DNA of 64,000 nucleotides, from the NCBI GenBank assembly GCA_016946835.1, contig JACVTC010000015.1, positions 1,683,501 to 1,747,500 of the forward strand, read 5' to 3'. The position numbers and the translations under genes were made by a program. Source of the stretch: Neocallimastix lanati (nom. inval.). Taxonomy: Eukaryota > Neocallimastigomycota > Neocallimastigomycetes > Neocallimastigales > Neocallimastigaceae. Below the pieces are notes generated by a model that was not told the DNA's origin, did not search any database, and worked only from the letters and a program-made list of their open reading frames with translations. Below are positions 1 to 64,000 of this stretch, one piece after another. Position 1 is the first letter of the stretch. Every line of letters begins with the position of its first letter.

Positions 1-387
1 GAAAATAGTAAAAACTATTTTCTATATATTTATTTTATAATTATTTTTAATTAAATTATATTTGAATATTATATTATTATATTTATAAAAATTAAAACAA
101 AAATGAATTATTGATATAAAATTAATTCAATAATTCTATAAAATTACTTAAATTATAAACAATTAATTATACTTTAAATTTATATAAATATTGTAACAAT
201 TTCTTAAAAATTAAATATGTGTACTTTAAATAAAAAGTTTTATATTAATAAAAAAAAAATAAATAAATAACTTTTAAAAAAAGAATTTTTTTTTTTTTTT
301 TTTTTTTTATTTAAAATCAAAGCAGGGTAATACCCGTCCCCCCCCTGCTTGATTTTAAATATCTAAGTGTCAACCCCGAGTCTACCA
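1..387. mobile_element. LTR family A, 3' part (copy A1, cut by window start)
   Basis: The first ~390 bases match the 3' part of repeats at 5962-6928, 22438-24382 and 53040-53604. All share the block beginning GAAAATAGTAAAAACTATTT and a GC-rich hairpin, and end in GAGTCTACCA. Complete copies begin TGGTAAAGAATG, so termini are TG...CA and length is about 970 bp. I read it as a solo LTR. No internal region belonging to this family is seen, so its sense strand is unknown. Confidence 0.75.
318..358. other. GC-rich hairpin at the 3' end of LTR family A
   Basis: ATCAAAGCAGGG pairs with CCCTGCTTGAT around a C-rich loop, with a small nested GGG-taata-CCC hairpin inside. It recurs at 6861-6900, 24311-24352 and, partly decayed, 53544-53580. 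It is the most GC-rich and best conserved part of an otherwise nearly pure AT repeat. A role in 3'-end formation or RNA dimerisation/packaging is inference. Confidence 0.7.
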
Positions 388-391
388 CCTT

Positions 392-1466
392 TGATAAAGA
401 ATGAAGTAATAAATTGATTCTTATTAAAAACCTTTTAATATAGTCAAGGTGAATTTTAAAATATTAATAAATTTATGTATTCTTTACATTAATAATTTTA
501 CTATATTATTTGATCTGAAAATTTAAGTTTATACATAAAATTTAATTTAAATTTATGTTCATTCCTTATAAAGGTAAATTAAATTTATGAGAGTTTAGCA
601 ATAACATAGTACTAATTACTTTTAGTATTATTTTTCTAAATAAGGAATAATTCCTGTATATAAACAACTTAAATAACTTTATCAATATTTCTGTCTTTCG
701 AATTAAGAAATAATTGAAATGAAAGAAATAAATAAAATAAAATTTTCTGTATTTAAAATTGTAAAAGATTTTTCATATATTAATAAATGTATTTTATTTT
801 CTATTATGTCATTCAAATTAATATATAAGATTACATATTAAATTAGTATCAAAATTAAGTTAAAGTATTCAATTTTATTGTAATACTGCTTCTCTTTTTT
901 TTGTTTAATTCTTATCTATAATGCATCTTTTATATTATAGATTTATTTTGGTTAATTTGAATATTAGGAAATAATAAAATTTCTATTTATTACAATAAGG
1001 AAATAATCAATAAGATTTAAAAATCTATTGTTTTTCCATCTCTTCAACTACTTCCAGAGGCTTTGCTACTTTTATATCTTCAAAAAGATATAAATTGACT
1101 ACCTTGGAACCCCTTTTTAGGAGAGAGAGAAAAAAAAAAAAAGAAAAAAAAATAGAAATAATAAAAATAAATAAATAAAAAAAAAAAATAAAATAAATAA
1201 ATAAAAATAATAATAAAAATAAAATAAAATAAAATAAATAAATAAAAATAATAATAAAAATAAAATAAAAATAAAATAAATAAATAAAAATAATAATAAA
1301 AATAAAATAAAAATAAAATAAATAAATAAAAATAATAATAAAAATAAAATAAAAATTAAAATAAAAATATAATAAATAAATAAAAATTATTGTGAAAGAA
1401 TAAAATTTTTTTTTGTGTTTTAATATTATATAATTTTTTTTTTTTTGAATTCCTCGAACCATAACA
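392..1466. mobile_element. Solo LTR-like repeat S
   Basis: Begins TGATAAAGAATG and ends CGAACCATAACA, the same 3' terminus as family I LTRs. It is bounded on both sides by the spacer CCTT (388-391 and 1467-1470). No internal coding sequence was found. It contains an A/T microsatellite at 1130-1400. Seen once in the window, so LTR status rests on termini and context. Confidence 0.5.
1130..1400. repeat. AT microsatellite (AAATAAATAAAAATAATAAT-like units)
   Basis: Imperfect tandem array of A-runs separated by single T. On the minus strand it gives a meaningless Phe/Ile/Tyr-rich open frame, which I do not call as a gene. Confidence 0.9.
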
Positions 1467-1521
1467 CCTTTGATACAATACAGCTAGAAATACTCAAGAA
1501 AATTAACAAAAGAGAAAATCC

Positions 1522-2233
1522 TGTTGAAATTATAACTGAATTGAAATCTCAATTTCAGTTATTTACATTTCAATAATTAAAAATATTATTTATTTAATTA
1601 TAAATAATATATATATTTAAATAGCTAATAATTAATATAAATTCTTGTTTAATATTTAAAGGGTTATCTTAGGCCTAATAATTCTGAGAATATTAATAAA
1701 TAAGGTTTATATTAATAATTAATTTCAATGATACATTTGACGTCACGTGTATTTTATTTATATTATGTTTTTATATATGTTTACAACATATCTATATTAA
1801 ATTCAATTATTCAAATTAATTATATAATTAAATTTATCCTTATATTTTATTAGTATTTATATTACTATATTATTACTATCTTATAATTAAATATTATTAT
1901 TATGTAACTTACAAAGTATAAAAGAAAGATGTAAAAATCTATCTTTTATGTTCTTTGTAAGGTTATTGTAAAATTACCTTAATAGTAATATATTATAGAT
2001 ATTTTATTATTAAATAAAATCAATAAATTTAAAATCAAATTAATTTGATAATTCTAATTATCAAAGTTTATTATAAATAAATTTTTATTAAACTAAACAT
2101 TTAAATATTTATTATTATTATTATATATCTATATAGTATATTACTATATAGACATATCGACTTAGTGAATATTTTTATTAAAACATATTATTTTATTTAA
2201 ATTTAAATTATAAATTATATCAAAATCTTAACA
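1522..2233 (+). mobile_element. Solo LTR, family D (copy D1)
   Basis: Matches, in the sense orientation, the LTRs of the full-length element at 9081-16108: starts TGTTGAAATTATAACTG, ends ATCTTAACA. It is flanked by a perfect 5-bp target duplication AATCC (1517-1521 and 2234-2238). Insertion lies 51 bp from the start of the host LTR L. Confidence 0.88.
1908..1961 (+). promoter_or_regulatory. TATA box inside an inverted repeat, family D LTR
   Basis: CTTACAAAG (1908-1916) pairs with CTTTGTAAG (1953-1961), and inner arms also pair (AAAAGA...AGAT with ATCTATCTTTT). A TATAAAAG box lies in the left arm. The right arm GTAAGGTTATTG is the segment that matches the primer-binding site of the full-length element, so the transcript probably starts in this arm. 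The same arrangement occurs in the D LTRs near 9326-9376 and 15617-15667, in K near 4901-4954 and in 31320-31380. Confidence 0.65.
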
Positions 2234-2789
2234 AATCCTATAATAATATAGTGAAAAATAATTACAATATATAATATACTAAATCATTATATAAATAGAT
2301 TAAAAATTAATTAGACAGCCAATAATATTCAAGATAAAATTAATTAATAAATTTAAAAGAAGAGAATGAAATAAAAGTTAAAGAGAGAGTTTTTCTTGTT
2401 GTTTTAAAAATTCTAATTGAGTAAAATAATAGTTTTAGAGAACTTATAGTTTAGTTTAAATAATTAAGTAATTACTTATAGTTAAAGGATAAGAGTTGAA
2501 TCCTACAATTATAAGTAAAATTATTATTAAGATATTAATATAAATTGAATTATTAGAGATAGATAAAAATCATTATATTCAGAGGAATATAAATATAATT
2601 GTAATAATTTATGTAAAATAAATAAATAAATAAAAACAAGATTTAAAAAGAAATAAATAAATTTTATTATTTGTGTAAATTATTATTTATTATCTTTGAG
2701 TTGGAATATATTATTTTACAAATTCCCTATTTGCTCGACCTCGTTATAAATAGAAATCTGATACTTTATTACTTATATTGTATCACCTT

Positions 2790-4376
2790 TGATACGGGGT
2801 GTCACTAAATACCTTGTATTTCCTATTAAATACTCTTAATAATAATAAAATAAAATTATTATTAAATATTCTTATTAAAATCTTTTATTAATATCAAATA
2901 TAATAAAAATTATTATTAAATATTCTTATAAATTTCTTTTATTAATATTAAATATAATAAAAATTATTATTAAATATTCTTATAAAATTCTTTTATTAAT
3001 ATTAAATATAATAAAAATTATTATTAAATATTCTAATAAAAATCTTTTATTAATATTTAATATATTAAAAATTATTATTAAATATTCTTATTAAAATTTT
3101 TTATAATAAAAATTATTATTAAATATTCTTATAAAATTCTTTTATTAATATCAAATCTAATAAAAATTATTATTAAATATTCTTATTAAAATCTTTTATT
3201 AATATCAAGTATAATAAAAATTATTATTAAATATTCTTATAAAATTCTTTTATTAATATTAAATATAATAAAAATTATTATTAAATATTCTTATTAAAAT
3301 CTTTTATTAATATCAAATCTAATAAAAATAATTATTAAATATTTTATTAATATTAAATATAATAAAAATTATTACTAAATATTCTTATTAAAAATTATAT
3401 AATATTTAAATCATTACTAATTCTTATATTTATATTAAGAATAATAAAAACCTATTTCAATAAATATTTGATATAAAATACAGAATTATAAGTTTCTGTA
3501 TAATATTAAAATCTTTTATTAATATCAAGTATAATAAAAATTATTATTAAATATTCTTATAAAATTCTTTTATTAATATTAAATATAATAAAAATTATTA
3601 TTAAATATTCTTATTAAAATCTTTTATTAATATCAAATCTAATAAAAATAATTATTAAATATTTTATTAATATTAAATATAATAAAAATTATTACTAAAT
3701 ATTCTTATTAAAAATTATATAATATTTAAATCATTACTAATTCTTATATTTATATTAAGAATAATAAAAACCTATTTCAATAAATATTTGATATAAAATA
3801 CAGAATTATAAGTTTCTGTATAATATTTTCTAAAACCTTTGAAATAAACTAAAAATAAAACAAAAATTAAAAATAAATTAAATCTTTATTAAAATAAAAA
3901 TGAACTAAAATACAGAAGAATTCCAATAATAAAAATAATCTAAAATACAGAAAATATCAATTCTGTATAATTCTCTCTCTGAATAACAATATCAAGAAGA
4001 AGCTACCGCCCGGAATGCCCTTCGTGATACAAGCTCCAAATTAATTTTTTATATTTTAATTTAATAAAAGTTATTTTTCTTTAAAAAAATAATTTAAAAT
4101 AATAGTTAAAAATTAAAATAAAATAGTTATAATAGTTTTTTTTTATAAAGAATATATTAATAATAAATAAAATGTATTAAAATAAAAGTATAAAAAGAAG
4201 AATAAATTTCTTTCTTTTTAATACTTGGAACAAATAATTTTAATTTTAAATTTAAATAAAGAATATTTTAAAATTTAATTTTTTTTCTTGTTTCCAAATT
4301 TATTTTTATAGTTATGTGTTAATATTTATTTTTTTTTGTTTTGAATATCTTAGTGTTTCAACCCCAGCCCGTATCA
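2790..4376 (+). mobile_element. Solo LTR, family B (copy B1)
   Basis: Starts TGATACGGGGTGTCAC, ends CAGCCCGTATCA, so terminal inverted repeats are TGATACGGG / CCCGTATCA. It is flanked by CCTT on both sides. Copy B4 (47641-48874) directly follows a polypurine tract and a Ty3/gypsy integrase gene, which identifies this repeat as an LTR and fixes its sense strand. The first half is a ~54-bp AT minisatellite. The second half holds a TATA box within an inverted repeat (near 4186-4226). Longer than other copies because of an internal 320-bp tandem duplication. Confidence 0.85.
3185..3824. repeat. Tandem duplication of 320 bp inside LTR B1
   Basis: The segment 3185-3504 is repeated almost exactly as 3505-3824 (both begin ATTAAAATCTTTTATT and end TTTCTGTATAAT). 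The other four B copies have this block once or lack it. Confidence 0.85.
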
Positions 4377-4380
4377 CCTT

Positions 4381-5957
4381 TGGTAAAGAACGAACATATA
4401 ATGGATTATTAATTAGAATTTCAACTTACTTTGTTGAAATTACAACTGAATTAAATTTCAATTTCAATTAATTTCAATTAAAATTATTAAAAACAAAATA
4501 ATTAATAAAAATTTATAATTCATTAATTATTCTTTAAATTTTATTTATTTTATAATATTATAAGTTATTTGATCATCTTAGGACCAGCTTAGGCCTACTG
4601 ATTCTAATGATATCATATTAAACTTAAATATTATTAATAAATAAAATATTTATTAACATGAATCATTTGGTCATGTCATCCTTGATTCATAAATTAATGT
4701 TTATGTATTAATTTATGTTATATTGATTTAATTAATTATTAATTATTAATTACTATATTAAATATTTAAATTTAATATTATATTATATATATTAGCTAAT
4801 ATATTAGATTAAAAAATATAATTTATTTATATTAAACATATTCTTATACTAAATATTATTATTATCAACTTTATATTATTATTATCAATATTCTCAAACC
4901 TACAAAGTATAAAAAGAAAATTCAAATTTATCTTTTTGTTCTTTGTAAGGTTATAGTTAACCTATTATAATATAACTATATATTTTTATTAATAAATAAA
5001 AATTTTTATCATATCAAACCAATTATTAGTTTTAATTAAGTGTTAAATTAACAAATTTAACTTTATAACTCTTTTATTTTAGTAATTTACTTATATCTAT
5101 ATAGTTATATTATATAGATATATCAACCTGATTCCTCGTTAAATTCAATCTGTTTACTTTTTAACATACTTTAGAATCCATTATATTATTCTTTACTTAA
5201 TATTACTTTACTATATTTTCTATACTAAAATATTTTCTAAATATATTTTTTTTTATATTTTTATTAAAAGTTTCTAAAATATTATCAATAATTCTATATT
5301 TTTACTATTAATATCAATATCTATAATTTACCTTAAATTTTATTATTTTATTAAAGTGTTTATTATCAATATTAATATTTTATTTTTATTTTCAAATATA
5401 TTATTATATTATTATTATATTGTATCAATATTAAACTTGTATTCTTTTTAGTATTTTATTTTATTTTTAAATTGATTATTTAATATTTTTTTATTCCCCA
5501 CAAATAAAATCAAATCTTAATTGATTAATAATAAATATTAAATATATTATAGTTTTTAAATTTATTTTATATAAAATATAAGAATATTATATTAACATTC
5601 TTGATTAAAATAACTTTATTTTTCTGTAAATCTTTTTAAATTTTGTTTGTTACTTTTCGTATATATTAAATAATTTAGTTTTAGTATATGAAAAATAATA
5701 TAAAATTATATAAACAAAATTTATTAAAATAAAAATACTTATGAATTAGTTAATTTAAATTAATATAAAATTTTAAGTAATTAGTAATAGTAAATATTTT
5801 TTTTTAAATATGATAATAAAATGTAGAAAGGCTTTACATATTTATTTTTTTTCAAAAAGTATAAATAAGTGAAGTTTTTCAATAATTAAAATGTAGACAA
5901 AAAAATATTGAAAATAAATAATTAAATAAAAATTCTAATAAAACCCGAACCATAACA
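4381..5957 (+). mobile_element. Solo LTR, family I (copy I1), interrupted by LTR K
   Basis: Starts TGGTAAAGAACG, ends GAACCATAACA. The uninterrupted copy at 42396-43230 (835 bp) shows the empty site. The copy here is split at base 51 by K (4432-5166). A TATA box sits in an inverted repeat near 5830-5890. Flanks are CCTT on both sides. The sense strand is taken from copy I4, which follows a polypurine tract on the plus strand. Confidence 0.8.
4432..5166 (+). mobile_element. Solo LTR K, diverged member of family D
   Basis: 735 bp, starts TGTTGAAATTACAACTG and ends CTTTTTAACA. It is flanked by a perfect 5-bp duplication TACTT (4427-4431, 5167-5171). It shares with family D the 5' end, the CTTAGGCCTA-like block near 4587 and the TATA-containing inverted repeat ending CTTTGTAAGGTTAT, but is clearly diverged elsewhere. 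Confidence 0.85.
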
Positions 5958-5961
5958 CCTT

Positions 5962-6928
5962 AGGTAAAGAATGAATTAATAACCTTTATTTTATTATTAA
6001 TAATTCTTTACTAAATTGTACTTTCCTATATTCTTGATAACCTAAACTTAATAATAAAATTTAATTTATTTTGATATAAATTAATTTTAACTTGTAAATA
6101 ATGTAAATAAATTTTAATTAATTACTTTATTGTTATATTATTAAATATATGTATATATTAAAATACAATTGTAAATATTAAAATTATACTTTTAAAATAC
6201 TAAATTATTAAAAACTATTAATTAAATATTATTATAAGAATTATTATAAATTTATTAAAATTATAAAATTATTAAAATTATTAAATATTATTATAAAAAT
6301 TTATTTATTATAACTATTAAATATTATTATAAAATTATTAAGATTATTAATTAAATTTATTATTAAAAATTATTATTAAAAATTATTACTTATTATAAAA
6401 ATTATTATTTAAATATTATCAAATTTATTAATTAAATATTATAAAAATTTTATTTTATTTTGAAAATAATTACGAGTATTATTTAAAATAATTAAAGATT
6501 ATTAAATTTATTATATTAATCTTTAAAAACAATTTATTTAACTTAAAAATATCAAAGAAAATAGTAAAAACTATTTTCTATATATTTATTTTATAATTAT
6601 TTTTAATTAAATTATATTTGAATATTATATTATTATATTTATAAAAATTAAAACAAAAATGAATTATTGATATAAAATTAATTCAATAATTCTATAAAAT
6701 TACTTAAATTATAAACAAATAATTATACTTTAAATTCATAAAAAAATATAAATATTGTAACTATTTCTTAAAAATTAAATATGTGTACTTTAAATAATAA
6801 AATTTTATATTAATAAATAATAAACACTTTTTAATAAAAAAAATTTTTCTTTGTTAAAATCAAAGCAGGGTAATACCCGTCCCCCCCTGCTTGATTTTAA
6901 ATCAATAAGAATCACCCCGAGTCTACCA
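5962..6928. mobile_element. Solo LTR, family A (copy A2)
   Basis: 967 bp. The start AGGTAAAGAATG has probably lost the T of TG. Ends GAGTCTACCA. Contains the family A hairpin at 6861-6900. Spacer CCTT on both sides. Confidence 0.8.
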
Positions 6929-6933
6929 CCTTG

Positions 6934-8347
6934 TGTAATATGATAAATAATAACTATAATTACGTTTATTTATTAAAAATATATATATATTTATATATAT
7001 AAAAATTTTTAATTTTATTATAAAATTTATGATATAAATAATAATAGATTATTTTATTAGTATTATATATAAATTATTAATAATTCTTAATATTTTACTA
7101 TTATTTCTAAAGAATATTTTATTATAAAATTATAATTATTATTTTATTATTATTACTGATTGGATATTGTTGTTACACCAATTTTAGAATATAAAAATAA
7201 TAATTTAAAAAAAATATTTTTAATCTCTCTCTTTTGAATAAAATAAATTTTTAATAATAAATGAATCAATAAATTAATAAAGATTTCTATACTTATATAT
7301 ATTTATAAAGTATATAAAACAATTTTTATAAAATCAAATAATAAAATAAAAATCTATTTATAACCAAGATTTATTAAATAATTATACTAAGTTCTATTAC
7401 TAAATATGATTATTAACTTCAACTTAATGACTAATTCATTAAGTTGAGAAATAAAATAAAAATAAAAGTTTTACCTAAAAAGAGAGTTTATTATAAAATT
7501 AATTATAATAACAACACAAAAAGTAAAAGAAGGAATATTTGGATAAATTTGGTTTTAAAAAATATGTTTTTGAATAAAATATTTTATTAATATATTAAAG
7601 TTTAAAATATAAAATTGCTATTATTATAACTATATTTTTATAATAATAACTCTTGATTTCTTAAAGGGAAATCAAGAGCCTTATTTATATTTTTTTATGG
7701 AAATAAGGTTAAATAAAAAGGGTTTTCTAATCTTAAAAAATATCTTATCTAGAAAAAGATTAGAAGAAAAAACTAGATAAGTTTTTTGATCGATATTCTA
7801 TTCATATCGATCATCGTATATATTAAGTAAAACCAAATATATTATTTTATATTTGGATAAAACCTTAATATATCGATTTCCTAAATTTTAATTTAGATCA
7901 TCAAATAAAAGGAAAAATAAATAATAACCGGAATGATCTAAATTATTCTATTTTTCTAAATATTATTTTTAAAATCTAATCTAAACTTATTAACATAAAA
8001 CTATCTTTAAACTAGAATACAGAATTATAAAAAATACAGAAACTTATTAATTGTTCTTTTAAATGTACAATGTAAAAAATAAATAAAACTAATGTTTACA
8101 TTAACTTGATAATTAAATGAATAACTAAATAAAATTAATAATATTAATAAGTGTACATATAATAATTATTTAAATAAAATTTCTAATATTATTTAAGTGT
8201 ATGAATAATTACAATTATAATAAATTTGATAATAATATCTCAATGTATGAATTAATTATAATTTAAATAAATTTATAATTATTATCAATAATTATAAAGA
8301 CTAAGAAATAATAATTATTTATTAGTAAATAATTATTATTTCTTACA
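6934..8347 (-). mobile_element. Solo LTR V with interleaved inverted-repeat module
   Basis: Starts TGTAATATG, ends TTTCTTACA; flanked by CCTTG (6929-6933) and CCTTG (8348-8352), a 5-bp target duplication whose last two bases are the first two bases of the next LTR (I2). The sense strand is minus, judged from TATAAATA followed by the CAAGAGTTATTAT motif used by element H. Related to LTR W at 29988-30862 (shared block CTTAATGACTAATTCATTAAG). Confidence 0.72.
7650..7812 (-). promoter_or_regulatory. U3/promoter module: TATA, start-site hairpin and interleaved inverted repeats (LTR V)
   Basis: In plus-strand order: hairpin CTCTTGATTTC (7650-7660) with GAAATCAAGAG (7668-7678); TATTTATA; arm a TCTAATCTT (7726-7734); arm b CTTATCTAG (7744-7752); arm a' AAGATTAGA (7756-7764); arm b' CTAGATAAG (7773-7781); hairpin GATCGATAT (7788-7796) with ATATCGATC (7804-7812). 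The a-b-a'-b' order is pseudoknot-like if transcribed. Equivalents: 17498-17646, 30286-30448, 31878-32022, 36917-37060 and 45254-45386. Confidence 0.7.
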
Positions 8348-8401
8348 CCTTGGTAAAGAACGAACATATAATGGATTATTAATTAGAATTTCAACTTACT
8401 T

Positions 8402-9080
8402 TGTTAAGATAATAACTGAATTTCAATTCAATTTCAATTTCGATAATTCAGTTATTTGAATTTCAATATTAATAAATAATAATAATATAATAATTATTAT
8501 TAAATTAACTTTATTAAAATATTTAGGAATTAGTCTAGGCCAACTAATTACTAAATATTATTAACATATTGAAATTAATATATATTAAATAATGTAAACA
8601 CGTGATTGTCATATTAAATTAATTTCTACATATTATATTTTAATTATAAAATATATAATATTTAGCTATATTAGATTCTTATATTTTATTTATATTAAAT
8701 ATTTATATTATTGTCTTATTTTATATTATCAATATCAAACTTATATTAATACTATTACATATTCATATTAATAATTAATATTTTAATAATTAATATTTTA
8801 ATAATTAATTATTTTATATAAATACATGTTTAAATCTTTTGATTAATCCTTTGTAGGATTATTGCAATTTAAATTATAGTAATAATTATATAAAATAATA
8901 ATGTAATAAAATATTATTAATATTAAATAAAACTTATATTTTAAATAAAAGACTTATTTATAATAATAATATGTTTTAAATAAGAATAAAATTAAATTAT
9001 TAATTAATTAAATTAATTACTATAATTTGGCATCTTGACCTAATCGTTAAGACCAAATTATCACAAAACTTTGACATACT
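8402..9080 (+). mobile_element. LTR J, family D relative, 3' end lost
   Basis: Starts TGTTAAGATAATAACTG right after the sequence CAACTTACTT, the same base of the host LTR that K used in I1. It carries the family D landmarks in diverged form, for example TAGTCTAGGCCAACTA. No clear CA terminus is found before LTR D begins at 9081, so J is probably truncated or was fused to D by recombination. The first ~70-85 bp recur inverted at 24545-24629. Confidence 0.6.
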
Positions 9081-9816
9081 TGTTAAAATTAAGATAAAAA
9101 ATAGTTTTATGATTAATAACGTTACTAGGTTAATATGTTGAATTATATATTAATAATCCAACAATAATTAATTAATAATAATATAAAAATAATATAAGAT
9201 AAATAGTTAAGTTATTTAAACACTTAATATCTAAGAATATTTTGAATAATAATTTCCTTGAAGGATTTATGAAAATATTTATTTATTGAATTATTAGTAT
9301 ATAATTATTGTAAATACAATAACCTTACAAAGAACATAAAAGATAGATTTTTACATCTTTCTTTTATACTTTGTAAGTTACATAATAATAATATTTAATT
9401 ATAAGATATTAATAATATAGTAATATGAATATTAATAAAATATTAAGATAATAACAATATCGATATGTTTAAAATATTTAATATAACTAAATAAATTTAA
9501 TTTATAATTATATAATTAATTTGAATAATTAAAAATAGTAGTTAATATATATGATGTAAACATATATATAAACATAATATAAATAAATACATGTGACGTC
9601 ATATGTAGATAATTGAAATTATTAATATAAATCTTATTTACTAATATTCTCAGAATTATTAGGCCTAAGATAATTCTTTAAATATTAAATAAGAATTTAT
9701 ATTAATTATTAATTATTTAAATATATATATTATTTATAATTAAATAAATAATATTTTTTAACTATTGAAATGTAAATAACTGAAATTGAGATTTCAATTC
9801 AGTTATAATTTCAACA
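9081..9816 (-). repeat. 3' LTR of element D
   Basis: On the minus strand it begins TGTTGAAATTATAACTG and ends TTTTAACA. Nearly identical to 15372-16108. Includes the TATA-containing inverted repeat at about 9326-9376. Confidence 0.9.
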
Positions 9817-9828
9817 ATGCCCTCCCAT
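9817..9828 (-). promoter_or_regulatory. Polypurine tract of element D
   Basis: Minus strand TATGGGAGGGCAT lies immediately upstream of the 3' LTR. This is the expected position and composition for a plus-strand DNA primer in LTR retrotransposons. Confidence 0.75.
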
Positions 9829-10369
9829 AAAAATCGGATTCAAGACGATTTTTGTGTAACGATAAGGAGGATTAAATTTTTGTTAAAAAATTTTTTGGAA
9901 TTTCTTAAATTAAAAAATTTTTAATTTATGAAAGAGGAAGGTCACTTGAGTCCTTTTAAATTTTTAAAGGAAACCCTTTATAAGTGGCCATTTCATTGAA
10001 ATTTTGAAATCTCTAAAATTTAATAAAATTAAAATTTTATTATGAAAATTAATGTTTAAGAATATGATGGTACCATTTTTAAATGTTTTTGATTAAAAAA
10101 TTTTTGAAATTGAAATTTTGAAATTTTAATTTCAATTATCTTTTTAATTTTATGCATTAACTTTAAAAAATTGAAAATTATAATAATTAATGAATTTATG
10201 AATAAAATTAGATTATAAATTGATAGTTGTAAGTGTAACATAGCTATGTTTTTGAATTTTGAAAATTTTGAAAATTTTGAAAATTTCGAAATTTTGAAAT
10301 TGAAATTTGACTGAAAAATTGATAATAATAAAATAAAATTTAAAAACAAATTAATAAACATAAAATTTC

Positions 10370-10416
<47 letters not shown>

Positions 10417-10434
10417 ATTATTATTATTATCATT
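9829..10434 (-). other. Long 3' non-coding region of element D
   Basis: Between the integrase stop and the polypurine tract. It holds a 38-base T run (10374-10411), repeated AAATTTTG units (10255-10290) and several self-complementary AT stretches (for example around 9830-9860, TAAAAATCGG...ACGATTTTTGTG). No credible gene. Confidence 0.6.
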
Positions 10435-11637
10435 TTAGTTATAAGCTATTGAAATAGGTTTTCTTCCATTTTGTAAATATTGTAAATAAATATTTTGATT
10501 TCGGGGGTTATTTTCAACTTCGTCTGAAGGAACCCAATTGTAAGCAGTTCTATATTTATACCTGATTCTGTATTCATATTGATTCTTTTTATAATTAGTT
10601 CTAAATCCTGAGATTTCAATTATATCATTAACAGATTCATCATGAGTTCTTCTTTTTAAAAACTTTTGAGGCGTTGGAATAAAAGGTTCTAACTCCGAAA
10701 CATGGAATATAGGATGATGTTTTGGAAAAGGTGACCTTTTAATATCTATTTTATAATTATGATTATTCAGAACATCTATTACTTTATATGGTCCATATTT
10801 ACAAGGAGCTAACTTTAAACTATCTTCGATATTTAGTGATGGAGGAGCTTGTATCCAAACTAAATCATTTTCTTTAAATATTGGAGGTGGCATTCTCTTT
10901 TTATCTGCGTGTATTTTATATAGTTCTTTTGACCTTAATAAAACATCTTTAATATGATTAAAGTTCATACTTAAGTCCTTAATAATTTTATTATTAGTAT
11001 CAATATCAGGTAATAAGAAAAATTCATCCATAGATGGATGAAACCCATAATTAATAAAGAAGGGTGTTTCTTTTGTAGATTCATTAATGGAGTTATTATA
11101 AACAAATTCAGCAAGGGGAATCCATTCAATCCAATCATCGTGATAATATGATCTTGAGTAAGCTCTTAAATATTGTTCAATAAAAGAATTACATCTTTCA
11201 ACTTGACCAACTGTTTCACGATGGTCAGTTGTAGCGATTTTTGATTTAATGTTTAAATATTCCATTACTTCTTTCCAAAGAGCACTTGTAAATTGAGATC
11301 CTCTATCTGTATACAAATCACAAGGCAATCCGTGTAGTTTAAATATATTTGTAATGAAAGCTTTGGCAGTTTGTTTGGCATCAGGTATTTGTTTAAATGG
11401 AATTAAATGTATCATCTTAGAGAAACGATCAACAACTACCATAATAACGGTGTATCCTTTAGAATAAGGAAGACCACATAGGAAATCAATTTCGATAGAC
11501 TTCCAAGGTCTATCGGGAGTATCTAAAGGTTGTAAAAGACCATATTTCCTATGTCTATTAACCTTGTTTCTTGCACAACATTCACAAGAATTAACATAAC
11601 TTGTAACATCTTCATGTATTTTTGGCCACCAAAAGTT
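10435..11637 (-). pseudogene. Integrase with GPY/F and chromodomain-like tail (element D), one in-frame stop
   Basis: Catalyses strand transfer of element cDNA into the genome. The open part 10435-11442 shows the second catalytic Asp in YTDRGSQF and the Glu in VGQVERC. The first Asp (IEIDFLCGLP) and the zinc-binding C-x2-C (SCECCARN) lie just upstream in the same frame (11443-11630). Toward the C-terminus come the GPY/F motif (KYGPYKVIDV) and a tail resembling a chromodomain (RIRYKYRTAYNWVPSDEVE), which in chromoviruses guides integration to particular chromatin. A TGA at about 11638-11640 separates this from the upstream zinc-finger half. A CGA-to-TGA change would explain it. It directly follows the RNase H region and precedes the polypurine tract. 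Confidence 0.85.
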
Positions 11638-12919
11638 TCATGTAATTAGTTCTAAAGTTCTTCTTATATCAAGATGTCCAGAAGTGGGTTTTTCATGATA
11701 TTTTTCTAAAATTTCTAATCTAAGTGATTCAGAAATATAAATTAAATTGTTATATAATATAATATTATCTTTTATTTTAAATCTTTCCATTTTCCTAAAT
11801 GGTTTATAAGCATAATTATTTTTAACATTGTTTTCACTAAAGTATAATTTAATATCTCCAGCAGTAGCATCTTCTTTAATAGCATCAATAATTTTTTCTA
11901 GGAAATTACTCATAATTCCTATAAAACAGGGAACTTCTTTTACATTTTTAATATCTAATATATTTTCTGGTTTAATATCTTCGTTATTCTTCATATAGTC
12001 AGGTCTTCTTGAAAGACTATCAGGTTTCCCATTTTTGGTTCCTTGTCTATATATAAGTTGGAAATCATATTCCTGAAAGAATAAGTGCCATCTATGCTGT
12101 CTTTGATTACCAACTTTTCCTCCTAAAGTATAGATTAAATTTCTATGGTCAGTATAGACAGTAATTTTATGCTTTGCACCAAGTAAAAGATGTCGCCAAG
12201 TTAAGAAAGAATCTCTAATAGCTAATAACTCTTTTTCTGTAATGGTATAATTTATTTCGGAGCCTTGTAAACTTCTTGAAAAGTAAGCAACAGGATGTAA
12301 TTTATTATTTTCATCTTTTTGAGATAAAACAGCACCTATAGCATAATTACTTGCATCACATTCTACTATGAATGGTTTAGTTACATCTGGGTGATGCAGT
12401 ACTGGAGAAGTAGTTAATTTACTTTTTAATAATTTAAATGAATTTTCACAATTTGTATCCCAAATAAATTTTGTATTTTTTCTTGTTAAATTATGGAGAG
12501 GCTTAGCTATTTTTGCAAAATTTTTTACAAATCTCCTATAGTAATTACATAGGCCTAAAAATCGTTGTACTTCTTAAATATTTTTCGGAGTTGGCCACTC
12601 TTCTATAGATTTAATTTTCTTAGGGTCAGTAGATACACCATCACCAGATAAAATGTAACCTAGGAATTCAACTTTTTCTTTATCGAATTCACATTTTTCT
12701 AATTTTGCGTATAAATTATTATTAATTAAAGTTTATAATACACTTCTTACTTGTTTGTGATGTTCTTCCAAATCCTCAGAATAAATTAAAATATCATCCA
12801 AATATAAAATAACACTTTTTTCCAAATAAGGTTTGAGTACAGAATTAATAAATGATTGAAAAGTGGCTGGGACATTTTTCAACCCAAAAGGCATTACGAG
12901 ATATTCGTAATGACCATAT
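11638..12919 (-). pseudogene. RT palm/thumb, RNase H and H2C2 linker of element D, with two stops
   Basis: Read on the minus strand this stretch encodes the RT core with MPFGL and the catalytic YLDD motif (near 12800), then RNase H (ECDASNYAIG, EKELLAI, TDHRNL, GKPDSLSRRPDY near 12005), then a histidine-rich integrase linker (11638-11994). Two TAA codons interrupt it, at about 12731 and 12571, each where related elements have Gln (CAA). The frame is entered by a 1-base insertion in a T run at about 12930. Apart from these lesions the sequence is well conserved, consistent with recent inactivation. Confidence 0.85.
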
Positions 12920-14068
12920 TTAGTTCGAAAAAGCTGTTTTATATTTATCCCCCTCTTTTATACGAATTAAGTTATAGGCAGATCTTAGATCTAATTTTGT
13001 GAAATATTTTGCACCTTTAACCTTTTCAATAATATCATTAATAAGTGGAAGAGTATATGAATTTCTAATGGTAACAGCGTTTAACTTTTTGTAATCCACA
13101 CACAATCTTAAAGAACCATCTTTCTTTTTTTGAAATAAGACAGGATAACCAGCTGGAGATTCAGAAGGTCTAATAAATCCCTTCTTTAAATTTTCTTCTA
13201 TATATTCTTTTAAATCTTTATTTTCTTCTTCAGATAATGGGTAGATAGGTCCGTAATGAAGAGAAGCATCCTTTTCTAAAACTATTTTACAGTCAGTTAA
13301 ACGATGTGGCGGTAGTTTATCTGCTTCTTTCTTACTAAATACAACAGCCAAATCTCGATATTGAAGCGGAATATTTTCGATTTTTATATCTTCAATATCT
13401 TCTTCATAATTTTCTTTATTTGTTAAAAATGAATAAATTAAATAATTATAGTTAAATTTATTATTAATTTTATATTTTTTATTTTGGTGATTGATTTTTA
13501 ATTTAAAAAATATTTTATTGGTTAAAAAATTAAATTTTTTATGATGAAATTTTTTATGTTTATTAAGTTTAAAATTTAATTTATTTTGATTAAAATTTTT
13601 GAAATTTTTTGAATTTTTTGTATAATTAAATTTTTTTATGAATTTATGTTTTAAAAAATAATTTTTTAAAAATCTTTTTATCACTGAATTAAACCGAGAA
13701 TAATATTGTGGATTTTTATTAGTATTTTTATTAATTTTGTTATAAAAGTGAGAATTTAAATAAGAATATAGGAAGTTTTTATCATAGTCATAATGAATAT
13801 TAAACTTCCTCATAAATTGGTTTCCAAAAAGTAGTTTTGTTGGGATACAATTCGAAATTAAAAATTTTTCTCTGAAATTTTTAAAATAAACTCTTTTATT
13901 TTCATTAATTTTGATTTGAAATTTTAGCCAAACATAATTCTTTATCTGGGTTGTATCACCAGAAATTCCTTTGACTAAAATTTTTGATTTTAAATTATAT
14001 TTTTTCAGTTTTAATGTTTTTACTAATTCTTCTGTAATAAAATTACAGAAGGAGCCTGAATCTAACAT
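12920..14068 (-). CDS. Protease and N-terminal RT of element D (partial pol)
   Basis: Starts right at an aspartic protease motif LDSGSFCNF (retropepsin D-S/T-G). An Asn/Lys/Phe-rich linker follows (about residues 140-215). Then the RT N-terminus has the usual Ty3 landmarks: [40 protein letters not shown] and [11 protein letters not shown]. The frame stays open upstream of the called start (TESM), so the true pol N-terminus is probably translated as a fusion to gag by frameshifting. It ends early because of one extra T in a T run near 12930, after which RT continues in another frame. Confidence 0.85.
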
Positions 14069-14305
14069 CGATTCAGTTTTTAATTTATTATTATCATTTT
14101 TAATATTTTTTATATTATTTGAAAATGTTGTTGGAATATATGTATCAAATAAAAGGAAAGTTGAAGGTAATTTTTTATTTACTACATTATTAAATGTAGG
14201 AAAATTATAATGAAGAATTCTTGTGTTTTTTATTATATTGGACTTCTGTTGAAGTCCATTATTTAGTTTTTTGTTTTATTATTATTGCTACTAGTTTTAT
14301 TACTA
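14069..14305 (-). other. Gag-pol junction of element D
   Basis: Low-complexity region of AAT/AAC repeats coding Asn-rich tails in more than one frame. Gag ends in a run of Asn and Tyr codons, and an overlapping frame continues with NKTSSNNNKTKN to about 14263. A gag-pol frameshift is expected here, but no classical slippery site could be picked out of the repeats. Confidence 0.45.
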
Positions 14306-15337
14306 TTATAATTGTTTATTATTGTAATTATTATAATTACTTTTGTTATTATAATTGTTATTAGAATTATAATTGTTATCATGATTAATATGGGTACTAA
14401 CGTGTTTTGAATGTTTATTATTACTGCTTCTAAAAAGTTTTGAATTACCATTATTTGATTTTATTTGATTTTTTGTTTTTAATGTATTTTCAAGTAAAAT
14501 ACATTTAGTATAAATAGTACCAAGATCAACAGGGAATTCTTCCATTTCTTCAATTACTTCTTGGAATTTTGAATGTAACCCATTATAGAAAATTAAAATT
14601 AAGGCTTCTTCACTGAATCCAAGACCATTCGAAAGAGTTCTAAATTGTTCAATATAATCATTTATTTTCCCATAATTATGTTTCAATTTTATTAATTGAA
14701 TCTTAGCTAATTTTTTGCTTGTAACGTTGGAAAATGCTTTTCTTAATTCAGTAGTCAATTCAGAAAGAGTTTTTGGGTTAGTATCCTTGTACGTAGCTAG
14801 ATACCAATTACGAGCGCCATCCCTTAAACGAGATTTAATAAAGTTAATTTTGATATCTTCTGTAGCTTCTGAATTTGGATATGTTTTAAAAGTATCTTCA
14901 CAAAGTTGACAGAATAGATCAGTTTCTTTAGTATCTCCAGAGAAAAATCCAGGTTCAGGAACTTGTTGTAAACGGTTTGAAAAAGCATTCCTCATAATAA
15001 CATCATTATCATCATCACGTCTAGTAGTGGTAGATACATTATCCTCTTGTGTTTGACTAGTAGAAGGAATATCATTTGTAGCAATATTTATATTTAACTT
15101 TTCATCTAAAATTTTTGTTAAATTAGATAATTGATTAATTATATTTTTATTATCTTTGTAAAGTGTATAAAGTTTTTTTTGTAAGTCCTTGTTATATTCA
15201 TTAAAATCTTCTTTTAATAAAATACTATCATTAACAGAAGAAGCCAATTCGGATACAGTAACTTGGGCGTCAGACTTTAATTTATTAACTTCTGACATTG
15301 GAGCAATGTCAGCCCATACATTATTGTAAAAAGACAT
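14306..15337 (-). CDS. Gag capsid protein of element D
   Basis: 343 residues starting at the first ATG after the 5' LTR. An N-terminal coiled-coil-like segment (residues ~15-75) is followed by a retrotransposon gag domain (~110-265) with hallmarks such as FCQLCEDTFKTYP, WYLATYKDTNPKTLSELTTELRKAF, LKHNYGKINDYIEQFRTLSNGLGF and LIFYNGLHSKFQ. The C-terminal tail is almost pure Asn/Ser/Tyr (residues ~300-343). No CCHC zinc knuckle is visible, so RNA binding may depend on the basic linker. Gag assembles the virus-like particle in which reverse transcription occurs. Confidence 0.88.
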   Translation of the reverse strand: MSFYNNVWADIAPMSEVNKLKSDAQVTVSELASSVNDSILLKEDFNEYNKDLQKKLYTLYKDNKNIINQLSNLTKILDEKLNINIATNDIPSTSQTQEDNVSTTTRRDDDNDVIMRNAFSNRLQQVPEPGFFSGDTKETDLFCQLCEDTFKTYPNSEATEDIKINFIKSRLRDGARNWYLATYKDTNPKTLSELTTELRKAFSNVTSKKLAKIQLIKLKHNYGKINDYIEQFRTLSNGLGFSEEALILIFYNGLHSKFQEVIEEMEEFPVDLGTIYTKCILLENTLKTKNQIKSNNGNSKLFRSSNNKHSKHVSTHINHDNNYNSNNNYNNKSNYNNYNNKQL

Positions 15338-15361
15338 ATTAAAGTAGTAACCAAAACTAGG

Positions 15362-15373
15362 GTAAGGTTATTG
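15362..15373 (-). promoter_or_regulatory. Self-complementary primer-binding site of element D
   Basis: The minus strand directly after the 5' LTR reads CAATAACCTTAC (its first two bases are the LTR's own CA end). The same 12-mer occurs on the plus strand inside the LTRs (15608-15619), so the element's RNA carries the perfect complement GTAAGGTTATTG just downstream of its TATA box. This is the layout of Tf1/sushi-type self-priming. No TGG start for a tRNA CCA end is found at the LTR edge. Confidence 0.7.
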
Positions 15374-16108
15374 TTAAAATTAAGATAAAAAATAGTTTTA
15401 TGATTAATAACGTTACTAGGTTAATATGTTGAATTATATATTAATAATCCAACAATAATTAATTAATAATAATATAAAAATAATATAAGATAAATAGTTA
15501 AGTTATTTAAACACTTAATATCTAAGAATATTTTGAATAATAATTTCCTTGAAGGATTTATGAAAATATTTATTTATTGAATTATTAGTATATAATTATT
15601 GTAAATACAATAACCTTACAAAGAACATAAAAGATAGATTTTTACATCTTTCTTTTATACTTTGTAAGTTACATAATAATAATATTTAATTATAAGATAT
15701 TAATAATATAGTAATATGAATATTAATAAAATATTAAGATAATAACAATATCGATATGTTTAAAATATTTAATATAACTAAATAAATTTAATTTATAATT
15801 ATATAATTAATTTGAATAATTAAAAATAGTAGTTAATATATATGATGTAAACATATATATAAACATAATATAAATAAATACATGTGACGTCATATGTAGA
15901 TAATTGAAATTATTAATATAAATCTTATTTACTAATATTCTCAGAATTATTAGGCCTAAGATAATTCCTTAAATATTAAATAAGAATTTATATTAATTAT
16001 TAATTATTTAAATATATATATTATTTATAATTAAATAAATAATATTTTTTTAACAATTGAAATGTAAATAACTGAAATTGAGATTTCAATTCAGTTATAA
16101 TTTCAACA
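15372..16108 (-). repeat. 5' LTR of element D
   Basis: 737 bp, plus-strand ends TGTTAAAATTAAG and ATTTCAACA. TATA-containing inverted repeat at about 15617-15667. Confidence 0.9.
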
Positions 16109-16905
16109 TTACTTTAGAATCCATTATATTATTCTTTACTTAATATTACTTTACTATATTTTCTATACTAAAATATTTTCTAAATATATTTTTTTTATAT
16201 TTTTATTAAAAGTTTCTAAAATATTATCAATAATTCTATATTTTTATTATTAATATCAATATCTATAATTTAACCTTAAATTTTATTATTTTATTAAAGT
16301 GTTTATTATCAATATTAATATTTTATTTTTATTTTCAAATATATTATTATATTATTATTATATTGTATCAATATTAAACTTGTATTCTTTTTAGTATTTT
16401 ATTTTATTTTTAAATTGATTATTTAATATTTTTATTTCCCACAAATAAAATCAAATCTTAATTGATTAATAATAAATATTAAATATATTATAGTTTTTAA
16501 ATTTATTTTATATAAAATATAAGAATATTATATTAACATTCTTGATTAAAATAACTTTATTTTTCTGTAAAATCTTTTTAAATTTTGTTTGTTACTTTTC
16601 GTATATATTAAATAATTTAGTTTTAGTATATGAAAAATAATATAAAATTATATAAACAAAATTTATTAAAATAAAAATACTTATTAATTAGTTAATTTAA
16701 ATTAATATAAAATTTTAATTAATTAGTAATAGTAAATTATTTTTTTTTTAAATATGATAATAAAATGTAGAAAGGTTTTACTTATTTATTTTTTTCAAAA
16801 AGTATAAATAAGCGAAGTTTTTCAATAATTAAAATGTAGACAGAAAAATATTAAAAATAAATAATTAAATAAAAATTCTAATAAAACCCGAACCATAACA
16901 TCCTT

Positions 16906-17184
16906 TATACGGGGTGTCACTAAATACCTTGTATTTCCTATTAAATACTCTTAATAATAATAAAATAAAATTATTATTAAATATTCTTATTAAAATCTTT
17001 TATTAATATCAAATATAATAAAAATTATTATTAAATATTCTTATAAAATTCCTTTATTAATATTAAATATAATAAAAATTATTATTAAATATTCTTATTA
17101 AAATCTTTTATTAATATCAAATATAATAAGAATTATTATTAAATATTCTTATAAAATTCTTTTATTAATATTAAATATTCTGTG
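16906..17184 (+). mobile_element. LTR family B, 5' fragment (copy B2)
   Basis: Starts TATACGGGGTGTCAC (TG reduced to T). Continues through about four units of the 54-bp minisatellite and stops at LTR U. The B 3' part is absent here. Confidence 0.7.
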
Positions 17185-17960
17185 TGTACGAAATTGATAT
17201 AAATTTTTATAATTTATTTCTATTTCTTATTAATTAATAATTATTTCATAATTATTATTCATTAAAAATTTATTTCATTTAAAAACAATTATACCAATTA
17301 ATGTATTAATTGTTATATGAAAAATGTATATAATATAACTTCTGTATTATTTCATAGAAAAAATGTATTCAATAAAATTTCTGCATTATTTTATCCTTCT
17401 CTTTTTTATCCTTTTTTCTTTTTAATTCTTTTAGTTATTAAAATCGGTTATTAAAGTTTTCCCGATTAATTATAATTGGTTTTATTTAATAACATGATGA
17501 TCAATAAGTATAGATTATTGATCAAAAATCTTTCCAGTTTTTTCTTCTAATCTTTTTCTGGAAAGAATCATTGTTAAGATTAGAAAAATCCATTTACTTT
17601 TGTAAAAATATAAATAGCTGTTGATTTTCGTCTTTAGAAAATCAAGAGTTATTATTTTAAGAAAAATATAATAACAATAAAAGACATTAATATTTCAATT
17701 AATATAAAATAGTTAATTTAAAATTTGTCAAAAAAAATAATAAAATATTTAATAATAAAATAGATTAATAAAGTTCTTTTAATCAAAACATATTTTATTT
17801 CTCTTTTCATTTAATGTCTATTATATTTTCTTATAATAAACTCTAATTTTAAAGATAAGTATTAAATTCTTATTTTTATTTTAATTTTTATTTAATCTTA
17901 ATAGTTTAGTTAATATTAATTATAAATAATAATTTCTATAATTTATAGAAATTATTACAC
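17185..17960 (+). mobile_element. Solo LTR U
   Basis: 776 bp, starts TGTACGAAATTG, ends GAAATTATTACA. Flanked by a perfect 5-bp duplication CTGTG (17180-17184, 17961-17965). The right copy overlaps the first two bases of LTR C1, so U entered exactly at the edge of C1. Carries the interleaved inverted-repeat module in the plus sense. Confidence 0.8.
17498..17646 (+). promoter_or_regulatory. U3/promoter module of LTR U
   Basis: Hairpin TGATCAATAA (17498-17507) / TTATTGATCA (17515-17524); arms TCTTTCCAG (17529-17537), TCTAATCTT (17546-17554), CTGGAAAGA (17558-17566), AAGATTAGA (17576-17584) in interleaved order; then TATAAATAG (17609-17617) and the start-site hairpin TTGATTTTC (17621-17629) / GAAAATCAA (17637-17645) followed by GAGTTATTATT. 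The arm pair TCTTTCCAG/CTGGAAAGA replaces the CTTATCTAG/CTAGATAAG pair of V, keeping pairing. Confidence 0.7.
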
Positions 17961-17963
17961 TGT

Positions 17964-18488
17964 GATAAAGAATGAAATAATAATGATATTTTTAACATAA
18001 ATTCTTAATAATTTATTATAAAAATATATTATTATATTCTTTACTATTAATAATTTTCTTATATTCTATATTAATAATTTTTATATTAATTATATTTTAT
18101 TATTTTAAATATTAAATTTATGTAATTAATTAATTTATATGATTGGTTTTAATAATGTAATTAAATAATATAAAATATGTATGATCCATATTATTTTTAT
18201 GAGGGGGCCTTTCTGAGAAAAGAAATAGTAGAAATAGTAGTGATAATGAAATAGGAATAATAATTGAAAGGTTTCCCATATTGTTATAATAATAAATATT
18301 AATATTAATAAAGTTATTTTTAACAATAAAATAATTATATAATTTATAAATAATAAATATTTTTAATTATAATTCTTTAAATAAAATTTATAATATGTAA
18401 TAATAATTTCTTTTAGTGTAATTTAGTAGTTAGATAATTTATCTATTTATTTAATGTTCACACTCCTTTTCTAATATGAACCTCAACA
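17964..18488 (+). repeat. 5' LTR of element C (C1)
   Basis: Contains the conserved GGGGGCCTTTCTGAG block near 18202 and ends CACTCCTTTT...CCTCAACA. The small minus-strand ORF seen in it recurs in the 3' LTR and is not a gene. Confidence 0.85.
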
Positions 18489-18495
18489 TAAAAAT

Positions 18496-18512
18496 TGGTG
18501 GAGATATCGGGG
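18496..18512 (+). promoter_or_regulatory. tRNA primer-binding site of element C
   Basis: TGGTGGAGATATCGG starts 7 bases after the LTR. TGG pairs with a tRNA CCA end. The implied tRNA 3' end is CCGATATCTCCACCA, so its acceptor stem would start GGAGATA. The same site appears in element Q (28821-28836). Confidence 0.7.
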
Positions 18513-18729
18513 AGTGTGAAAACATTGATGAATAGATAAGAAAAATAATAGAATAAAGTATAATATAAAAATAAATGATCATAATAGTAATACAAAGAAA
18601 TTATAATTTTAATTATAAAATTTTAGTAATAATTTATGTAAAAATAATATATATATAAATTTAAAATTAAATTGTTAAAAATTGAATTATTTTAAAATGA
18701 ATTCAATTTAATAATTATATTTTTTTTTA

Positions 18730-18988
18730 GTTAGGTGGTCGAAGAGTATTTCGAGCCTAACAAATAATATTTTTAATTTTAAAAAAATCCTTAGGTGGTC
18801 AGCCAGAGAGTGCTGAGCCTGAAGGTAAGTATAATAATTTTTTTTAAATCCTTAAGTGTCGGACAGAGAGTGCCGAACTTGAAGGAATAAATAAAAATTA
18901 TTTAAAAACTTTCTTGGGTGTCGAAAAAGGTTTTTCGAACTTGAAGAAAGTTAAAAATATATTGGTTTATTGCGGTAGTTCCAATATA
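18730..18988 (+). other. Array of four related stem-loops plus a fifth hairpin (element C)
   Basis: SL1 18730-18761: GTTAGG-TGG-TCGAA-loop-TTCGA-G-CCTAAC. SL2 18789-18825: CCTTAGG-TGG-TCAGC-loop-GCTGA-G-CCTgAAGG. SL3 18849-18886: TCCTTAAGT-G-TCGG-loop-CCGA-ACTTgAAGGA. SL4 18907-18952: AACTTTCTT-GGGTG-TCGAAAAA-loop-TTTTTCGA-ACTTG-AAGAAAGTT. A fifth, unrelated hairpin (TATATTGG/CCAATATA) is at 18958-18988. Inner and outer stems change sequence between copies while pairing is kept, the mark of selection for RNA structure. Spacing is about 59 bases. Confidence 0.75.
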
Positions 18989-19219
18989 ATAAACATTGAA
19001 TAATTTTAAAATTTTAATTGAAAATAATTTATATTTAGTTTATAATATAAAAATAATACTTAAAATATTACAAATTTTGAAGAGGTTATAAAAAAAAAAA
19101 AAAAATAATTTACAATATATTTTTAAGAAATAATAATATTTATTGTATTATTTAGTGTTTATATAATTACATTAATTGAAAATTTATTAGAACATAATAA
19201 ATTTTATTTTTTTTAATGA

Positions 19220-19393
19220 TCAATAATTAGAATTCCAGTTGCGGAATTTAATAAATTATATAATTACATGAAGCAATTACAAGAATTAAAGAAAATAAGA
19301 GAAGAACAAGTTCCAGATGTTACCTTAAATGAAGAATTATTAATGCAAAGCATAACTGAATTAAAAGATAAAATAAGTGAATTAAAGAAGTGA
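19220..19393 (+). pseudogene. Short coiled-coil ORF relic in element C
   Basis: An open frame follows a stop at 19217 and ends TGA at 19391. Its first ATG (19268) gives 41 residues, MKQLQELKKIREEQ...ELKDKISELKK, strongly heptad-like. Seventeen in-frame sense codons precede the ATG. It may be the remnant of a gag N-terminal coiled coil. Further charged, disrupted frames continue to about 19760 (KKRRKRRRRSF-like codons at 19660-19685). Confidence 0.4.
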
Positions 19394-20047
19394 ATTAAAG
19401 AAAAATATTTTTGAAGAATATAATATTATTCAAATTATAAAAAAATAAAAGGAGAAAATTATTTTTGAAGAAGATAACATAAATATTCTTAATTCAGGAA
19501 GAAAGTAATTCAATAATTGAAAAGAAAATATTACAAAAGAAAATGTTCTTCACATTCCAAGAAAATCAAGGAATTAAATTGCGAAATTGAATGTTTAAAA
19601 CTTGGTAAAAAAATTATTATAAGAAGAAATAAAAAAAAATTGTTTCTAAATAAAAGAAGAAAAAGAAGAAGAAGAAGTTTTAAAGTTCATTAACTAGCGA
19701 AGATATTGAAGCTACTGAGGAATATAACAAGAATTGGAAGAAAGAAAATGGCAAGAAAAATTACAAAATAAAAAAAAAAAGTTAAAAAAATTTTTTTTTT
19801 TGGTACAATCCAAGTTGATCCTGAAATTTTTGGAATTTTTAAAATTATTATAAAAATTTTTAATATATGGTAATATATAAATTAAATTATTTAATTTAAA
19901 TATTTCAATTAATACATATATTAAAATATATTCTAAACTACACAAAAATTTTTAATTTTAAGAATTAATGAAAATATATTATAAAAAAAAAAAAAATAAT
20001 TTATTATGTAAATATTTAATTATATAGTTAATTAAAATTTAAATAAG

Positions 20048-20084
<37 letters not shown>

Positions 20085-20140
20085 AGTTAGTTAATAATAT
20101 AAGAAAATTTTTGCCTTTGCTATAGTATAGCATAGTCTTT

Positions 20141-20152
20141 GCGGGGGCATCT
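20141..20152 (+). promoter_or_regulatory. Polypurine tract of element C
   Basis: GCGGGGGCATCT lies directly before the 3' LTR TGATAAAG. The same GGGGGCATCT string precedes LTR I4 at 42386-42395, linking families C and I. Confidence 0.7.
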
Positions 20153-20678
20153 TGATAAAGAATGAAATAATAATGATATTTTTAACATAGATTCTTAATA
20201 ATTTATTATAAAAATATATTATTATATTCTTTACTATTAATAATTTTCTTATATTCTATATTAATAATTTTTATATTAATTATATTTTATTATTTTAAAT
20301 ATTAAATTTATGTAATTAATTAATTCATATGATTGGTTTTAATAATGTAATTAAATAATATAAAATATGTATGATCCGTATTATTTTTATGAGGGGGCCT
20401 TTCTGAGAAAAGAAATAGTAGAAATAATAGTGATAATGAAATAGGAATAATAATTGAAAGGTTTCCCATATTGTTATAATAATAAATATTAATATTAATA
20501 AAGTTATTTTTAACAATAAAATAATTATATAATTTATAAATAATAAATATTTTTGATTATAATTCTTTAAATAAAATTTATAATATGTAATAATAAATTC
20601 TTTTAGTGTAATTTAGTAATTAGTTCATTTATCTATTTAATTAATATTCACACTCCTTTTCTAATATGAACCTCAACA
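20153..20678 (+). repeat. 3' LTR of element C (C2)
   Basis: 526 bp copy of 17964-18488. Followed by TCTG, the 4-bp target duplication of the next LTR (B3). Confidence 0.85.
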
Positions 20679-20682
20679 TCTG

Positions 20683-21956
20683 TGATACGGGGTGTCACTA
20701 AATACCTTGTATTTCCTATTAAATACTCTTAATAATAATAAAATAAAATTATTATTAAATATTCTTATAAAATTCTTTTATTAATATTAAATATAATAAA
20801 AATTATTATTAAATATTCTTATAAAATTCTTTTATTAATATTAAATATAATAAAAATTATTATTAAATATTCTTATAAAATTCTTTTATTAATATTAAAT
20901 ATAATAAAAATTATTATTAAATATTCTTATTAAAATCTTTTATTAATATCAAATATAATAAAAATTATTATTAAATATTCTTATAAATTTATTTTATTAA
21001 TATTAAATATAATAAAAATTATTATTAAATATTCTTATAAATTTATTTTATTAATATTAAATATAATAAAAATTATTATTAAATATTCTTATTAAAATCT
21101 TTTATTAATATCAAATCTAATAAAAATTATTATTAAATATTCTTATAAATTTATTTTATTAATATTAAATATAATAAAAATTATTATTAAATATTCTTAT
21201 TAAAATCTTTTATTAATATCAAATCTAATAAAAATAATTATTAAATATTTTATTAATATTAAATATAATAAAAATTATTACTAAATATTCTTATTAAAAA
21301 TTATATAATATTTAAATCATTACTAATTCTTATTTTTATATTAAGAATAATAAAAACCTATTTCAATAAATATTTGATATAAAATACAGAATTATAAGTT
21401 TCTGTATAATATTTTCTAAACCTTTGAAATAAACTAAAAATAAAACAAAAATCAAAAATAAATTAAATATTTATTAAAATAAAAATGAACTAAAATACAG
21501 AAGAATTCCAATAATAAAAATGATCTAAAATACAGAAAATATCAATTCTGTATAATTCTCTCTCTGAAAAACAATATCAAGAAGAAGCTACCGCCCGGAT
21601 GCCCTTCGTGATACAATCTCTAAATTAATTTTTTATATTTTAATTTAATAAATGTTTTTTTTTTTAAAAAAACTAATTTAAAACAATAGTTAAAAATTAA
21701 AATAAAATAGTTATAATAGTTTTTTTTATAAAGAATATATTAATAATAAATAAAATGTATTAAAATAAAAGTATAAAAAGAAGAATAAATTTCTTTCTTT
21801 TTAATACTTGGAACAAATAATTTTAATTTTAAATTTAAATAAAGAATATTTTAAAATTTAATTTTTTCTTGTTTCCAAATTTGTATTTATAGTTATGTGT
21901 TAATATTTATTTTTTTTGTTTTGAATATCTTAGTGTTTCAACCCCAGCCCGTATCA
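20683..21956 (+). mobile_element. Solo LTR, family B (copy B3)
   Basis: 1274 bp, TGATACGGGG...CCCGTATCA, flanked by TCTG (20679-20682 and 21957-21960). Minisatellite, GAAGCTACCGCCCGG block near 21584 and promoter inverted repeat near 21766-21808 all present. Confidence 0.88.
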
Positions 21957-21961
21957 TCTGG

Positions 21962-22435
21962 TGTAAGAAACTTAGATAAATTTATTATAAAATTTATCTA
22001 TCTTTCTTATTTAATACATTAATTTAATACATTAAATTATTGTATTTAGTTTAACCAATAATATTTATTTATTAATTTATATATATTTGATTCTCTTGAG
22101 TTCTCTTCGAGAAATCAAGAGTTATTATTTTAGAATTTTTATAATAAATAATAATTCAAATAAAATAATTAATTAATAAACAAAACCCTTTTTAATAAAA
22201 CATATTTTATAAATATTTGTGTCTTTTATTCCTTTTGTGTTATTGTTTATTATAAATTTTCTATAATAAACTCTCTTTTATATTTAAGTTAAGTATAATT
22301 ATTTATTTATATTATTTTATATTTATTTAATTATATTTAATTTTATTTTCTCAAATTAATGTTAATTAGTAATAATTAATGTTAATTTGTAGTTAAGAAA
22401 TTATTTATAATTAATTTTATAAGTAATTTCTTACA
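21962..22435 (+). mobile_element. Solo LTR O
   Basis: 474 bp, starts TGTAAGAAAC, ends TTTCTTACA. Flanks TCTGG (21957-21961) and TTTGG (22436-22440), a 5-bp duplication with one mismatch that overlaps the TGG start of the following LTR A3. Holds the start-site hairpin motif AAATCAAGAGTTATTATT near 22113 but not the interleaved arms. Confidence 0.65.
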
Positions 22436-22437
22436 TT

Positions 22438-24382
22438 TGGTAAAGAATGAATTTGTAAAATAAAATACTTGTTTAGTTTAGGTTTGTGGCTATTCTATAC
22501 ACTAACTTTACTACACAAATAACACTATATTCTAAACCTCTATTAATTAATTAATTATTATTTTTTTTTAATTTCTTTTATTTATTTACTTTATTTATTA
22601 ATTAATTTTCAACAACCACTTAACTGGGTAACGCAGGGTCCTTTCCGGAGTTCCCACTAGCAGTTAAGATTTTACAAACTAAAATAAAATCGTTTTATAA
22701 GAAAATAACTATTCTAATAATAGTTACGAAACTAATAATAAAATTTAAATTTACCTATTACTATACGATTTTCCAACTATCGTTCAATAGTTGAAAAATT
22801 AACTCTTTTTATACTTTTTCAAAATAAAGTTTTAAATCAAAATAAATTTTAATAAATTACATAAACATATTATTTTATATTATCAATTACATTATATAAT
22901 AAATTACATGAAATGTTATGAATTATTTTAATATAAATCCTATTTAAAGCTATCTAATTTTTCTAAAATTTTCTATGAAGAAAATTTAGAGTTTAATTCA
23001 TTAATTATGATTAAATATATTCTATCCATATATTTAATTTAAATTTTGCCAAGTTGTGAAAATCAATTTACTAAACCACAACTTGCTATTTTTATTTTTA
23101 GAATTTCTATAATTTAAAAGACAAGTAAACAAAACGGCAAGTTTTTGTAAACAAACGGAAAAGGGAATATTTCTTTAATTATTTTAACTAATTAATGACT
23201 AATTATTTTTTAATTTACGAAGTTTCATGATTCAAACTGAGTAATTGTTACGTAAATTCTCCAAATAATTATGTCATTAATTTTTGAGAAAATTATTTAA
23301 ATTAATAATTTGGAATACATCTAAATTTATATTAAAAATATGGAACACATTTTTTTATCCACAGTAATTTACATTACATTACATTGAAATACGTATTCAA
23401 ATTATTAAATATTTTACAGAATTAATAACATTTATTTGTTATAAAATATTATTAATTATTCTTTAATTAAGTGTTCTTTCCTATATTCTTCATAACCTAA
23501 ACCTCATTGTAAAAATAATTTATTTTAATATAAATTAAATTTAACTTGTAAATCATACTAAATAAGTTTTAATTAATTAATTTGTTGTATATTATTAAAC
23601 ATATGTATATGTTAAAGTATTATTGTAAATATTAAAAATTATATACTTTTAAGATATTTTGAATTATTAAAATTATTAATTAAATATTATTATAAAATTA
23701 TTAAAATTATTAAATATTATTATTAAAATTTATTTATTGTAACTATTAAATATTATAAAATTATTAAGATTATTAATTAAATTTATTATTAAAAATTATT
23801 ATTAAAAATTATTATTAAAAATTATTATTAAAAATTATTAATTATTATAAAAATTATTTAAATATTATCAAATTTATTAATTAAATATTATAAAAATTTT
23901 ATTTTATTTTTGAAAATAATTACGAGTATTATTTAAAATAATTAAAGATTATTAAATTTATTATATTAATCTTTAAAAACAATTTATTTAACTTAAAAAT
24001 ATCAAAGAAAATAGTAAAAACTATTTTCTATATATTTATTTTATAATTATTTTTAATTAAATTATATTTGAATATTATATTATTATATTTATAAAAATTA
24101 AAACAAAAATGAATTATTGATATAAAATTAATTCAATAATTCTATAAAATTACTTAAATTATAAACAAATAATTATACTTTAAATTCATAAAAAAAATAT
24201 AAATATTGTAAATATTTCTTAAAAATTAAATATTTGTACTTTAAAAAAAATAAATTTTTATATTAATAAATAATAAATAACTTTTAATAAAAAGAATTTT
24301 TTTTATTTAAAATCAAAGCAGGGTAATACCCGTTCCCCCCTGCTTGATTTTAAATCTATACGTGTCAACCCCGAGTCCACCA
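22438..24382. mobile_element. LTR family A (copy A3), interrupted by N
   Basis: Starts TGGTAAAGAATG, ends GAGTCCACCA. Split after 16 bases by insertion N (22454-23418). Without N it is about 975 bp, the family length. Confidence 0.8.
22454..23418 (-). mobile_element. Solo LTR N
   Basis: 965 bp, starts TGTAAAATAAAATAC, ends AAATATTTTACA, with a perfect 5-bp target duplication GAATT (22449-22453, 23419-23423). On the minus strand TATAAAAAGAG (near 22808) is followed by the hairpin CAACTAT-tgaacg-ATAGTTG (22777-22796). Includes a GC-richer patch GGTCCTTTCCGGAGTTCCCA near 22638. Seen once. Confidence 0.75.
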
Positions 24383-24780
24383 TTTCTTGTTACGGAACAA
24401 ATAAAATAATTAAAACTATATTTAATTATTAAAGATTAAAAATTATTAATATTAGTGGAATTAAATAACAAATATTAAAATATTAAAATAATTATAAATT
24501 TAGTTATAATAAATTAGAAAATGTATTAATTTAATAATAGTTATTATATATTATTATTTATTAATATTGAAATTCAAATAACTGAATTATTGAAATTTAA
24601 ATTGAATTGAAATTCAGTTATTATCTTAACAAAATATTATTAATATTAACTAAATTAAATGATAAATATTAAAATATTAAAATAATTATAAAATTAGTTA
24701 TAGCAAATTCGATACATGTATTGATTATTATTTTTATTGTAATACTTATTTATATTTTAGTAGATTATTATATTTTAATA

Positions 24781-24858
24781 TTAAAATTTTATTGTTAAAT
24801 TTTTATTATTAAATTTTTATTATTAAATTTTTATTATTAAATTTTTATTATTAAATTT
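24781..24858. repeat. AT minisatellite (TTTTTATTATTAAA)n, target of element Q
   Basis: The same unit continues after the element at 29390-29450, so Q landed inside this array. Flanks give the 4-bp duplication ATTT. Confidence 0.8.
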
Positions 24859-25409
24859 TGGTATACAACTCAAAAGTTCGATGTACTTTTGTCGGGATTT
24901 ATTTATTAAATTTATTAATTTATTATTTATTTATTTATTTAATTTTATATAAAAACTACATATAATTAAAAAGACTATTTAACAACTTTCTTATTCTTTT
25001 AATTACAAACTAACTTAACATAATATAACTTTTACACAACAACGACTACTATTGCTCAGCTATTCTCTTAATTCAGAGAAATGCTTTATTTTTATGTTAT
25101 TTAGTTATAATTAACTACTTAATTAATTGTTCCTGTGATTAGAATAAACTATTAATAATTATTATTTAAGGAAATATTTAATAACCATATAAATATAAAT
25201 ATAAAATGATAAGAATATAATTAAAACATTGATTTATGCTATAAAATTTATTATTAATTAAATATATAATTAATATATAAAATCAAGCCACATATTGAAA
25301 TTGTTGTAAAATCATTTAAATTTAAATTTGATTTATGACATTAATTTATGTTTGAACAATAAAAACTAATTTTATATTAATTAAGGTTTGAATATTTCAT
25401 TTTATATCA
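24859..25409 (-). repeat. 3' LTR of element Q
   Basis: Plus-strand start TGGTATACAACTC, end TTTTATATCA. Other copies of this LTR family: 28839-29389, 46190-46697 (inverted), 61740-62295, 62849-63401 (inverted) and 63501 onward (inverted). Confidence 0.88.
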
Positions 25410-25424
25410 TTCGTCCCACCTTAA
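25410..25424 (-). promoter_or_regulatory. Polypurine tract of element Q
   Basis: Minus strand AAGGTGGGACGAA precedes the 3' LTR. Element G has the similar AAGAAGGGACGAA in the same place (38079-38092). Confidence 0.75.
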
Positions 25425-25431
25425 GATACAA

Positions 25432-27078
25432 CTATACATTAGTTGTATTAAATTTTATAATATTTTTAAGGTGTACTGGTCGTTCTAAGCATGTATGTGT
25501 ATCAGGATCCATTAATTGAACTGTATTAAATTTTTTTTTAACTACTTGATAAGGTCCAACAAAATAAGGGTCTAGTTTATATCTCGAAAATTTTTTTACT
25601 TTGACTAACTCGCCAATTTTTATTTCATTTTGTTTCTTTGTTGCATATTTTTCTGTAGTATTTGAAATTTCATTTTTCATGATAATTTTTCTAGAGTTAT
25701 CTCGGTCTTTAATGTATTCTTCTGCATTTAAATTTATAAAATGGTCCTCTAAAACTTCTTTCTTAAATTCACTAATTTCTTTGTTACCTTTAGTATTAAT
25801 TTCATTTTGTTCTTGTTCTATTTCATTTGCACTTTCATTACTACTAGAATCTTTATGATTTATAGCATTAACTTGGTAATTATTATTGTTAATATATGTA
25901 TCTATTTTATTTTCTAATATTTTATTCATATATAATATTATATTATTGAAAACTTGGTATAATTGATTTTGCAATTGACATAAATCCTTAATTTTATGTT
26001 TTTCATCCATAAAAGCACCACTTTCATTACATTGTAATATATATGAATTTATATTGTTCAATATATTATTATTATACTCAATGATATTGGATTTTAATTG
26101 AATTAATTGATTTAAAAATTTTTTTAATTTATTTTGATTTATTTCTTGTATATGCCTATTACAATTTGTATTACTCATCATATTATTATTATATTCTAAT
26201 ATATTATCAAATGAATTTGTTAATTTATTTCTATATATATTTTGATTATAATAAATTTTATTATCTTTGATGTCTCCAGAATTTATTGAATTTTTGGAAT
26301 ATTCCATGATTTTTGGATTTTCTATATACCTTGCTTTTTCCCTTAAAATTTTTAAATTTGAAATAATTTTGAAATTTTCAATTTTATTGTCTAAATTAAT
26401 TTTTGGAATTTTTTCATTAGAATTTTTTAACTTTTCTGATTTATTAAAATTTTTACTTTTCATAATGTCCTTCTTTCTTAAGTCCTTATTCTTTCCCTCC
26501 TGAGATGATACTTCCTTTTTCTTAGATATTTCTTTTATACTATTTTCTTCATTATTCTTATTAGGTCTAATAAAATTGATACCACACGAATTCTTTTCAA
26601 TAGCTTGGTTCTCAACGATAGGAGCAATGATATCAAAGTTTTCAACTGAAGTAAAACGACACAATGATCTTAACATCGGATGAATGAAAAGGTAATTATC
26701 AGCAATTGATTTAAGTCCTAATAAGAAATCAAAGTAAATATCTTTATGATCAATAACACAGAAATCTGCTGTGAAAGTATAATTATTAATTGAAACTTTT
26801 AGTCGAATCACGATAGCATTCGCAATAGTACTATCCCCAAGAGCTTCATAAATTCTTCCTCTACATACATTAACTTGTTCATAAGTACCAGGTAGACTAT
26901 TAATATAAGTAGTACTCACTAGATTCAAATTACTTCCAGAATCTATGAGTAATCTTCCTTCGGTATCGTCTACCGATGCATTTACGATTCCCAAGTCGTC
27001 ACTATGAAATTTTGTATTTTCTATTTTATTCTGATTATTTTCTTCTTCATTAATAATTAAAGGTTTCATGGCATCCAA
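25432..27078 (-). CDS. Protease - coiled-coil module - integrase-tail fusion protein (element Q)
   Basis: 548 residues, fully open. Residues ~25-160 are a retropepsin domain (LLIDSGSNLNL, VIRLKVSINNY, DFLLGLKSIADN). Residues ~160-300 are Lys/Asn/Ser-rich. Residues ~310-400 form a module starting NQNKLKKFLNQLIQLK, with regularly spaced hydrophobics, which recurs between RNase H and integrase in element G. An acidic linker follows. The last ~65 residues match the integrase C-terminal GPY/F region of G (GELVKVKKFSRYKLDPYFVGPYQVV...LERPVHLKNIIKF). RT, RNase H and the DDE core were lost without breaking the frame. The called ATG may not be the real start, because the frame is open upstream and may be reached by frameshifting. 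Role beyond Gag processing is unknown. Confidence 0.8.
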   Translation of the reverse strand: MDAMKPLIINEEENNQNKIENTKFHSDDLGIVNASVDDTEGRLLIDSGSNLNLVSTTYINSLPGTYEQVNVCRGRIYEALGDSTIANAIVIRLKVSINNYTFTADFCVIDHKDIYFDFLLGLKSIADNYLFIHPMLRSLCRFTSVENFDIIAPIVENQAIEKNSCGINFIRPNKNNEENSIKEISKKKEVSSQEGKNKDLRKKDIMKSKNFNKSEKLKNSNEKIPKINLDNKIENFKIISNLKILREKARYIENPKIMEYSKNSINSGDIKDNKIYYNQNIYRNKLTNSFDNILEYNNNMMSNTNCNRHIQEINQNKLKKFLNQLIQLKSNIIEYNNNILNNINSYILQCNESGAFMDEKHKIKDLCQLQNQLYQVFNNIILYMNKILENKIDTYINNNNYQVNAINHKDSSSNESANEIEQEQNEINTKGNKEISEFKKEVLEDHFINLNAEEYIKDRDNSRKIIMKNEISNTTEKYATKKQNEIKIGELVKVKKFSRYKLDPYFVGPYQVVKKKFNTVQLMDPDTHTCLERPVHLKNIIKFNTTNV

Positions 27079-27091
27079 AGAGCTAACAAAT

Positions 27092-27463
27092 TTAATTTTT
27101 TCTAATTTTAAATTTTTTTGTTAATTCGGACCTTAATTTGGGACATATATCTAGAATTTGACCAAAAGTAATATTGCATTTGGTATTGGCTAAATCTTTA
27201 ATAATTTCATACGGTTCCATATTGGTTAATTTAGCTAGATTTATGTGACGTTCTGGTTTTGTGTTACCTTCCTGTTCATTAATTTTTAATTTTGTTTCTT
27301 CAAAGTCCACTTTCTTATTAATTACAGTTCCTTGTAAATTATTAATATTTGAATTTTTGAAATTATTTCTATTTTTGTTATTCAACTGGTCTTCACGTGA
27401 TGATTTGTTAACATAATTATTACTTTCTTTATTAATTTTATTTTTTTTTTTTAATTTCTTCAT
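27092..27463 (-). CDS. Post-gag linker ORF of element Q
   Basis: 123 residues, Asn/Lys-rich, ending in a conserved segment (HINLAKLTNMEPYEIIKDLANTKC...LDICPKLRSEL) that also ends the corresponding ORF of element G (42040-42393), so this segment is under selection. It joins the upstream frame through a run of 12 A (27433-27444) and the downstream protease frame through an A7/T3 tract near 27110-27120. Each join needs a frame change. Whether those are programmed slippage or decay cannot be told from the sequence. Confidence 0.6.
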   Translation of the reverse strand: MKKLKKKNKINKESNNYVNKSSREDQLNNKNRNNFKNSNINNLQGTVINKKVDFEETKLKINEQEGNTKPERHINLAKLTNMEPYEIIKDLANTKCNITFGQILDICPKLRSELTKKFKIRKN

Positions 27464-27817
27464 CTTTGTTTAATTTATTATCATTAATAACATGATTATT
27501 ATTATTGTTTAAATCTGGAGAAGATTTATTTATTTTAATGCTCTCATTAAAGGTAATTGTCTTTAAATTCTTTCTAACTTTAGGTTTTAGTATTTTACTT
27601 TTAGATAAATCAACTTCTTCTTCTACTTCATCTTTCTCTTCTTCATCTTTTTGGAAAATATCACTTTTACTAGCAGTATTCGCTTTAGCTTTCCTAATTT
27701 CCGTTCCAGCATCTAAAGAAAACTCCTTTCTTTTGGCAGCATCAACAAAATATTTCTTCTTCTCAGGAACGTTATTGGAATTTAAGGGAGAACGTTCACT
27801 CCCTCTTAGTAGTTTAA
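27455..27817 (-). CDS. Acidic/basic -1 frame extension of gag (element Q)
   Basis: In the -1 frame relative to gag, translation after the slippery site would continue LLRGSERSPLNSNNVPEKKK and on through a Glu/Asp/Lys-rich stretch (KDEEEKDEVEEEVD) for about 115 residues to the 12-A run. There is no ATG requirement, since entry is by frameshifting. A plus-strand open frame over the same bases is a shadow. Confidence 0.6.
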
Positions 27818-27818
27818 A
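27785..27818 (-). promoter_or_regulatory. Predicted -1 ribosomal frameshift signal (element Q gag)
   Basis: On the minus strand the gag frame reads cgT TTA AAC TAC TAA: a canonical X XXY YYZ slippery heptamer (TTTAAAC, 27812-27818) one codon before the gag stop. Seven bases later comes a stem AGGGAG (27799-27804) with CTCCCT (27785-27790) and an 8-base loop. The -1 frame is open for over 100 codons. Position, phase and spacing all match known signals. Confidence 0.75.
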
Positions 27819-28672
27819 CGTTCGTTTGAGACATTAGCTGAACCACTTGATTCTTCATTTAGCATTCTTTGGTATTTCAAATATTCAAAGTGATTAAATT
27901 TTGGACAATTATATTTCTTGTGACCTTCTTCGTTACAAAAATAGCACATCTGGACTCTATATTTACCTTTATTTCCATCATTATTCAAATTATTATTTTT
28001 GAAATTATTATCACGTGATTCGTGAGTGACTGGTTTATTATTAAAAATTTTGTTATTATGTGAATTAAATTTTTGGTTGTAAGAAGAATTTCCATTAGAG
28101 TTACTAGTTCTTTTTTCACATTCATTTTCAACTTCATCAATTAATTCGGCTGTAGAAAAAGCTTTTGCTAGACTAATTCTTTTTCCCGCAAGTTTTACAC
28201 CTTTCCATGCTTCTTTCTTGTTAAAAATTGACTTCAAATAATCAGAAACAGAAATGCATCTACGATCATCTTCATCGAGTTTATTATATAATTCTTTATA
28301 TTCTTTATTAAATTCCTTTATATTTCCTCTGGTAGATATTGCCATATTTTTAAGTTTGTCAATGATGTCTTCTGGATCCATATATAGGTCATGAAATTCT
28401 AGAAGAGTATCACGTATTTCTTCTAAAGATGGATAAACAATGTTATTATGCACATCTTTAGTTACTAATGCATTAAGACAATGGATACTTTTACCAATCA
28501 CTTTAAATTTGCAATTATTAAAAATTTCTTTTTCATCAGTAATTTGGTAAAGAGTGATCCAAGCCTTCATCTGGTTATACCAAGCATCAACATCCTTATT
28601 TGAATCTGAAAGGACTTGAATGCATTGGAATTGCATTAGTTTATTTTGATTTTTAATTAATTCTTCAGTCAT
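27806..28672 (-). CDS. Gag protein with CCHC zinc knuckle (element Q)
   Basis: 288 residues, intact. A capsid-like helical region (residues ~20-190) is followed by an Asn/Ser-rich basic linker and a nucleocapsid zinc knuckle CYFCNEEGHKKYNC (C-x2-C-x4-H-x4-C, near residue 240). The start ATG is the first after the primer site and 5' leader. Capsid and RNA-binding functions would allow it to package its own RNA even though it lacks RT. The stop is preceded by a slippery site. Confidence 0.85.
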   Translation of the reverse strand: MTEELIKNQNKLMQFQCIQVLSDSNKDVDAWYNQMKAWITLYQITDEKEIFNNCKFKVIGKSIHCLNALVTKDVHNNIVYPSLEEIRDTLLEFHDLYMDPEDIIDKLKNMAISTRGNIKEFNKEYKELYNKLDEDDRRCISVSDYLKSIFNKKEAWKGVKLAGKRISLAKAFSTAELIDEVENECEKRTSNSNGNSSYNQKFNSHNNKIFNNKPVTHESRDNNFKNNNLNNDGNKGKYRVQMCYFCNEEGHKKYNCPKFNHFEYLKYQRMLNEESSGSANVSNERLNY

Positions 28673-28838
28673 ATTTTTAACTTTAATTCTATTTTCTAAT
28701 TGACTGAAAAAATTCTTTAATCGAAAACAATTTTTTTTTTTTTTTTTTTTTTATTTTATTTTATTTTATTTTAAAAAAAATAATATTAAAATTTAATAAA
28801 TATATTTTCCTCCCACAAGAGCCGATATCTCCACCAAA
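28673..28838 (-). promoter_or_regulatory. 5' leader and tRNA primer-binding site of element Q
   Basis: Minus strand after the 5' LTR: two bases, then TGGTGGAGATATCGGC (complement at 28821-28836), identical over 15 bases to the site in element C. The leader includes a 23-base T run on the plus strand near 28730-28752. Confidence 0.72.
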
Positions 28839-29389
28839 TGATATACAACTCAAAAGTTCGATGTACTTTTGTCGAGATTTATTTATTAAATTTATTAATT
28901 TATTATTTATTTATTTATTTAATTTTATATAAAAACTACATATAATTAAAAAGACTATTTAACAACTTTCTTATTCTTTTAATTACAAACTAACTTAACA
29001 TAATATAACTTTTACACAACAACGACTACTATTGCTCAGCTATTCTCTTAATTCAGAGAAATGCTTTATTTTTATGTTATTTAGTTATAATTAACTACTT
29101 AATTAATTGTTCCTGTGATTAGAATAAACTATTAATAATTATTATTTAAGGAAATATTTAATAACCATATAAATATAAATATAAAATGATAAGAATATAA
29201 TTAAAACATTGATTTATGCTATAAAATTTATTATTAATTAAATATATAATTAATATATAAAATCAAGCCACATATTGAAATTGTTGTAAAATCATTTAAA
29301 TTTAAATTTGATTTATGACATTAATTTATGTTTGAACAATAAAAACTAATTTTACATTAATTAAGGTTTGAATATTTCATTTTATATCA
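28839..29389 (-). repeat. 5' LTR of element Q
   Basis: Plus-strand TGATATACAACTC...TTTATATCA; differs from the 3' LTR by a few transitions (for example G/A at 24861 and 24895). Confidence 0.88.
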
Positions 29390-29987
29390 ATTTTTATTAT
29401 TAAATTTTATTATTAAATTTTTATTATTAAATTTTTATTATTAAATTTTTATTCTAATCCAATCAAATAACTATTCTAAATGTATAAAAAGAACAAAGTA
29501 GTACAATACTTTAGTTCTCTCTCTTTCTCTTACAACTTTATTATTATATTATTCTTTTGATATTTACGAGTTTAAATGATAAATTTAGATAGTTAAATTA
29601 AAATAAAATTAGTTTAAATAATTAAATTTAAATAGTTTAAATTATAAATTAGTATAGTTTAAATAATAAAATTAGAATAGATTAAATAATAAAAATAAAA
29701 TAGTTTATTTTAAATAAAGTTAGAATTAAAAATAATTTAAGTTTTGTATTAAGTGTTTAAAGGTTTTTAGTGTTTGGTTAATAGTTTTAATAATTATAGT
29801 TGTTAGTTAAATTATTTATATTAGGTTATATTAATTTTGAATAATTTATTTTAGTTTAAATTGTTTAGTATTTAGATTTTTAAATTAGAATAATAGATTA
29901 GAATAATAGAATAGAATTTAAAATTTTTTTTAATTATTAGAATATATTATTTTATGATAAAAATTCTTCAGTACTGTACCATTCTTG

Positions 29988-30862
29988 TGTAATAATTCTA
30001 TTAAGAACTAACTCAAAATAGAATTATTAACTACAACTTAATGACTAATTCATTAAGTTGAGAAAATAGAAAATAAAATAAAATAATTTTTTTACCTATA
30101 GAGTTTTACCTAAATATTAGTGGAGTTTATTATAAAATTAATTATAATAATAACAAAAAAATAAGAAGAAAGATTTGTATAAATTTAATTTTTAAAATAT
30201 GTTTTTTGAATAAAATATTTTATTAATTTATTAAAGTTTAAAATATAAAATCGTTACTATTATAACTATATTTTTATAATAATAACTCTTGATTTCTCAA
30301 AGAGAACTCAAGAGCCTTATTTATATTTTTTATGAAAATAAGGTTAAATAAGAAAGGGTTTTCTAATCTTAACAAATCTCTTATCTAGGAAAAGATTAGA
30401 TAGAAAAACCTAGATAAGTTTTCGATCGATATTCTATTCATATCGATCATCGCATTAATTAAGTAAAACCGATTACTTAAAAAGTAATTGGAAAAAATCT
30501 TAATTAACCGATTTTCCAATCTAATCTAATGATCGAAAATAAAAGAATAAAATAATAAAGATATTTCGATCATGTAATTTATCCTTATATTAAAAATATA
30601 AAATTAAATAGTTAATAAAATACAGAATACATTATAAAATACAGAATGCAATACAATACAGAATACATTAGTTACAGTAGAGAATTTAACATATTGTAAA
30701 TATATTAGTTAAAATTAAATAAATTTTATTAAATTAATGAATATTTAAAATTAAATTAAATAAATTTAATAAATATTATATGTAATTAAATAAAGTTATA
30801 GTTATAATAACTTAACTAAGAAAATATAATTATTTGTTAGCAAATAATTATAGATTCTTACA
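29988..30862 (-). mobile_element. Solo LTR W, relative of V
   Basis: 875 bp, starts TGTAATAATTC, ends GATTCTTACA. Flanks TCTTG (29983-29987) and TTTTG (30863-30867), a one-mismatch 5-bp duplication at the edge of the next LTR (E1). Shares with V the AACTTAATGACTAATTCATT block and the complete promoter module (30286-30448). Confidence 0.72.
30286..30448 (-). promoter_or_regulatory. U3/promoter module of LTR W
   Basis: Start-site hairpin 30286-30298 / 30302-30314; arms TCTAATCTT (30362-30370), CTTATCTAGG (30380-30389), AAGATTAGA (30392-30400), CCTAGATAAG (30409-30418); hairpin GATCGATAT (30424-30432) / ATATCGATC (30440-30448). The b arm pair is one base pair longer than in V. Confidence 0.7.
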
Positions 30863-30867
30863 TTTTG

Positions 30868-32466
30868 TGTAAAGAATTAATTAAAAATATTTAATTATAT
30901 TAATAATTAATTCTTTTGTTGAAATAATAACTGAATTGAAATCTCAATTTCAGTTATATACATTTCAATAATTAAAAATATTATTTATTTAATTATAAAT
31001 AATATATATATTTAAATAATTAATAATTAATATAAATTCTTGTTTAATATTTAAAGGGTTATCTTAGGCCTAATAATTCTGAGTATATTAATAAATAAGG
31101 TTTATATTAATAATTAATTTCAATGACACATTTGACGTCACGTGTATTTTATTTATATTATGATTTTATATTTATTTTTACAACATATCTATATTAAATT
31201 CAATTATTCAAATTAATTAAATAATTAAATTTATCCTTATATTTTATTAATATTTATATTACTATATCATTAATAACTTATAATTAAATATTATTATTAT
31301 GTAATAATATTTAATTATTATGTAACTTAAATAGTATAAAAGAAAGATGTAAAAATCTCTCTTTTATGTTCTTTGTAAGTTTATTGTAAAATTACCTTAA
31401 TAGTAATATATTATAGATATTTTATTATTAAATAAAATCAATAAATTTAAAATCAAATTAATTTGATAATTCTAATTATCAAAGTTTATTATAAATAAAT
31501 TTTTATTAAACTAAACATTTAAATATTTATTATTATTATTATATATCTATATAGTATATTACTATATAGACATATCGACTTAGTGAATATTTTTTAATAG
31601 AATATATTATTTTATTTAAATTTAAACTATAAATTATATCAAAATCTTAACATCTTTCTACAATTAATAATAAAAAATATTATTAATTGAGATAAAATTA
31701 AAAAATATAATTTAAAATATTGAAAACGAGAATATTTAAACTTAGAGTTTATTATAAGATAATAATAAACAACACTAAAAGTCAAAGGTTAATAGTATTT
31801 TAGAAAATATTTTATTATAAAAATTTTTTATTTAAAGTAATTTTAAAATATTTGTGTTAATTATTATAATTTCTTATAATAATAACTCTTGATTATTTTT
31901 AGAAGAATCAAGAGTCCTATTTATATTAATTTGATTTCTAATCTTGGAAAATTATTTCTATCTAGAAAAAGATTAGAAGAAAAATCTAGATAGATCTCGA
32001 TTGGTGTTTAATTACATCAATCTTTAGTTAATATGAAAACCCGAATAAGGGAGAAAACTTATTAACTAATTATATATTAATTTTATTAATATTTAATCAA
32101 AAGTATAATTAAATAATTAATTCTTTTAATATTTTTAATTAAATGTCCAAGAAATAATATAATTTAATTATTTCTTGATTAAATAAAATTATCATTTTAA
32201 TATAATTTAATTTTTCTTAATTAATATAATAAATAGAATTTATCATTATTTTAATACAATAGTACATTATGATAATTTAATATATTAATTATTGAAAATT
32301 TAATTTAATGTAAATAAATTTTAAAACAATAACATTCATTAATAATTACTATGTGACATAATTAATAAAATTATTCATAAAATTTTATAAAATAATAAAC
32401 TTTAAATATTAATTTTTTAATAAAGAATAATAATTATTTTGAAAAATAATTATAATTCTTTACATT
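30868..32466 (-). repeat. 3' LTR of element H (E1) with nested LTR
   Basis: Plus-strand TGTAAAGAATTAATT...ATTCTTTACA. The intact copy E2 reads straight through TTAATTCTTTCTACAATT at the point where E1 is split, which gives the empty site. Promoter module: arms 31937-31945, 31958-31966, 31969-31977, 31985-31993; start-site hairpin beginning 31884. Confidence 0.85.
30917..31652 (+). mobile_element. Solo LTR, family D (copy D2), inside LTR E1
   Basis: 736 bp, TGTTGAAATAATAACTG...ATCTTAACA, with a perfect 5-bp duplication TCTTT (30912-30916, 31653-31657). The empty site is seen at 36692-36702. It lies 49 bp from the start of E1. Confidence 0.92.
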
Positions 32467-32480
32467 GCCTCTCTTAGATT
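32467..32480 (-). promoter_or_regulatory. Polypurine tract of element H
   Basis: Minus strand TAAGAGAGGCAA directly before the 3' LTR. Confidence 0.7.
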
Positions 32481-32489
32481 ATGTGTCTT

Positions 32490-33255
32490 ATTCATTAAAG
32501 GATTCCTTAAGTTCAGCATTTCTTTTGGTATATGGCTCTAATTGAGATATATGAAATATTGGATGGAGATGGAGATTGCTGGGAAGTTCTAAGCGATAAT
32601 TTGATCATTTTAATTTATCTATGATTCTAAAAGGACCTAAATATTGAGAAGCTAGCTTTTTCGCTGGTTCATTTGTGAAGTAGTGTCTTTTAAGCCATAC
32701 CATATCATTAACTTCAAAGTTTGGGCCAGATGATTTTTTATTGTCACTATACTTTTTGAAATCTTCTGTGGCTTTAAGGAGATGTTTTTGTAGTGACTGG
32801 AAGTGAGCAGACCAGTCTCTTGTCAATACTGAAGCATTGACTTTAAGAAGAATTGGTGGAGAGTCTATAATACAGTTAGGGTGGAATCCATAATTAGCAT
32901 AAAAAGGAGACACACCGATAGATTGATGAAGTGAGTTATTGTAAGCAAATTCACATAAAGGTAAAAAGTAACACCATTCACTTTGTGCGGTACTGCAATA
33001 ACAACGAAGGTATTGTTCCACAACAGCATTTGCTCTTTCTATTTGTCCGTTTGATTGCTAGTGGTGAGCAGTAGCTAGATTCGGTTGAATATGTAATGCT
33101 GAGCACAAAGAGGTCCAGAATTCTGAAGAGAATTGGGAGCCATGGTCGGATATTATGAACTTAGGGAATCCATGATATTTGAACACGTTGAAAAGCAAAA
33201 GTTTAGCTGTAAGATCCGCAGAAGGGACATCAGAGCAAGGTATAAGGTGTACCAT
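32490..33255 (-). pseudogene. Integrase core and C-terminal region of element H, two stops
   Basis: 33058-33255 holds the second catalytic Asp (FIISDHGSQFSSEFW). A TAG at ~33057 interrupts the usual H-x-Q-S-N-G-Q stretch. The next open part, 32605-33021, continues through YLRCYC, EFAYNNSLHQSIGVSPFYANYGFHP and the GPF motif (YLGPFRIIDKLK). A TGA at ~32605 precedes the last ~35 codons (FHISQLEPY), ending at 32490. No chromodomain follows. Both stops are single-base changes from sense codons (CAG and CGA being the likely originals). Confidence 0.82.
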
Positions 33256-34805
33256 TTTGTAAGATGGTCAGAAATTACCATAATACAAGTACAATCTTCG
33301 GAATTGGGTAAGTAGACTATAAAGTCGATTCCTATAATTTTCCATGGTTTATTTGGAATTGGGAGCGGCTGGAGTTTACCATAAGGTTTGTGTCTCCGAG
33401 TCTTACATCTACCACAAACGTCACAAGAGAGTATATAATTTTCTACATCTTTTCTTAAGGTCGGCCACCAGTAGTATCGTTTTAATTTCTCTACTGTTTT
33501 GTGGATACCTTGATGTCCATGAATAGGATTATCATGAAAAGATTTGAGAAGTTTTGCTCTGAGCGGGGATGGAACTATTATTCGACCTTGGAAATGAAGA
33601 ACTCCTTGAATGAGACTAAAAAGTGAACTTTTGATATTGTTCGAATTTTCTTTAAGTTTTTTAAGTGTATTTTTGCAAAATTCATCAGCTTTTTGATATT
33701 CAATAAGGTTGTTAATATTATCAATTGTTGAACAACAAATTGCATTTAAGTTATTGGTTGTATTAGTTAATTTTACGGAATCCTTTTGATAATCCGGCCT
33801 TCTTGACAGTGAATCCGGTTTGCCACTTCGAATACCAGGTCTATAGGCAATTCGGTAGTCAAATTTTGACAGAAGAAGACTCCAGCGAATTTGCCGTTGA
33901 TTCAGGTGTTGCGGTTTCTTCAAATATAATAAGTTTTTATGGTCGGTTATTACTTGAACGGGATATTTTGCACCTTCCAAGTGGTGTCGCCATACATCAA
34001 ATGCAGTGATAATTGCCAGGAGTTCCTTGTCATATATTGTGTAATTGATTTCGGCATTGCTAAGAGAGCAAGAGTAAAACGCAACTGGATGGAGGAGATT
34101 ATCATGATTACTGACTTGTGACAAAACACATCCGACAGCAAAATTACTAGCATCCGTTTCCACTATAAATTCCTTTTCGTGATCCGGAAAAATAAGAATT
34201 TCATTTGATAGAAAAGATTTTTTAAGGTTATAAAAAGATTCCTCAGCTAAATTATCCCAAACGAATTTAGTGTTTTTCTTTAAAAGTTTACGTAGCCGTT
34301 CCATTATTTCGGCAAAATTTTTGATAAATCTTCTGTAGAAATTACATAATCCTAAAAAGCTTTGTAGTTCCTGTAGATTTTTTGGAGTTGGCCACTCAAC
34401 GACGGACTTAACTTTGTCTTTATCCATAGTAAGACCATTTGTTGATATCGTAAACCCAAGAAAAGTAGTCTGAGTTACGTGAAAATCGCATTTTTCTATT
34501 TTCACATAGAGTCCATTTTCAATAAGAAGAGTAAGAACAGTACGTACATGCTTAACATGAGTTTCTTCATCTTTTGAATATATTATAATATCGTCCAAAT
34601 AGACTTGAACGAATGAACCAATAACGTCTCCAAGTACGTCTTGTATGAATATTTGAAATACACTTGGTGCGTTCCTAAGGCCGAAGGGCATTACGAGGTA
34701 CTCAAAATGTCCTATGGGGGTCCTAAAGGCAGTAAGGTATTCATGACCTTCCTTAATGTGTACAAGATTATAGGCAGATCTTAGGTCAAGGCACGTGAAG
34801 ATTTT
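33153..34805 (-). pseudogene. RT core, RNase H, H2C2 finger and integrase N-terminus of element H
   Basis: Open from 34691 to 33153 (512 codons). It has MPFGLRNAPSVFQ, the catalytic YLDD, the thumb (FLGLCNFYRRFIKNF), RNase H (ETDASNFAVG, KELLAI, TDHKNL, GKPDSLSRRPDY), the H2C2 finger (HDNPIHGHQGIHKTVEKL...CDVCGRCK) and the first integrase Asp (IGIDFIVYLP). The C-terminal ~30 residues are out of frame after loss of one A in an A run near 33255. The upstream piece 34692-34805 ([11 protein letters not shown]) is in the frame of the gag-PR-RT ORF beyond a TGA at 34806. Confidence 0.85.
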
Positions 34806-36407
34806 TCAATTTTTAAATACTTCAATTAGATCATTAATTCTTGGCAACGGGTAACTGTTGCGAATGGTAATGGCATTTAAACGGCGGTAGTCCACACATA
34901 GCCGAAGTGTACCATCATGTTTTTTGACAAACAAAATTGGTGCTCCTGCTGGAGATTTTGACTTTCTTATAAATCCTTTCCGTATATTCTCTTCAATATA
35001 TTCTTTAAGAGCCTTAAGTTCGGTAACAGTTAAGGAGTAAATGGGTCCGAAATAAAGTTGGCTTCCTGGAATCAAATCAATGGAAATATCATACATCCTA
35101 TGGGGTGGAAGTCTATCAACTTCCCGCTTTTCAAAGATTTTTGAAAGACCACGATAGAACTTATTTATAATAGAATAATATTTATTATGTTCCTTTTTAG
35201 TAGAAGTAGCCATAGCCGCACAGATATCAAATTCATAAAGTTCATCCTCTGATATTGATGAAGGAATAATAGTATCTTCTGGAGGTTGTTCTATCATAGG
35301 AGCAGTCACATCAGTAGAATGATATATAAATTTGTTGCCTTTTGCAGAGGGACAATGAGAAATGCAGTACCTTTCCAAAAAATAAATTTTGTTTGTTTTA
35401 TAATTGATATAAGGATTGTGAAGGGAAAGCCAATCTCTTCCTAAGATTCCACTAATTCCATGCAGTTGAAGATTTCCCACTAAGAACTCGAATGTTTCGA
35501 TATGATCCATAATCTTGATTTTAAGTGGTCTGGTAGTTTGTCCTATCGTCATACTTTTGCTATTTGGAAGTTGTATGTTTATTGGGGAAATTAAACCTAA
35601 AGTAGGAACCTTATTAACAGAAATAAAATTTTTACAAATAAAGCTTTTTGCTGAATCAGAGTCAATCAAAAAATTAGTTTTTAAGGATTTCCCATTTATC
35701 AATATAAGAAAAGTTGAGATCATGCTAACAGTCTTATTAGGTGTGTAATTGGCTGAAAATATATCTTTTTTGGTTTTAAAGTGATCTTTGTTTCTTTTAT
35801 CCTTAAAAGAATGTATTTTATTTTCCGTTTTAGTTAATTCATATCTTCTTCTTCTAAAGGATTTTTTCTTGTATTCTTGTTCATCATGGTTTTTTATGCA
35901 ACTTTCGATATAACATTTTTTATCAATATTTATAATAATGTTCGTTGCCTCAAATAGAGTTTTAGGCTTATCAATCTTGTCGTATTCTTCACGGACCTTC
36001 TCCATTAGGCCTTTTCCTATTATATCGATTAGGACCTCATCGGGCCATCCCAATCTTTCCGCAAGTTGTCGAAATTCTATTATGAATTCCGCAACTTTCC
36101 CTAACTCACGTTGTCGGAGATTCCACAGCTGATTCATTAGAACGTATTTTTGTTTTCGATCATTTCCAGAATCGAAATTATTAAGCAATAATTTTTTGAA
36201 TTTAGAACACTTGAGAGTATTTAGAGTACCGTCTACTAGTAATGAAAGACCCCACTTTTTTGCTAGCCCGTTGTGTCGGTTTACAACATATGTGTTTTTC
36301 GTCTCATCCGATAAGAAGGAATTCGGATGATCCTTAAAGAAATTTTCACTCTGGACCAATGTTTCGAAAACATTAGGCTTCTTCTTATTTAAATTTTCTT
36401 TCACCAC
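34806..36407 (-). CDS. Gag-protease-RT N-terminal polyprotein of element H (partial)
   Basis: 533 open codons in a single frame, so gag and pol are fused as in Tf1 and many fungal elements. The gag-like region (residues ~1-160) has [29 protein letters not shown]-type spacing, followed by an Arg/Lys-rich stretch ([12 protein letters not shown]) in place of a zinc knuckle. The protease (~225-330) shows [11 protein letters not shown], where the invariant Gly of D-S/T-G is Asp, so it is probably inactive. It does keep ILGRDWL. RT starts ~410 ([39 protein letters not shown]). It ends at a TGA near 34806. Confidence 0.85.
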
Positions 36408-36550
36408 ATTCCTCTTGATGAGAAAAAAGTTGGGATAAATTCCGTGATGGCAGTTATGAGTTTCGAAGCATCTAAATCTTTATAGCTACCTAGATTTTCA
36501 ACTTGCTTAGTAGCTTCGGTAGTAGATGCGTCATTATCTTTTGTCTCCAT
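36408..36550 (-). pseudogene. Gag N-terminus of element H, one frameshift
   Basis: ATG at 36550 opens METKDNDASTTEATKQVENL and continues about 45 codons to IPTFF. It then leaves the main frame at a T6 run and stops. In the other frame the sequence joins the 34806-36407 ORF ([11 protein letters not shown]). One inserted or deleted T accounts for the break. Confidence 0.7.
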
Positions 36551-36638
36551 TATTATATATCTTAAAAAAATTTTATAATATAAAAATAAAAATAAAATAA
36601 TTAGTATAAAATATAAATATATTTTTGTATTATTATAA

Positions 36639-36650
36639 AGAGTTATTATT
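36639..36650 (-). promoter_or_regulatory. Self-complementary primer-binding site of element H
   Basis: The minus strand at the LTR edge reads AATAATAACTCT (first A is the LTR end). The same 12-mer on the plus strand inside the LTRs (36917-36928 and 31878-31889) means the RNA carries the complement AGAGTTATTATT, located in the 3' arm of the start-site hairpin just past TATAAATAG. This is the Tf1-type self-priming arrangement. Confidence 0.72.
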
Positions 36651-37370
36651 GTAAAGAATTAATTAAAAATATATAATTATTAATAATTAATTCTTTCTAC
36701 AATTAATAATAAAAAATATTATTAATTGAGATAAAATTAAAAAATATAATTTAAAATATTGAAAACGAGAATATTTAAACTTAGAGTTTATTATAAAATA
36801 ATAATAAACAACACTAAAAGTCAAAGGTTAATAGTATTTTAGAATATATTTTATTATAAAAATTTTTTATTAAAAGTAATTTTAAAATATTTGTGTTAAT
36901 TATTATAATTTCTTATAATAATAACTCTTGATTATTTTTAGAGGAATCAAGAGTCCTATTTATATTAATTTGATTTTTAATCTTGGAAAATTATTTCTAT
37001 CTAGAAAAAGATTAGAAGAAAAAACTAGATAGATTTCGATTGGTGTTTAATTACATCAATCTTTAGTTAATAAGAAAACCCGAATAAGGGAGAAAACTTA
37101 TTAACTAATTATATATTAATTTTATTAATATTTAATCAAAAGTATAATTAAATAATTAATTCTTTTAATATTTTTAATTAAATGTCCAAGAAATAATATA
37201 ATTTAATTATTTCTTGATTAAATAAAATTATCATTTTAATATAATTTAATTTTTCTTAATTAATATAATAAATAGAATTTATCATTATTTTAATATAATA
37301 GTACATTATGATAATTTAATATATTAATTATTGAAAATTTAATTTAATGTAAATAAATTTTAAAACAATA
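36650..37370 (-). repeat. 5' LTR of element H (E2), truncated by element G
   Basis: Matches E1 from its start for 721 bp and then runs into LTR F1 at 37371. The remaining ~137 bp are missing. Confidence 0.82.
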
Positions 37371-38100
37371 TGATAAAGTACGCCTTTGGTTCAAGTTCTC
37401 TTATTGGGAGAAGGTTTATAAAGTTGTTATTTAATTATAAAATTTATTTATTTATTTAAAAATAATTATAAAATTAATTAATACATGTATTTAATTATTA
37501 TTCGAAAATATAAAATTATAATATAATTTTGGCATAAAATTGTGCTGCAAAGAATAATTATAAAGAATTATTCTTGATTTTATATTTGAAATTCATAATA
37601 AACTATTTAATTAATTAATTCTCTTAGAGTAATTATTAAGTATTTAAAGTATTTAATATAAAAGTATAAAATAAAATATAAAATATTAAAATTAAAATAA
37701 AATGTTCATAAAAATAATAATAAAAATATAAATTTATTATAATTAATAAAATATTAATATAAAATAATAATTATTAAAAATAATTAAAAATATAATAAAA
37801 TAAAATATTAAATATAAAAATAATAAAAATAATAAAAAGAAATTTATAAATTATTTCAATTTTAACATAACATAAAATTTATGTAATAAATTTTATGTTT
37901 ACATTAATTTTTATGTTCTTTCATAATTTTATGTCTTTACATAATTTTAATTTTATCACGTTATTTTCGATCACGTTTTATTTATGTCACGAATTTGCAA
38001 ATGATTTATTAATTTATTTTTATGTAATTATTAATAAAATAATTTATTAATTAAAGTTTTTATTTACGTTTTATATCATTCGTCCCTTCTTTAGTTACAA

Positions 38101-39198
38101 CTATGGTATAGTTGTTGAATTGAATTTTATTATGTTTTTAATATGTACGGGTCTTTCCAAAGGTAGTTTTGTATTTGGGTCCACTAATTTTACAGTATTA
38201 AATTGTTTTCCTGTAACTTCAAATGGACCTACAAAATAAGGATCAAGTTTATATCTAGAAAAATTTCGAACTTTCACTAAATCTCCTATTTTAATTTGGT
38301 TTTGTTTATTCATACTAGTAATTTCTTCTCTTCGAGTTTCCCAATATTTATTATTCTTCTTTATATTATTACATGCGTCTATAACCCATTTATTATGATT
38401 AATAAATTTTTCAATTAATAATTCTTCTTTACTTCCTTGTACATTCGAAGTTGGAAGAGATGAAGCTAATTCAAATGGTTGTTGATCTCTTCTTCCATAA
38501 AGTAATTCGAAACTTGAATATTTAGTAACTGAATTTTTCGAAGTTCTTAAAGCCCATAAAGCAAAAGGTAGGACAAGATCCCATTCTTTTTCTTTACTTG
38601 CTAATAGACGTAATAATTTTCCTATTTCTCTATTACGATTTTCAGTTAGACCATTAGATTCAGGATGATACGTTACAGTAAATTTAATGTATACGTCATA
38701 CAAATCCAAAAATATTTTTGTAAAATCTGAATTAAATTGTACACCATTATCAGTTGTAATTGTGTTTGGTGTACCAAATCTTGCAAAAATTTGAGACAAA
38801 AAGTTGACTACCTCACGTGAAGTAATGGTAGATAGCGGTTGTACTTCTACCCATTTTGTAAAGTAATCTACTATAACAATAATATATTGATTTCCACTAC
38901 TGGTTTCTGGTAGTGGTCCAATTATATCTAAACCCAAGTGCGTAAAAAGAGCTTCTACTTGTGTTGCAAATTTTTCGGTAGGTTCAGGGATTTCGTTTCT
39001 TTTGTTTAATTGACAATTTTCACAATTTGCAATAAATCTTTTTATATCTACTGTCATTCCTTTCCAGTAGAAAGATTTTCTTAATCGTTCATATGTTTTA
39101 TCAAAACCTTCATGACCGATGGCATGGGCTTTCCATATAAGATTGAATTTTTCTTCATTCGTGGTAATAATTTTTCTTAAATTTTCCTCTTCTTTCAA
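38101..39198 (-). CDS. Integrase of element G
   Basis: 365 open codons: H2C2 finger (HAIGHEGFDKTYERL...CENCQLNK), DDE core (LGLDIIGPLPETSSGNQYI, ITTDNGVQFNSDF, SNGLTENRNREIGK) and the GPY/F-type tail (VGPFEVTGKQFNTVKLVDP...ERPVHIKNIIKF). The stop lies a few bases from the polypurine tract. The usual ...HPESNGLTE context is intact, so the catalytic triad is complete. It probably continues from upstream codons (YLKEEENLRK is already inside the pol frame), so the called start is arbitrary. Confidence 0.88.
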   Translation of the reverse strand: MKEEENLRKIITTNEEKFNLIWKAHAIGHEGFDKTYERLRKSFYWKGMTVDIKRFIANCENCQLNKRNEIPEPTEKFATQVEALFTHLGLDIIGPLPETSSGNQYIIVIVDYFTKWVEVQPLSTITSREVVNFLSQIFARFGTPNTITTDNGVQFNSDFTKIFLDLYDVYIKFTVTYHPESNGLTENRNREIGKLLRLLASKEKEWDLVLPFALWALRTSKNSVTKYSSFELLYGRRDQQPFELASSLPTSNVQGSKEELLIEKFINHNKWVIDACNNIKKNNKYWETRREEITSMNKQNQIKIGDLVKVRNFSRYKLDPYFVGPFEVTGKQFNTVKLVDPNTKLPLERPVHIKNIIKFNSTTIP

Positions 39199-39239
39199 AT
39201 ATTTACTACCATCAATAGTTATATGATCATTAATGAATT

Positions 39240-39761
39240 TTACATAAATTCAGTAATATTTGAATTTTCTTCATTAATAGTTTCATTATTATTTCCATTT
39301 TCTTCAATATTATTATTATTATTAACATTATTAGAATTAATAGTATTAATGGAATATATTTTATAAGTATTTTTATTATATTCTTCACTTTTATTGTCAA
39401 GTATATTATCAATATATTTTATTGTATTATTTTTCAATTGATTTATTTGTCCTTTTAATTGACATAGATCATTAAAATTATGTTTTTCGTACATAGAAGA
39501 ATTACCTTGGTTATATTGTAATATATAGGAATTTATATTTGCTAATATATTAGAATAATATTCAATTATATTTCTTTTTAATTGAAGTAATTGAATTAAA
39601 AATTTTTTTAATTTATTCTGATTTAATTTTAATTTATTTAAATTTATATTGATCCATATATTAGGATTATATTGTAATTTATTGAAATCCATATTGTCAG
39701 TAAAAAGATTAGAAATTTTTGAAAATTTCAAATTGTCTATATACAACCATTTTTCTCTCAA
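39240..39761 (-). CDS. Coiled-coil module between RNase H and integrase (element G)
   Basis: 173 codons, Asn/Lys/Ile-rich. The block NQNKLKKFLIQLLQLKRNIIEYYSN...NINSYILQYN is shared with the 548-aa protein of element Q, where it was kept although RT and integrase were deleted. No known domain is recognised. Standard Ty3/gypsy polyproteins have only a short tether here. Separated from its neighbours by one-base frame breaks. Confidence 0.6.
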   Translation of the reverse strand: MREKWLYIDNLKFSKISNLFTDNMDFNKLQYNPNIWININLNKLKLNQNKLKKFLIQLLQLKRNIIEYYSNILANINSYILQYNQGNSSMYEKHNFNDLCQLKGQINQLKNNTIKYIDNILDNKSEEYNKNTYKIYSINTINSNNVNNNNNIEENGNNNETINEENSNITEFM

Positions 39762-39805
39762 TTTTTGAAATTTGAAATTTTTAAATTTTAAATTTTTCTT
39801 AATTT

Positions 39806-41473
39806 TTAAACTTGAAATTTTTTATTATTTAATATATTAATATGTGGCGTATTTGACTCTTTTAATTTCTTATTTTCTTTATTAGGATTATTTTTAATGT
39901 CCAGTTTGTTATCATTAATTTTTATTCTTGATAATGCATCCGCTAAGTAATTTCTTTTACCAGGTTCATATAAAATTTTTATTCTTAGCATACTAATTGT
40001 TATACACCATCGGATGTGGCGTATATTATAAGGTTCCTTAGTTTTAAATAATCCAATTAGTGGCTTATGATCTGTATATAACAAAGTTTCATGCTTATTA
40101 CCTGATATGTAGTATTTAAACTCACTTGCACAGTAATATACTGCAGTACCTTCCAGGTCTGTAATACTGTAATTTAATTCAGCTTTGTTTAATGTTCTGC
40201 TTATGAAATGTATTGGATATTCTTTATTATCGTTTTCGTCTTTTTGAAGCAGTACACCTCCAATACCTAGTTTACATGCGTCCGTTCTAATAATAAATTG
40301 TTTATTAAAATTTGGATAACGTAAAATTGGAGCAGAGATTAGTGCTTCTTTTAACTTATTAAAACTATCTTGATGTGTATTGTCCCATATATAAGGAACA
40401 TCCTTTCGTAATAATTTATAGAGTGGCGCAGCAATCATAGCAAAATTATTAATAAATTTTCTATAATAACCAACAGAACCCAAGAAAGATCTAAGTTCTG
40501 AGATATTTTCAGGTTTCAACCATTTAGCTACAGCATTGACTTTTGAATTTATGGTTTTGAGGCCATTATTAGATACGACATGACCGAGTAGTTCTACCTC
40601 CTCCTTGAAGAAGCAACATTTTTCAATGTTGATTTTAACTTCATATTTACGAAAGATTTCAAAAACTTTTTTAAGGTGTACAAGATGTTCTTCAAAAGAA
40701 TTTGAAAATATGAGAATATCATCGAGAAAAACAAAAACACATTTACCTAATAAATCGAAAAGAATACGATTCATTTCTCTCTGAAATGTGGCTGGAGCAC
40801 CAGTTAGACCGAATGGCATAACTTTGTATACGAAATTTCCATATTTGGTAGTAAAACTAGTAAGATCAATACCATCTTCCGCCATACGTATTTGATGATA
40901 CCTCGAAAATAAATCCAGAGTGGAGAATATTATAGCACCACCTAATGAACTAAAAATTTCATCAATATTTGGAAGTGAATAAGAATCAGGAACAGTCATT
41001 GCCTTTAATTTCCTGTAATCAGTGCAAAGTCTCCATTTACCATTCTTTTTCATAACAAGTACAATTGGTGAAGACCAAGCAGAATAAGAAGGAACAATTA
41101 AGCCTTTATTAATAAGTTTAACAAGTTCAGCTTTTAATTCATCCGATTTAAGCCTATTAAGTTTATAAAATCTACTCTTAAAAGGAACAGCATTTTGAAA
41201 TAACTGGATATGATGAGGTTTTAGTTTTGAAGGAGAAAGTTGCTCAGACGAAGTGGCAACGATATCAATGAAATCCATTAAAAGTTTAGAGATATTTGGT
41301 TTAAAAGGACAATCGATTTTTTGATTGAAAATCTTGAGACTGAATGTATTCAATAGGTGAAAGATTTTCTTCTTGTGGCGCATTTTCAATAATTTGTGGC
41401 TCAGGTTCAATAATTTGCTTATTTCCCGTATCCGTAGTAAAATTATTAGATTTATTAATATTAATATTATCAT
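39806..41473 (-). CDS. Reverse transcriptase and RNase H of element G
   Basis: 555 codons; true pol sequence begins around KIFNQKIDCPFKPN (residue ~48). RT motifs: GLIVPSYSAWSSPIVLV, WRLCTDYRKLK, FSTLDLFSRYHQI, MPFGLTGAPATFQ, and the catalytic FLDD. Thumb: LRSFLGSVGYYRKFI. RNase H: RTDACKLGIGG, ELNYSITDLEGTAV, YTDHKPL, GKRNYLADALSR. All catalytic residues are present. It overlaps the protease frame and would be entered by a +1 shift around an A6 run near 41318. Confidence 0.88.
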   Translation of the reverse strand: MIILILINLIILLRIREISKLLNLSHKLLKMRHKKKIFHLLNTFSLKIFNQKIDCPFKPNISKLLMDFIDIVATSSEQLSPSKLKPHHIQLFQNAVPFKSRFYKLNRLKSDELKAELVKLINKGLIVPSYSAWSSPIVLVMKKNGKWRLCTDYRKLKAMTVPDSYSLPNIDEIFSSLGGAIIFSTLDLFSRYHQIRMAEDGIDLTSFTTKYGNFVYKVMPFGLTGAPATFQREMNRILFDLLGKCVFVFLDDILIFSNSFEEHLVHLKKVFEIFRKYEVKINIEKCCFFKEEVELLGHVVSNNGLKTINSKVNAVAKWLKPENISELRSFLGSVGYYRKFINNFAMIAAPLYKLLRKDVPYIWDNTHQDSFNKLKEALISAPILRYPNFNKQFIIRTDACKLGIGGVLLQKDENDNKEYPIHFISRTLNKAELNYSITDLEGTAVYYCASEFKYYISGNKHETLLYTDHKPLIGLFKTKEPYNIRHIRWCITISMLRIKILYEPGKRNYLADALSRIKINDNKLDIKNNPNKENKKLKESNTPHINILNNKKFQV

Positions 41474-42010
41474 TATAATTTAAAGTATTAATTAATTTAC
41501 TAGGATTAATATATTTAACAAAACAACTAATTAATTCGGCTTCCTGATTTTCTAATAAAGGTGTAATAATATCAAAAGAATCATAGGAAGTAAAACGACA
41601 TAATGTTTTTGCCATAGGATGAATAAATAAATAATTATCAGCTATAGTTTTAAGACCAATTAGCAAATCAAAATAATTAGTATTATGATCAATAACACAA
41701 AAGTTAGCATAAAAAGAATAAGTATTAATAAGAACATTAAGACGAATAACTATGGCGTCAGTGACTGTATCATCACCTAAAGCTTCGCAAATACGACCAT
41801 GGCAAATACCAACATTTCGTATTGGCCAGGTAAAGAATTAAAATAATCAACTGAAGTAAGATTTAAATTGCTACCGGAATCTATGAGCAATTTATTTTCA
41901 ATATTATCGACAGAGGCTAGAACAATACCTAAGTCGTCTTCTTTGAAATTGTTATTATTTTTAATTTCATCATATTCATAATTATAGACAAAATTATCCT
42001 CTATATTCAT
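41301..42010 (-). pseudogene. Aspartic protease of element G, one frameshift
   Basis: 41777-42010 holds DDLGIVLASVDNIENKLLIDSGSNLNL (D-S-G present). The frame breaks by one base near 41825 and the domain continues in 41301-41820 with ICEALGDDTV, FCVIDHN and LLIGLKTIADNYLFIHPM, close to Q's protease. A linker rich in Asn and Glu then leads to the RT overlap. Confidence 0.78.
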
Positions 42011-42039
42011 AGTACTAGAAATTTTTAATTTTTCTAATT

Positions 42040-42385
42040 TTAAATTTTTAATAAATCAGCTCGTGCTTTGGGAGAAATATCTAATAATTGAGCATATATA
42101 ATATCACATTTAGTATTTGCTAAATCTTTAGATAAATTATAAGGTTCAATAGAATATTTATTAGCTAATAATATATGTTTTTCTATCTTTTCATTTTTAT
42201 TATTATTATTAGTATCTTCATCATTATCACGTGTATCAGGAGGATCTTTAATATTAAATCGAACATTCTTTTTATTGGTCCCAACTTTTAATTCTTTTGG
42301 ATTAGTTAAATTTTTATTAAAATTATTAAGATCATTAGGGTTAAAATCATCAGTAGAAGAATTTAAGATTAGCTTGAGTCTTAGT
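42040..42385 (-). pseudogene. End of post-gag ORF of element G
   Basis: The C-terminal half (ANKYSIEPYNLSKDLANTKC...LLDISPKARADL) matches Q's linker ORF. The apparent N-terminus is read into the neighbouring polypurine tract and is artificial. Confidence 0.65.
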
Positions 42386-42395
42386 GGGGGCATCT
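42386..42395 (+). promoter_or_regulatory. Polypurine tract preceding LTR I4
   Basis: TGGGGGCATCT just before TGGTAAAG. This is the only trace of a family I internal region, and it fixes family I's sense as plus. Confidence 0.65.
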
Positions 42396-43230
42396 TGGTA
42401 AAGAACGAACATATAATGGATTATTAATTAGAATTTCAACTTACTTTAGAATCCATTATATTATTCTTTACTTAATATTACTTTACTATATTTTCTATAC
42501 TAAAATATTTTCTAAATATATTTTTTTTTTATTTTTATTAAAAGTTTCTTAAATATTATCAATAATTCTATATTTTTATTATTAATATCAATATCTATAA
42601 TTTAACCTTAAATTTTATTATTTTATTAAGTGTTTATTATCAATATTAATATTTTATTTTTATTTTCAAATATATTATTATATTATTATTATATTGTATC
42701 AATATTAAAATTGTATTCTTTTTAGTATTTTATTTTATTTTTAAATTGATTATTTAATATTTTTATTCCCCACAAATAAAATCAAATCTTAATTGATTAA
42801 TAATAAATATTAAATATATTATAGTTTTTAAATTTATTTTATATAAAATATAAGAATATTATATTAACATTCTTGATTAAAATAACTTTATTTTTCTGTA
42901 AAATCTTTTTAAATTTTGTTTGTTACTTTTCGTATATATTAAATAATTTAGTTTTAGTATATGAAAAATAATATAAAATTATATAAACAAAATTTATTAA
43001 AATAAAAATACTTATTAATTAGTTAATTTAAATTAATATAAAATTTGAAGTAATTAGTAATAGTAAATTATTTTTTTTTAAATATGATAATAAAATGTAG
43101 AAAGGTTTTACTTATTTATTTTTTTTCAAAAAGTATAAATAAGCGAAGTTTTTCAATGATTAAAATGTAGACAGAAAAATATTAAAAATAAATAATTAAT
43201 AAAATTTCTAATAAAACCCGAACCATAGCA
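42396..43230 (+). mobile_element. LTR family I, uninterrupted (copy I4)
   Basis: 835 bp, TGGTAAAGAACG...GAACCATAGCA. Provides the empty site for the insertions in I1 and I2 (CAACTTACTTTAGAATCC). Confidence 0.85.
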
Positions 43231-43234
43231 TTTT

Positions 43235-44954
43235 TGATAAAGAATGAAATAGTAATGATATTTTTAATATAAATTCTTAATAATTTGTCACGAATACTAG
43301 TGGATTTGAAGTTAAAATTCACTATTAGATCAATTGAAATTTAATTTAGTTATTGACAAAAAATTATTTTAATTCGATTTTAATTATACAAATAAATATT
43401 AGAAACATTAAATAATTAGAAACCAAAGGGTTTGGACTTATTTATTAAAGATAATTTAATTTAATTTAACCCTTAAGAATTTGATAAAAATAACATGAAG
43501 AAAAACAACGATATCTCAACAAATAATGGAAATATTATATTGATATTCCCACTAAAATATATCCATTGGAAAGCTACGGACGAGAACTACAACATATGTT
43601 GAAATCAACCTTATTGGACAACTAGATAACGAGATATTGGACTTTAAAGATATTTAAATATAAAAATAATATAATTTAATTATTTAATTTAAGACACTAA
43701 ATTATTAAGAAATTTATATTAGATAAATTTCTTAACTTGGAAATTATATTATTAATTTGTATTATTAATTAAAAATACAGAATTAGTTATTAGTAATAGT
43801 TTTATAATATTTTAAATAAGTTTATAAGTTTTATATATTTTATTATTATATTTTTTATTCAATTATTTCTAAAAGATTCTAAGGAATTCTTTACATTCTA
43901 AAGATTTCCGAAAGAGAATTTTTAATTAGTTTTAATATTTTATTTTATTTAATTTTATATTTTATTATTAAATTAGTTTTATTATTAAATTGTTTTATGA
44001 ATAATTATATAGTTATTTTATTAAAAGATTCTTATCAATATTATTTTATTATTATATTTTATATAGTTTATATACATGTATGAATATATTAAGATTAGAA
44101 TGTATTAATTAATTATATTGTAAACTATTAATTTAGTTTAGTATAAAAAGGATTTGAAAATTCCATATTTTGAATTCTTTGTAAGATTACTAATTTAATG
44201 TGTTAACTTAAAGTTAATGAATTAATTATAACAATAAATAATTTTTTATATTAATCTTAGTTAAAATTTATTATTAAAATATATATTAAATAAAAGTTCT
44301 AATAAAACATAAATCTTAAATATTGAAATCTTAATTATAAAACTTTGTGTGTGCTATTTATTATTTAAATTTAATTAAATTGTTATAATTAATAAAAACA
44401 TCTTGACCTGACCAATTTAACCCAAACTAGGAAAGATTTAACTATAATCTTACCTATCTACCTACAAAATACTTTACATAATTTATTATATAATAATATA
44501 TAATTATATTCTTTACTATTAATAATTTTCTTATATTCTATATTAATAATTTTTCATATTAAATTTTATTATTTTAAATATTAATTTATGTAATTAATTA
44601 ATTTATATGATTGGATTTTAATAATATAATTAAATAATATAAAATATGTATAATCCATATTTTTTTTATGAAGGGGGCCTTTCTGAGAAAAGAATTAGAA
44701 ATAGTAGTAAAAATGAATTAGGAATAGTAGTAATTGAAAGGTTTCCCATATTGTTATAAAATAAATATTAATATTAATAAAGTATTTTCAACAATAAAAT
44801 AATTATATAATTTATAAATAATAAATATTTTTAATAATAATTCTTTAAATAAAATTTATAATGTGTAGTAATAATTTCTTTTAGTGTAATTTAGTAATTA
44901 GTTAATTTATCTATTTATTTAATGTTCACACTCCTTTTACAATGAACCTCAACA
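43235..44954 (+). mobile_element. LTR family C (copy C3), interrupted by M
   Basis: Starts TGATAAAGAATG after spacer TTTT, ends CCTCAACA. Split at base 51 by M. Without M it is about 522 bp, matching C1/C2. Confidence 0.85.
43286..44478 (+). mobile_element. Solo LTR M
   Basis: 1193 bp, starts TGTCACGAATACTAG, ends AATACTTTACA; perfect 5-bp duplication TAATT (43281-43285, 44479-44483). Contains TATAAAAAGG with a partial inverted repeat to TTCTTTGTAAG (44140-44186), as in family D, and an end block (CATCTTGACCTGACC) like LTR J. It also has an unusually complex stretch at 43490-43640 (GGAAAGCTACGGACGAGAAC). Confidence 0.78.
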
Positions 44955-44960
44955 TTTTTA

Positions 44961-45895
44961 TGTAAAGAATTAAATTTAAACTTAATTAAATTTAATCCTT
45001 TTCTACAATTAATACTAATAATTAATATTAATCGAGGAATAAAAAGAAAAAATAAAAGAAAATACTTAACACTTAAAATGGATGGAGGAGTTTATTATAA
45101 GAGATTTAGTTAGGCAAATATTTCATAAAATTTTTATTTTTATTAAAATATTTTTTATTAAAAATAATTTTTATTAAGATTTTTGTTATTTTTAAAATAA
45201 TTAAAAATTTATTTTGTTTATTATTATATTATAATTATATTCTTATAATAACTCTTGATTTTCAAAATAAAGAAAATCAAGAATTATTTATAGTAAAGTT
45301 CCAAATCTTAATGAATAACTTTTTAGGAAAAGATTTGGGAGAAAAACCTAAAAAGTTTAATGATCAATTATTAATAAAATTGATCATATGTCAATTGAAT
45401 AAAAACCGATATTTTCCAATCGGAAAACTTCAATTAACATTTGTTTTATTTAAACAATGTCAATTATACATGACATTGTTTTATTTTAATTAATTTTTTA
45501 AATATTAATTATTCTTTTTTCATTTGATTTGTTACATTATGATTTTTAATATAATTTTATAATTATTTCTAAATTATAATTCTATAATTTATATTAGATT
45601 TGTTTAAAATTATATTAATGTAACAATTATTTAAATTAAAACTTAACATTTAATTATCAAATGAATTTTAACAAATGTTAAAAAATATTAATGTTTAATT
45701 TTTTTAATATTATTAATTAATACAATGATAAAGAATAATAATTTTACAATATTAATATTAAATTATTTATAATAATTTTATATTAAAAATATTTTGTAAT
45801 AAAGTTAATAAATTTTATTAAATAATTATTATTTTATTTAATAAAGATTAATAATTATTTTTTATTTTAATAAAAATTAATTATTATTCTTTACA
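44961..45895 (-). mobile_element. Solo LTR Y, relative of E
   Basis: 935 bp, TGTAAAGAATTAAAT...ATTCTTTACA, with 5-bp duplication TTTTA (44956-44960, 45896-45900). Carries the promoter module with its own arm sequences. A short plus-strand open frame over the module is not a gene. Confidence 0.75.
45254..45386 (-). promoter_or_regulatory. U3/promoter module of LTR Y
   Basis: Hairpin CTTGATTTTC (45254-45263) / GAAAATCAAG (45272-45281); TATTTATA; arms CCAAATCTT (45301-45309), AACTTTTTAGG (45317-45327), AAGATTTGG (45330-45338), CCTAAAAAGTT (45347-45357); hairpin TGATCAATT (45361-45369) / AATTGATCA (45378-45386). Both interleaved arm pairs differ in sequence from V, W, E and U yet pair perfectly. 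Confidence 0.72.
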
Positions 45896-46185
45896 TTTTA
45901 AAAAAGAACAAAATAATAATTATTAAATTGTAATAATTTTCATAATATATTACAAATATTCCAATTATAATTATTATTGATTCCTTATTAAACTAAACTT
46001 TCCTATATTCTTCCTTCATGGAAATTCTAAAATATTGATAGTAAATATTATTATTTTTCTAAAAGTTTCTAAAAGATTTCTATATTAAGAATCCCTTAAA
46101 TAAATTTTATAAATTTTTAGAAAATTCTAAATAATTAAAATAAAAAAATATTAATTAATTATTAATATATATAAAAAAAAATTTT
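45896..46185. mobile_element. LTR fragment Z, distantly like family A 5' end
   Basis: Follows the TTTTA duplication of Y. AAAAAGAACA...CTTTCCTATATTCTTC resembles the first ~100 bp of family A. Truncated on the right by an inverted Q-type LTR. Confidence 0.4.
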
Positions 46186-46189
46186 TTTT

Positions 46190-46697
46190 ATTTATTCAGA
46201 ATAAATTATGATAGATTAATGTCATAAATCAAATTTAAATCTAATGATTTTACAACAATTTCAATATGTGGCTTGATTTCTATATATTAATTATATTTAT
46301 AATTAATAATAAAATTTTATAGCATAAATCAATGTTTTAATTATATTCTTATTATTTTATATTTATATTTATATAGTTATTAAATATTTCCTTAAATAAT
46401 AATTATTAATAGTTTATTCTAATCACAAGAACAATTAATTAAATAGTTAATTATAACTAAATAACATAAAAATAAAGCATTTCTCTGAATTAAAAGAAGT
46501 GTCGTCGTTGTTATGTTAATGCTAGTCAAGATTAAAAGTTATATTATGTTAAGTTAGTTTGTAATTAAAAGTATAAGAAAGTTGCTAAATAGTCCATTTA
46601 ATTATATGTAATTTTTATATAAAATAAATAAATAATAAATTAATAAATTTAATAAATAAATCTCAACGAAAGTACATCGAACTTTTGAGTTGTATAT
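46190..46697 (-). mobile_element. Q-type LTR, truncated
   Basis: Reverse of 24859-25409, from the ATTAATGTCATAAATC block to TCGAACTTTTGAGTTGTATATCA. The first ~45 bases of the family are missing. Confidence 0.8.
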
Positions 46698-47062
46698 CAA
46701 TTAGTAATAAATATATTATATAATTTAATTATTATTACCAATTAAAAAAAAAAAAAAAAAAATTTTTTCCCACTAATAAAATTTAAACTTGTTAGTAATG
46801 ACTTTCTAATGTTTTCGAAAAGATCTTATCATATTTATTCAATTATACTCTTAATAAATATAAAATATATTGAATAATTATTAAAATTAATTTCAAAATT
46901 CCTATTTTTAATTCAAATTTTTTTTTATTGAGGCTTTCCAATTAAAATAAAATTGTAAAAGTATAAATAGACCTATGTTTACTCGATAAAAAAAAAACAG
47001 AGTCTTTCTTTAGATTATAATAATACTATTAACAATATTAAAATAATAAAAATAATATTAAT
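46698..47062 (+). other. Unassigned AT-rich segment with a promoter-like stretch
   Basis: An A/T homopolymer (46745-46769) is followed by non-repetitive sequence and AAAGTATAAATAGACCTATG (46956-46975). No open frame. Possibly part of another LTR. Confidence 0.3.
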
Positions 47063-47374
47063 TGTAACGAATGCTAAAATTTGTGTAAAAGGTACGTTTA
47101 TTATTAACTAAAATAACGAATAATAACTAAATCTAAAGGCTAAGATAACTTAACACCTCTCTATTCGAGTTGTTAATAATAAACACTAAATTAATTAATT
47201 CAATAACTATTATTTCTTATTACACTAGAATATAGCGCAGCACTTTATAACTCTATTTGTTATCAGTTGCTGGGCTTACACTGAGTAATATATTTTATTT
47301 AATAATTATATTTTATTTATTTATATTAATATTTTTATCAACAATTTACGTTAATAGTAACGCTAGTGCGTTAC
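47063..47374 (+). mobile_element. Short LTR-like copy P' of the chromovirus LTR
   Basis: Starts TGTAACGAATGCTAAAATTTG and ends CTAGTGCGTTACA, the same terminal 7-8 bases as the P LTR at 51008-51553. Much of the interior differs and no target duplication is seen. Confidence 0.5.
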
Positions 47375-47640
47375 AGTTACAAGTTCAATTGTTATTTATA
47401 CATGTCAATAATATTATGATTGGTAAATAATTTAATTTAACTTAGTTTACTAATCACTAAATAAAATATATTTAAATAAGTATTTAACTATATAATTAAT
47501 TATAAAATAATAAAATTTAATGTACGAAATTAACAAAAGATTTTATTTGATTAGCCGAAATTGCTAGCTGTTTAGAGATACGTTACGTAACCAAAGAACC
47601 ATCATTGGATAGGCTGGAAGTTACCATGTATCTATTACAA
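47375..47640. other. Unassigned segment before LTR B4
   Basis: AT-rich with a compact, GC-richer end (47555-47640) that includes GATACGTTACGTAACC and GTTACCATGTATC, which pair imperfectly. No open frame; origin unknown. Confidence 0.3.
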
Positions 47641-48874
47641 TGATACGGGCTGGGGTTGAAACACTAAGATATTCAAAACAAAAAAAAATAAATATTAACA
47701 CATAACTTTAAAAATAAGTTTGGAAACAAGAAAAAAAAAAATTAAATTTTAAAATATTCTTTATTTAAATTTAAAATTAAAATTATTTGTTCCAAGTATT
47801 AAAAAGAAAGAAATTTATTCTTCTTTTTATACTTTTATTTTAATACATTTTATTTATTATTAATATATTCTTTATAAAAAAAAAACTATTATAACTATTT
47901 TATTTTAATTTTTAACTATTATTTTAAATTATTTTTTTAAAAAAAAAAAAAATAACATTTATTAAATTAAAATATAAAAAATTAATTTAGAGCTTGTATC
48001 ACGAAGGGCATTCCGGGCGGTAGCTTCTTCTTGATATTGTTATTCAGAGAGAGAATTATACAGAATTGATATTTTCTGTATTTTAGATCATTTTTATTAT
48101 TGGAATTCTTCTGTATTTTAGTTCATTTTTATTTTAATAAAGATTTAATTTATTTTTGATTTTTGTTTTATTTTTTAGTTTATTTCAAAGGTTTAGAAAA
48201 TATTATACAGAAACTTATAATTCTGTATTTTATATCAAATATTTATTGAAATAGGTTTTTATTATTCTTAATATAAAAATATGAATTAGTAATGATTTAA
48301 ATATTATATAATTTTTATAAGAATATTTAGTAATAATTTTTATTATATTTAATATTAATAAAAGATTTAATAATTATTTTTATTAGATTTGATATTAATA
48401 AATGATTTTAATAAGACTATTTAATAATAATTTTTATTATATTTGATATTAATAAAAGATTTTAATAAGAATATTTAATAATAATTTTTATTATATTTAA
48501 TATTAATAAAAGAAATTTATAAGAATATTTAATAATAATTTTTATTATATTTAATATTAATAAAAGAAATTTATAAGAATATTTAATAATAATTTTTATT
48601 ATATTTGATATTAATAAAAGATTTTAATAAGAATATTTAATAATAATTTTTATTATATTTAATATTAATAAAAGAAATTTATAAGAATATTTAATAATAA
48701 TTTTTATTATATTTAATATTAATAAAAGAAATTTATAAGAATATTTAATAATAATTTTTATTATATTTGATATTAATAAAAGATTTTAATAAGAATATTT
48801 AATAATAATTTTATTTTATTATTATTAAGAGTATTTAATAGGAAATACAAGGTATTTAGTGACACCCCGTATCA
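47641..48874 (-). mobile_element. 3' LTR, family B (copy B4), of a truncated Ty3/gypsy element
   Basis: Reverse orientation of B1. On the minus strand TGATACGGGG follows a polypurine tract (GCGGGGAGATTA, complement at 48875-48887) and the integrase stop, so this copy is a true 3' LTR and anchors the whole B family. Confidence 0.9.
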
Positions 48875-48886
48875 TAATCTCCCCGC

Positions 48887-50157
48887 TTAAGATGAGACTT
48901 CGTCCCCTGAAGTCTGATTATACCAAGTATAATAATGAACAAGATTTTTCTGGTGTACATTTCTGTCAGCTATTTCACCAGTGTAAATATCACAAATACA
49001 AGCGGTATTATAATTCATTTGAACAATTCTAAAAGGACCAGTGTAAAAGGGGTCTAACTTTCTTATTGAGAAATTTTTAACTAAAACTAAGTCCCCTGGT
49101 TCAAAAACAGTATTCATAGATTTTTGTTGTTTTCTTCTATTTTCCCATAATTTATTAGCATTATCAATATTAGCAGTGGCTTCCATAATGAGTTGTAAAT
49201 TTTCTAATTAAATATTCATCAAAGGTTTCATTTATATTTCTATCATTATATGCAATTGTTAATTCGAATGGTTGTAGATCAGTTCTACCATATAAGAGTT
49301 CAAAACTAGAAAATTTTGTAACTTCACTTTTGCAAGTTCTTAAGGCCCATAAAGCAACTGGAAGAATTTCATCCCAATTCTTTTCTGTTCCTCCAAGTAG
49401 TCTAATATATTTTATAATTTCTCTATTTCTATTTTCAACTTGGCCATTACTTTCAGGATGGTAAGTACTGATGTAATGAACATAAACATTATATAAATCT
49501 AAAAATCCTTTTGTAGCATTGGAAGTAAATTGCGGACCATTGTCAGTGATTAAAATTTCAGGAATGCCATGTCGAGAAAATACATTAGTAAGAAACTTAA
49601 TAACGTCTTTAGATTCAATTGTAGGAAATGGTTCGGCTTCTACCCGTTTTGTAAAATAATCAACTAAAACAATTATGTATTTATTATTTGATTTAGTGAT
49701 AGGTAAGGGTCCTATAATGTCTAAACCAACTCGAGTAAAGGGTAAACCTGGTTTAGTAGCAAATGATTCAGTACCTCTATTAATTGGTTGTGGTCTGTTC
49801 ATTTGACAATCATGGCAAGTTTTAACAAGTAATTCTACATCTTTGGACATGTTTTCCCAATAATATTTCCTTTTAAGTCTATCGTATGTTTTATAATAGC
49901 CTTCATGTCCAACACTATGCGCAGCTAATAATAGTTCTATTTTCTCTTCTTTGTTTTCGACAAATTTACGAATATTTTCTCCGTCTTTAAAATATTTAAT
50001 ATTATCTATAATAATTATTTTCTTTTTCAAATATTCTTTAATAGCAATACTATTATTTAATTCTTCAACTTTAGTATTATTATTGTCATCATTAGTTGTA
50101 ACAAAAGTTATTTCATTTTCATTAAAATTATTTTCAATAGAATCTTTATTTAAAATA
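48887..50157 (-). pseudogene. Integrase of the family B element, one frameshift, 5' truncated
   Basis: Minus-strand frame from the junction at ~50157 through an acidic Asn-rich linker, then the H2C2 finger (HSVGHEGYYKTYDRLKRKYYW...CHDCQMNR), DDE core (VGLDIIGPLP, LITDNGPQFTSNA, HPESNGQVENRNREI) and GRTDLQPFEL to 49170. The frame shifts by one base near 49180. It continues in 48887-49186 as LWENRRKQQ...GDLVLVKNFSIRKLDPFYTGPFRIV and ends by the polypurine tract. Close to G's integrase. RT and everything upstream are missing. Confidence 0.85.
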
Positions 50158-50717
50158 TAATAATTCCAAACAGTACAGATGTTCCTAGAGCTGATGAATT
50201 TACAAAAGATTTTTCAGAATTATTTAAAACACTTAGTGAAAATTTACAACAAGCAAGAAAAAAACAAGAAGAATTTGCAAACAAACATCGTATTGAAGCT
50301 CCAAATTTCAAACCTGGTGATAAAGTATGGTTGAACTGTTCACTTGTAATACATAAAGGAAGTAAAAAATTAAAACCTAGAAAACTTGGTCCTTATAAGA
50401 TTCTTAAGAAAATTTCACCAGTATTTTATCAATTAGAATTACCAACCAATTTAAGAATACATTCCATCATTCACGTATCAGGACTTGAACCCTATTATGA
50501 AGACAATTTTGGAAGAGAAAAAGAACCACCACCACCAATAATTATAAATGAGGAAGAGGAATATGAAGTAGAAGAAATTCTTGATAAAAGAAAACATTTT
50601 GGAAAAACACAATATCTTATAAAATGGAAAGGATATCCATTATCGGATGCATCTTGGGAACCTGAAAGCAATCTTAATTGCCCTAATCTTATTAAAAAGT
50701 TCAATGAAAATAATTAA
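50154..50717 (+). CDS. Integrase C-terminus with chromodomain (element P, 5' truncated)
   Basis: Open from the junction at ~50154. It runs through a charged helix (LQQARKKQEEFANKHRIEAP), the integrase tail with KPGDKVWL and GPY motif (KLGPYKILKKISPVFYQLELP) and VSGLEPYYEDN, then a classical chromodomain in the last ~60 residues: EYEVEEILDKRK, YLIKWKGYP and SWEPESNL. The aromatic cage positions (Y, W, W/Y) are present, so methyl-lysine binding is plausible, unlike the weaker tail of element D. No ATG start exists because the gene is truncated. The catalytic core is absent. Confidence 0.9.
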   Translation, partial: NIIIPNSTDVPRADEFTKDFSELFKTLSENLQQARKKQEEFANKHRIEAPNFKPGDKVWLNCSLVIHKGSKKLKPRKLGPYKILKKISPVFYQLELPTNLRIHSIIHVSGLEPYYEDNFGREKEPPPPIIINEEEEYEVEEILDKRKHFGKTQYLIKWKGYPLSDASWEPESNLNCPNLIKKFNENN

Positions 50718-51007
50718 TTACTCTTAATATCTTTATTAATATCAATATTATTATTACTTAAAGTTTATTATCTTTATTTTATAATTAAAAAACATGTATC
50801 TTAGATAGTTTCTTTTTACATACTATATTTTTAAATCTAAATATTTCATGTATTTTATTATTAACATGTATTTGAAAATTTACTCATGTATAATTCTTTG
50901 ATTAAAAATTTATTTGATATATTATTAATATAGATTAGTTTTTATTATTTTAAAAATAATTTAAATTTAAGATTCGTCTGGTATCCGAATCCTTGAGGAG
51001 GACCATG
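50718..51007 (+). other. 3' UTR and polypurine tract of element P
   Basis: AT-rich, then a hairpin GATTCG-tctggtatc-CGAATC (50972-50992) and the tract TTGAGGAGGACCA (50995-51007) right before the LTR. Confidence 0.65.
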
Positions 51008-51553
51008 TAACGAATACTAAAATTTGTAAAAAGAAATCTTGGTATAGCTGTTAGAGCTATAGCCATGAATCAAACTACTAGAGTTCGATTCACACTTAAA
51101 CCTACTTTTTGAATATTTTATTTTCATTGTTCTAGTTAATTCTTTCCGTATTTTCTTTAAGAATTTCATAGAAATTCTTAATAATTAAATTGAATTTTTT
51201 ATTTTATTTTATCCTTTCTTCCATTAGTTTCTAAATTAACCGAGAAAATCAGTTTTAAACGATTTTTCTAAGATACTAAAATTTTTGAAAATCATACAAA
51301 CTGTTTTTCCGTAAAAAGTATAAATATGAGTAAATTTTCACAAAAGAAATATTTTTAATTCGTGCTTTTATTAATTGATTAATTAATAATAAGTAATTTG
51401 ATATATTACAATATTAATTGATTAATTAATAATTAAATATTTTAAATAAATTTATCTTTAAATAAAACAATTTCTAACAAAACATTTTTTACTTATTATT
51501 AATATTCAGTGCTGCCTATTGTTTTCTCTTATTTGAGTGTCCCTCACGTTACA
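51008..51553 (+). mobile_element. 3' LTR of element P
   Basis: 546 bp, TGTAACGAATAC...CCCTCACGTTACA with terminal inverted repeats TGTAACG/CGTTACA. Near its start are two adjacent hairpins and a GTTCGATTC motif (51045-51100). TATAAATATGAG is at 51320-51331. Confidence 0.78.
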
Positions 51554-51924
51554 ATATTAATATTAAACTATTATTAAATAATTGATAATTCAATAATATA
51601 AAATTAATATTTATAACAATAATATTATTAACTAAAATAATAATTCAATTTCAATTTAAATGTTTTATTTATTAAAATAATTAGTAATTAGATTATTAAG
51701 AAATAGTTAGGCTTTACAAATTTTAATTTGATAAAAAATTATAAATACATGTAATTTTTAGTGAAATAAAATATAATCAATAACTTACTTTTATTAAATA
51801 AATAATTATATTATTATTTTTCTTTTATAAATTTAAATAAATAAATATTGATTTTAAAACAAAATTATATTTATTGTAATTTTATTATTTGTGTTAATTA
51901 TTATTATATTTCCCAAAACTATAT
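51554..51924 (+). other. Spacer upstream of the phospholipase-like gene
   Basis: AT-rich, no repeat family recognised. TATAAATACATG at 51741-51752 could be a promoter. It could hold lost upstream exons but none is visible. Confidence 0.3.
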
Positions 51925-52557
51925 ATGTGCAATATGAGGAAAGATAATACAATTTATTATTATTATACATCCGGTTTGAAACAACCTGCATGTGGTATAA
52001 ATATTAGTAATAATAAAAAGGAAAATAAAAACGTTAGTACCACCAAAGGAGATAAATTTGATCAAGAAACTTGCATTTCGTCCAATTCACGTTTGTGGTA
52101 TTTCAGTTCAACTGAACCCTGTGAATGGACTTATTATTTAAGTCCTTCCAATAAAAATATAATTGATATTTCTGCATCTTGTAATGATTATGGCTGTTTA
52201 ACCAGATATGGTTGGGTGTATATGGAAGACACTTGCTATTATAATAAAGATCCAATCATAGATGATGCTAACTGGATGGGGTATCTTGACGAAACGCTAA
52301 AAATAAATCAAATTAATATCCCAGGTACCCACAATAGCGGTACCTATGCCATAGATAATACTAATATTTTTGAATCAGTGCTAAGAAATAAACTTGGGAA
52401 AACGCAAAATTATGATATTACCGATCAACTAAATAGTGGAATTCGATATCTAGATCTCAGACTTGAAATCAATGACAATGATGAACTCCATATTACTCAT
52501 GCTGGGTATGATTATGAACCAAACCATTTTTGGTACGGTGCCGAATTAAAAATATAA
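51925..52557 (+). CDS. PI-PLC X-domain phosphodiesterase, C-terminally truncated
   Basis: 210 codons; the only cellular-type gene here. Residues ~1-105 are a Cys-rich N-terminal region (PACGINIS, ETCISS, SCNDYGCLTRYGW, DTCYYN). From ~110 the N-terminal half of a phosphatidylinositol-specific phospholipase C X domain follows: INIPGTHNSGTY with the first catalytic His, ITDQLNSGIRYLDLRLE, then LHITHAGY with the second His-type motif. The protein stops at FWYGAELKI, where a complete domain would need another ~100+ residues. No signal peptide or downstream exon is seen. Such enzymes cleave phosphoinositides or GPI anchors. This copy is probably a fragment or lacks an unrecognised exon. Base composition is less extreme than its surroundings. 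Confidence 0.8.
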   Translation: MCNMRKDNTIYYYYTSGLKQPACGINISNNKKENKNVSTTKGDKFDQETCISSNSRLWYFSSTEPCEWTYYLSPSNKNIIDISASCNDYGCLTRYGWVYMEDTCYYNKDPIIDDANWMGYLDETLKINQINIPGTHNSGTYAIDNTNIFESVLRNKLGKTQNYDITDQLNSGIRYLDLRLEINDNDELHITHAGYDYEPNHFWYGAELKI

Positions 52558-53039
52558 TTTTAATAAAGTTAAATAGTAAATAATTATATATAAATAGTAA
52601 TAATTAAATTTAAAATAATATAAAAAAAAAAATATTAGTAAAGATAGTAAAGATAATATATAAATTGAACCAATAGGATTTAATAAAAATATATAAATAT
52701 GAAAGAAAAATGATTTTTTTTAGATAGACATAGTTTAATTAGATTAGAATTAGGAATTTATAAATCTGAGTTAGGAATACTTAGAAAATAATTATTTTAG
52801 TTAAATTTAAAATAAATACTTATTAAAGTTAAGGTTTAATTATTCAAGGGAATAGATTAAAATAACTAATAAGTATTTAAAAATAATTAATGTAAAAAAA
52901 TATAAATTTTAATAAAACAAAACGACAACAAATATTCTTTTATCTTTTTCTTATTATTTTTTTATTTAATCTTTTTATGTGATAATTATTATAATTCTTT
53001 TATTAGAATATATAATTTTATAATAAAACTTGCATTTAT
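52558..53039. other. Spacer downstream of the phospholipase-like gene
   Basis: AT-rich, with AATAAA-like signals at 52563 and no recognised repeat until family A begins near 53040. No continuation of the X domain is found in any frame. Confidence 0.4.
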
Positions 53040-53604
53040 TATTAAAAAGTATTATTAATTATTATAAAAATTATTATTTAAATATTATCAAATTTATTAT
53101 TAAAATTATTAATTAAATATTATAAAATTTTTATTTTATTTTTGAAAATAATTACAAGTATTATTTATAATAATTAAAGATTATTAAATTTATTATATTA
53201 ATCTTTAAAAACATTTTATTTAACTTAAAAATATCGAAGAAAATAGTAAAAAATATTTTCTATATATTTATTTTATAATTATTTTTAATTAAATTATATT
53301 TAAATATTATATTATTATATTTATAAAAATTAAAACAAAAATGAATTATTGATATAAAATTAATTCAATAATTCTATAAAATTATTTAAATTATAAACAA
53401 ATAATTATAATTAAATCTACTAAAAAAATATAAATATCACAAAGAATTCTTAAAATAAAAGTATGTACTTGAAGAAAAATATTAAATATTAATAAATAAT
53501 AAATAATTTTATTAAAAAAAGAATTTTATTAAACCTATTAAATCAAAGTCGGGTAACTCCCATCCCCCCTGCTTGATTTAATTAGTCTAACCCTGAGTCT
53601 ACCA
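53040..53604. mobile_element. LTR family A, 3' part (copy A4)
   Basis: Matches A2/A3 from the ATTATTATTTAAATATTATC block to GAGTCTACCA. The hairpin at 53544-53580 has lost some pairing. The 5' end is missing. Confidence 0.75.
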
Positions 53605-53607
53605 AAA

Positions 53608-54885
53608 TGATACGGGGTGTCACTAAATACCTTGTATTTCCTATTAAATACTCTTAATAATAATAAAATAAAAATTATTATTAAATCTTATTATTAAAAT
53701 CTTTTATTAATATCAAATATAATAAAAATTATTATTAAATATTCTTATTAATTTCTTTTATTAATATCAAATATAATAAAAATTATTATTAAATATTCTT
53801 ATAAATTTCTTTTATTAATATCAAATATAATAAAAATTATTATTAAATATTCTTATTAATTTCTTTTATTAATATCAAATATAATAAAAATTATTATTAA
53901 ATATTCTTATAAATTTCTTTTATTAATATTAAATATAATAAAAATTATTATTAAATATTCTTATTAAAATCTTTTATTAATATCAAATATAATAAAAATT
54001 ATTATTAAATATTCTAATAAAAATCTTTTATTAATATCAAATATAATAAAAATTATTATTAAATATTCTAATAAAAATCTTTTGTTAACATCAAATAAAA
54101 TAAAAATTATTAAATATTCTTATTAAAAAATAAAATATAATTTAAAACATTATTAAATCTTATTTTTATATTAAGTATAATAAAAACCTATTTCAAAAAA
54201 TATTTGATATAAAATACAGAATTATAAGTTTCTGTATAATATTTTCTAAGCCTTTGAAATAAACTATGAATAAAACAGAAATCAAAACTAAATTAAATCC
54301 TTATTAAAATAAAATGAACCAAAATACAGAAATTCTTCCATAACAAAAATGAACAAAAATACAGAAAACATTAATTCTGTATAATTTTCTCTCTAAATAC
54401 AATATCAAGAAGAAGCTACCGCCAGGAACGCCCTTCGTGATACAACCTCCAAATTTAATTTTTATAGATTAATTTATTAAATGTTATTTTTTTAAAAATA
54501 ATTTAAAATAATAGTTAAAAATTAAAATAAAATAGTTATAATAGTTTTTTCTTTTATAAAGAATATATTAATGATAAATAAAATGTATTAAAATAAAAGT
54601 ATAAAAAGAAGAATAAATTTTTTTTATTTTTAATACTTGGAACAAATAATAGTTTTTTCTTTTATAAAGAATATATTAATGATAAATAAAATGTATTAAA
54701 ATAAAAGTATAAAAAGAAGAATAAATTTTTTTTATTTTTAATACTTGGAACAAATAATTTTAATTTTAAATTTAAATAAAGAATATTTTAAAAATTAATT
54801 TTTGTTTCCAAATTTATATTATCTTTAAATGCTAATATTTATTTTTGTTTTGAATATCTTAGTGTTTCAACCCCAGCCCGTGTCA
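53608..54885 (+). mobile_element. Solo LTR, family B (copy B5)
   Basis: 1278 bp, TGATACGGGG...CCCGTGTCA. No target duplication (AAAA left, TGTTT right), suggesting recombination. Contains a 108-bp tandem duplication of the promoter region at 54541-54756. Confidence 0.85.
54541..54756 (+). repeat. 108-bp tandem duplication of the B promoter region
   Basis: Two near-identical units, each with ATAGTTTTTTCTTTTATAAAG, AAAGTATAAAAAGAAG and AATACTTGGAAC, doubling the TATA box and its inverted repeat. Confidence 0.85.
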
Positions 54886-55085
54886 TGTTTAGAAAAGAAT
54901 GAATTAATAAACTTTATTTTGTTATAAAATATTATTAATAATTCTTTACTTATGTATACTTTCCTATATTCTTGATAATCTAACCCTAATAAAAATAATT
55001 TATTTTGATATAAATTAAATTTAACTTTGTAAATAGTTTTAAATCAATCTTAATTAATTAATTTATTGTTTATATTATTAAACAT
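54886..55085. mobile_element. LTR family A, 5' fragment (copy A5)
   Basis: TGTTTAGAAAAGAATGAATTAATAAAC... matches the start of A2 and fades near 55085. Together with A4 it may be one A copy split by B5, but the pieces do not join cleanly. Confidence 0.6.
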
Positions 55086-55089
55086 AATA

Positions 55090-56530
55090 TAAACAATAAA
55101 TTGTCAGAATCATTATTTTTAATTATCATCAATAATTGTTTCTTTACCTTCAATATTATAAATATGATTTAATGGATTATTGACATTGTTATTTACAATT
55201 TTTTTTTGTTTACATTTTTATTAAAATTTAAAATTGAATTCTCTTTAATTTTAGTATTGAAATTTGCATTATTATTTTGTTTAACATTTTTTAATTTGAT
55301 TTAATGCTTTATTAGAATTTTTGTCGGAAATAGAAGAATTAGTGTAATTATTATGTTATAAATCACACTTTATTTATTAAAATTTTGTTTAAGAAAATTT
55401 CCTACATAATATTATTTACATTTAAAATTTATATTCCTATCTATAATAATTTTACATTGATTCATATGATATATATCATTAAATGATATACGCCACAGTA
55501 TACATAAATTTATTCTTTATAACTATATTTATTTATTTATACTAAAATTTATTTTATACTATTTTATATTTATTTATTTATTTATTTATTAATTATTTAT
55601 TAATTATTTATTAATTATATTAAACTTATTTCTGACATATTATTATGTGTTTTTATTTTCATTCCCATTAAATTCTTTATTTACATTTTTTTTAAATTTT
55701 GGTCCTTAATTTTATTTTACCCCTTTTTGAAATTATTTTTGAATTATTTTTGTTCATTATGCGAATCATTTGTCTTATTTGTATTACCATGAATAGAATT
55801 TGCGTTTATTAAATTATTATATTCTATAATATGTTGATTATCATTATTCTTACTTGTATTATTAATAAATTCAAATTTATCTTTCATTTGATGATTTAAA
55901 TTATCTTTTTCTTTAGAATTAAGTTTATTTATATTTACTAAGTTTTTCGTTAGAATTTAAATTTTCTTTTTGTTTACTTACAATTTTGTTACTTCTTTAT
56001 TATTTAATTCTTCTTTATTATCTTCTTCCATTTTATTTTTGTTTTCGTTTTCAATTGAATTTGAATATAACATTTAAATTTTCGTTTGTTGAAAATTGTT
56101 CATTTAAATTTAAATATTTGTCTTATTATTACTATCTTTTATTTCATTAAAATTAATTAAATTATTATTTAAATTATTATATAATTCAGAATTTGAATTA
56201 TTAGAATTTAAATGACAATTATTCATTTTGATAATAATTTTTATTTTCATTTTGAATATAATTTTGATGATTTAAATTTTCTAAATTTTTAAAGTGACCA
56301 TTTTGTATAATGTTAGGATTTAGCAAATAAGGATTATTATAATTTGGAATAAAATTATTTAAATAATCATAATAGAATGGATTAGAGTAAAACTATTGGT
56401 TGTTATAATTGTAAAAATTTTTGTTGTAATCTTGAAAAATTTTATTTGAATTTTAATATAAGATTATTTGGAAAAAATTTTGTTGTTTAAATTATTTGGA
56501 TAAAAATTATTATAATTTAAGGTTATTATT
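55090..56530 (-). pseudogene. Asn/Lys-rich linker region after copia integrase
   Basis: Minus-strand frames read hydrophilic, Asn-rich text (for example NKLNSKEKDNLNHQMKDKF near 55890 and NPFYYDYLNNFIPNYNNPYL near 56350) with frequent stops and shifts. It could be the integrase-RT spacer of the copia element or a decayed host low-complexity gene. No RT motif is seen. Confidence 0.4.
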
Positions 56531-56559
56531 ATTTTGAAAATCATTTGATGGAACCTCAA

Positions 56560-57358
56560 ATGTCGCATTCAAAACCTTATTGTTATCACTACTTTTATTT
56601 CCATCATTATCAATGTTCATTATCATTATTTTTGTTATTAGTATTATTATTAATATCAATATTATTTATTTTAATTATTTTGTATCATTATTATTTGTAT
56701 TGTTTATATTGTCAATATTGTCACTATCATCGTAATAGAAGTAGTTATGAAAGTCCACTCTGTCCTTTTCTTCTTCTATGTTTAATAAGTTAATTATATT
56801 AGGAATAGAGAGGAAAGTCCGTTTAAACTTTCTGGAGTTTCTTCAAAAAAATTCAACAGCTCTTGCCAATACTACTTTATTATTTATTTTTTCATATATT
56901 CTATATGCAGCTGGGTTTTTGGTCATATCCTATGAAAATTCCTGGATGAGTAGAATTTTCATATTTCTTTCTAAATTGTTTTGGGATATAGAAAAATACT
57001 TGACACCCAAAAACTTTTAATTTGTTAAAGTCTACTTTTTTTGTTTTTTATAAGACTTCATAGGGTATTTTATGATCATTACCTCTATGTGGAAGACGAT
57101 TATGTATATAATTTGCTGTTTTAATTACATCTTCCCAAAAAATTTATAATTTAAACGAGCATCATTTAACAGTGCTCTTGCTGCATGAATAAGGGTTTCT
57201 TGAAAACGTTCTGCTTTACCATTTTCTTGAGGATTATATTCTATGCTGTTTAATTTTATAATTCCACTAGTTTCACAAAATAAATTGAATTGGTAATTAT
57301 TGAATTCTCCTCCATTATCTTTTTTATATATATATTTAATTGTTTTATTTGAAAACAT
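56560..57358 (-). pseudogene. Copia integrase, core to C-terminus
   Basis: 57125-57358 carries the second Asp (IYKKDNGGEF) and the Glu (NPQENGKAERFQETL). After a frameshift at ~57125 the domain goes on: FWEDVIKTANYIHNRLPHRG, a TAA near 57047, VDFNKLKVFGCQVFFYIPKQFRKKYEN, GIFIGYD, and in yet another frame VVLARAVEF. All are standard Ty1/copia integrase landmarks. At least three lesions. Confidence 0.78.
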
Positions 57359-57599
57359 TCTTAACTATATTATACCATTTTATAAAACGCCGGGTAAATA
57401 TCTACTTTTGATTTAACACAAATATACCCAACCATATCTGGAGTAATCATCCATTATGCTGAAAAAATATTTATTTCCATATAATGATTCATCCGAATAT
57501 TGAACAGTATCCATATGAATTAATTCAAATATATCTTTTTTTTTTTTTTTTTTTTCGGACAAATAATATGGAAAATTTCTTAATTTTGATTCCGAACAT

Positions 57600-58683
57600 G
57601 TAAAAATAAGAAAAATGAAATTAAAATAAAATTTGAAATTACTTTTATTGAAATTAGTAACTTCACAATTAGAAAATAATAAATAAGAAATTATAATAAA
57701 TTAAAACTTTAAAATAAAATATTCGTTTATGAACGAATATATTAAATTAATAAAATAAATAAATAAAGTTAATAAAAAATGGGCTTTGACTTTAAAAGTC
57801 CATAACTCCTCAAATCGCCGCGATGGAGGGTTAAAAATAGGCGCAAGAGAAAAATAATTTCGTCATCATACGAGGTCTCAAAGCCTCCTAGATGTCGAGA
57901 TATTTACATTTAAAGTTTAAGGGTGTTAATTAAAATTAACTAAAATTTTTTATAATTATTTTTATTATAATTTAATTATTAAAATATAAATAACATATTT
58001 CAAATATAAATATACCCTTATTAGATTAGGAAATTAATTACAAAATAACTAATATTTTATTTTTTATAATTATCTAGATAATATTAAAGAAAATTAAAAC
58101 AAAATAAACAAGGGATCCAATTTATTATTAAATAATTAAAATAAAAATTTATTTAGATTAGGAATTAATAATAGAAATAAAATGTAAAAAATTTATAAGC
58201 CATGTAAACATAGTTTAGGAAAAATATAAATAGTTTAGTTTTTATTTTAAATTAATCTTTGAAAAAGATTATTGACAAATTATCTCTGACAATTTATCTT
58301 TAAAATTCTTTAATTGAAAATTTTATTATAAAAATTTTAATTAAGACTTTCTATTTTATAAAAATTATATTGAACTTTTTATTATTAAACTTTTATATCA
58401 ATAAATAATAAATAAAATTATTTTAATTCTAAAAAAACAAAGTTTCTTTATTTTACATTAATTACGTGTTACCAAATAAAATTTATATGAATTATTTATT
58501 CGGATTATATTCTAATTTAATAATCTATTGATTCATAAAATAATTATTTTGTTTTAATAATAAAAGAACCCTAACCGAATAACAAATGAAATACACAGCA
58601 AAAATTTTTCTAACCTAGTTATTCTAATCTTTAGTCTGTGTAACCTTGTATTACGTATCCCAATCAGACTAAGTCTCTTTACA
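57600..58683 (+). mobile_element. Insertion R (solo LTR) in the copia integrase gene
   Basis: 1084 bp, TGTAAAAATAAG...AAGTCTCTTTACA, with a perfect 5-bp duplication GAACA (57595-57599, 58684-58688). It has a complex, GC-richer block at 57780-57905 (GGGCTTTGACTTTAAAAGTCC, ATCGCCGCGATGGAGGG, CGAGGTCTCAAAGCC) and TATAAATAG at 58225-58233 followed by the hairpin AATCTTtgaaaAAGATT (58254-58270). Confidence 0.82.
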
Positions 58684-58699
58684 GAACAGACTTTTCATT

Positions 58700-58985
58700 T
58701 TTCATTGATTAATATGTTTGGTAAGCGATCTTTTTTTTTTTAGTTTATATTGAAATGAGCAAGACGTCTATGCCATAATTTTTAAAAACGTTTTCATTTT
58801 CCAGTTTTTGAATACTGTCACATTCGCTTACTACTTTATTGAAGTTTAGTTTTTTTTTAAATTAAGGAGTATATTTTATAAACATTATAATTAGTTGCAT
58901 TTGTTGTATATATTCTATTTTTTTATTTTTGTCGTATATTGCGACTTTATTTATATCATTGTAATTGTAAAATGAAATTTTTAAA
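58700..58985 (-). pseudogene. Copia GAG-pre-integrase region
   Basis: Minus strand encodes KLWHRRLAHF near 58752-58781, the signature of the GAG-pre-integrase domain, with stops on either side. Confidence 0.7.
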
Positions 58986-59014
58986 AAATTGATTACAAAA
59001 TTGATGTATTGACA

Positions 59015-59227
59015 TTAAATTCCTTTTAAAAAAGAGGGATGTACAATACATTTTTTTAAAACAATTTTATTTTCGTTGATGTATCCAATGTAAGTTCCTA
59101 TATATTCAGATCTTACAGTACCACCATCAGCGAATGATATTATTTCATAATGTTTACGTATATTATGTAAACATTTTTTGTTGTGGGTCATAGGATATGA
59201 GGCACCTGAATCTAAAGTCCATGACAT
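59015..59227 (-). pseudogene. Copia aspartic protease
   Basis: SWTLDSGASYPMTHNKK opens the domain with the D-S-G active site and the copia-specific W-x-LDSGA context. It continues IISFADGGTVRSEYIGTYIG and IVLKKCIVHPSF. The frame is cut at both ends (59014, 59228). Confidence 0.78.
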
Positions 59228-59588
59228 AAAGTTATTATTTTCTTTAGATTCACTATTTTTTTATTATTATTAGTATAGTAATTCAATTTTAGTTTAGTGC
59301 CTCGGAGGGTATTTATCTTTATTTTTGTTACTATGCTTTCTTTCTATATAATTTGCTTGACTGTCCTATTTGATGTCCGAGTCATAGTTTGTCGCAAAGC
59401 TAATATATTTTTCTGGATTGTCATTATTCGTTGCTACAGCTAAATTTGATTGGCTATTACTTTTATTTTTGTTTTTATTTTTCTTCCAACTTTTATTATT
59501 ATTGTAGTTACTATTATTACTATTATTATTATTATTGTTGTTGTTGTTGTGTTATTGTTGTTTTAGGTTGAGGTTTCTTTGATTACAT

Positions 59589-59819
59589 TTATCTGCAGCA
59601 ATGCCCATATTTTTTACATATTTGACATTTTATTAATTTTTTATGTCTTTGTCGGTGTTGGAAATAGTTAGCTTCTGTGAAAGATTTATTAATGTTTCCC
59701 CATTTTTTTAATTCTTTTTTTTCTAACAAATATTTTGAATGTTGATGGGTTTCTTTAATGATCTTACAAACTTCTTCCCAATTGTCACTATTATTTATAA
59801 TGTTTAAAATATAAATCAA
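59589..59819 (-). pseudogene. Copia gag, C-terminal part with zinc knuckle
   Basis: 76 codons ending CQICKKYGHCCR. The knuckle C-x2-C-x4-H is present, but its last Cys lies in the next frame (DKC), so a one-base shift falls inside the motif. An Asn-rich spacer (59230-59588) separates it from the protease. Confidence 0.65.
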
Positions 59820-60090
59820 ATTTTCTGGAATTGTATTAAAAAAGTAATCAAAATTTTTCTCGGTCAGTTTTATTGATATTTAAAATTTTTTAATTCAAGA
59901 AATATGTTATCCATGGAAGAAATGAATAATGACATTGAAGTTTTATTTTTCATCGAATTTTAGATCATCTAATTCTTTTTCTAAAATCCTGATTCTTTCA
60001 TTATCCTCATGAGTGTATGTTTTCTTTAAAATATTATAAATTTCATATGCTGAAAATGTTTTAAAATTTAGTTTTAACTTGTATTCGTTA

Positions 60091-60369
60091 CTAATGCTGT
60101 TCATTAGAAACATTTTTTGCTATATTATCATTTTTAATATCTTCATTAGTAACGTTCTTATCGTAAACCTTTGTATTATCTCCTCTAACCTTTATATATT
60201 CTTTTAATTTTTCCTTTTTTATATTTGATATATTGACTTTTGTTAAAATCTCTTCTTCTATATATTTGTATAGGTCATTTCCTGAAAGTAGAAGATAGAG
60301 TTCATCCTCCCAAATTTTAAAATTAGAGTCCAAAATAGTTGTTGTTGATTTGGGATTTTGTTCATTCAT
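60091..60369 (-). pseudogene. Copia gag N-terminus
   Basis: 92 codons from a good ATG: MNEQNPKSTTTILDSNFKIWEDELYLLLSG resembles the start of Ty1/copia gag (a W in the first amphipathic helix). Decayed frames between 59820 and 60090 link it to the knuckle. Confidence 0.6.
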
Positions 60370-60696
60370 TTTAAAATTTTATTATAATTTTATTTCTAAA
60401 TAGTATTTGGCTAAATAATAATTTGAGTCGAACTGAGACTCTTAATCTTTTGTAATTTATTGAGATTTTAGATGAAATTTTATTTAATTTAGTAAACCCT
60501 TATTTTATAAAAATAATATAAGGTTTTTTTTCTTTTATACCATATTACAATTACATACAATCATTAAAACACATTTTACATAAAATATATAAATGTAGTG
60601 AAACTACATTTCTAATATATAAATTTATAAAATACTTTATTAATATAATATTTAAAATATAATTAATCATAAGAAAATAAATAATATTAAACTTTA
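60370..60696. other. Leader and possible 5' LTR remnant of the copia element
   Basis: AT-rich. Holds a perfect hairpin AAATGTAGT-gaa-ACTACATTT (60593-60613) and a minus-strand TATAAAAG near 60535. No clear LTR boundary or primer site. Confidence 0.3.
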
Positions 60697-61074
60697 TTTT
60701 CAACAATAAATAATTGAATAAATAATAATAAATTAAAAATTAATAAATATGATAAAGTACGCCTTGGTTCAGTCTCTTACAGAGAGAAGTTATATAATTT
60801 ATTTATGAAATTTATTGATATAATATAATTTTATTTACTTATTTATTAAATATTTATTTATTTATTTTAATTTAAATTTTTTTAATTTTCAACAATAAAT
60901 AATTGAATAAATAATAATAAATTAAAAATTAATAAATATGATAAAGTACGCCTTGGTTCAGTCTCTTACAGGGAGAAGTTATATAATTTATTTATGAAAT
61001 TTATTAATATAATATAATTTTATTTACTTATTTATTAAATATTTATTTATTTATTTTATAATTTAAATTTATTT
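60697..61074. repeat. 189-bp tandem duplication at the start of LTR F2
   Basis: Units 60697-60885 and 60886-61074 differ at only a few bases (ACAGAGAGAAG versus ACAGGGAGAAG). Each contains TGATAAAGTACGCCTTGG, the start of LTR F. Confidence 0.85.
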
Positions 61075-61635
61075 AGTTAATAAATTTTATAAATTCATAT
61101 TAAATATTACTAAACTAATTTTACTAATAAAAATATATTTATTTTGGCAATTTATTATTATAATTTTAAATACTTGAATTGCCAAGAATTAACATATAAA
61201 AAATGTATTCTTTATATAATTTTCTTTAATTATAAACTATTTAAAAATAATAAGAAATAAATATTTAGTTAAATATTATAAAAAGTATAATATAAATAAT
61301 AAAATAATTATAAAATATAAAAATATAAAAAATATTATAAAAATATAATAAAAATATAATAAAATAAAATAATTTGAATAAAATAAAATAAAACTTAATT
61401 AATTTATAAATTATTTACATAACATAAAATTTATGTTATAAATTTTATGTTTACATTAATTTTATGTATTTTATAGAATTTATGATGTTACATAAATTTA
61501 TACTTTATCACGTTATTTTTAGATCATTATATAAATCATATGATAATTAATCAAGTGACTAATTGATTTATTTTTATGTAATTATTAATAAAATAATTTA
61601 TTAATAATTAAAGTTTTTATTTTCATTTTATATCA
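60939..61635 (-). mobile_element. LTR family F (copy F2)
   Basis: TGATAAAGTACGCC...TTTTATATCA, the LTR type of element G (37371-38078). An extra copy of its first ~136 bp begins at 60750. Confidence 0.82.
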
Positions 61636-61739
61636 AATAATAATAAATTAATAAATAATAATAAATTAATAAATTAATAAATTAATAAATTAATATTTGA
61701 TATAATAAATTAATAAATAGTAAATTATAATAAATAATT
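61636..61739. repeat. AT repeat (AATAAATT)n between LTRs
   Basis: Low-complexity TAATAAATTAAT units. Confidence 0.8.
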
Positions 61740-62295
61740 GATATACAACAAAAGTTCGATGTACTTTTGTTGGGGATTTATTTATTAAATTTATTAGTTT
61801 ATTATTTATTTATTTATTTAATTTTATTATTGAGATTACATATATTTAAAAAGACTATTTAACAACTTTCTTATACTTTTAATTACAAACAAACTTTACA
61901 TTACTCAACACAAACTAACTTAACTTCACACTTCTCTTAAATTCAGAGAAATGTTTTTTATTTTTATGTTATTTAGTTATAATTAACTCTTTAATTAATT
62001 GTTCTTGTAATTAAAATAAACTATTAATAATTATTATTTAAGGATTTAAGGAAATATATAATAACTATATAAATATAAATATAAATATAAAATAATAAGA
62101 ATATAATTAAAACATTGATTTATGTTAATAAAATTTATTATTAATGATAAATATAATTAATATATTGAAATCAAGCCACATATTGAAATTGTTATAAAAT
62201 CATTTGATTTAAATGTGATTTATGATATTAATTTATGTTTGAATCATAAAAACTAATTTATATTAATTAAGGTTTGAATCTTTCATTTTATATCA
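61740..62295 (-). mobile_element. Q-type solo LTR (copy Q5)
   Basis: TGATATACAACAAAAG...TTTTATATCA, 556 bp, same plus-strand orientation as the LTRs of element Q. Confidence 0.85.
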
Positions 62296-62379
62296 TAAAT
62301 AATATTAAATTAATAAATAATAATAATTTAATAAATAATGTATAATAAATAATAAATAATAAATAATAAATAATAAATA

Positions 62380-62627
62380 TTGGTGAGTAATTTAGAACTG
62401 ATAAAAATTACTGAAATAATGAAATCAACTCTTCAAAGGGAGGTTGGGAACTGGAGAAGCACTCCCAGAAAGAGCGTATTAGAAAATTCTCAACAATAAT
62501 ATGCATGTCAGAGTGCCAATACTGAACACAGTAGGGACAATGTAAGCCTATGTGAAATCATACGGAAGGGTTGTGACTACCTCAATATTCCCATGCCCAT
62601 AGGGGTGAAAATAAGGGTAGCACACAG

Positions 62628-62663
<36 letters not shown>
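62380..62663 (+). mobile_element. Poly(A)-tailed, GC-richer insert (LINE 3' end or retrotransposed RNA)
   Basis: About 250 bp of ordinary composition (GGGAGGTTGGGAACTGG, GTGACTACCTCAATATTCCC, CCCATAGGGGTG) ending in a 31-base A run (62633-62663), set in AT microsatellite. One short frame reads MKSTLQREVGNWRSTPRKSV and stops after 24 codons. No pol III B box. Best read as the 3' end of a non-LTR retrotransposon or another reverse-transcribed RNA. Confidence 0.55.
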
Positions 62664-62665
<2 letters not shown>

Positions 62666-62848
62666 AAAATAAAAATAAAAAACATACATAAGTCTTATTC
62701 AATAAAAAAAATAAGATGATTAAAAATAATATATGGCTAATATATTTTTAACTAATTCAAATAATCATCTAAATAACCATTAATCAATAATTAATAATCA
62801 ATAATTCAATAATTATTAACCATCTAAATAATTACTTATCAATAATTA
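62664..62848. other. AT-rich minisatellite-like spacer
   Basis: CATCTAAATAA and ATCAATAATTAATAATCAATAATT motifs recur here and at 63402-63500. Nothing else seen. Confidence 0.6.
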
Positions 62849-63401
62849 TGTTATAAAATGAAATATTCCAACCTTAATTAATATAAAATAGTTTATATTA
62901 TTCAAACATAAATTAATGTCATAAATCAAATTTAAATCTAATGATTTTACAACAAATTCTATATATTAATTATATTTATCATTAATAATAAATTTTATTA
63001 ACATAAATCAATGTTTTAATTATATTCTTATTATTTTATATTTATATTTATATAGTTATTAAATATTTCCTTAAATAATAATTATTAATAGTTTATTCTA
63101 ATTACAAGAACAATTAATTAAATAGTTAATTATAACTAAATAACATAAAAATAAAGCATTTCTCTGAATTAAGAGAAGTGTCGTCGCTGTTGTGTTAATT
63201 CTAGTTAAGATTAAAAGTTATATTATGTTTAGTAATGTTTAGTTAGTTTGTAATTAAAAATATAAGAAAGTTGTTAAATAGCCTTTTTAAATATATGTAG
63301 TTTTTAAATAAAATTAAATAAATAAATAAATAAATAATAAACTAATAAATTTAATAAATAAATCCCAACAAAAGTATATCGAACTTTTGAGTTGTATATC
63401 A
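62849..63401 (+). mobile_element. Q-type solo LTR, opposite orientation (copy Q6)
   Basis: Reverse of the Q LTR, from TGTTATAAAATG to GAGTTGTATATCA, 553 bp, flanked by ATTA on both sides. Confidence 0.82.
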
Positions 63402-63500
63402 ATTAATAATCGATAATTATTAATCATCTAAATAATTACTTATCAATAATTAATAATCAATAATTATTAATCATCTAAAAAATCATTAATAATTAATTAA

Positions 63501-63900
63501 TGATATAAAATGAAATATTCAAACCTTAATTAATATAAATAGTTTTTATGATTAAAACATATATTAATGTCATAAATCATATTTAAATCAAATGATTTAA
63601 TAATATTATTAATATGTGGCTTGATTTCAAAATATTAATTATTTTTATAATTAATAATAAATTTTATGAACATAATGCTTTTAATTATATTCTTTATTTT
63701 ATATTTATCTTTATATAGTTATTAACTCTTTCCTTATATATAATAATTATTAATATTAATAATACTCAAAACATAAAAAATTCATTAAATAGTTTATTTT
63801 AATCACAAGAACAACTAATTAAAGAGTTAATTATAACTAAAATAGCATAAAAAATAAAAAAAACATTCTCTCTGAATTTAAGAGAGAAAGTGTGGATGGT
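63501..63900 (+). mobile_element. Q-type LTR, diverged and truncated (copy Q7)
   Basis: Starts TGATATAAAATGAAATATTC like Q6, but diverges and loses its end after the TTCTCTCTGAATTTAAG block. Confidence 0.65.
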
Positions 63901-63938
63901 TGAAAGTTATTAGATAGTTTTAAAATGTATAAACAAGT

Positions 63939-64000
63939 CTTATTATTATTATTATTATTTATTATTATTATTAATTATTATTATTATTAATTATTATTAT
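63939..64000. repeat. (TTA)n microsatellite at the window end
   Basis: Uninterrupted TTATTATTA units continuing to the last base. Confidence 0.9.

Follow-up and report, generated by a model that had tools for sequence, protein, structure and literature searches.

Organization of the locus

The window, i.e. the whole 64-kb stretch of DNA analysed, contains a stack of LTRs of two kinds, host-class LTRs (L, I, C, E and others) and D-type LTRs (D, K, J, M) that lie inside them. A tRNA-Glu(CTC) gene is located at C57:1682820-1682892 on the minus strand, 608 bp before window base 1 and facing the window, and is followed by 16 bp ending in CCTT and then by the innermost host-class LTR. ARAGORN and Rfam searches of the 64-kb window found nothing, this tRNA-Glu lying outside it. 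Its position matches the predicted side and strand and supports a tRNA anchor for the stack.

The CCTT adjoining the tRNA-Glu recurs at nine host junctions, from the tRNA outward, which is the pattern expected from serial insertion at one site. The layers described here are on the plus strand. A host-class layer extends from its inner edge at 392 to 1466 (CCTT 388-391) and is followed by the inner 51 bp of L (1471-1521, CCTT 1467-1470), which continues past the insert D1 (1522-2233, plus). The next host-class layer (TGATACGGGG...CCCGTATCA, 2790-4376) has internal tandem repeats and is bordered by CCTT at 2786-2789 and 4377-4380. It precedes the inner 51 bp of host LTR I1 (4381-4431), the insert K (4432-5166, plus) and the continuation of I1 from 5167. 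Further outward are a host-class layer at 5962-6928 (CCTT 5958-5961), in which the first base of the LTR start is altered, and a layer ending TTCTTACA at 6933-8347 (CCTT 6929-6932), the extent of which was set by eye. The inner 51 bp of host LTR I2 (8351-8401) come next, with a CCTT (8348-8351) that overlaps the first I2 base, and then the inserts J (8402-9076, plus) and D3 (9081-16108, minus), D3 predating J at its junction. I2 continues past D3 and ends near 16900. The inner part of the next layer (TATACGGGG.., 16906-17290) adjoins the outermost CCTT junction recognised (16902-16905); CCTT is absent at junctions beyond 16.9 kb, which counts against the tRNA-anchored explanation. In that outer part are the inner 49 bp of host LTR E1 (30868-30916, plus) with the insert D2 (30917-31652, plus), and the inner 51 bp of host LTR C3 (43235-43285) with M (43286-44478, plus). 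A B-box-like GGTTCGA near some LTR ends was considered as a possible anchor and set aside.

D-type inserts and their host LTRs

D1, K, J, D2 and M are solo LTRs, each with an identical 5-bp duplication at both ends (AATCC, TACTT, TACTT, TCTTT and TAATT, respectively). From junction coordinates, the offset in the host LTR is 51 bp for D1, K, J and M and 49 bp for D2. The five offsets of 49-51 bp given in the earlier note are thus exact, and the full-length D3 provides a sixth case, at offset 50 in I2, if the duplications of J and D3 are considered jointly. All six complete D-type inserts found in the window fit the offset of about 50 bp, a 107-bp J fragment (24526-24631) being outside this count. 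The other LTR of the E element shows the insertion site unoccupied, at 36650.

Other parts of that description need correction. Its five duplication sequences are right, with the last two in the wrong order (TCTTT belongs to D2 and TAATT to M). The four host families that it counted are different LTRs, but they are not fully independent, since I, C and E have a common TGnTAAAGAA start. It took all inserts to be D-like; M, a solo LTR in the same register, showed no start-to-start similarity in a DNA comparison with D.

The LTRs of D3 (9081-9816 and 15372-16108) are 99.6% identical. On the minus strand, gag (14306-15337) is followed by RT (12920-14068) and integrase (10435-11442), i.e. RT before integrase with Ty3-type domains, as in Ty3/gypsy elements, and E and I also have RT and then integrase. 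The E element ORFs (33153-36407, minus) encode capsid/protease and RT/RNase H/integrase and are Ty3-like. The best PDB sequence match of both the E pol and the D3 integrase is Ty3 (7q5b). The genome is probably that of an anaerobic gut fungus: named relatives of high identity are Orpsp1_1 gene models, presumably from Orpinomyces sp. C1A, which is such a fungus.

The D3 integrase has an integrase core, an SH3_Tf2-1 domain and a tail that the earlier note had called chromodomain-like. This tail does align with the chromodomains of relatives, but it lacks the aromatic positions, a Pfam search of the integrase gave no chromodomain match, and the fold matches of the predicted model to chromodomains are weak (E-values of 0.035 and above). 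The closest fold to this model, which is of modest quality, is the Ty3 integrase on a TFIIIB-bound tRNA gene (7q5b), a resemblance that favours the tRNA anchor; the D-type integrase may contact TFIIIB, as in TFIIIB-tethered elements.

Offset from the host edge in the genome

In whole-genome DNA searches, 40 of 280-737 candidates were scored. The query for the D flanks (32) included 51 bp of host L, and those for K, J and M were insert sequence alone, the top 20 of 40 K, 20 of 44 J and 20 of 40 M rows being taken. Of 92 D-type flanks retrieved, a set from which loci L001-L008 had been left out, 14 internal-junction flanks and 3 duplicates were removed, giving 75 non-redundant flanks; L071-L078 were retrieved but had no separate analysis. 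TG was found at offset 51 in 21 of the 75 flanks, against a mean of 2.1 (SD 1.7) at other offsets, the next-highest count being 11, at offset 98. CA-N3..5-TG occurred 29 times at offsets 49-52 compared to 0.15 times per offset elsewhere. The peak near 50 bp, which the earlier note had proposed as a check, is therefore seen in these flanks from across the genome. A recognisable anchor was absent in 14/75 flanks, which counts against the tRNA-anchored explanation, and TG alone was present in a further 9/75. Additionally, 9/75 flanks stop at the end of another D-type LTR, as predicted by repeated use of one register.

Distance from tRNA genes

D-type elements start 63-68 bp upstream of the tRNA 5' end at 23 non-redundant loci (mean 65.96, SD 1.22), 14 of which derive from a pattern search restricted to a 31-bp span. 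This search, from B box to D start with allowed gaps of 105-135, gave 30 matches, 24 at gaps of 114-119 and 6 at 123-127, while its reversed control gave none; ARAGORN called no tRNA at 12 of the 27 loci fetched from it. tRNA-Ser genes, with their long arm, have B box gaps of 123-127 yet 5'-end distances of 63-67. At gaps of 136-166 there were 2 matches, apparently to a single intron-bearing tRNA. On its inner side, the −66 peak is defined by the 105-135 search and by a tRNA-centred sample of 20 of 63 listed places, nearly all tRNA-Arg(TCT)/tRNA-Asn(GTT) and taken outside the large C555 array. At 63-68 bp upstream in the 23 loci, the D type does not insert at the Pol III start.

The host-class LTRs lie closer to the tRNA genes, with insertion 10-18 bp upstream, in agreement with Ty3-like targeting of the start site (about 10-18 bp before the mature tRNA). 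The host-class pattern gave 72 matches, two places, each holding two CGAACC, being counted twice; 63 fall within gaps of 63-67, a 5-bp span, and the reversed control gave 0. Among 18 tRNA loci without redundancy, almost all of them tRNA-Arg(TCT)/tRNA-Asn(GTT), 16 had a repeat edge 10-18 bp upstream. As the host LTRs are themselves tRNA-targeted, a D-type offset near 50 follows: 66 minus 15 gives 51, the offset of the earlier note.

tRNA gene or LTR edge as the anchor

The offset could also arise if the D-type integration complex measured about 50 bp from the LTR edge, via a bound nucleosome or complex and with no need of a tRNA gene. The peak 49-52 bp from host edges is what such a ruler would give, most flanks have an LTR end rather than a tRNA inside the host edge, and a walk of about 3 kb inward from six displaced D-in-host inserts reached no tRNA in any of them, which also counts against the tRNA anchor. 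Anchoring at the LTR edge predicts, however, that the D position follows the host edge with a slope of 1. Regressed on the host-edge position beside tRNAs, it gave slopes of 0.20 ± 0.10 (15 loci) and 0.18 ± 0.11 (20 loci), and slope 1 was rejected (p 2e-6 and 7e-7, respectively), so that a ruler starting at the LTR edge is unsupported; host edges were assigned by eye, and alternative edges give the same result. The distance from D to the tRNA is also tighter (SD 1.19) than that from D to the host edge (SD 2.25), and at L109 a D-type insert lies 67 bp from the tRNA with no visible host LTR and no TG in the intervening 67 bp. The two tRNA-adjacent copies of host family TGTAAAAGG (L154 and L178) each have the D insert at offset 54, which is compatible with either anchor. 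It counts weakly against the LTR edge that in none of the 75 flanks does the D type lie 50 bp within a host junction of the internal GGGGGCAT type, few being expected because only 2/30 C LTRs had such a junction. We consider an LTR-edge ruler improbable and, given the slope test beside tRNA genes, reject it, although docking at an LTR edge far from a tRNA may occur in individual displaced cases. Of the ruler proposed in the earlier note, a bound transcription complex is likely and the start at the LTR edge is not, slope 1 being rejected and L109 having no host.

Attraction of D-type elements to a short motif located near position 50 in certain LTRs could account for I1 and I2 having been struck at one TTACTT place by K, J and D3. 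This is very hard to reconcile with duplications (AATCC, TACTT, TCTTT, TAATT) and hosts that are unlike one another, or with the host-free site, which is plain AT-rich DNA at an unchanged tRNA distance, and a target motif was rejected. The earlier view that distance, not sequence, is constant holds, with differing duplications and hosts over many sites. There is equally little room for a single nested event spread by segmental duplication or composite transposition, which the earlier note named as a possible refutation. Exact duplicates do exist (3/78 flanks and 4/27 loci), and the L-D1 junction is common to 5 of 7 other L plus D1 loci checked; the D-type families, hosts, duplications and outer flanks nevertheless differ at many loci, the duplicates were removed before counting, and the single event was rejected.

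Discussion

It is highly probable that two Ty3/gypsy groups take Pol III genes as landing sites, each at its own fixed distance from the tRNA 5' end, and that repeated insertion builds the nested stack. The two distances, the order of nesting, the recurring CCTT and the near-zero slope were all observed. Insertions of the host class would fall close to where Pol III is expected to start, about 10-18 bp upstream, and those of the D type 63-68 bp upstream, the −66 position being probably at or just past the upstream side of the TFIIIB initiation complex, or at a TFIIIB-phased nucleosome. As the sampled tRNAs mostly already carry an LTR near −15, a D-type insert at −66 falls about 51 bp inside it. 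A later host-class insertion at −15 would land between the tRNA and the older LTR, copying the same few bases, and would move the older LTR outward together with the D insert inside it, the cycle then repeating. The measuring would be done by Pol III factors and by the C-terminal tail of the integrase, and we infer that every displaced pair was tRNA-proximal at the time of insertion. The apparent new rule, a fixed offset in other LTRs, thereby reduces to tRNA-gene targeting, a known principle, and it cautions that a displaced third anchor can hide behind nested-insertion statistics.

The comparison with known systems draws on the parts of PMC5006619, PMC4600332, PMC5911963, PMC8632968 and PMC5391098 available to us. 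Ty3 of S. cerevisiae, DGLT-A of dictyostelids and Tj1 of S. japonicus are Ty3/gypsy elements at tRNA genes, DGLT-A being about 15 bp upstream (range 13-33) (PMC5006619, PMC4600332). The host class, at 10-18 bp, resembles DGLT-A and Ty3, whereas the D type lies about 50 bp farther upstream than the Ty3/DGLT-A/Tj1 position, and those parts of PMC5006619 and PMC4600332 do not describe serial stacks with a D-type insert per layer for these elements. The D type resembles TRE5-A (47 ± 3 bp upstream, with the 5' end or A box, not the B box, as ruler; PMC5391098) and NLTR-B (39-64 bp upstream; PMC5911963) in its sharp upstream register beyond TFIIIB, and TRE5-A also in a ruler linked to the tRNA 5' end or A box and not the B box. 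These two are dictyostelid non-LTR elements, unlike the D type, which is an integrase-bearing Ty3/gypsy LTR element at 63-68 bp. Skipper-2 of Dictyostelium is a Ty3/gypsy element with a diverged chromodomain at tRNA genes (PMC5006619), but downstream of them, the D type being upstream. Targeting of tRNA genes by Ty3/gypsy elements is thus already known; the register of this LTR element is absent from the review table of PMC5911963, which, in the part available, lists no Ty3/gypsy element that combines a sharp −66 register with a diverged chromodomain-like tail. Among the papers listed in literature searches, none dealt with tRNA-targeted elements of anaerobic fungi.

More tentatively, with the chances slightly against it, this may be a Ty3/gypsy lineage with a second Pol III docking mode, in which an integrase with a diverged chromodomain-like tail cuts at the upstream TFIIIB side (−66) while other Ty3/gypsy elements occupy the start site (−15) at these genes. 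Many tRNA genes would be shared by the two tiers, each LTR would be the next landing pad, and the stacks would both record the tRNA-adjacent bases in order of time and drive the growth of genomes in anaerobic gut fungi. On the main reading, two elements that share genes but differ in their sharp rulers are well suited to the question of which Pol III surface is recognised by either integrase, and, as the ordered layers each keep the tRNA-proximal bases, the insertion history is readable outward from the tRNA gene.

D-type insertions within older LTRs

We re-examined five D-type (Ty3/gypsy) insertions that, according to the earlier note, begin 49-51 bp inside older LTRs, hereafter host LTRs; both the places and the offsets (insertion start minus host LTR start) proved exact. 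All five (D1, D2, K, J and M) are solo LTRs with a 5-bp duplication present at both sides. The full-length D3, a sixth D-type element, lies at offset 50 of host LTR I2, and J landed at the D3 junction in a later event. BLAST against the window revealed no further complete copies of the six D-type LTRs, apart from a 107-bp J fragment.

Genome-wide, the upstream flanks of 92 D-type LTR starts (32 D, 20 K, 20 J and 20 M) were fetched; after 14 had been dropped as internal junctions in full-length elements and 3 as duplicates, 75 remained. The peak near 50 bp expected in the earlier note is present among these flanks. TG occurs at offset 51 in 21 of the 75, against a mean of 2.1 elsewhere (SD 1.7, maximum 11 at offset 98), and CA-N3..5-TG was found 29 times at offsets 49-52 versus 0.15 per offset elsewhere. 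Rule-based sorting of the flanks gave a host edge with LTR end in 32, an LTR end only in 7, TG only in 9, an adjoining end of another D-type LTR in 9, tRNA in 4 and other in 14.

Distance of D-type and host LTRs from tRNA genes

We selected loci at which no more than 130 bp separate a D-type start from the 5' end of a tRNA; in the 23 that are non-redundant, the separation is 63-68 bp (mean 65.96, SD 1.22). The loci cover nine isotypes (Gly, Trp, Cys, Asn, Arg, Val, Glu, Ser, Ala) plus one unassigned, and originate from an insert-centred sample (4), a tRNA-centred sample of 20 places (5) and a pattern search with a 31-bp span (14). Among 27 loci fetched from the pattern search, ARAGORN detected a tRNA in 15 (one duplicating L109, a J locus) and none in 12, where the B-box gaps are 115-118 and, once, 125. 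The reversed D-type pattern, as control, gave 0 matches, and the adjoining gap span of 136-166 yielded two, which seem to represent a single intron-bearing tRNA with a gap of 136. In tRNA-Ser, with its long variable arm, the B-box gap widens to 123-127, yet the 5'-end distance is 63-67; the distance is therefore measured not from the B box but from the tRNA 5' end, A box or start site. PMC5391098 argues likewise for TRE5-A, and the two elements are alike in a ruler running from the tRNA 5' side.

For host LTRs, the B box to TGRTAAAGAAYGAA pattern gave 72 matches (two places counted twice) versus 0 reversed, with a gap of 63-67 in 63 of them, the tRNA-Glu beside the window included. Of 18 non-redundant tRNA loci, almost all of them Arg(TCT) or Asn(GTT), 16 show a repeat edge at about 10-18 bp (L158 is weak).

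The anchor of D-type insertion

The constant offset could also arise if D-type elements measured from the host LTR edge rather than from the tRNA. The host family TGTAAAAGG, with a D offset of 54 in both tRNA-adjacent copies (L154, L178), is compatible with either anchor. Regression of D position on host-edge position yielded slopes of 0.20 ± 0.10 (15 loci with recognised host families) and 0.18 ± 0.11 (20 loci), and a slope of 1, as for an edge anchor, was rejected in both (p 2e-6 and 7e-7, respectively). The host edges were set by eye, and taking the alternative TG at six ambiguous loci gave 0.18 ± 0.11. The distance to the tRNA also has a smaller variance than that to the host edge (Pitman-Morgan test, p about 0.01), and at L109 the 67 bp separating the tRNA from J contain no TG; L176 is the same sequence on a different contig. 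At these tRNA-adjacent loci, measurement from the host edge is thus rejected. Where tRNA and host edge are both present, the edge lies 10-18 bp from the tRNA, so that a D-type element inserting at -66 will usually come to lie about 51 bp into the host LTR.

A tRNA gene beside the window and the CCTT stack

Opposite-strand tRNA genes in the flanks of four host LTR starts (L019, L027, L035, L036) predicted a tRNA gene left of the window, and tRNA-Glu(CTC) was then found at contig C57:1682820-1682892, its 5' end toward the window and 16 bp from a host LTR. ARAGORN also called a second tRNA-like gene, tRNA-Leu(tag), directly behind it and likewise before the window (C57:1682748-1682818).

Going outward, CCTT occurs at nine junctions: beside the tRNA, then at window positions 388, 1467, 2786, 4377, 5958, 6929, 8348 and 16902; at the last four, the next element's first bases are altered or overlap CCTT. 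The order at all eight window junctions is element outer end, CCTT, inner edge of the next element, the pattern left by repeated insertion at one short target, with the newest layer innermost. Six outer host edges (17963, 20683, 22438, 30868, 43235, 53608) carry CTG, TCTG, TT, TTTTG, TTTT or AAAA in place of CCTT; they may be older layers, bearing bases that once adjoined the same tRNA, or may have had a different anchor. Since D2 and M sit in this outer part, a tie to a tRNA is drawn for them by analogy.

Inward walks of about 3 kb from six D-in-host pairs displaced from any adjoining tRNA gene met a tRNA in 0/6. This walk was possibly too short, as D1, K and J lie about 2, 5 and 9 kb from tRNA-Glu. 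From the one stack in the window, we propose that displaced pairs were once tRNA-proximal.

Element proteins and possible mechanism

Besides gag and RT, D3 encodes an integrase that carries a Tf2-1-like SH3 domain. The integrase tail aligns with chromodomains of related integrases but without their aromatic positions, and the Pfam chromodomain model did not match it. The integrase model predicted from 25 sequences has a mean pLDDT of 71 (83-91 for residues 271-330) and a pTM of 0.37. Its top fold match (E 2e-13) is 7q5b, the structure of Ty3 integrase with a tRNA gene bound by TFIIIB; the TM is 0.33 across 328 columns, and the 7q5b domain arrangement is accordingly not reproduced. In that structure, a vestigial chromodomain is described as touching TFIIIB (PMC8632968). 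From the distance and the fold, the likeliest course is that the D-type intasome would dock on, or halt at, the upstream side of a Pol III initiation complex or of a nucleosome phased by it. The capsid and pol of host element E are Ty3-like, and the integrase cores of D3 and I are 29% identical over 133 columns.

Ty3/gypsy insertion at tRNA genes is known; the 63-68 bp register is new relative to Table 1 of PMC5911963, which has no Ty3/gypsy element there. For Ty3/gypsy elements the table gives the start site, positions no more than 33 bp upstream, and downstream positions, all less far upstream than D-type; for non-LTR elements it gives ranges of 40-54 and 39-64 bp. Among the papers listed in literature searches, none reported tRNA-targeted elements in anaerobic fungi.

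Other repeats and tRNA clusters

The stretches 2790-4376, 16906-17290, 20683-21957, 47641-48875 and 53608-54900, one of them inverted, belong to a single repeat family, which has the ends TGATACGGGG...CCCGTATCA and tandem repeats inside; self-alignment puts the units of these near 54 bp. Just inside several host edges (8300-8347, 17920-17960, 22395-22435, 30820-30863) are palindromic hairpins that end in TTCTTACA or a similar sequence; inverted copies start other host LTRs (L054, L059), so the hairpins look like LTR termini. At first look the genome holds 9278 tRNA candidates, and contig C555:170732-399007 carries a large cluster of near-identical tRNA genes on one strand, with a tRNA-Arg(TCT)-type top match.
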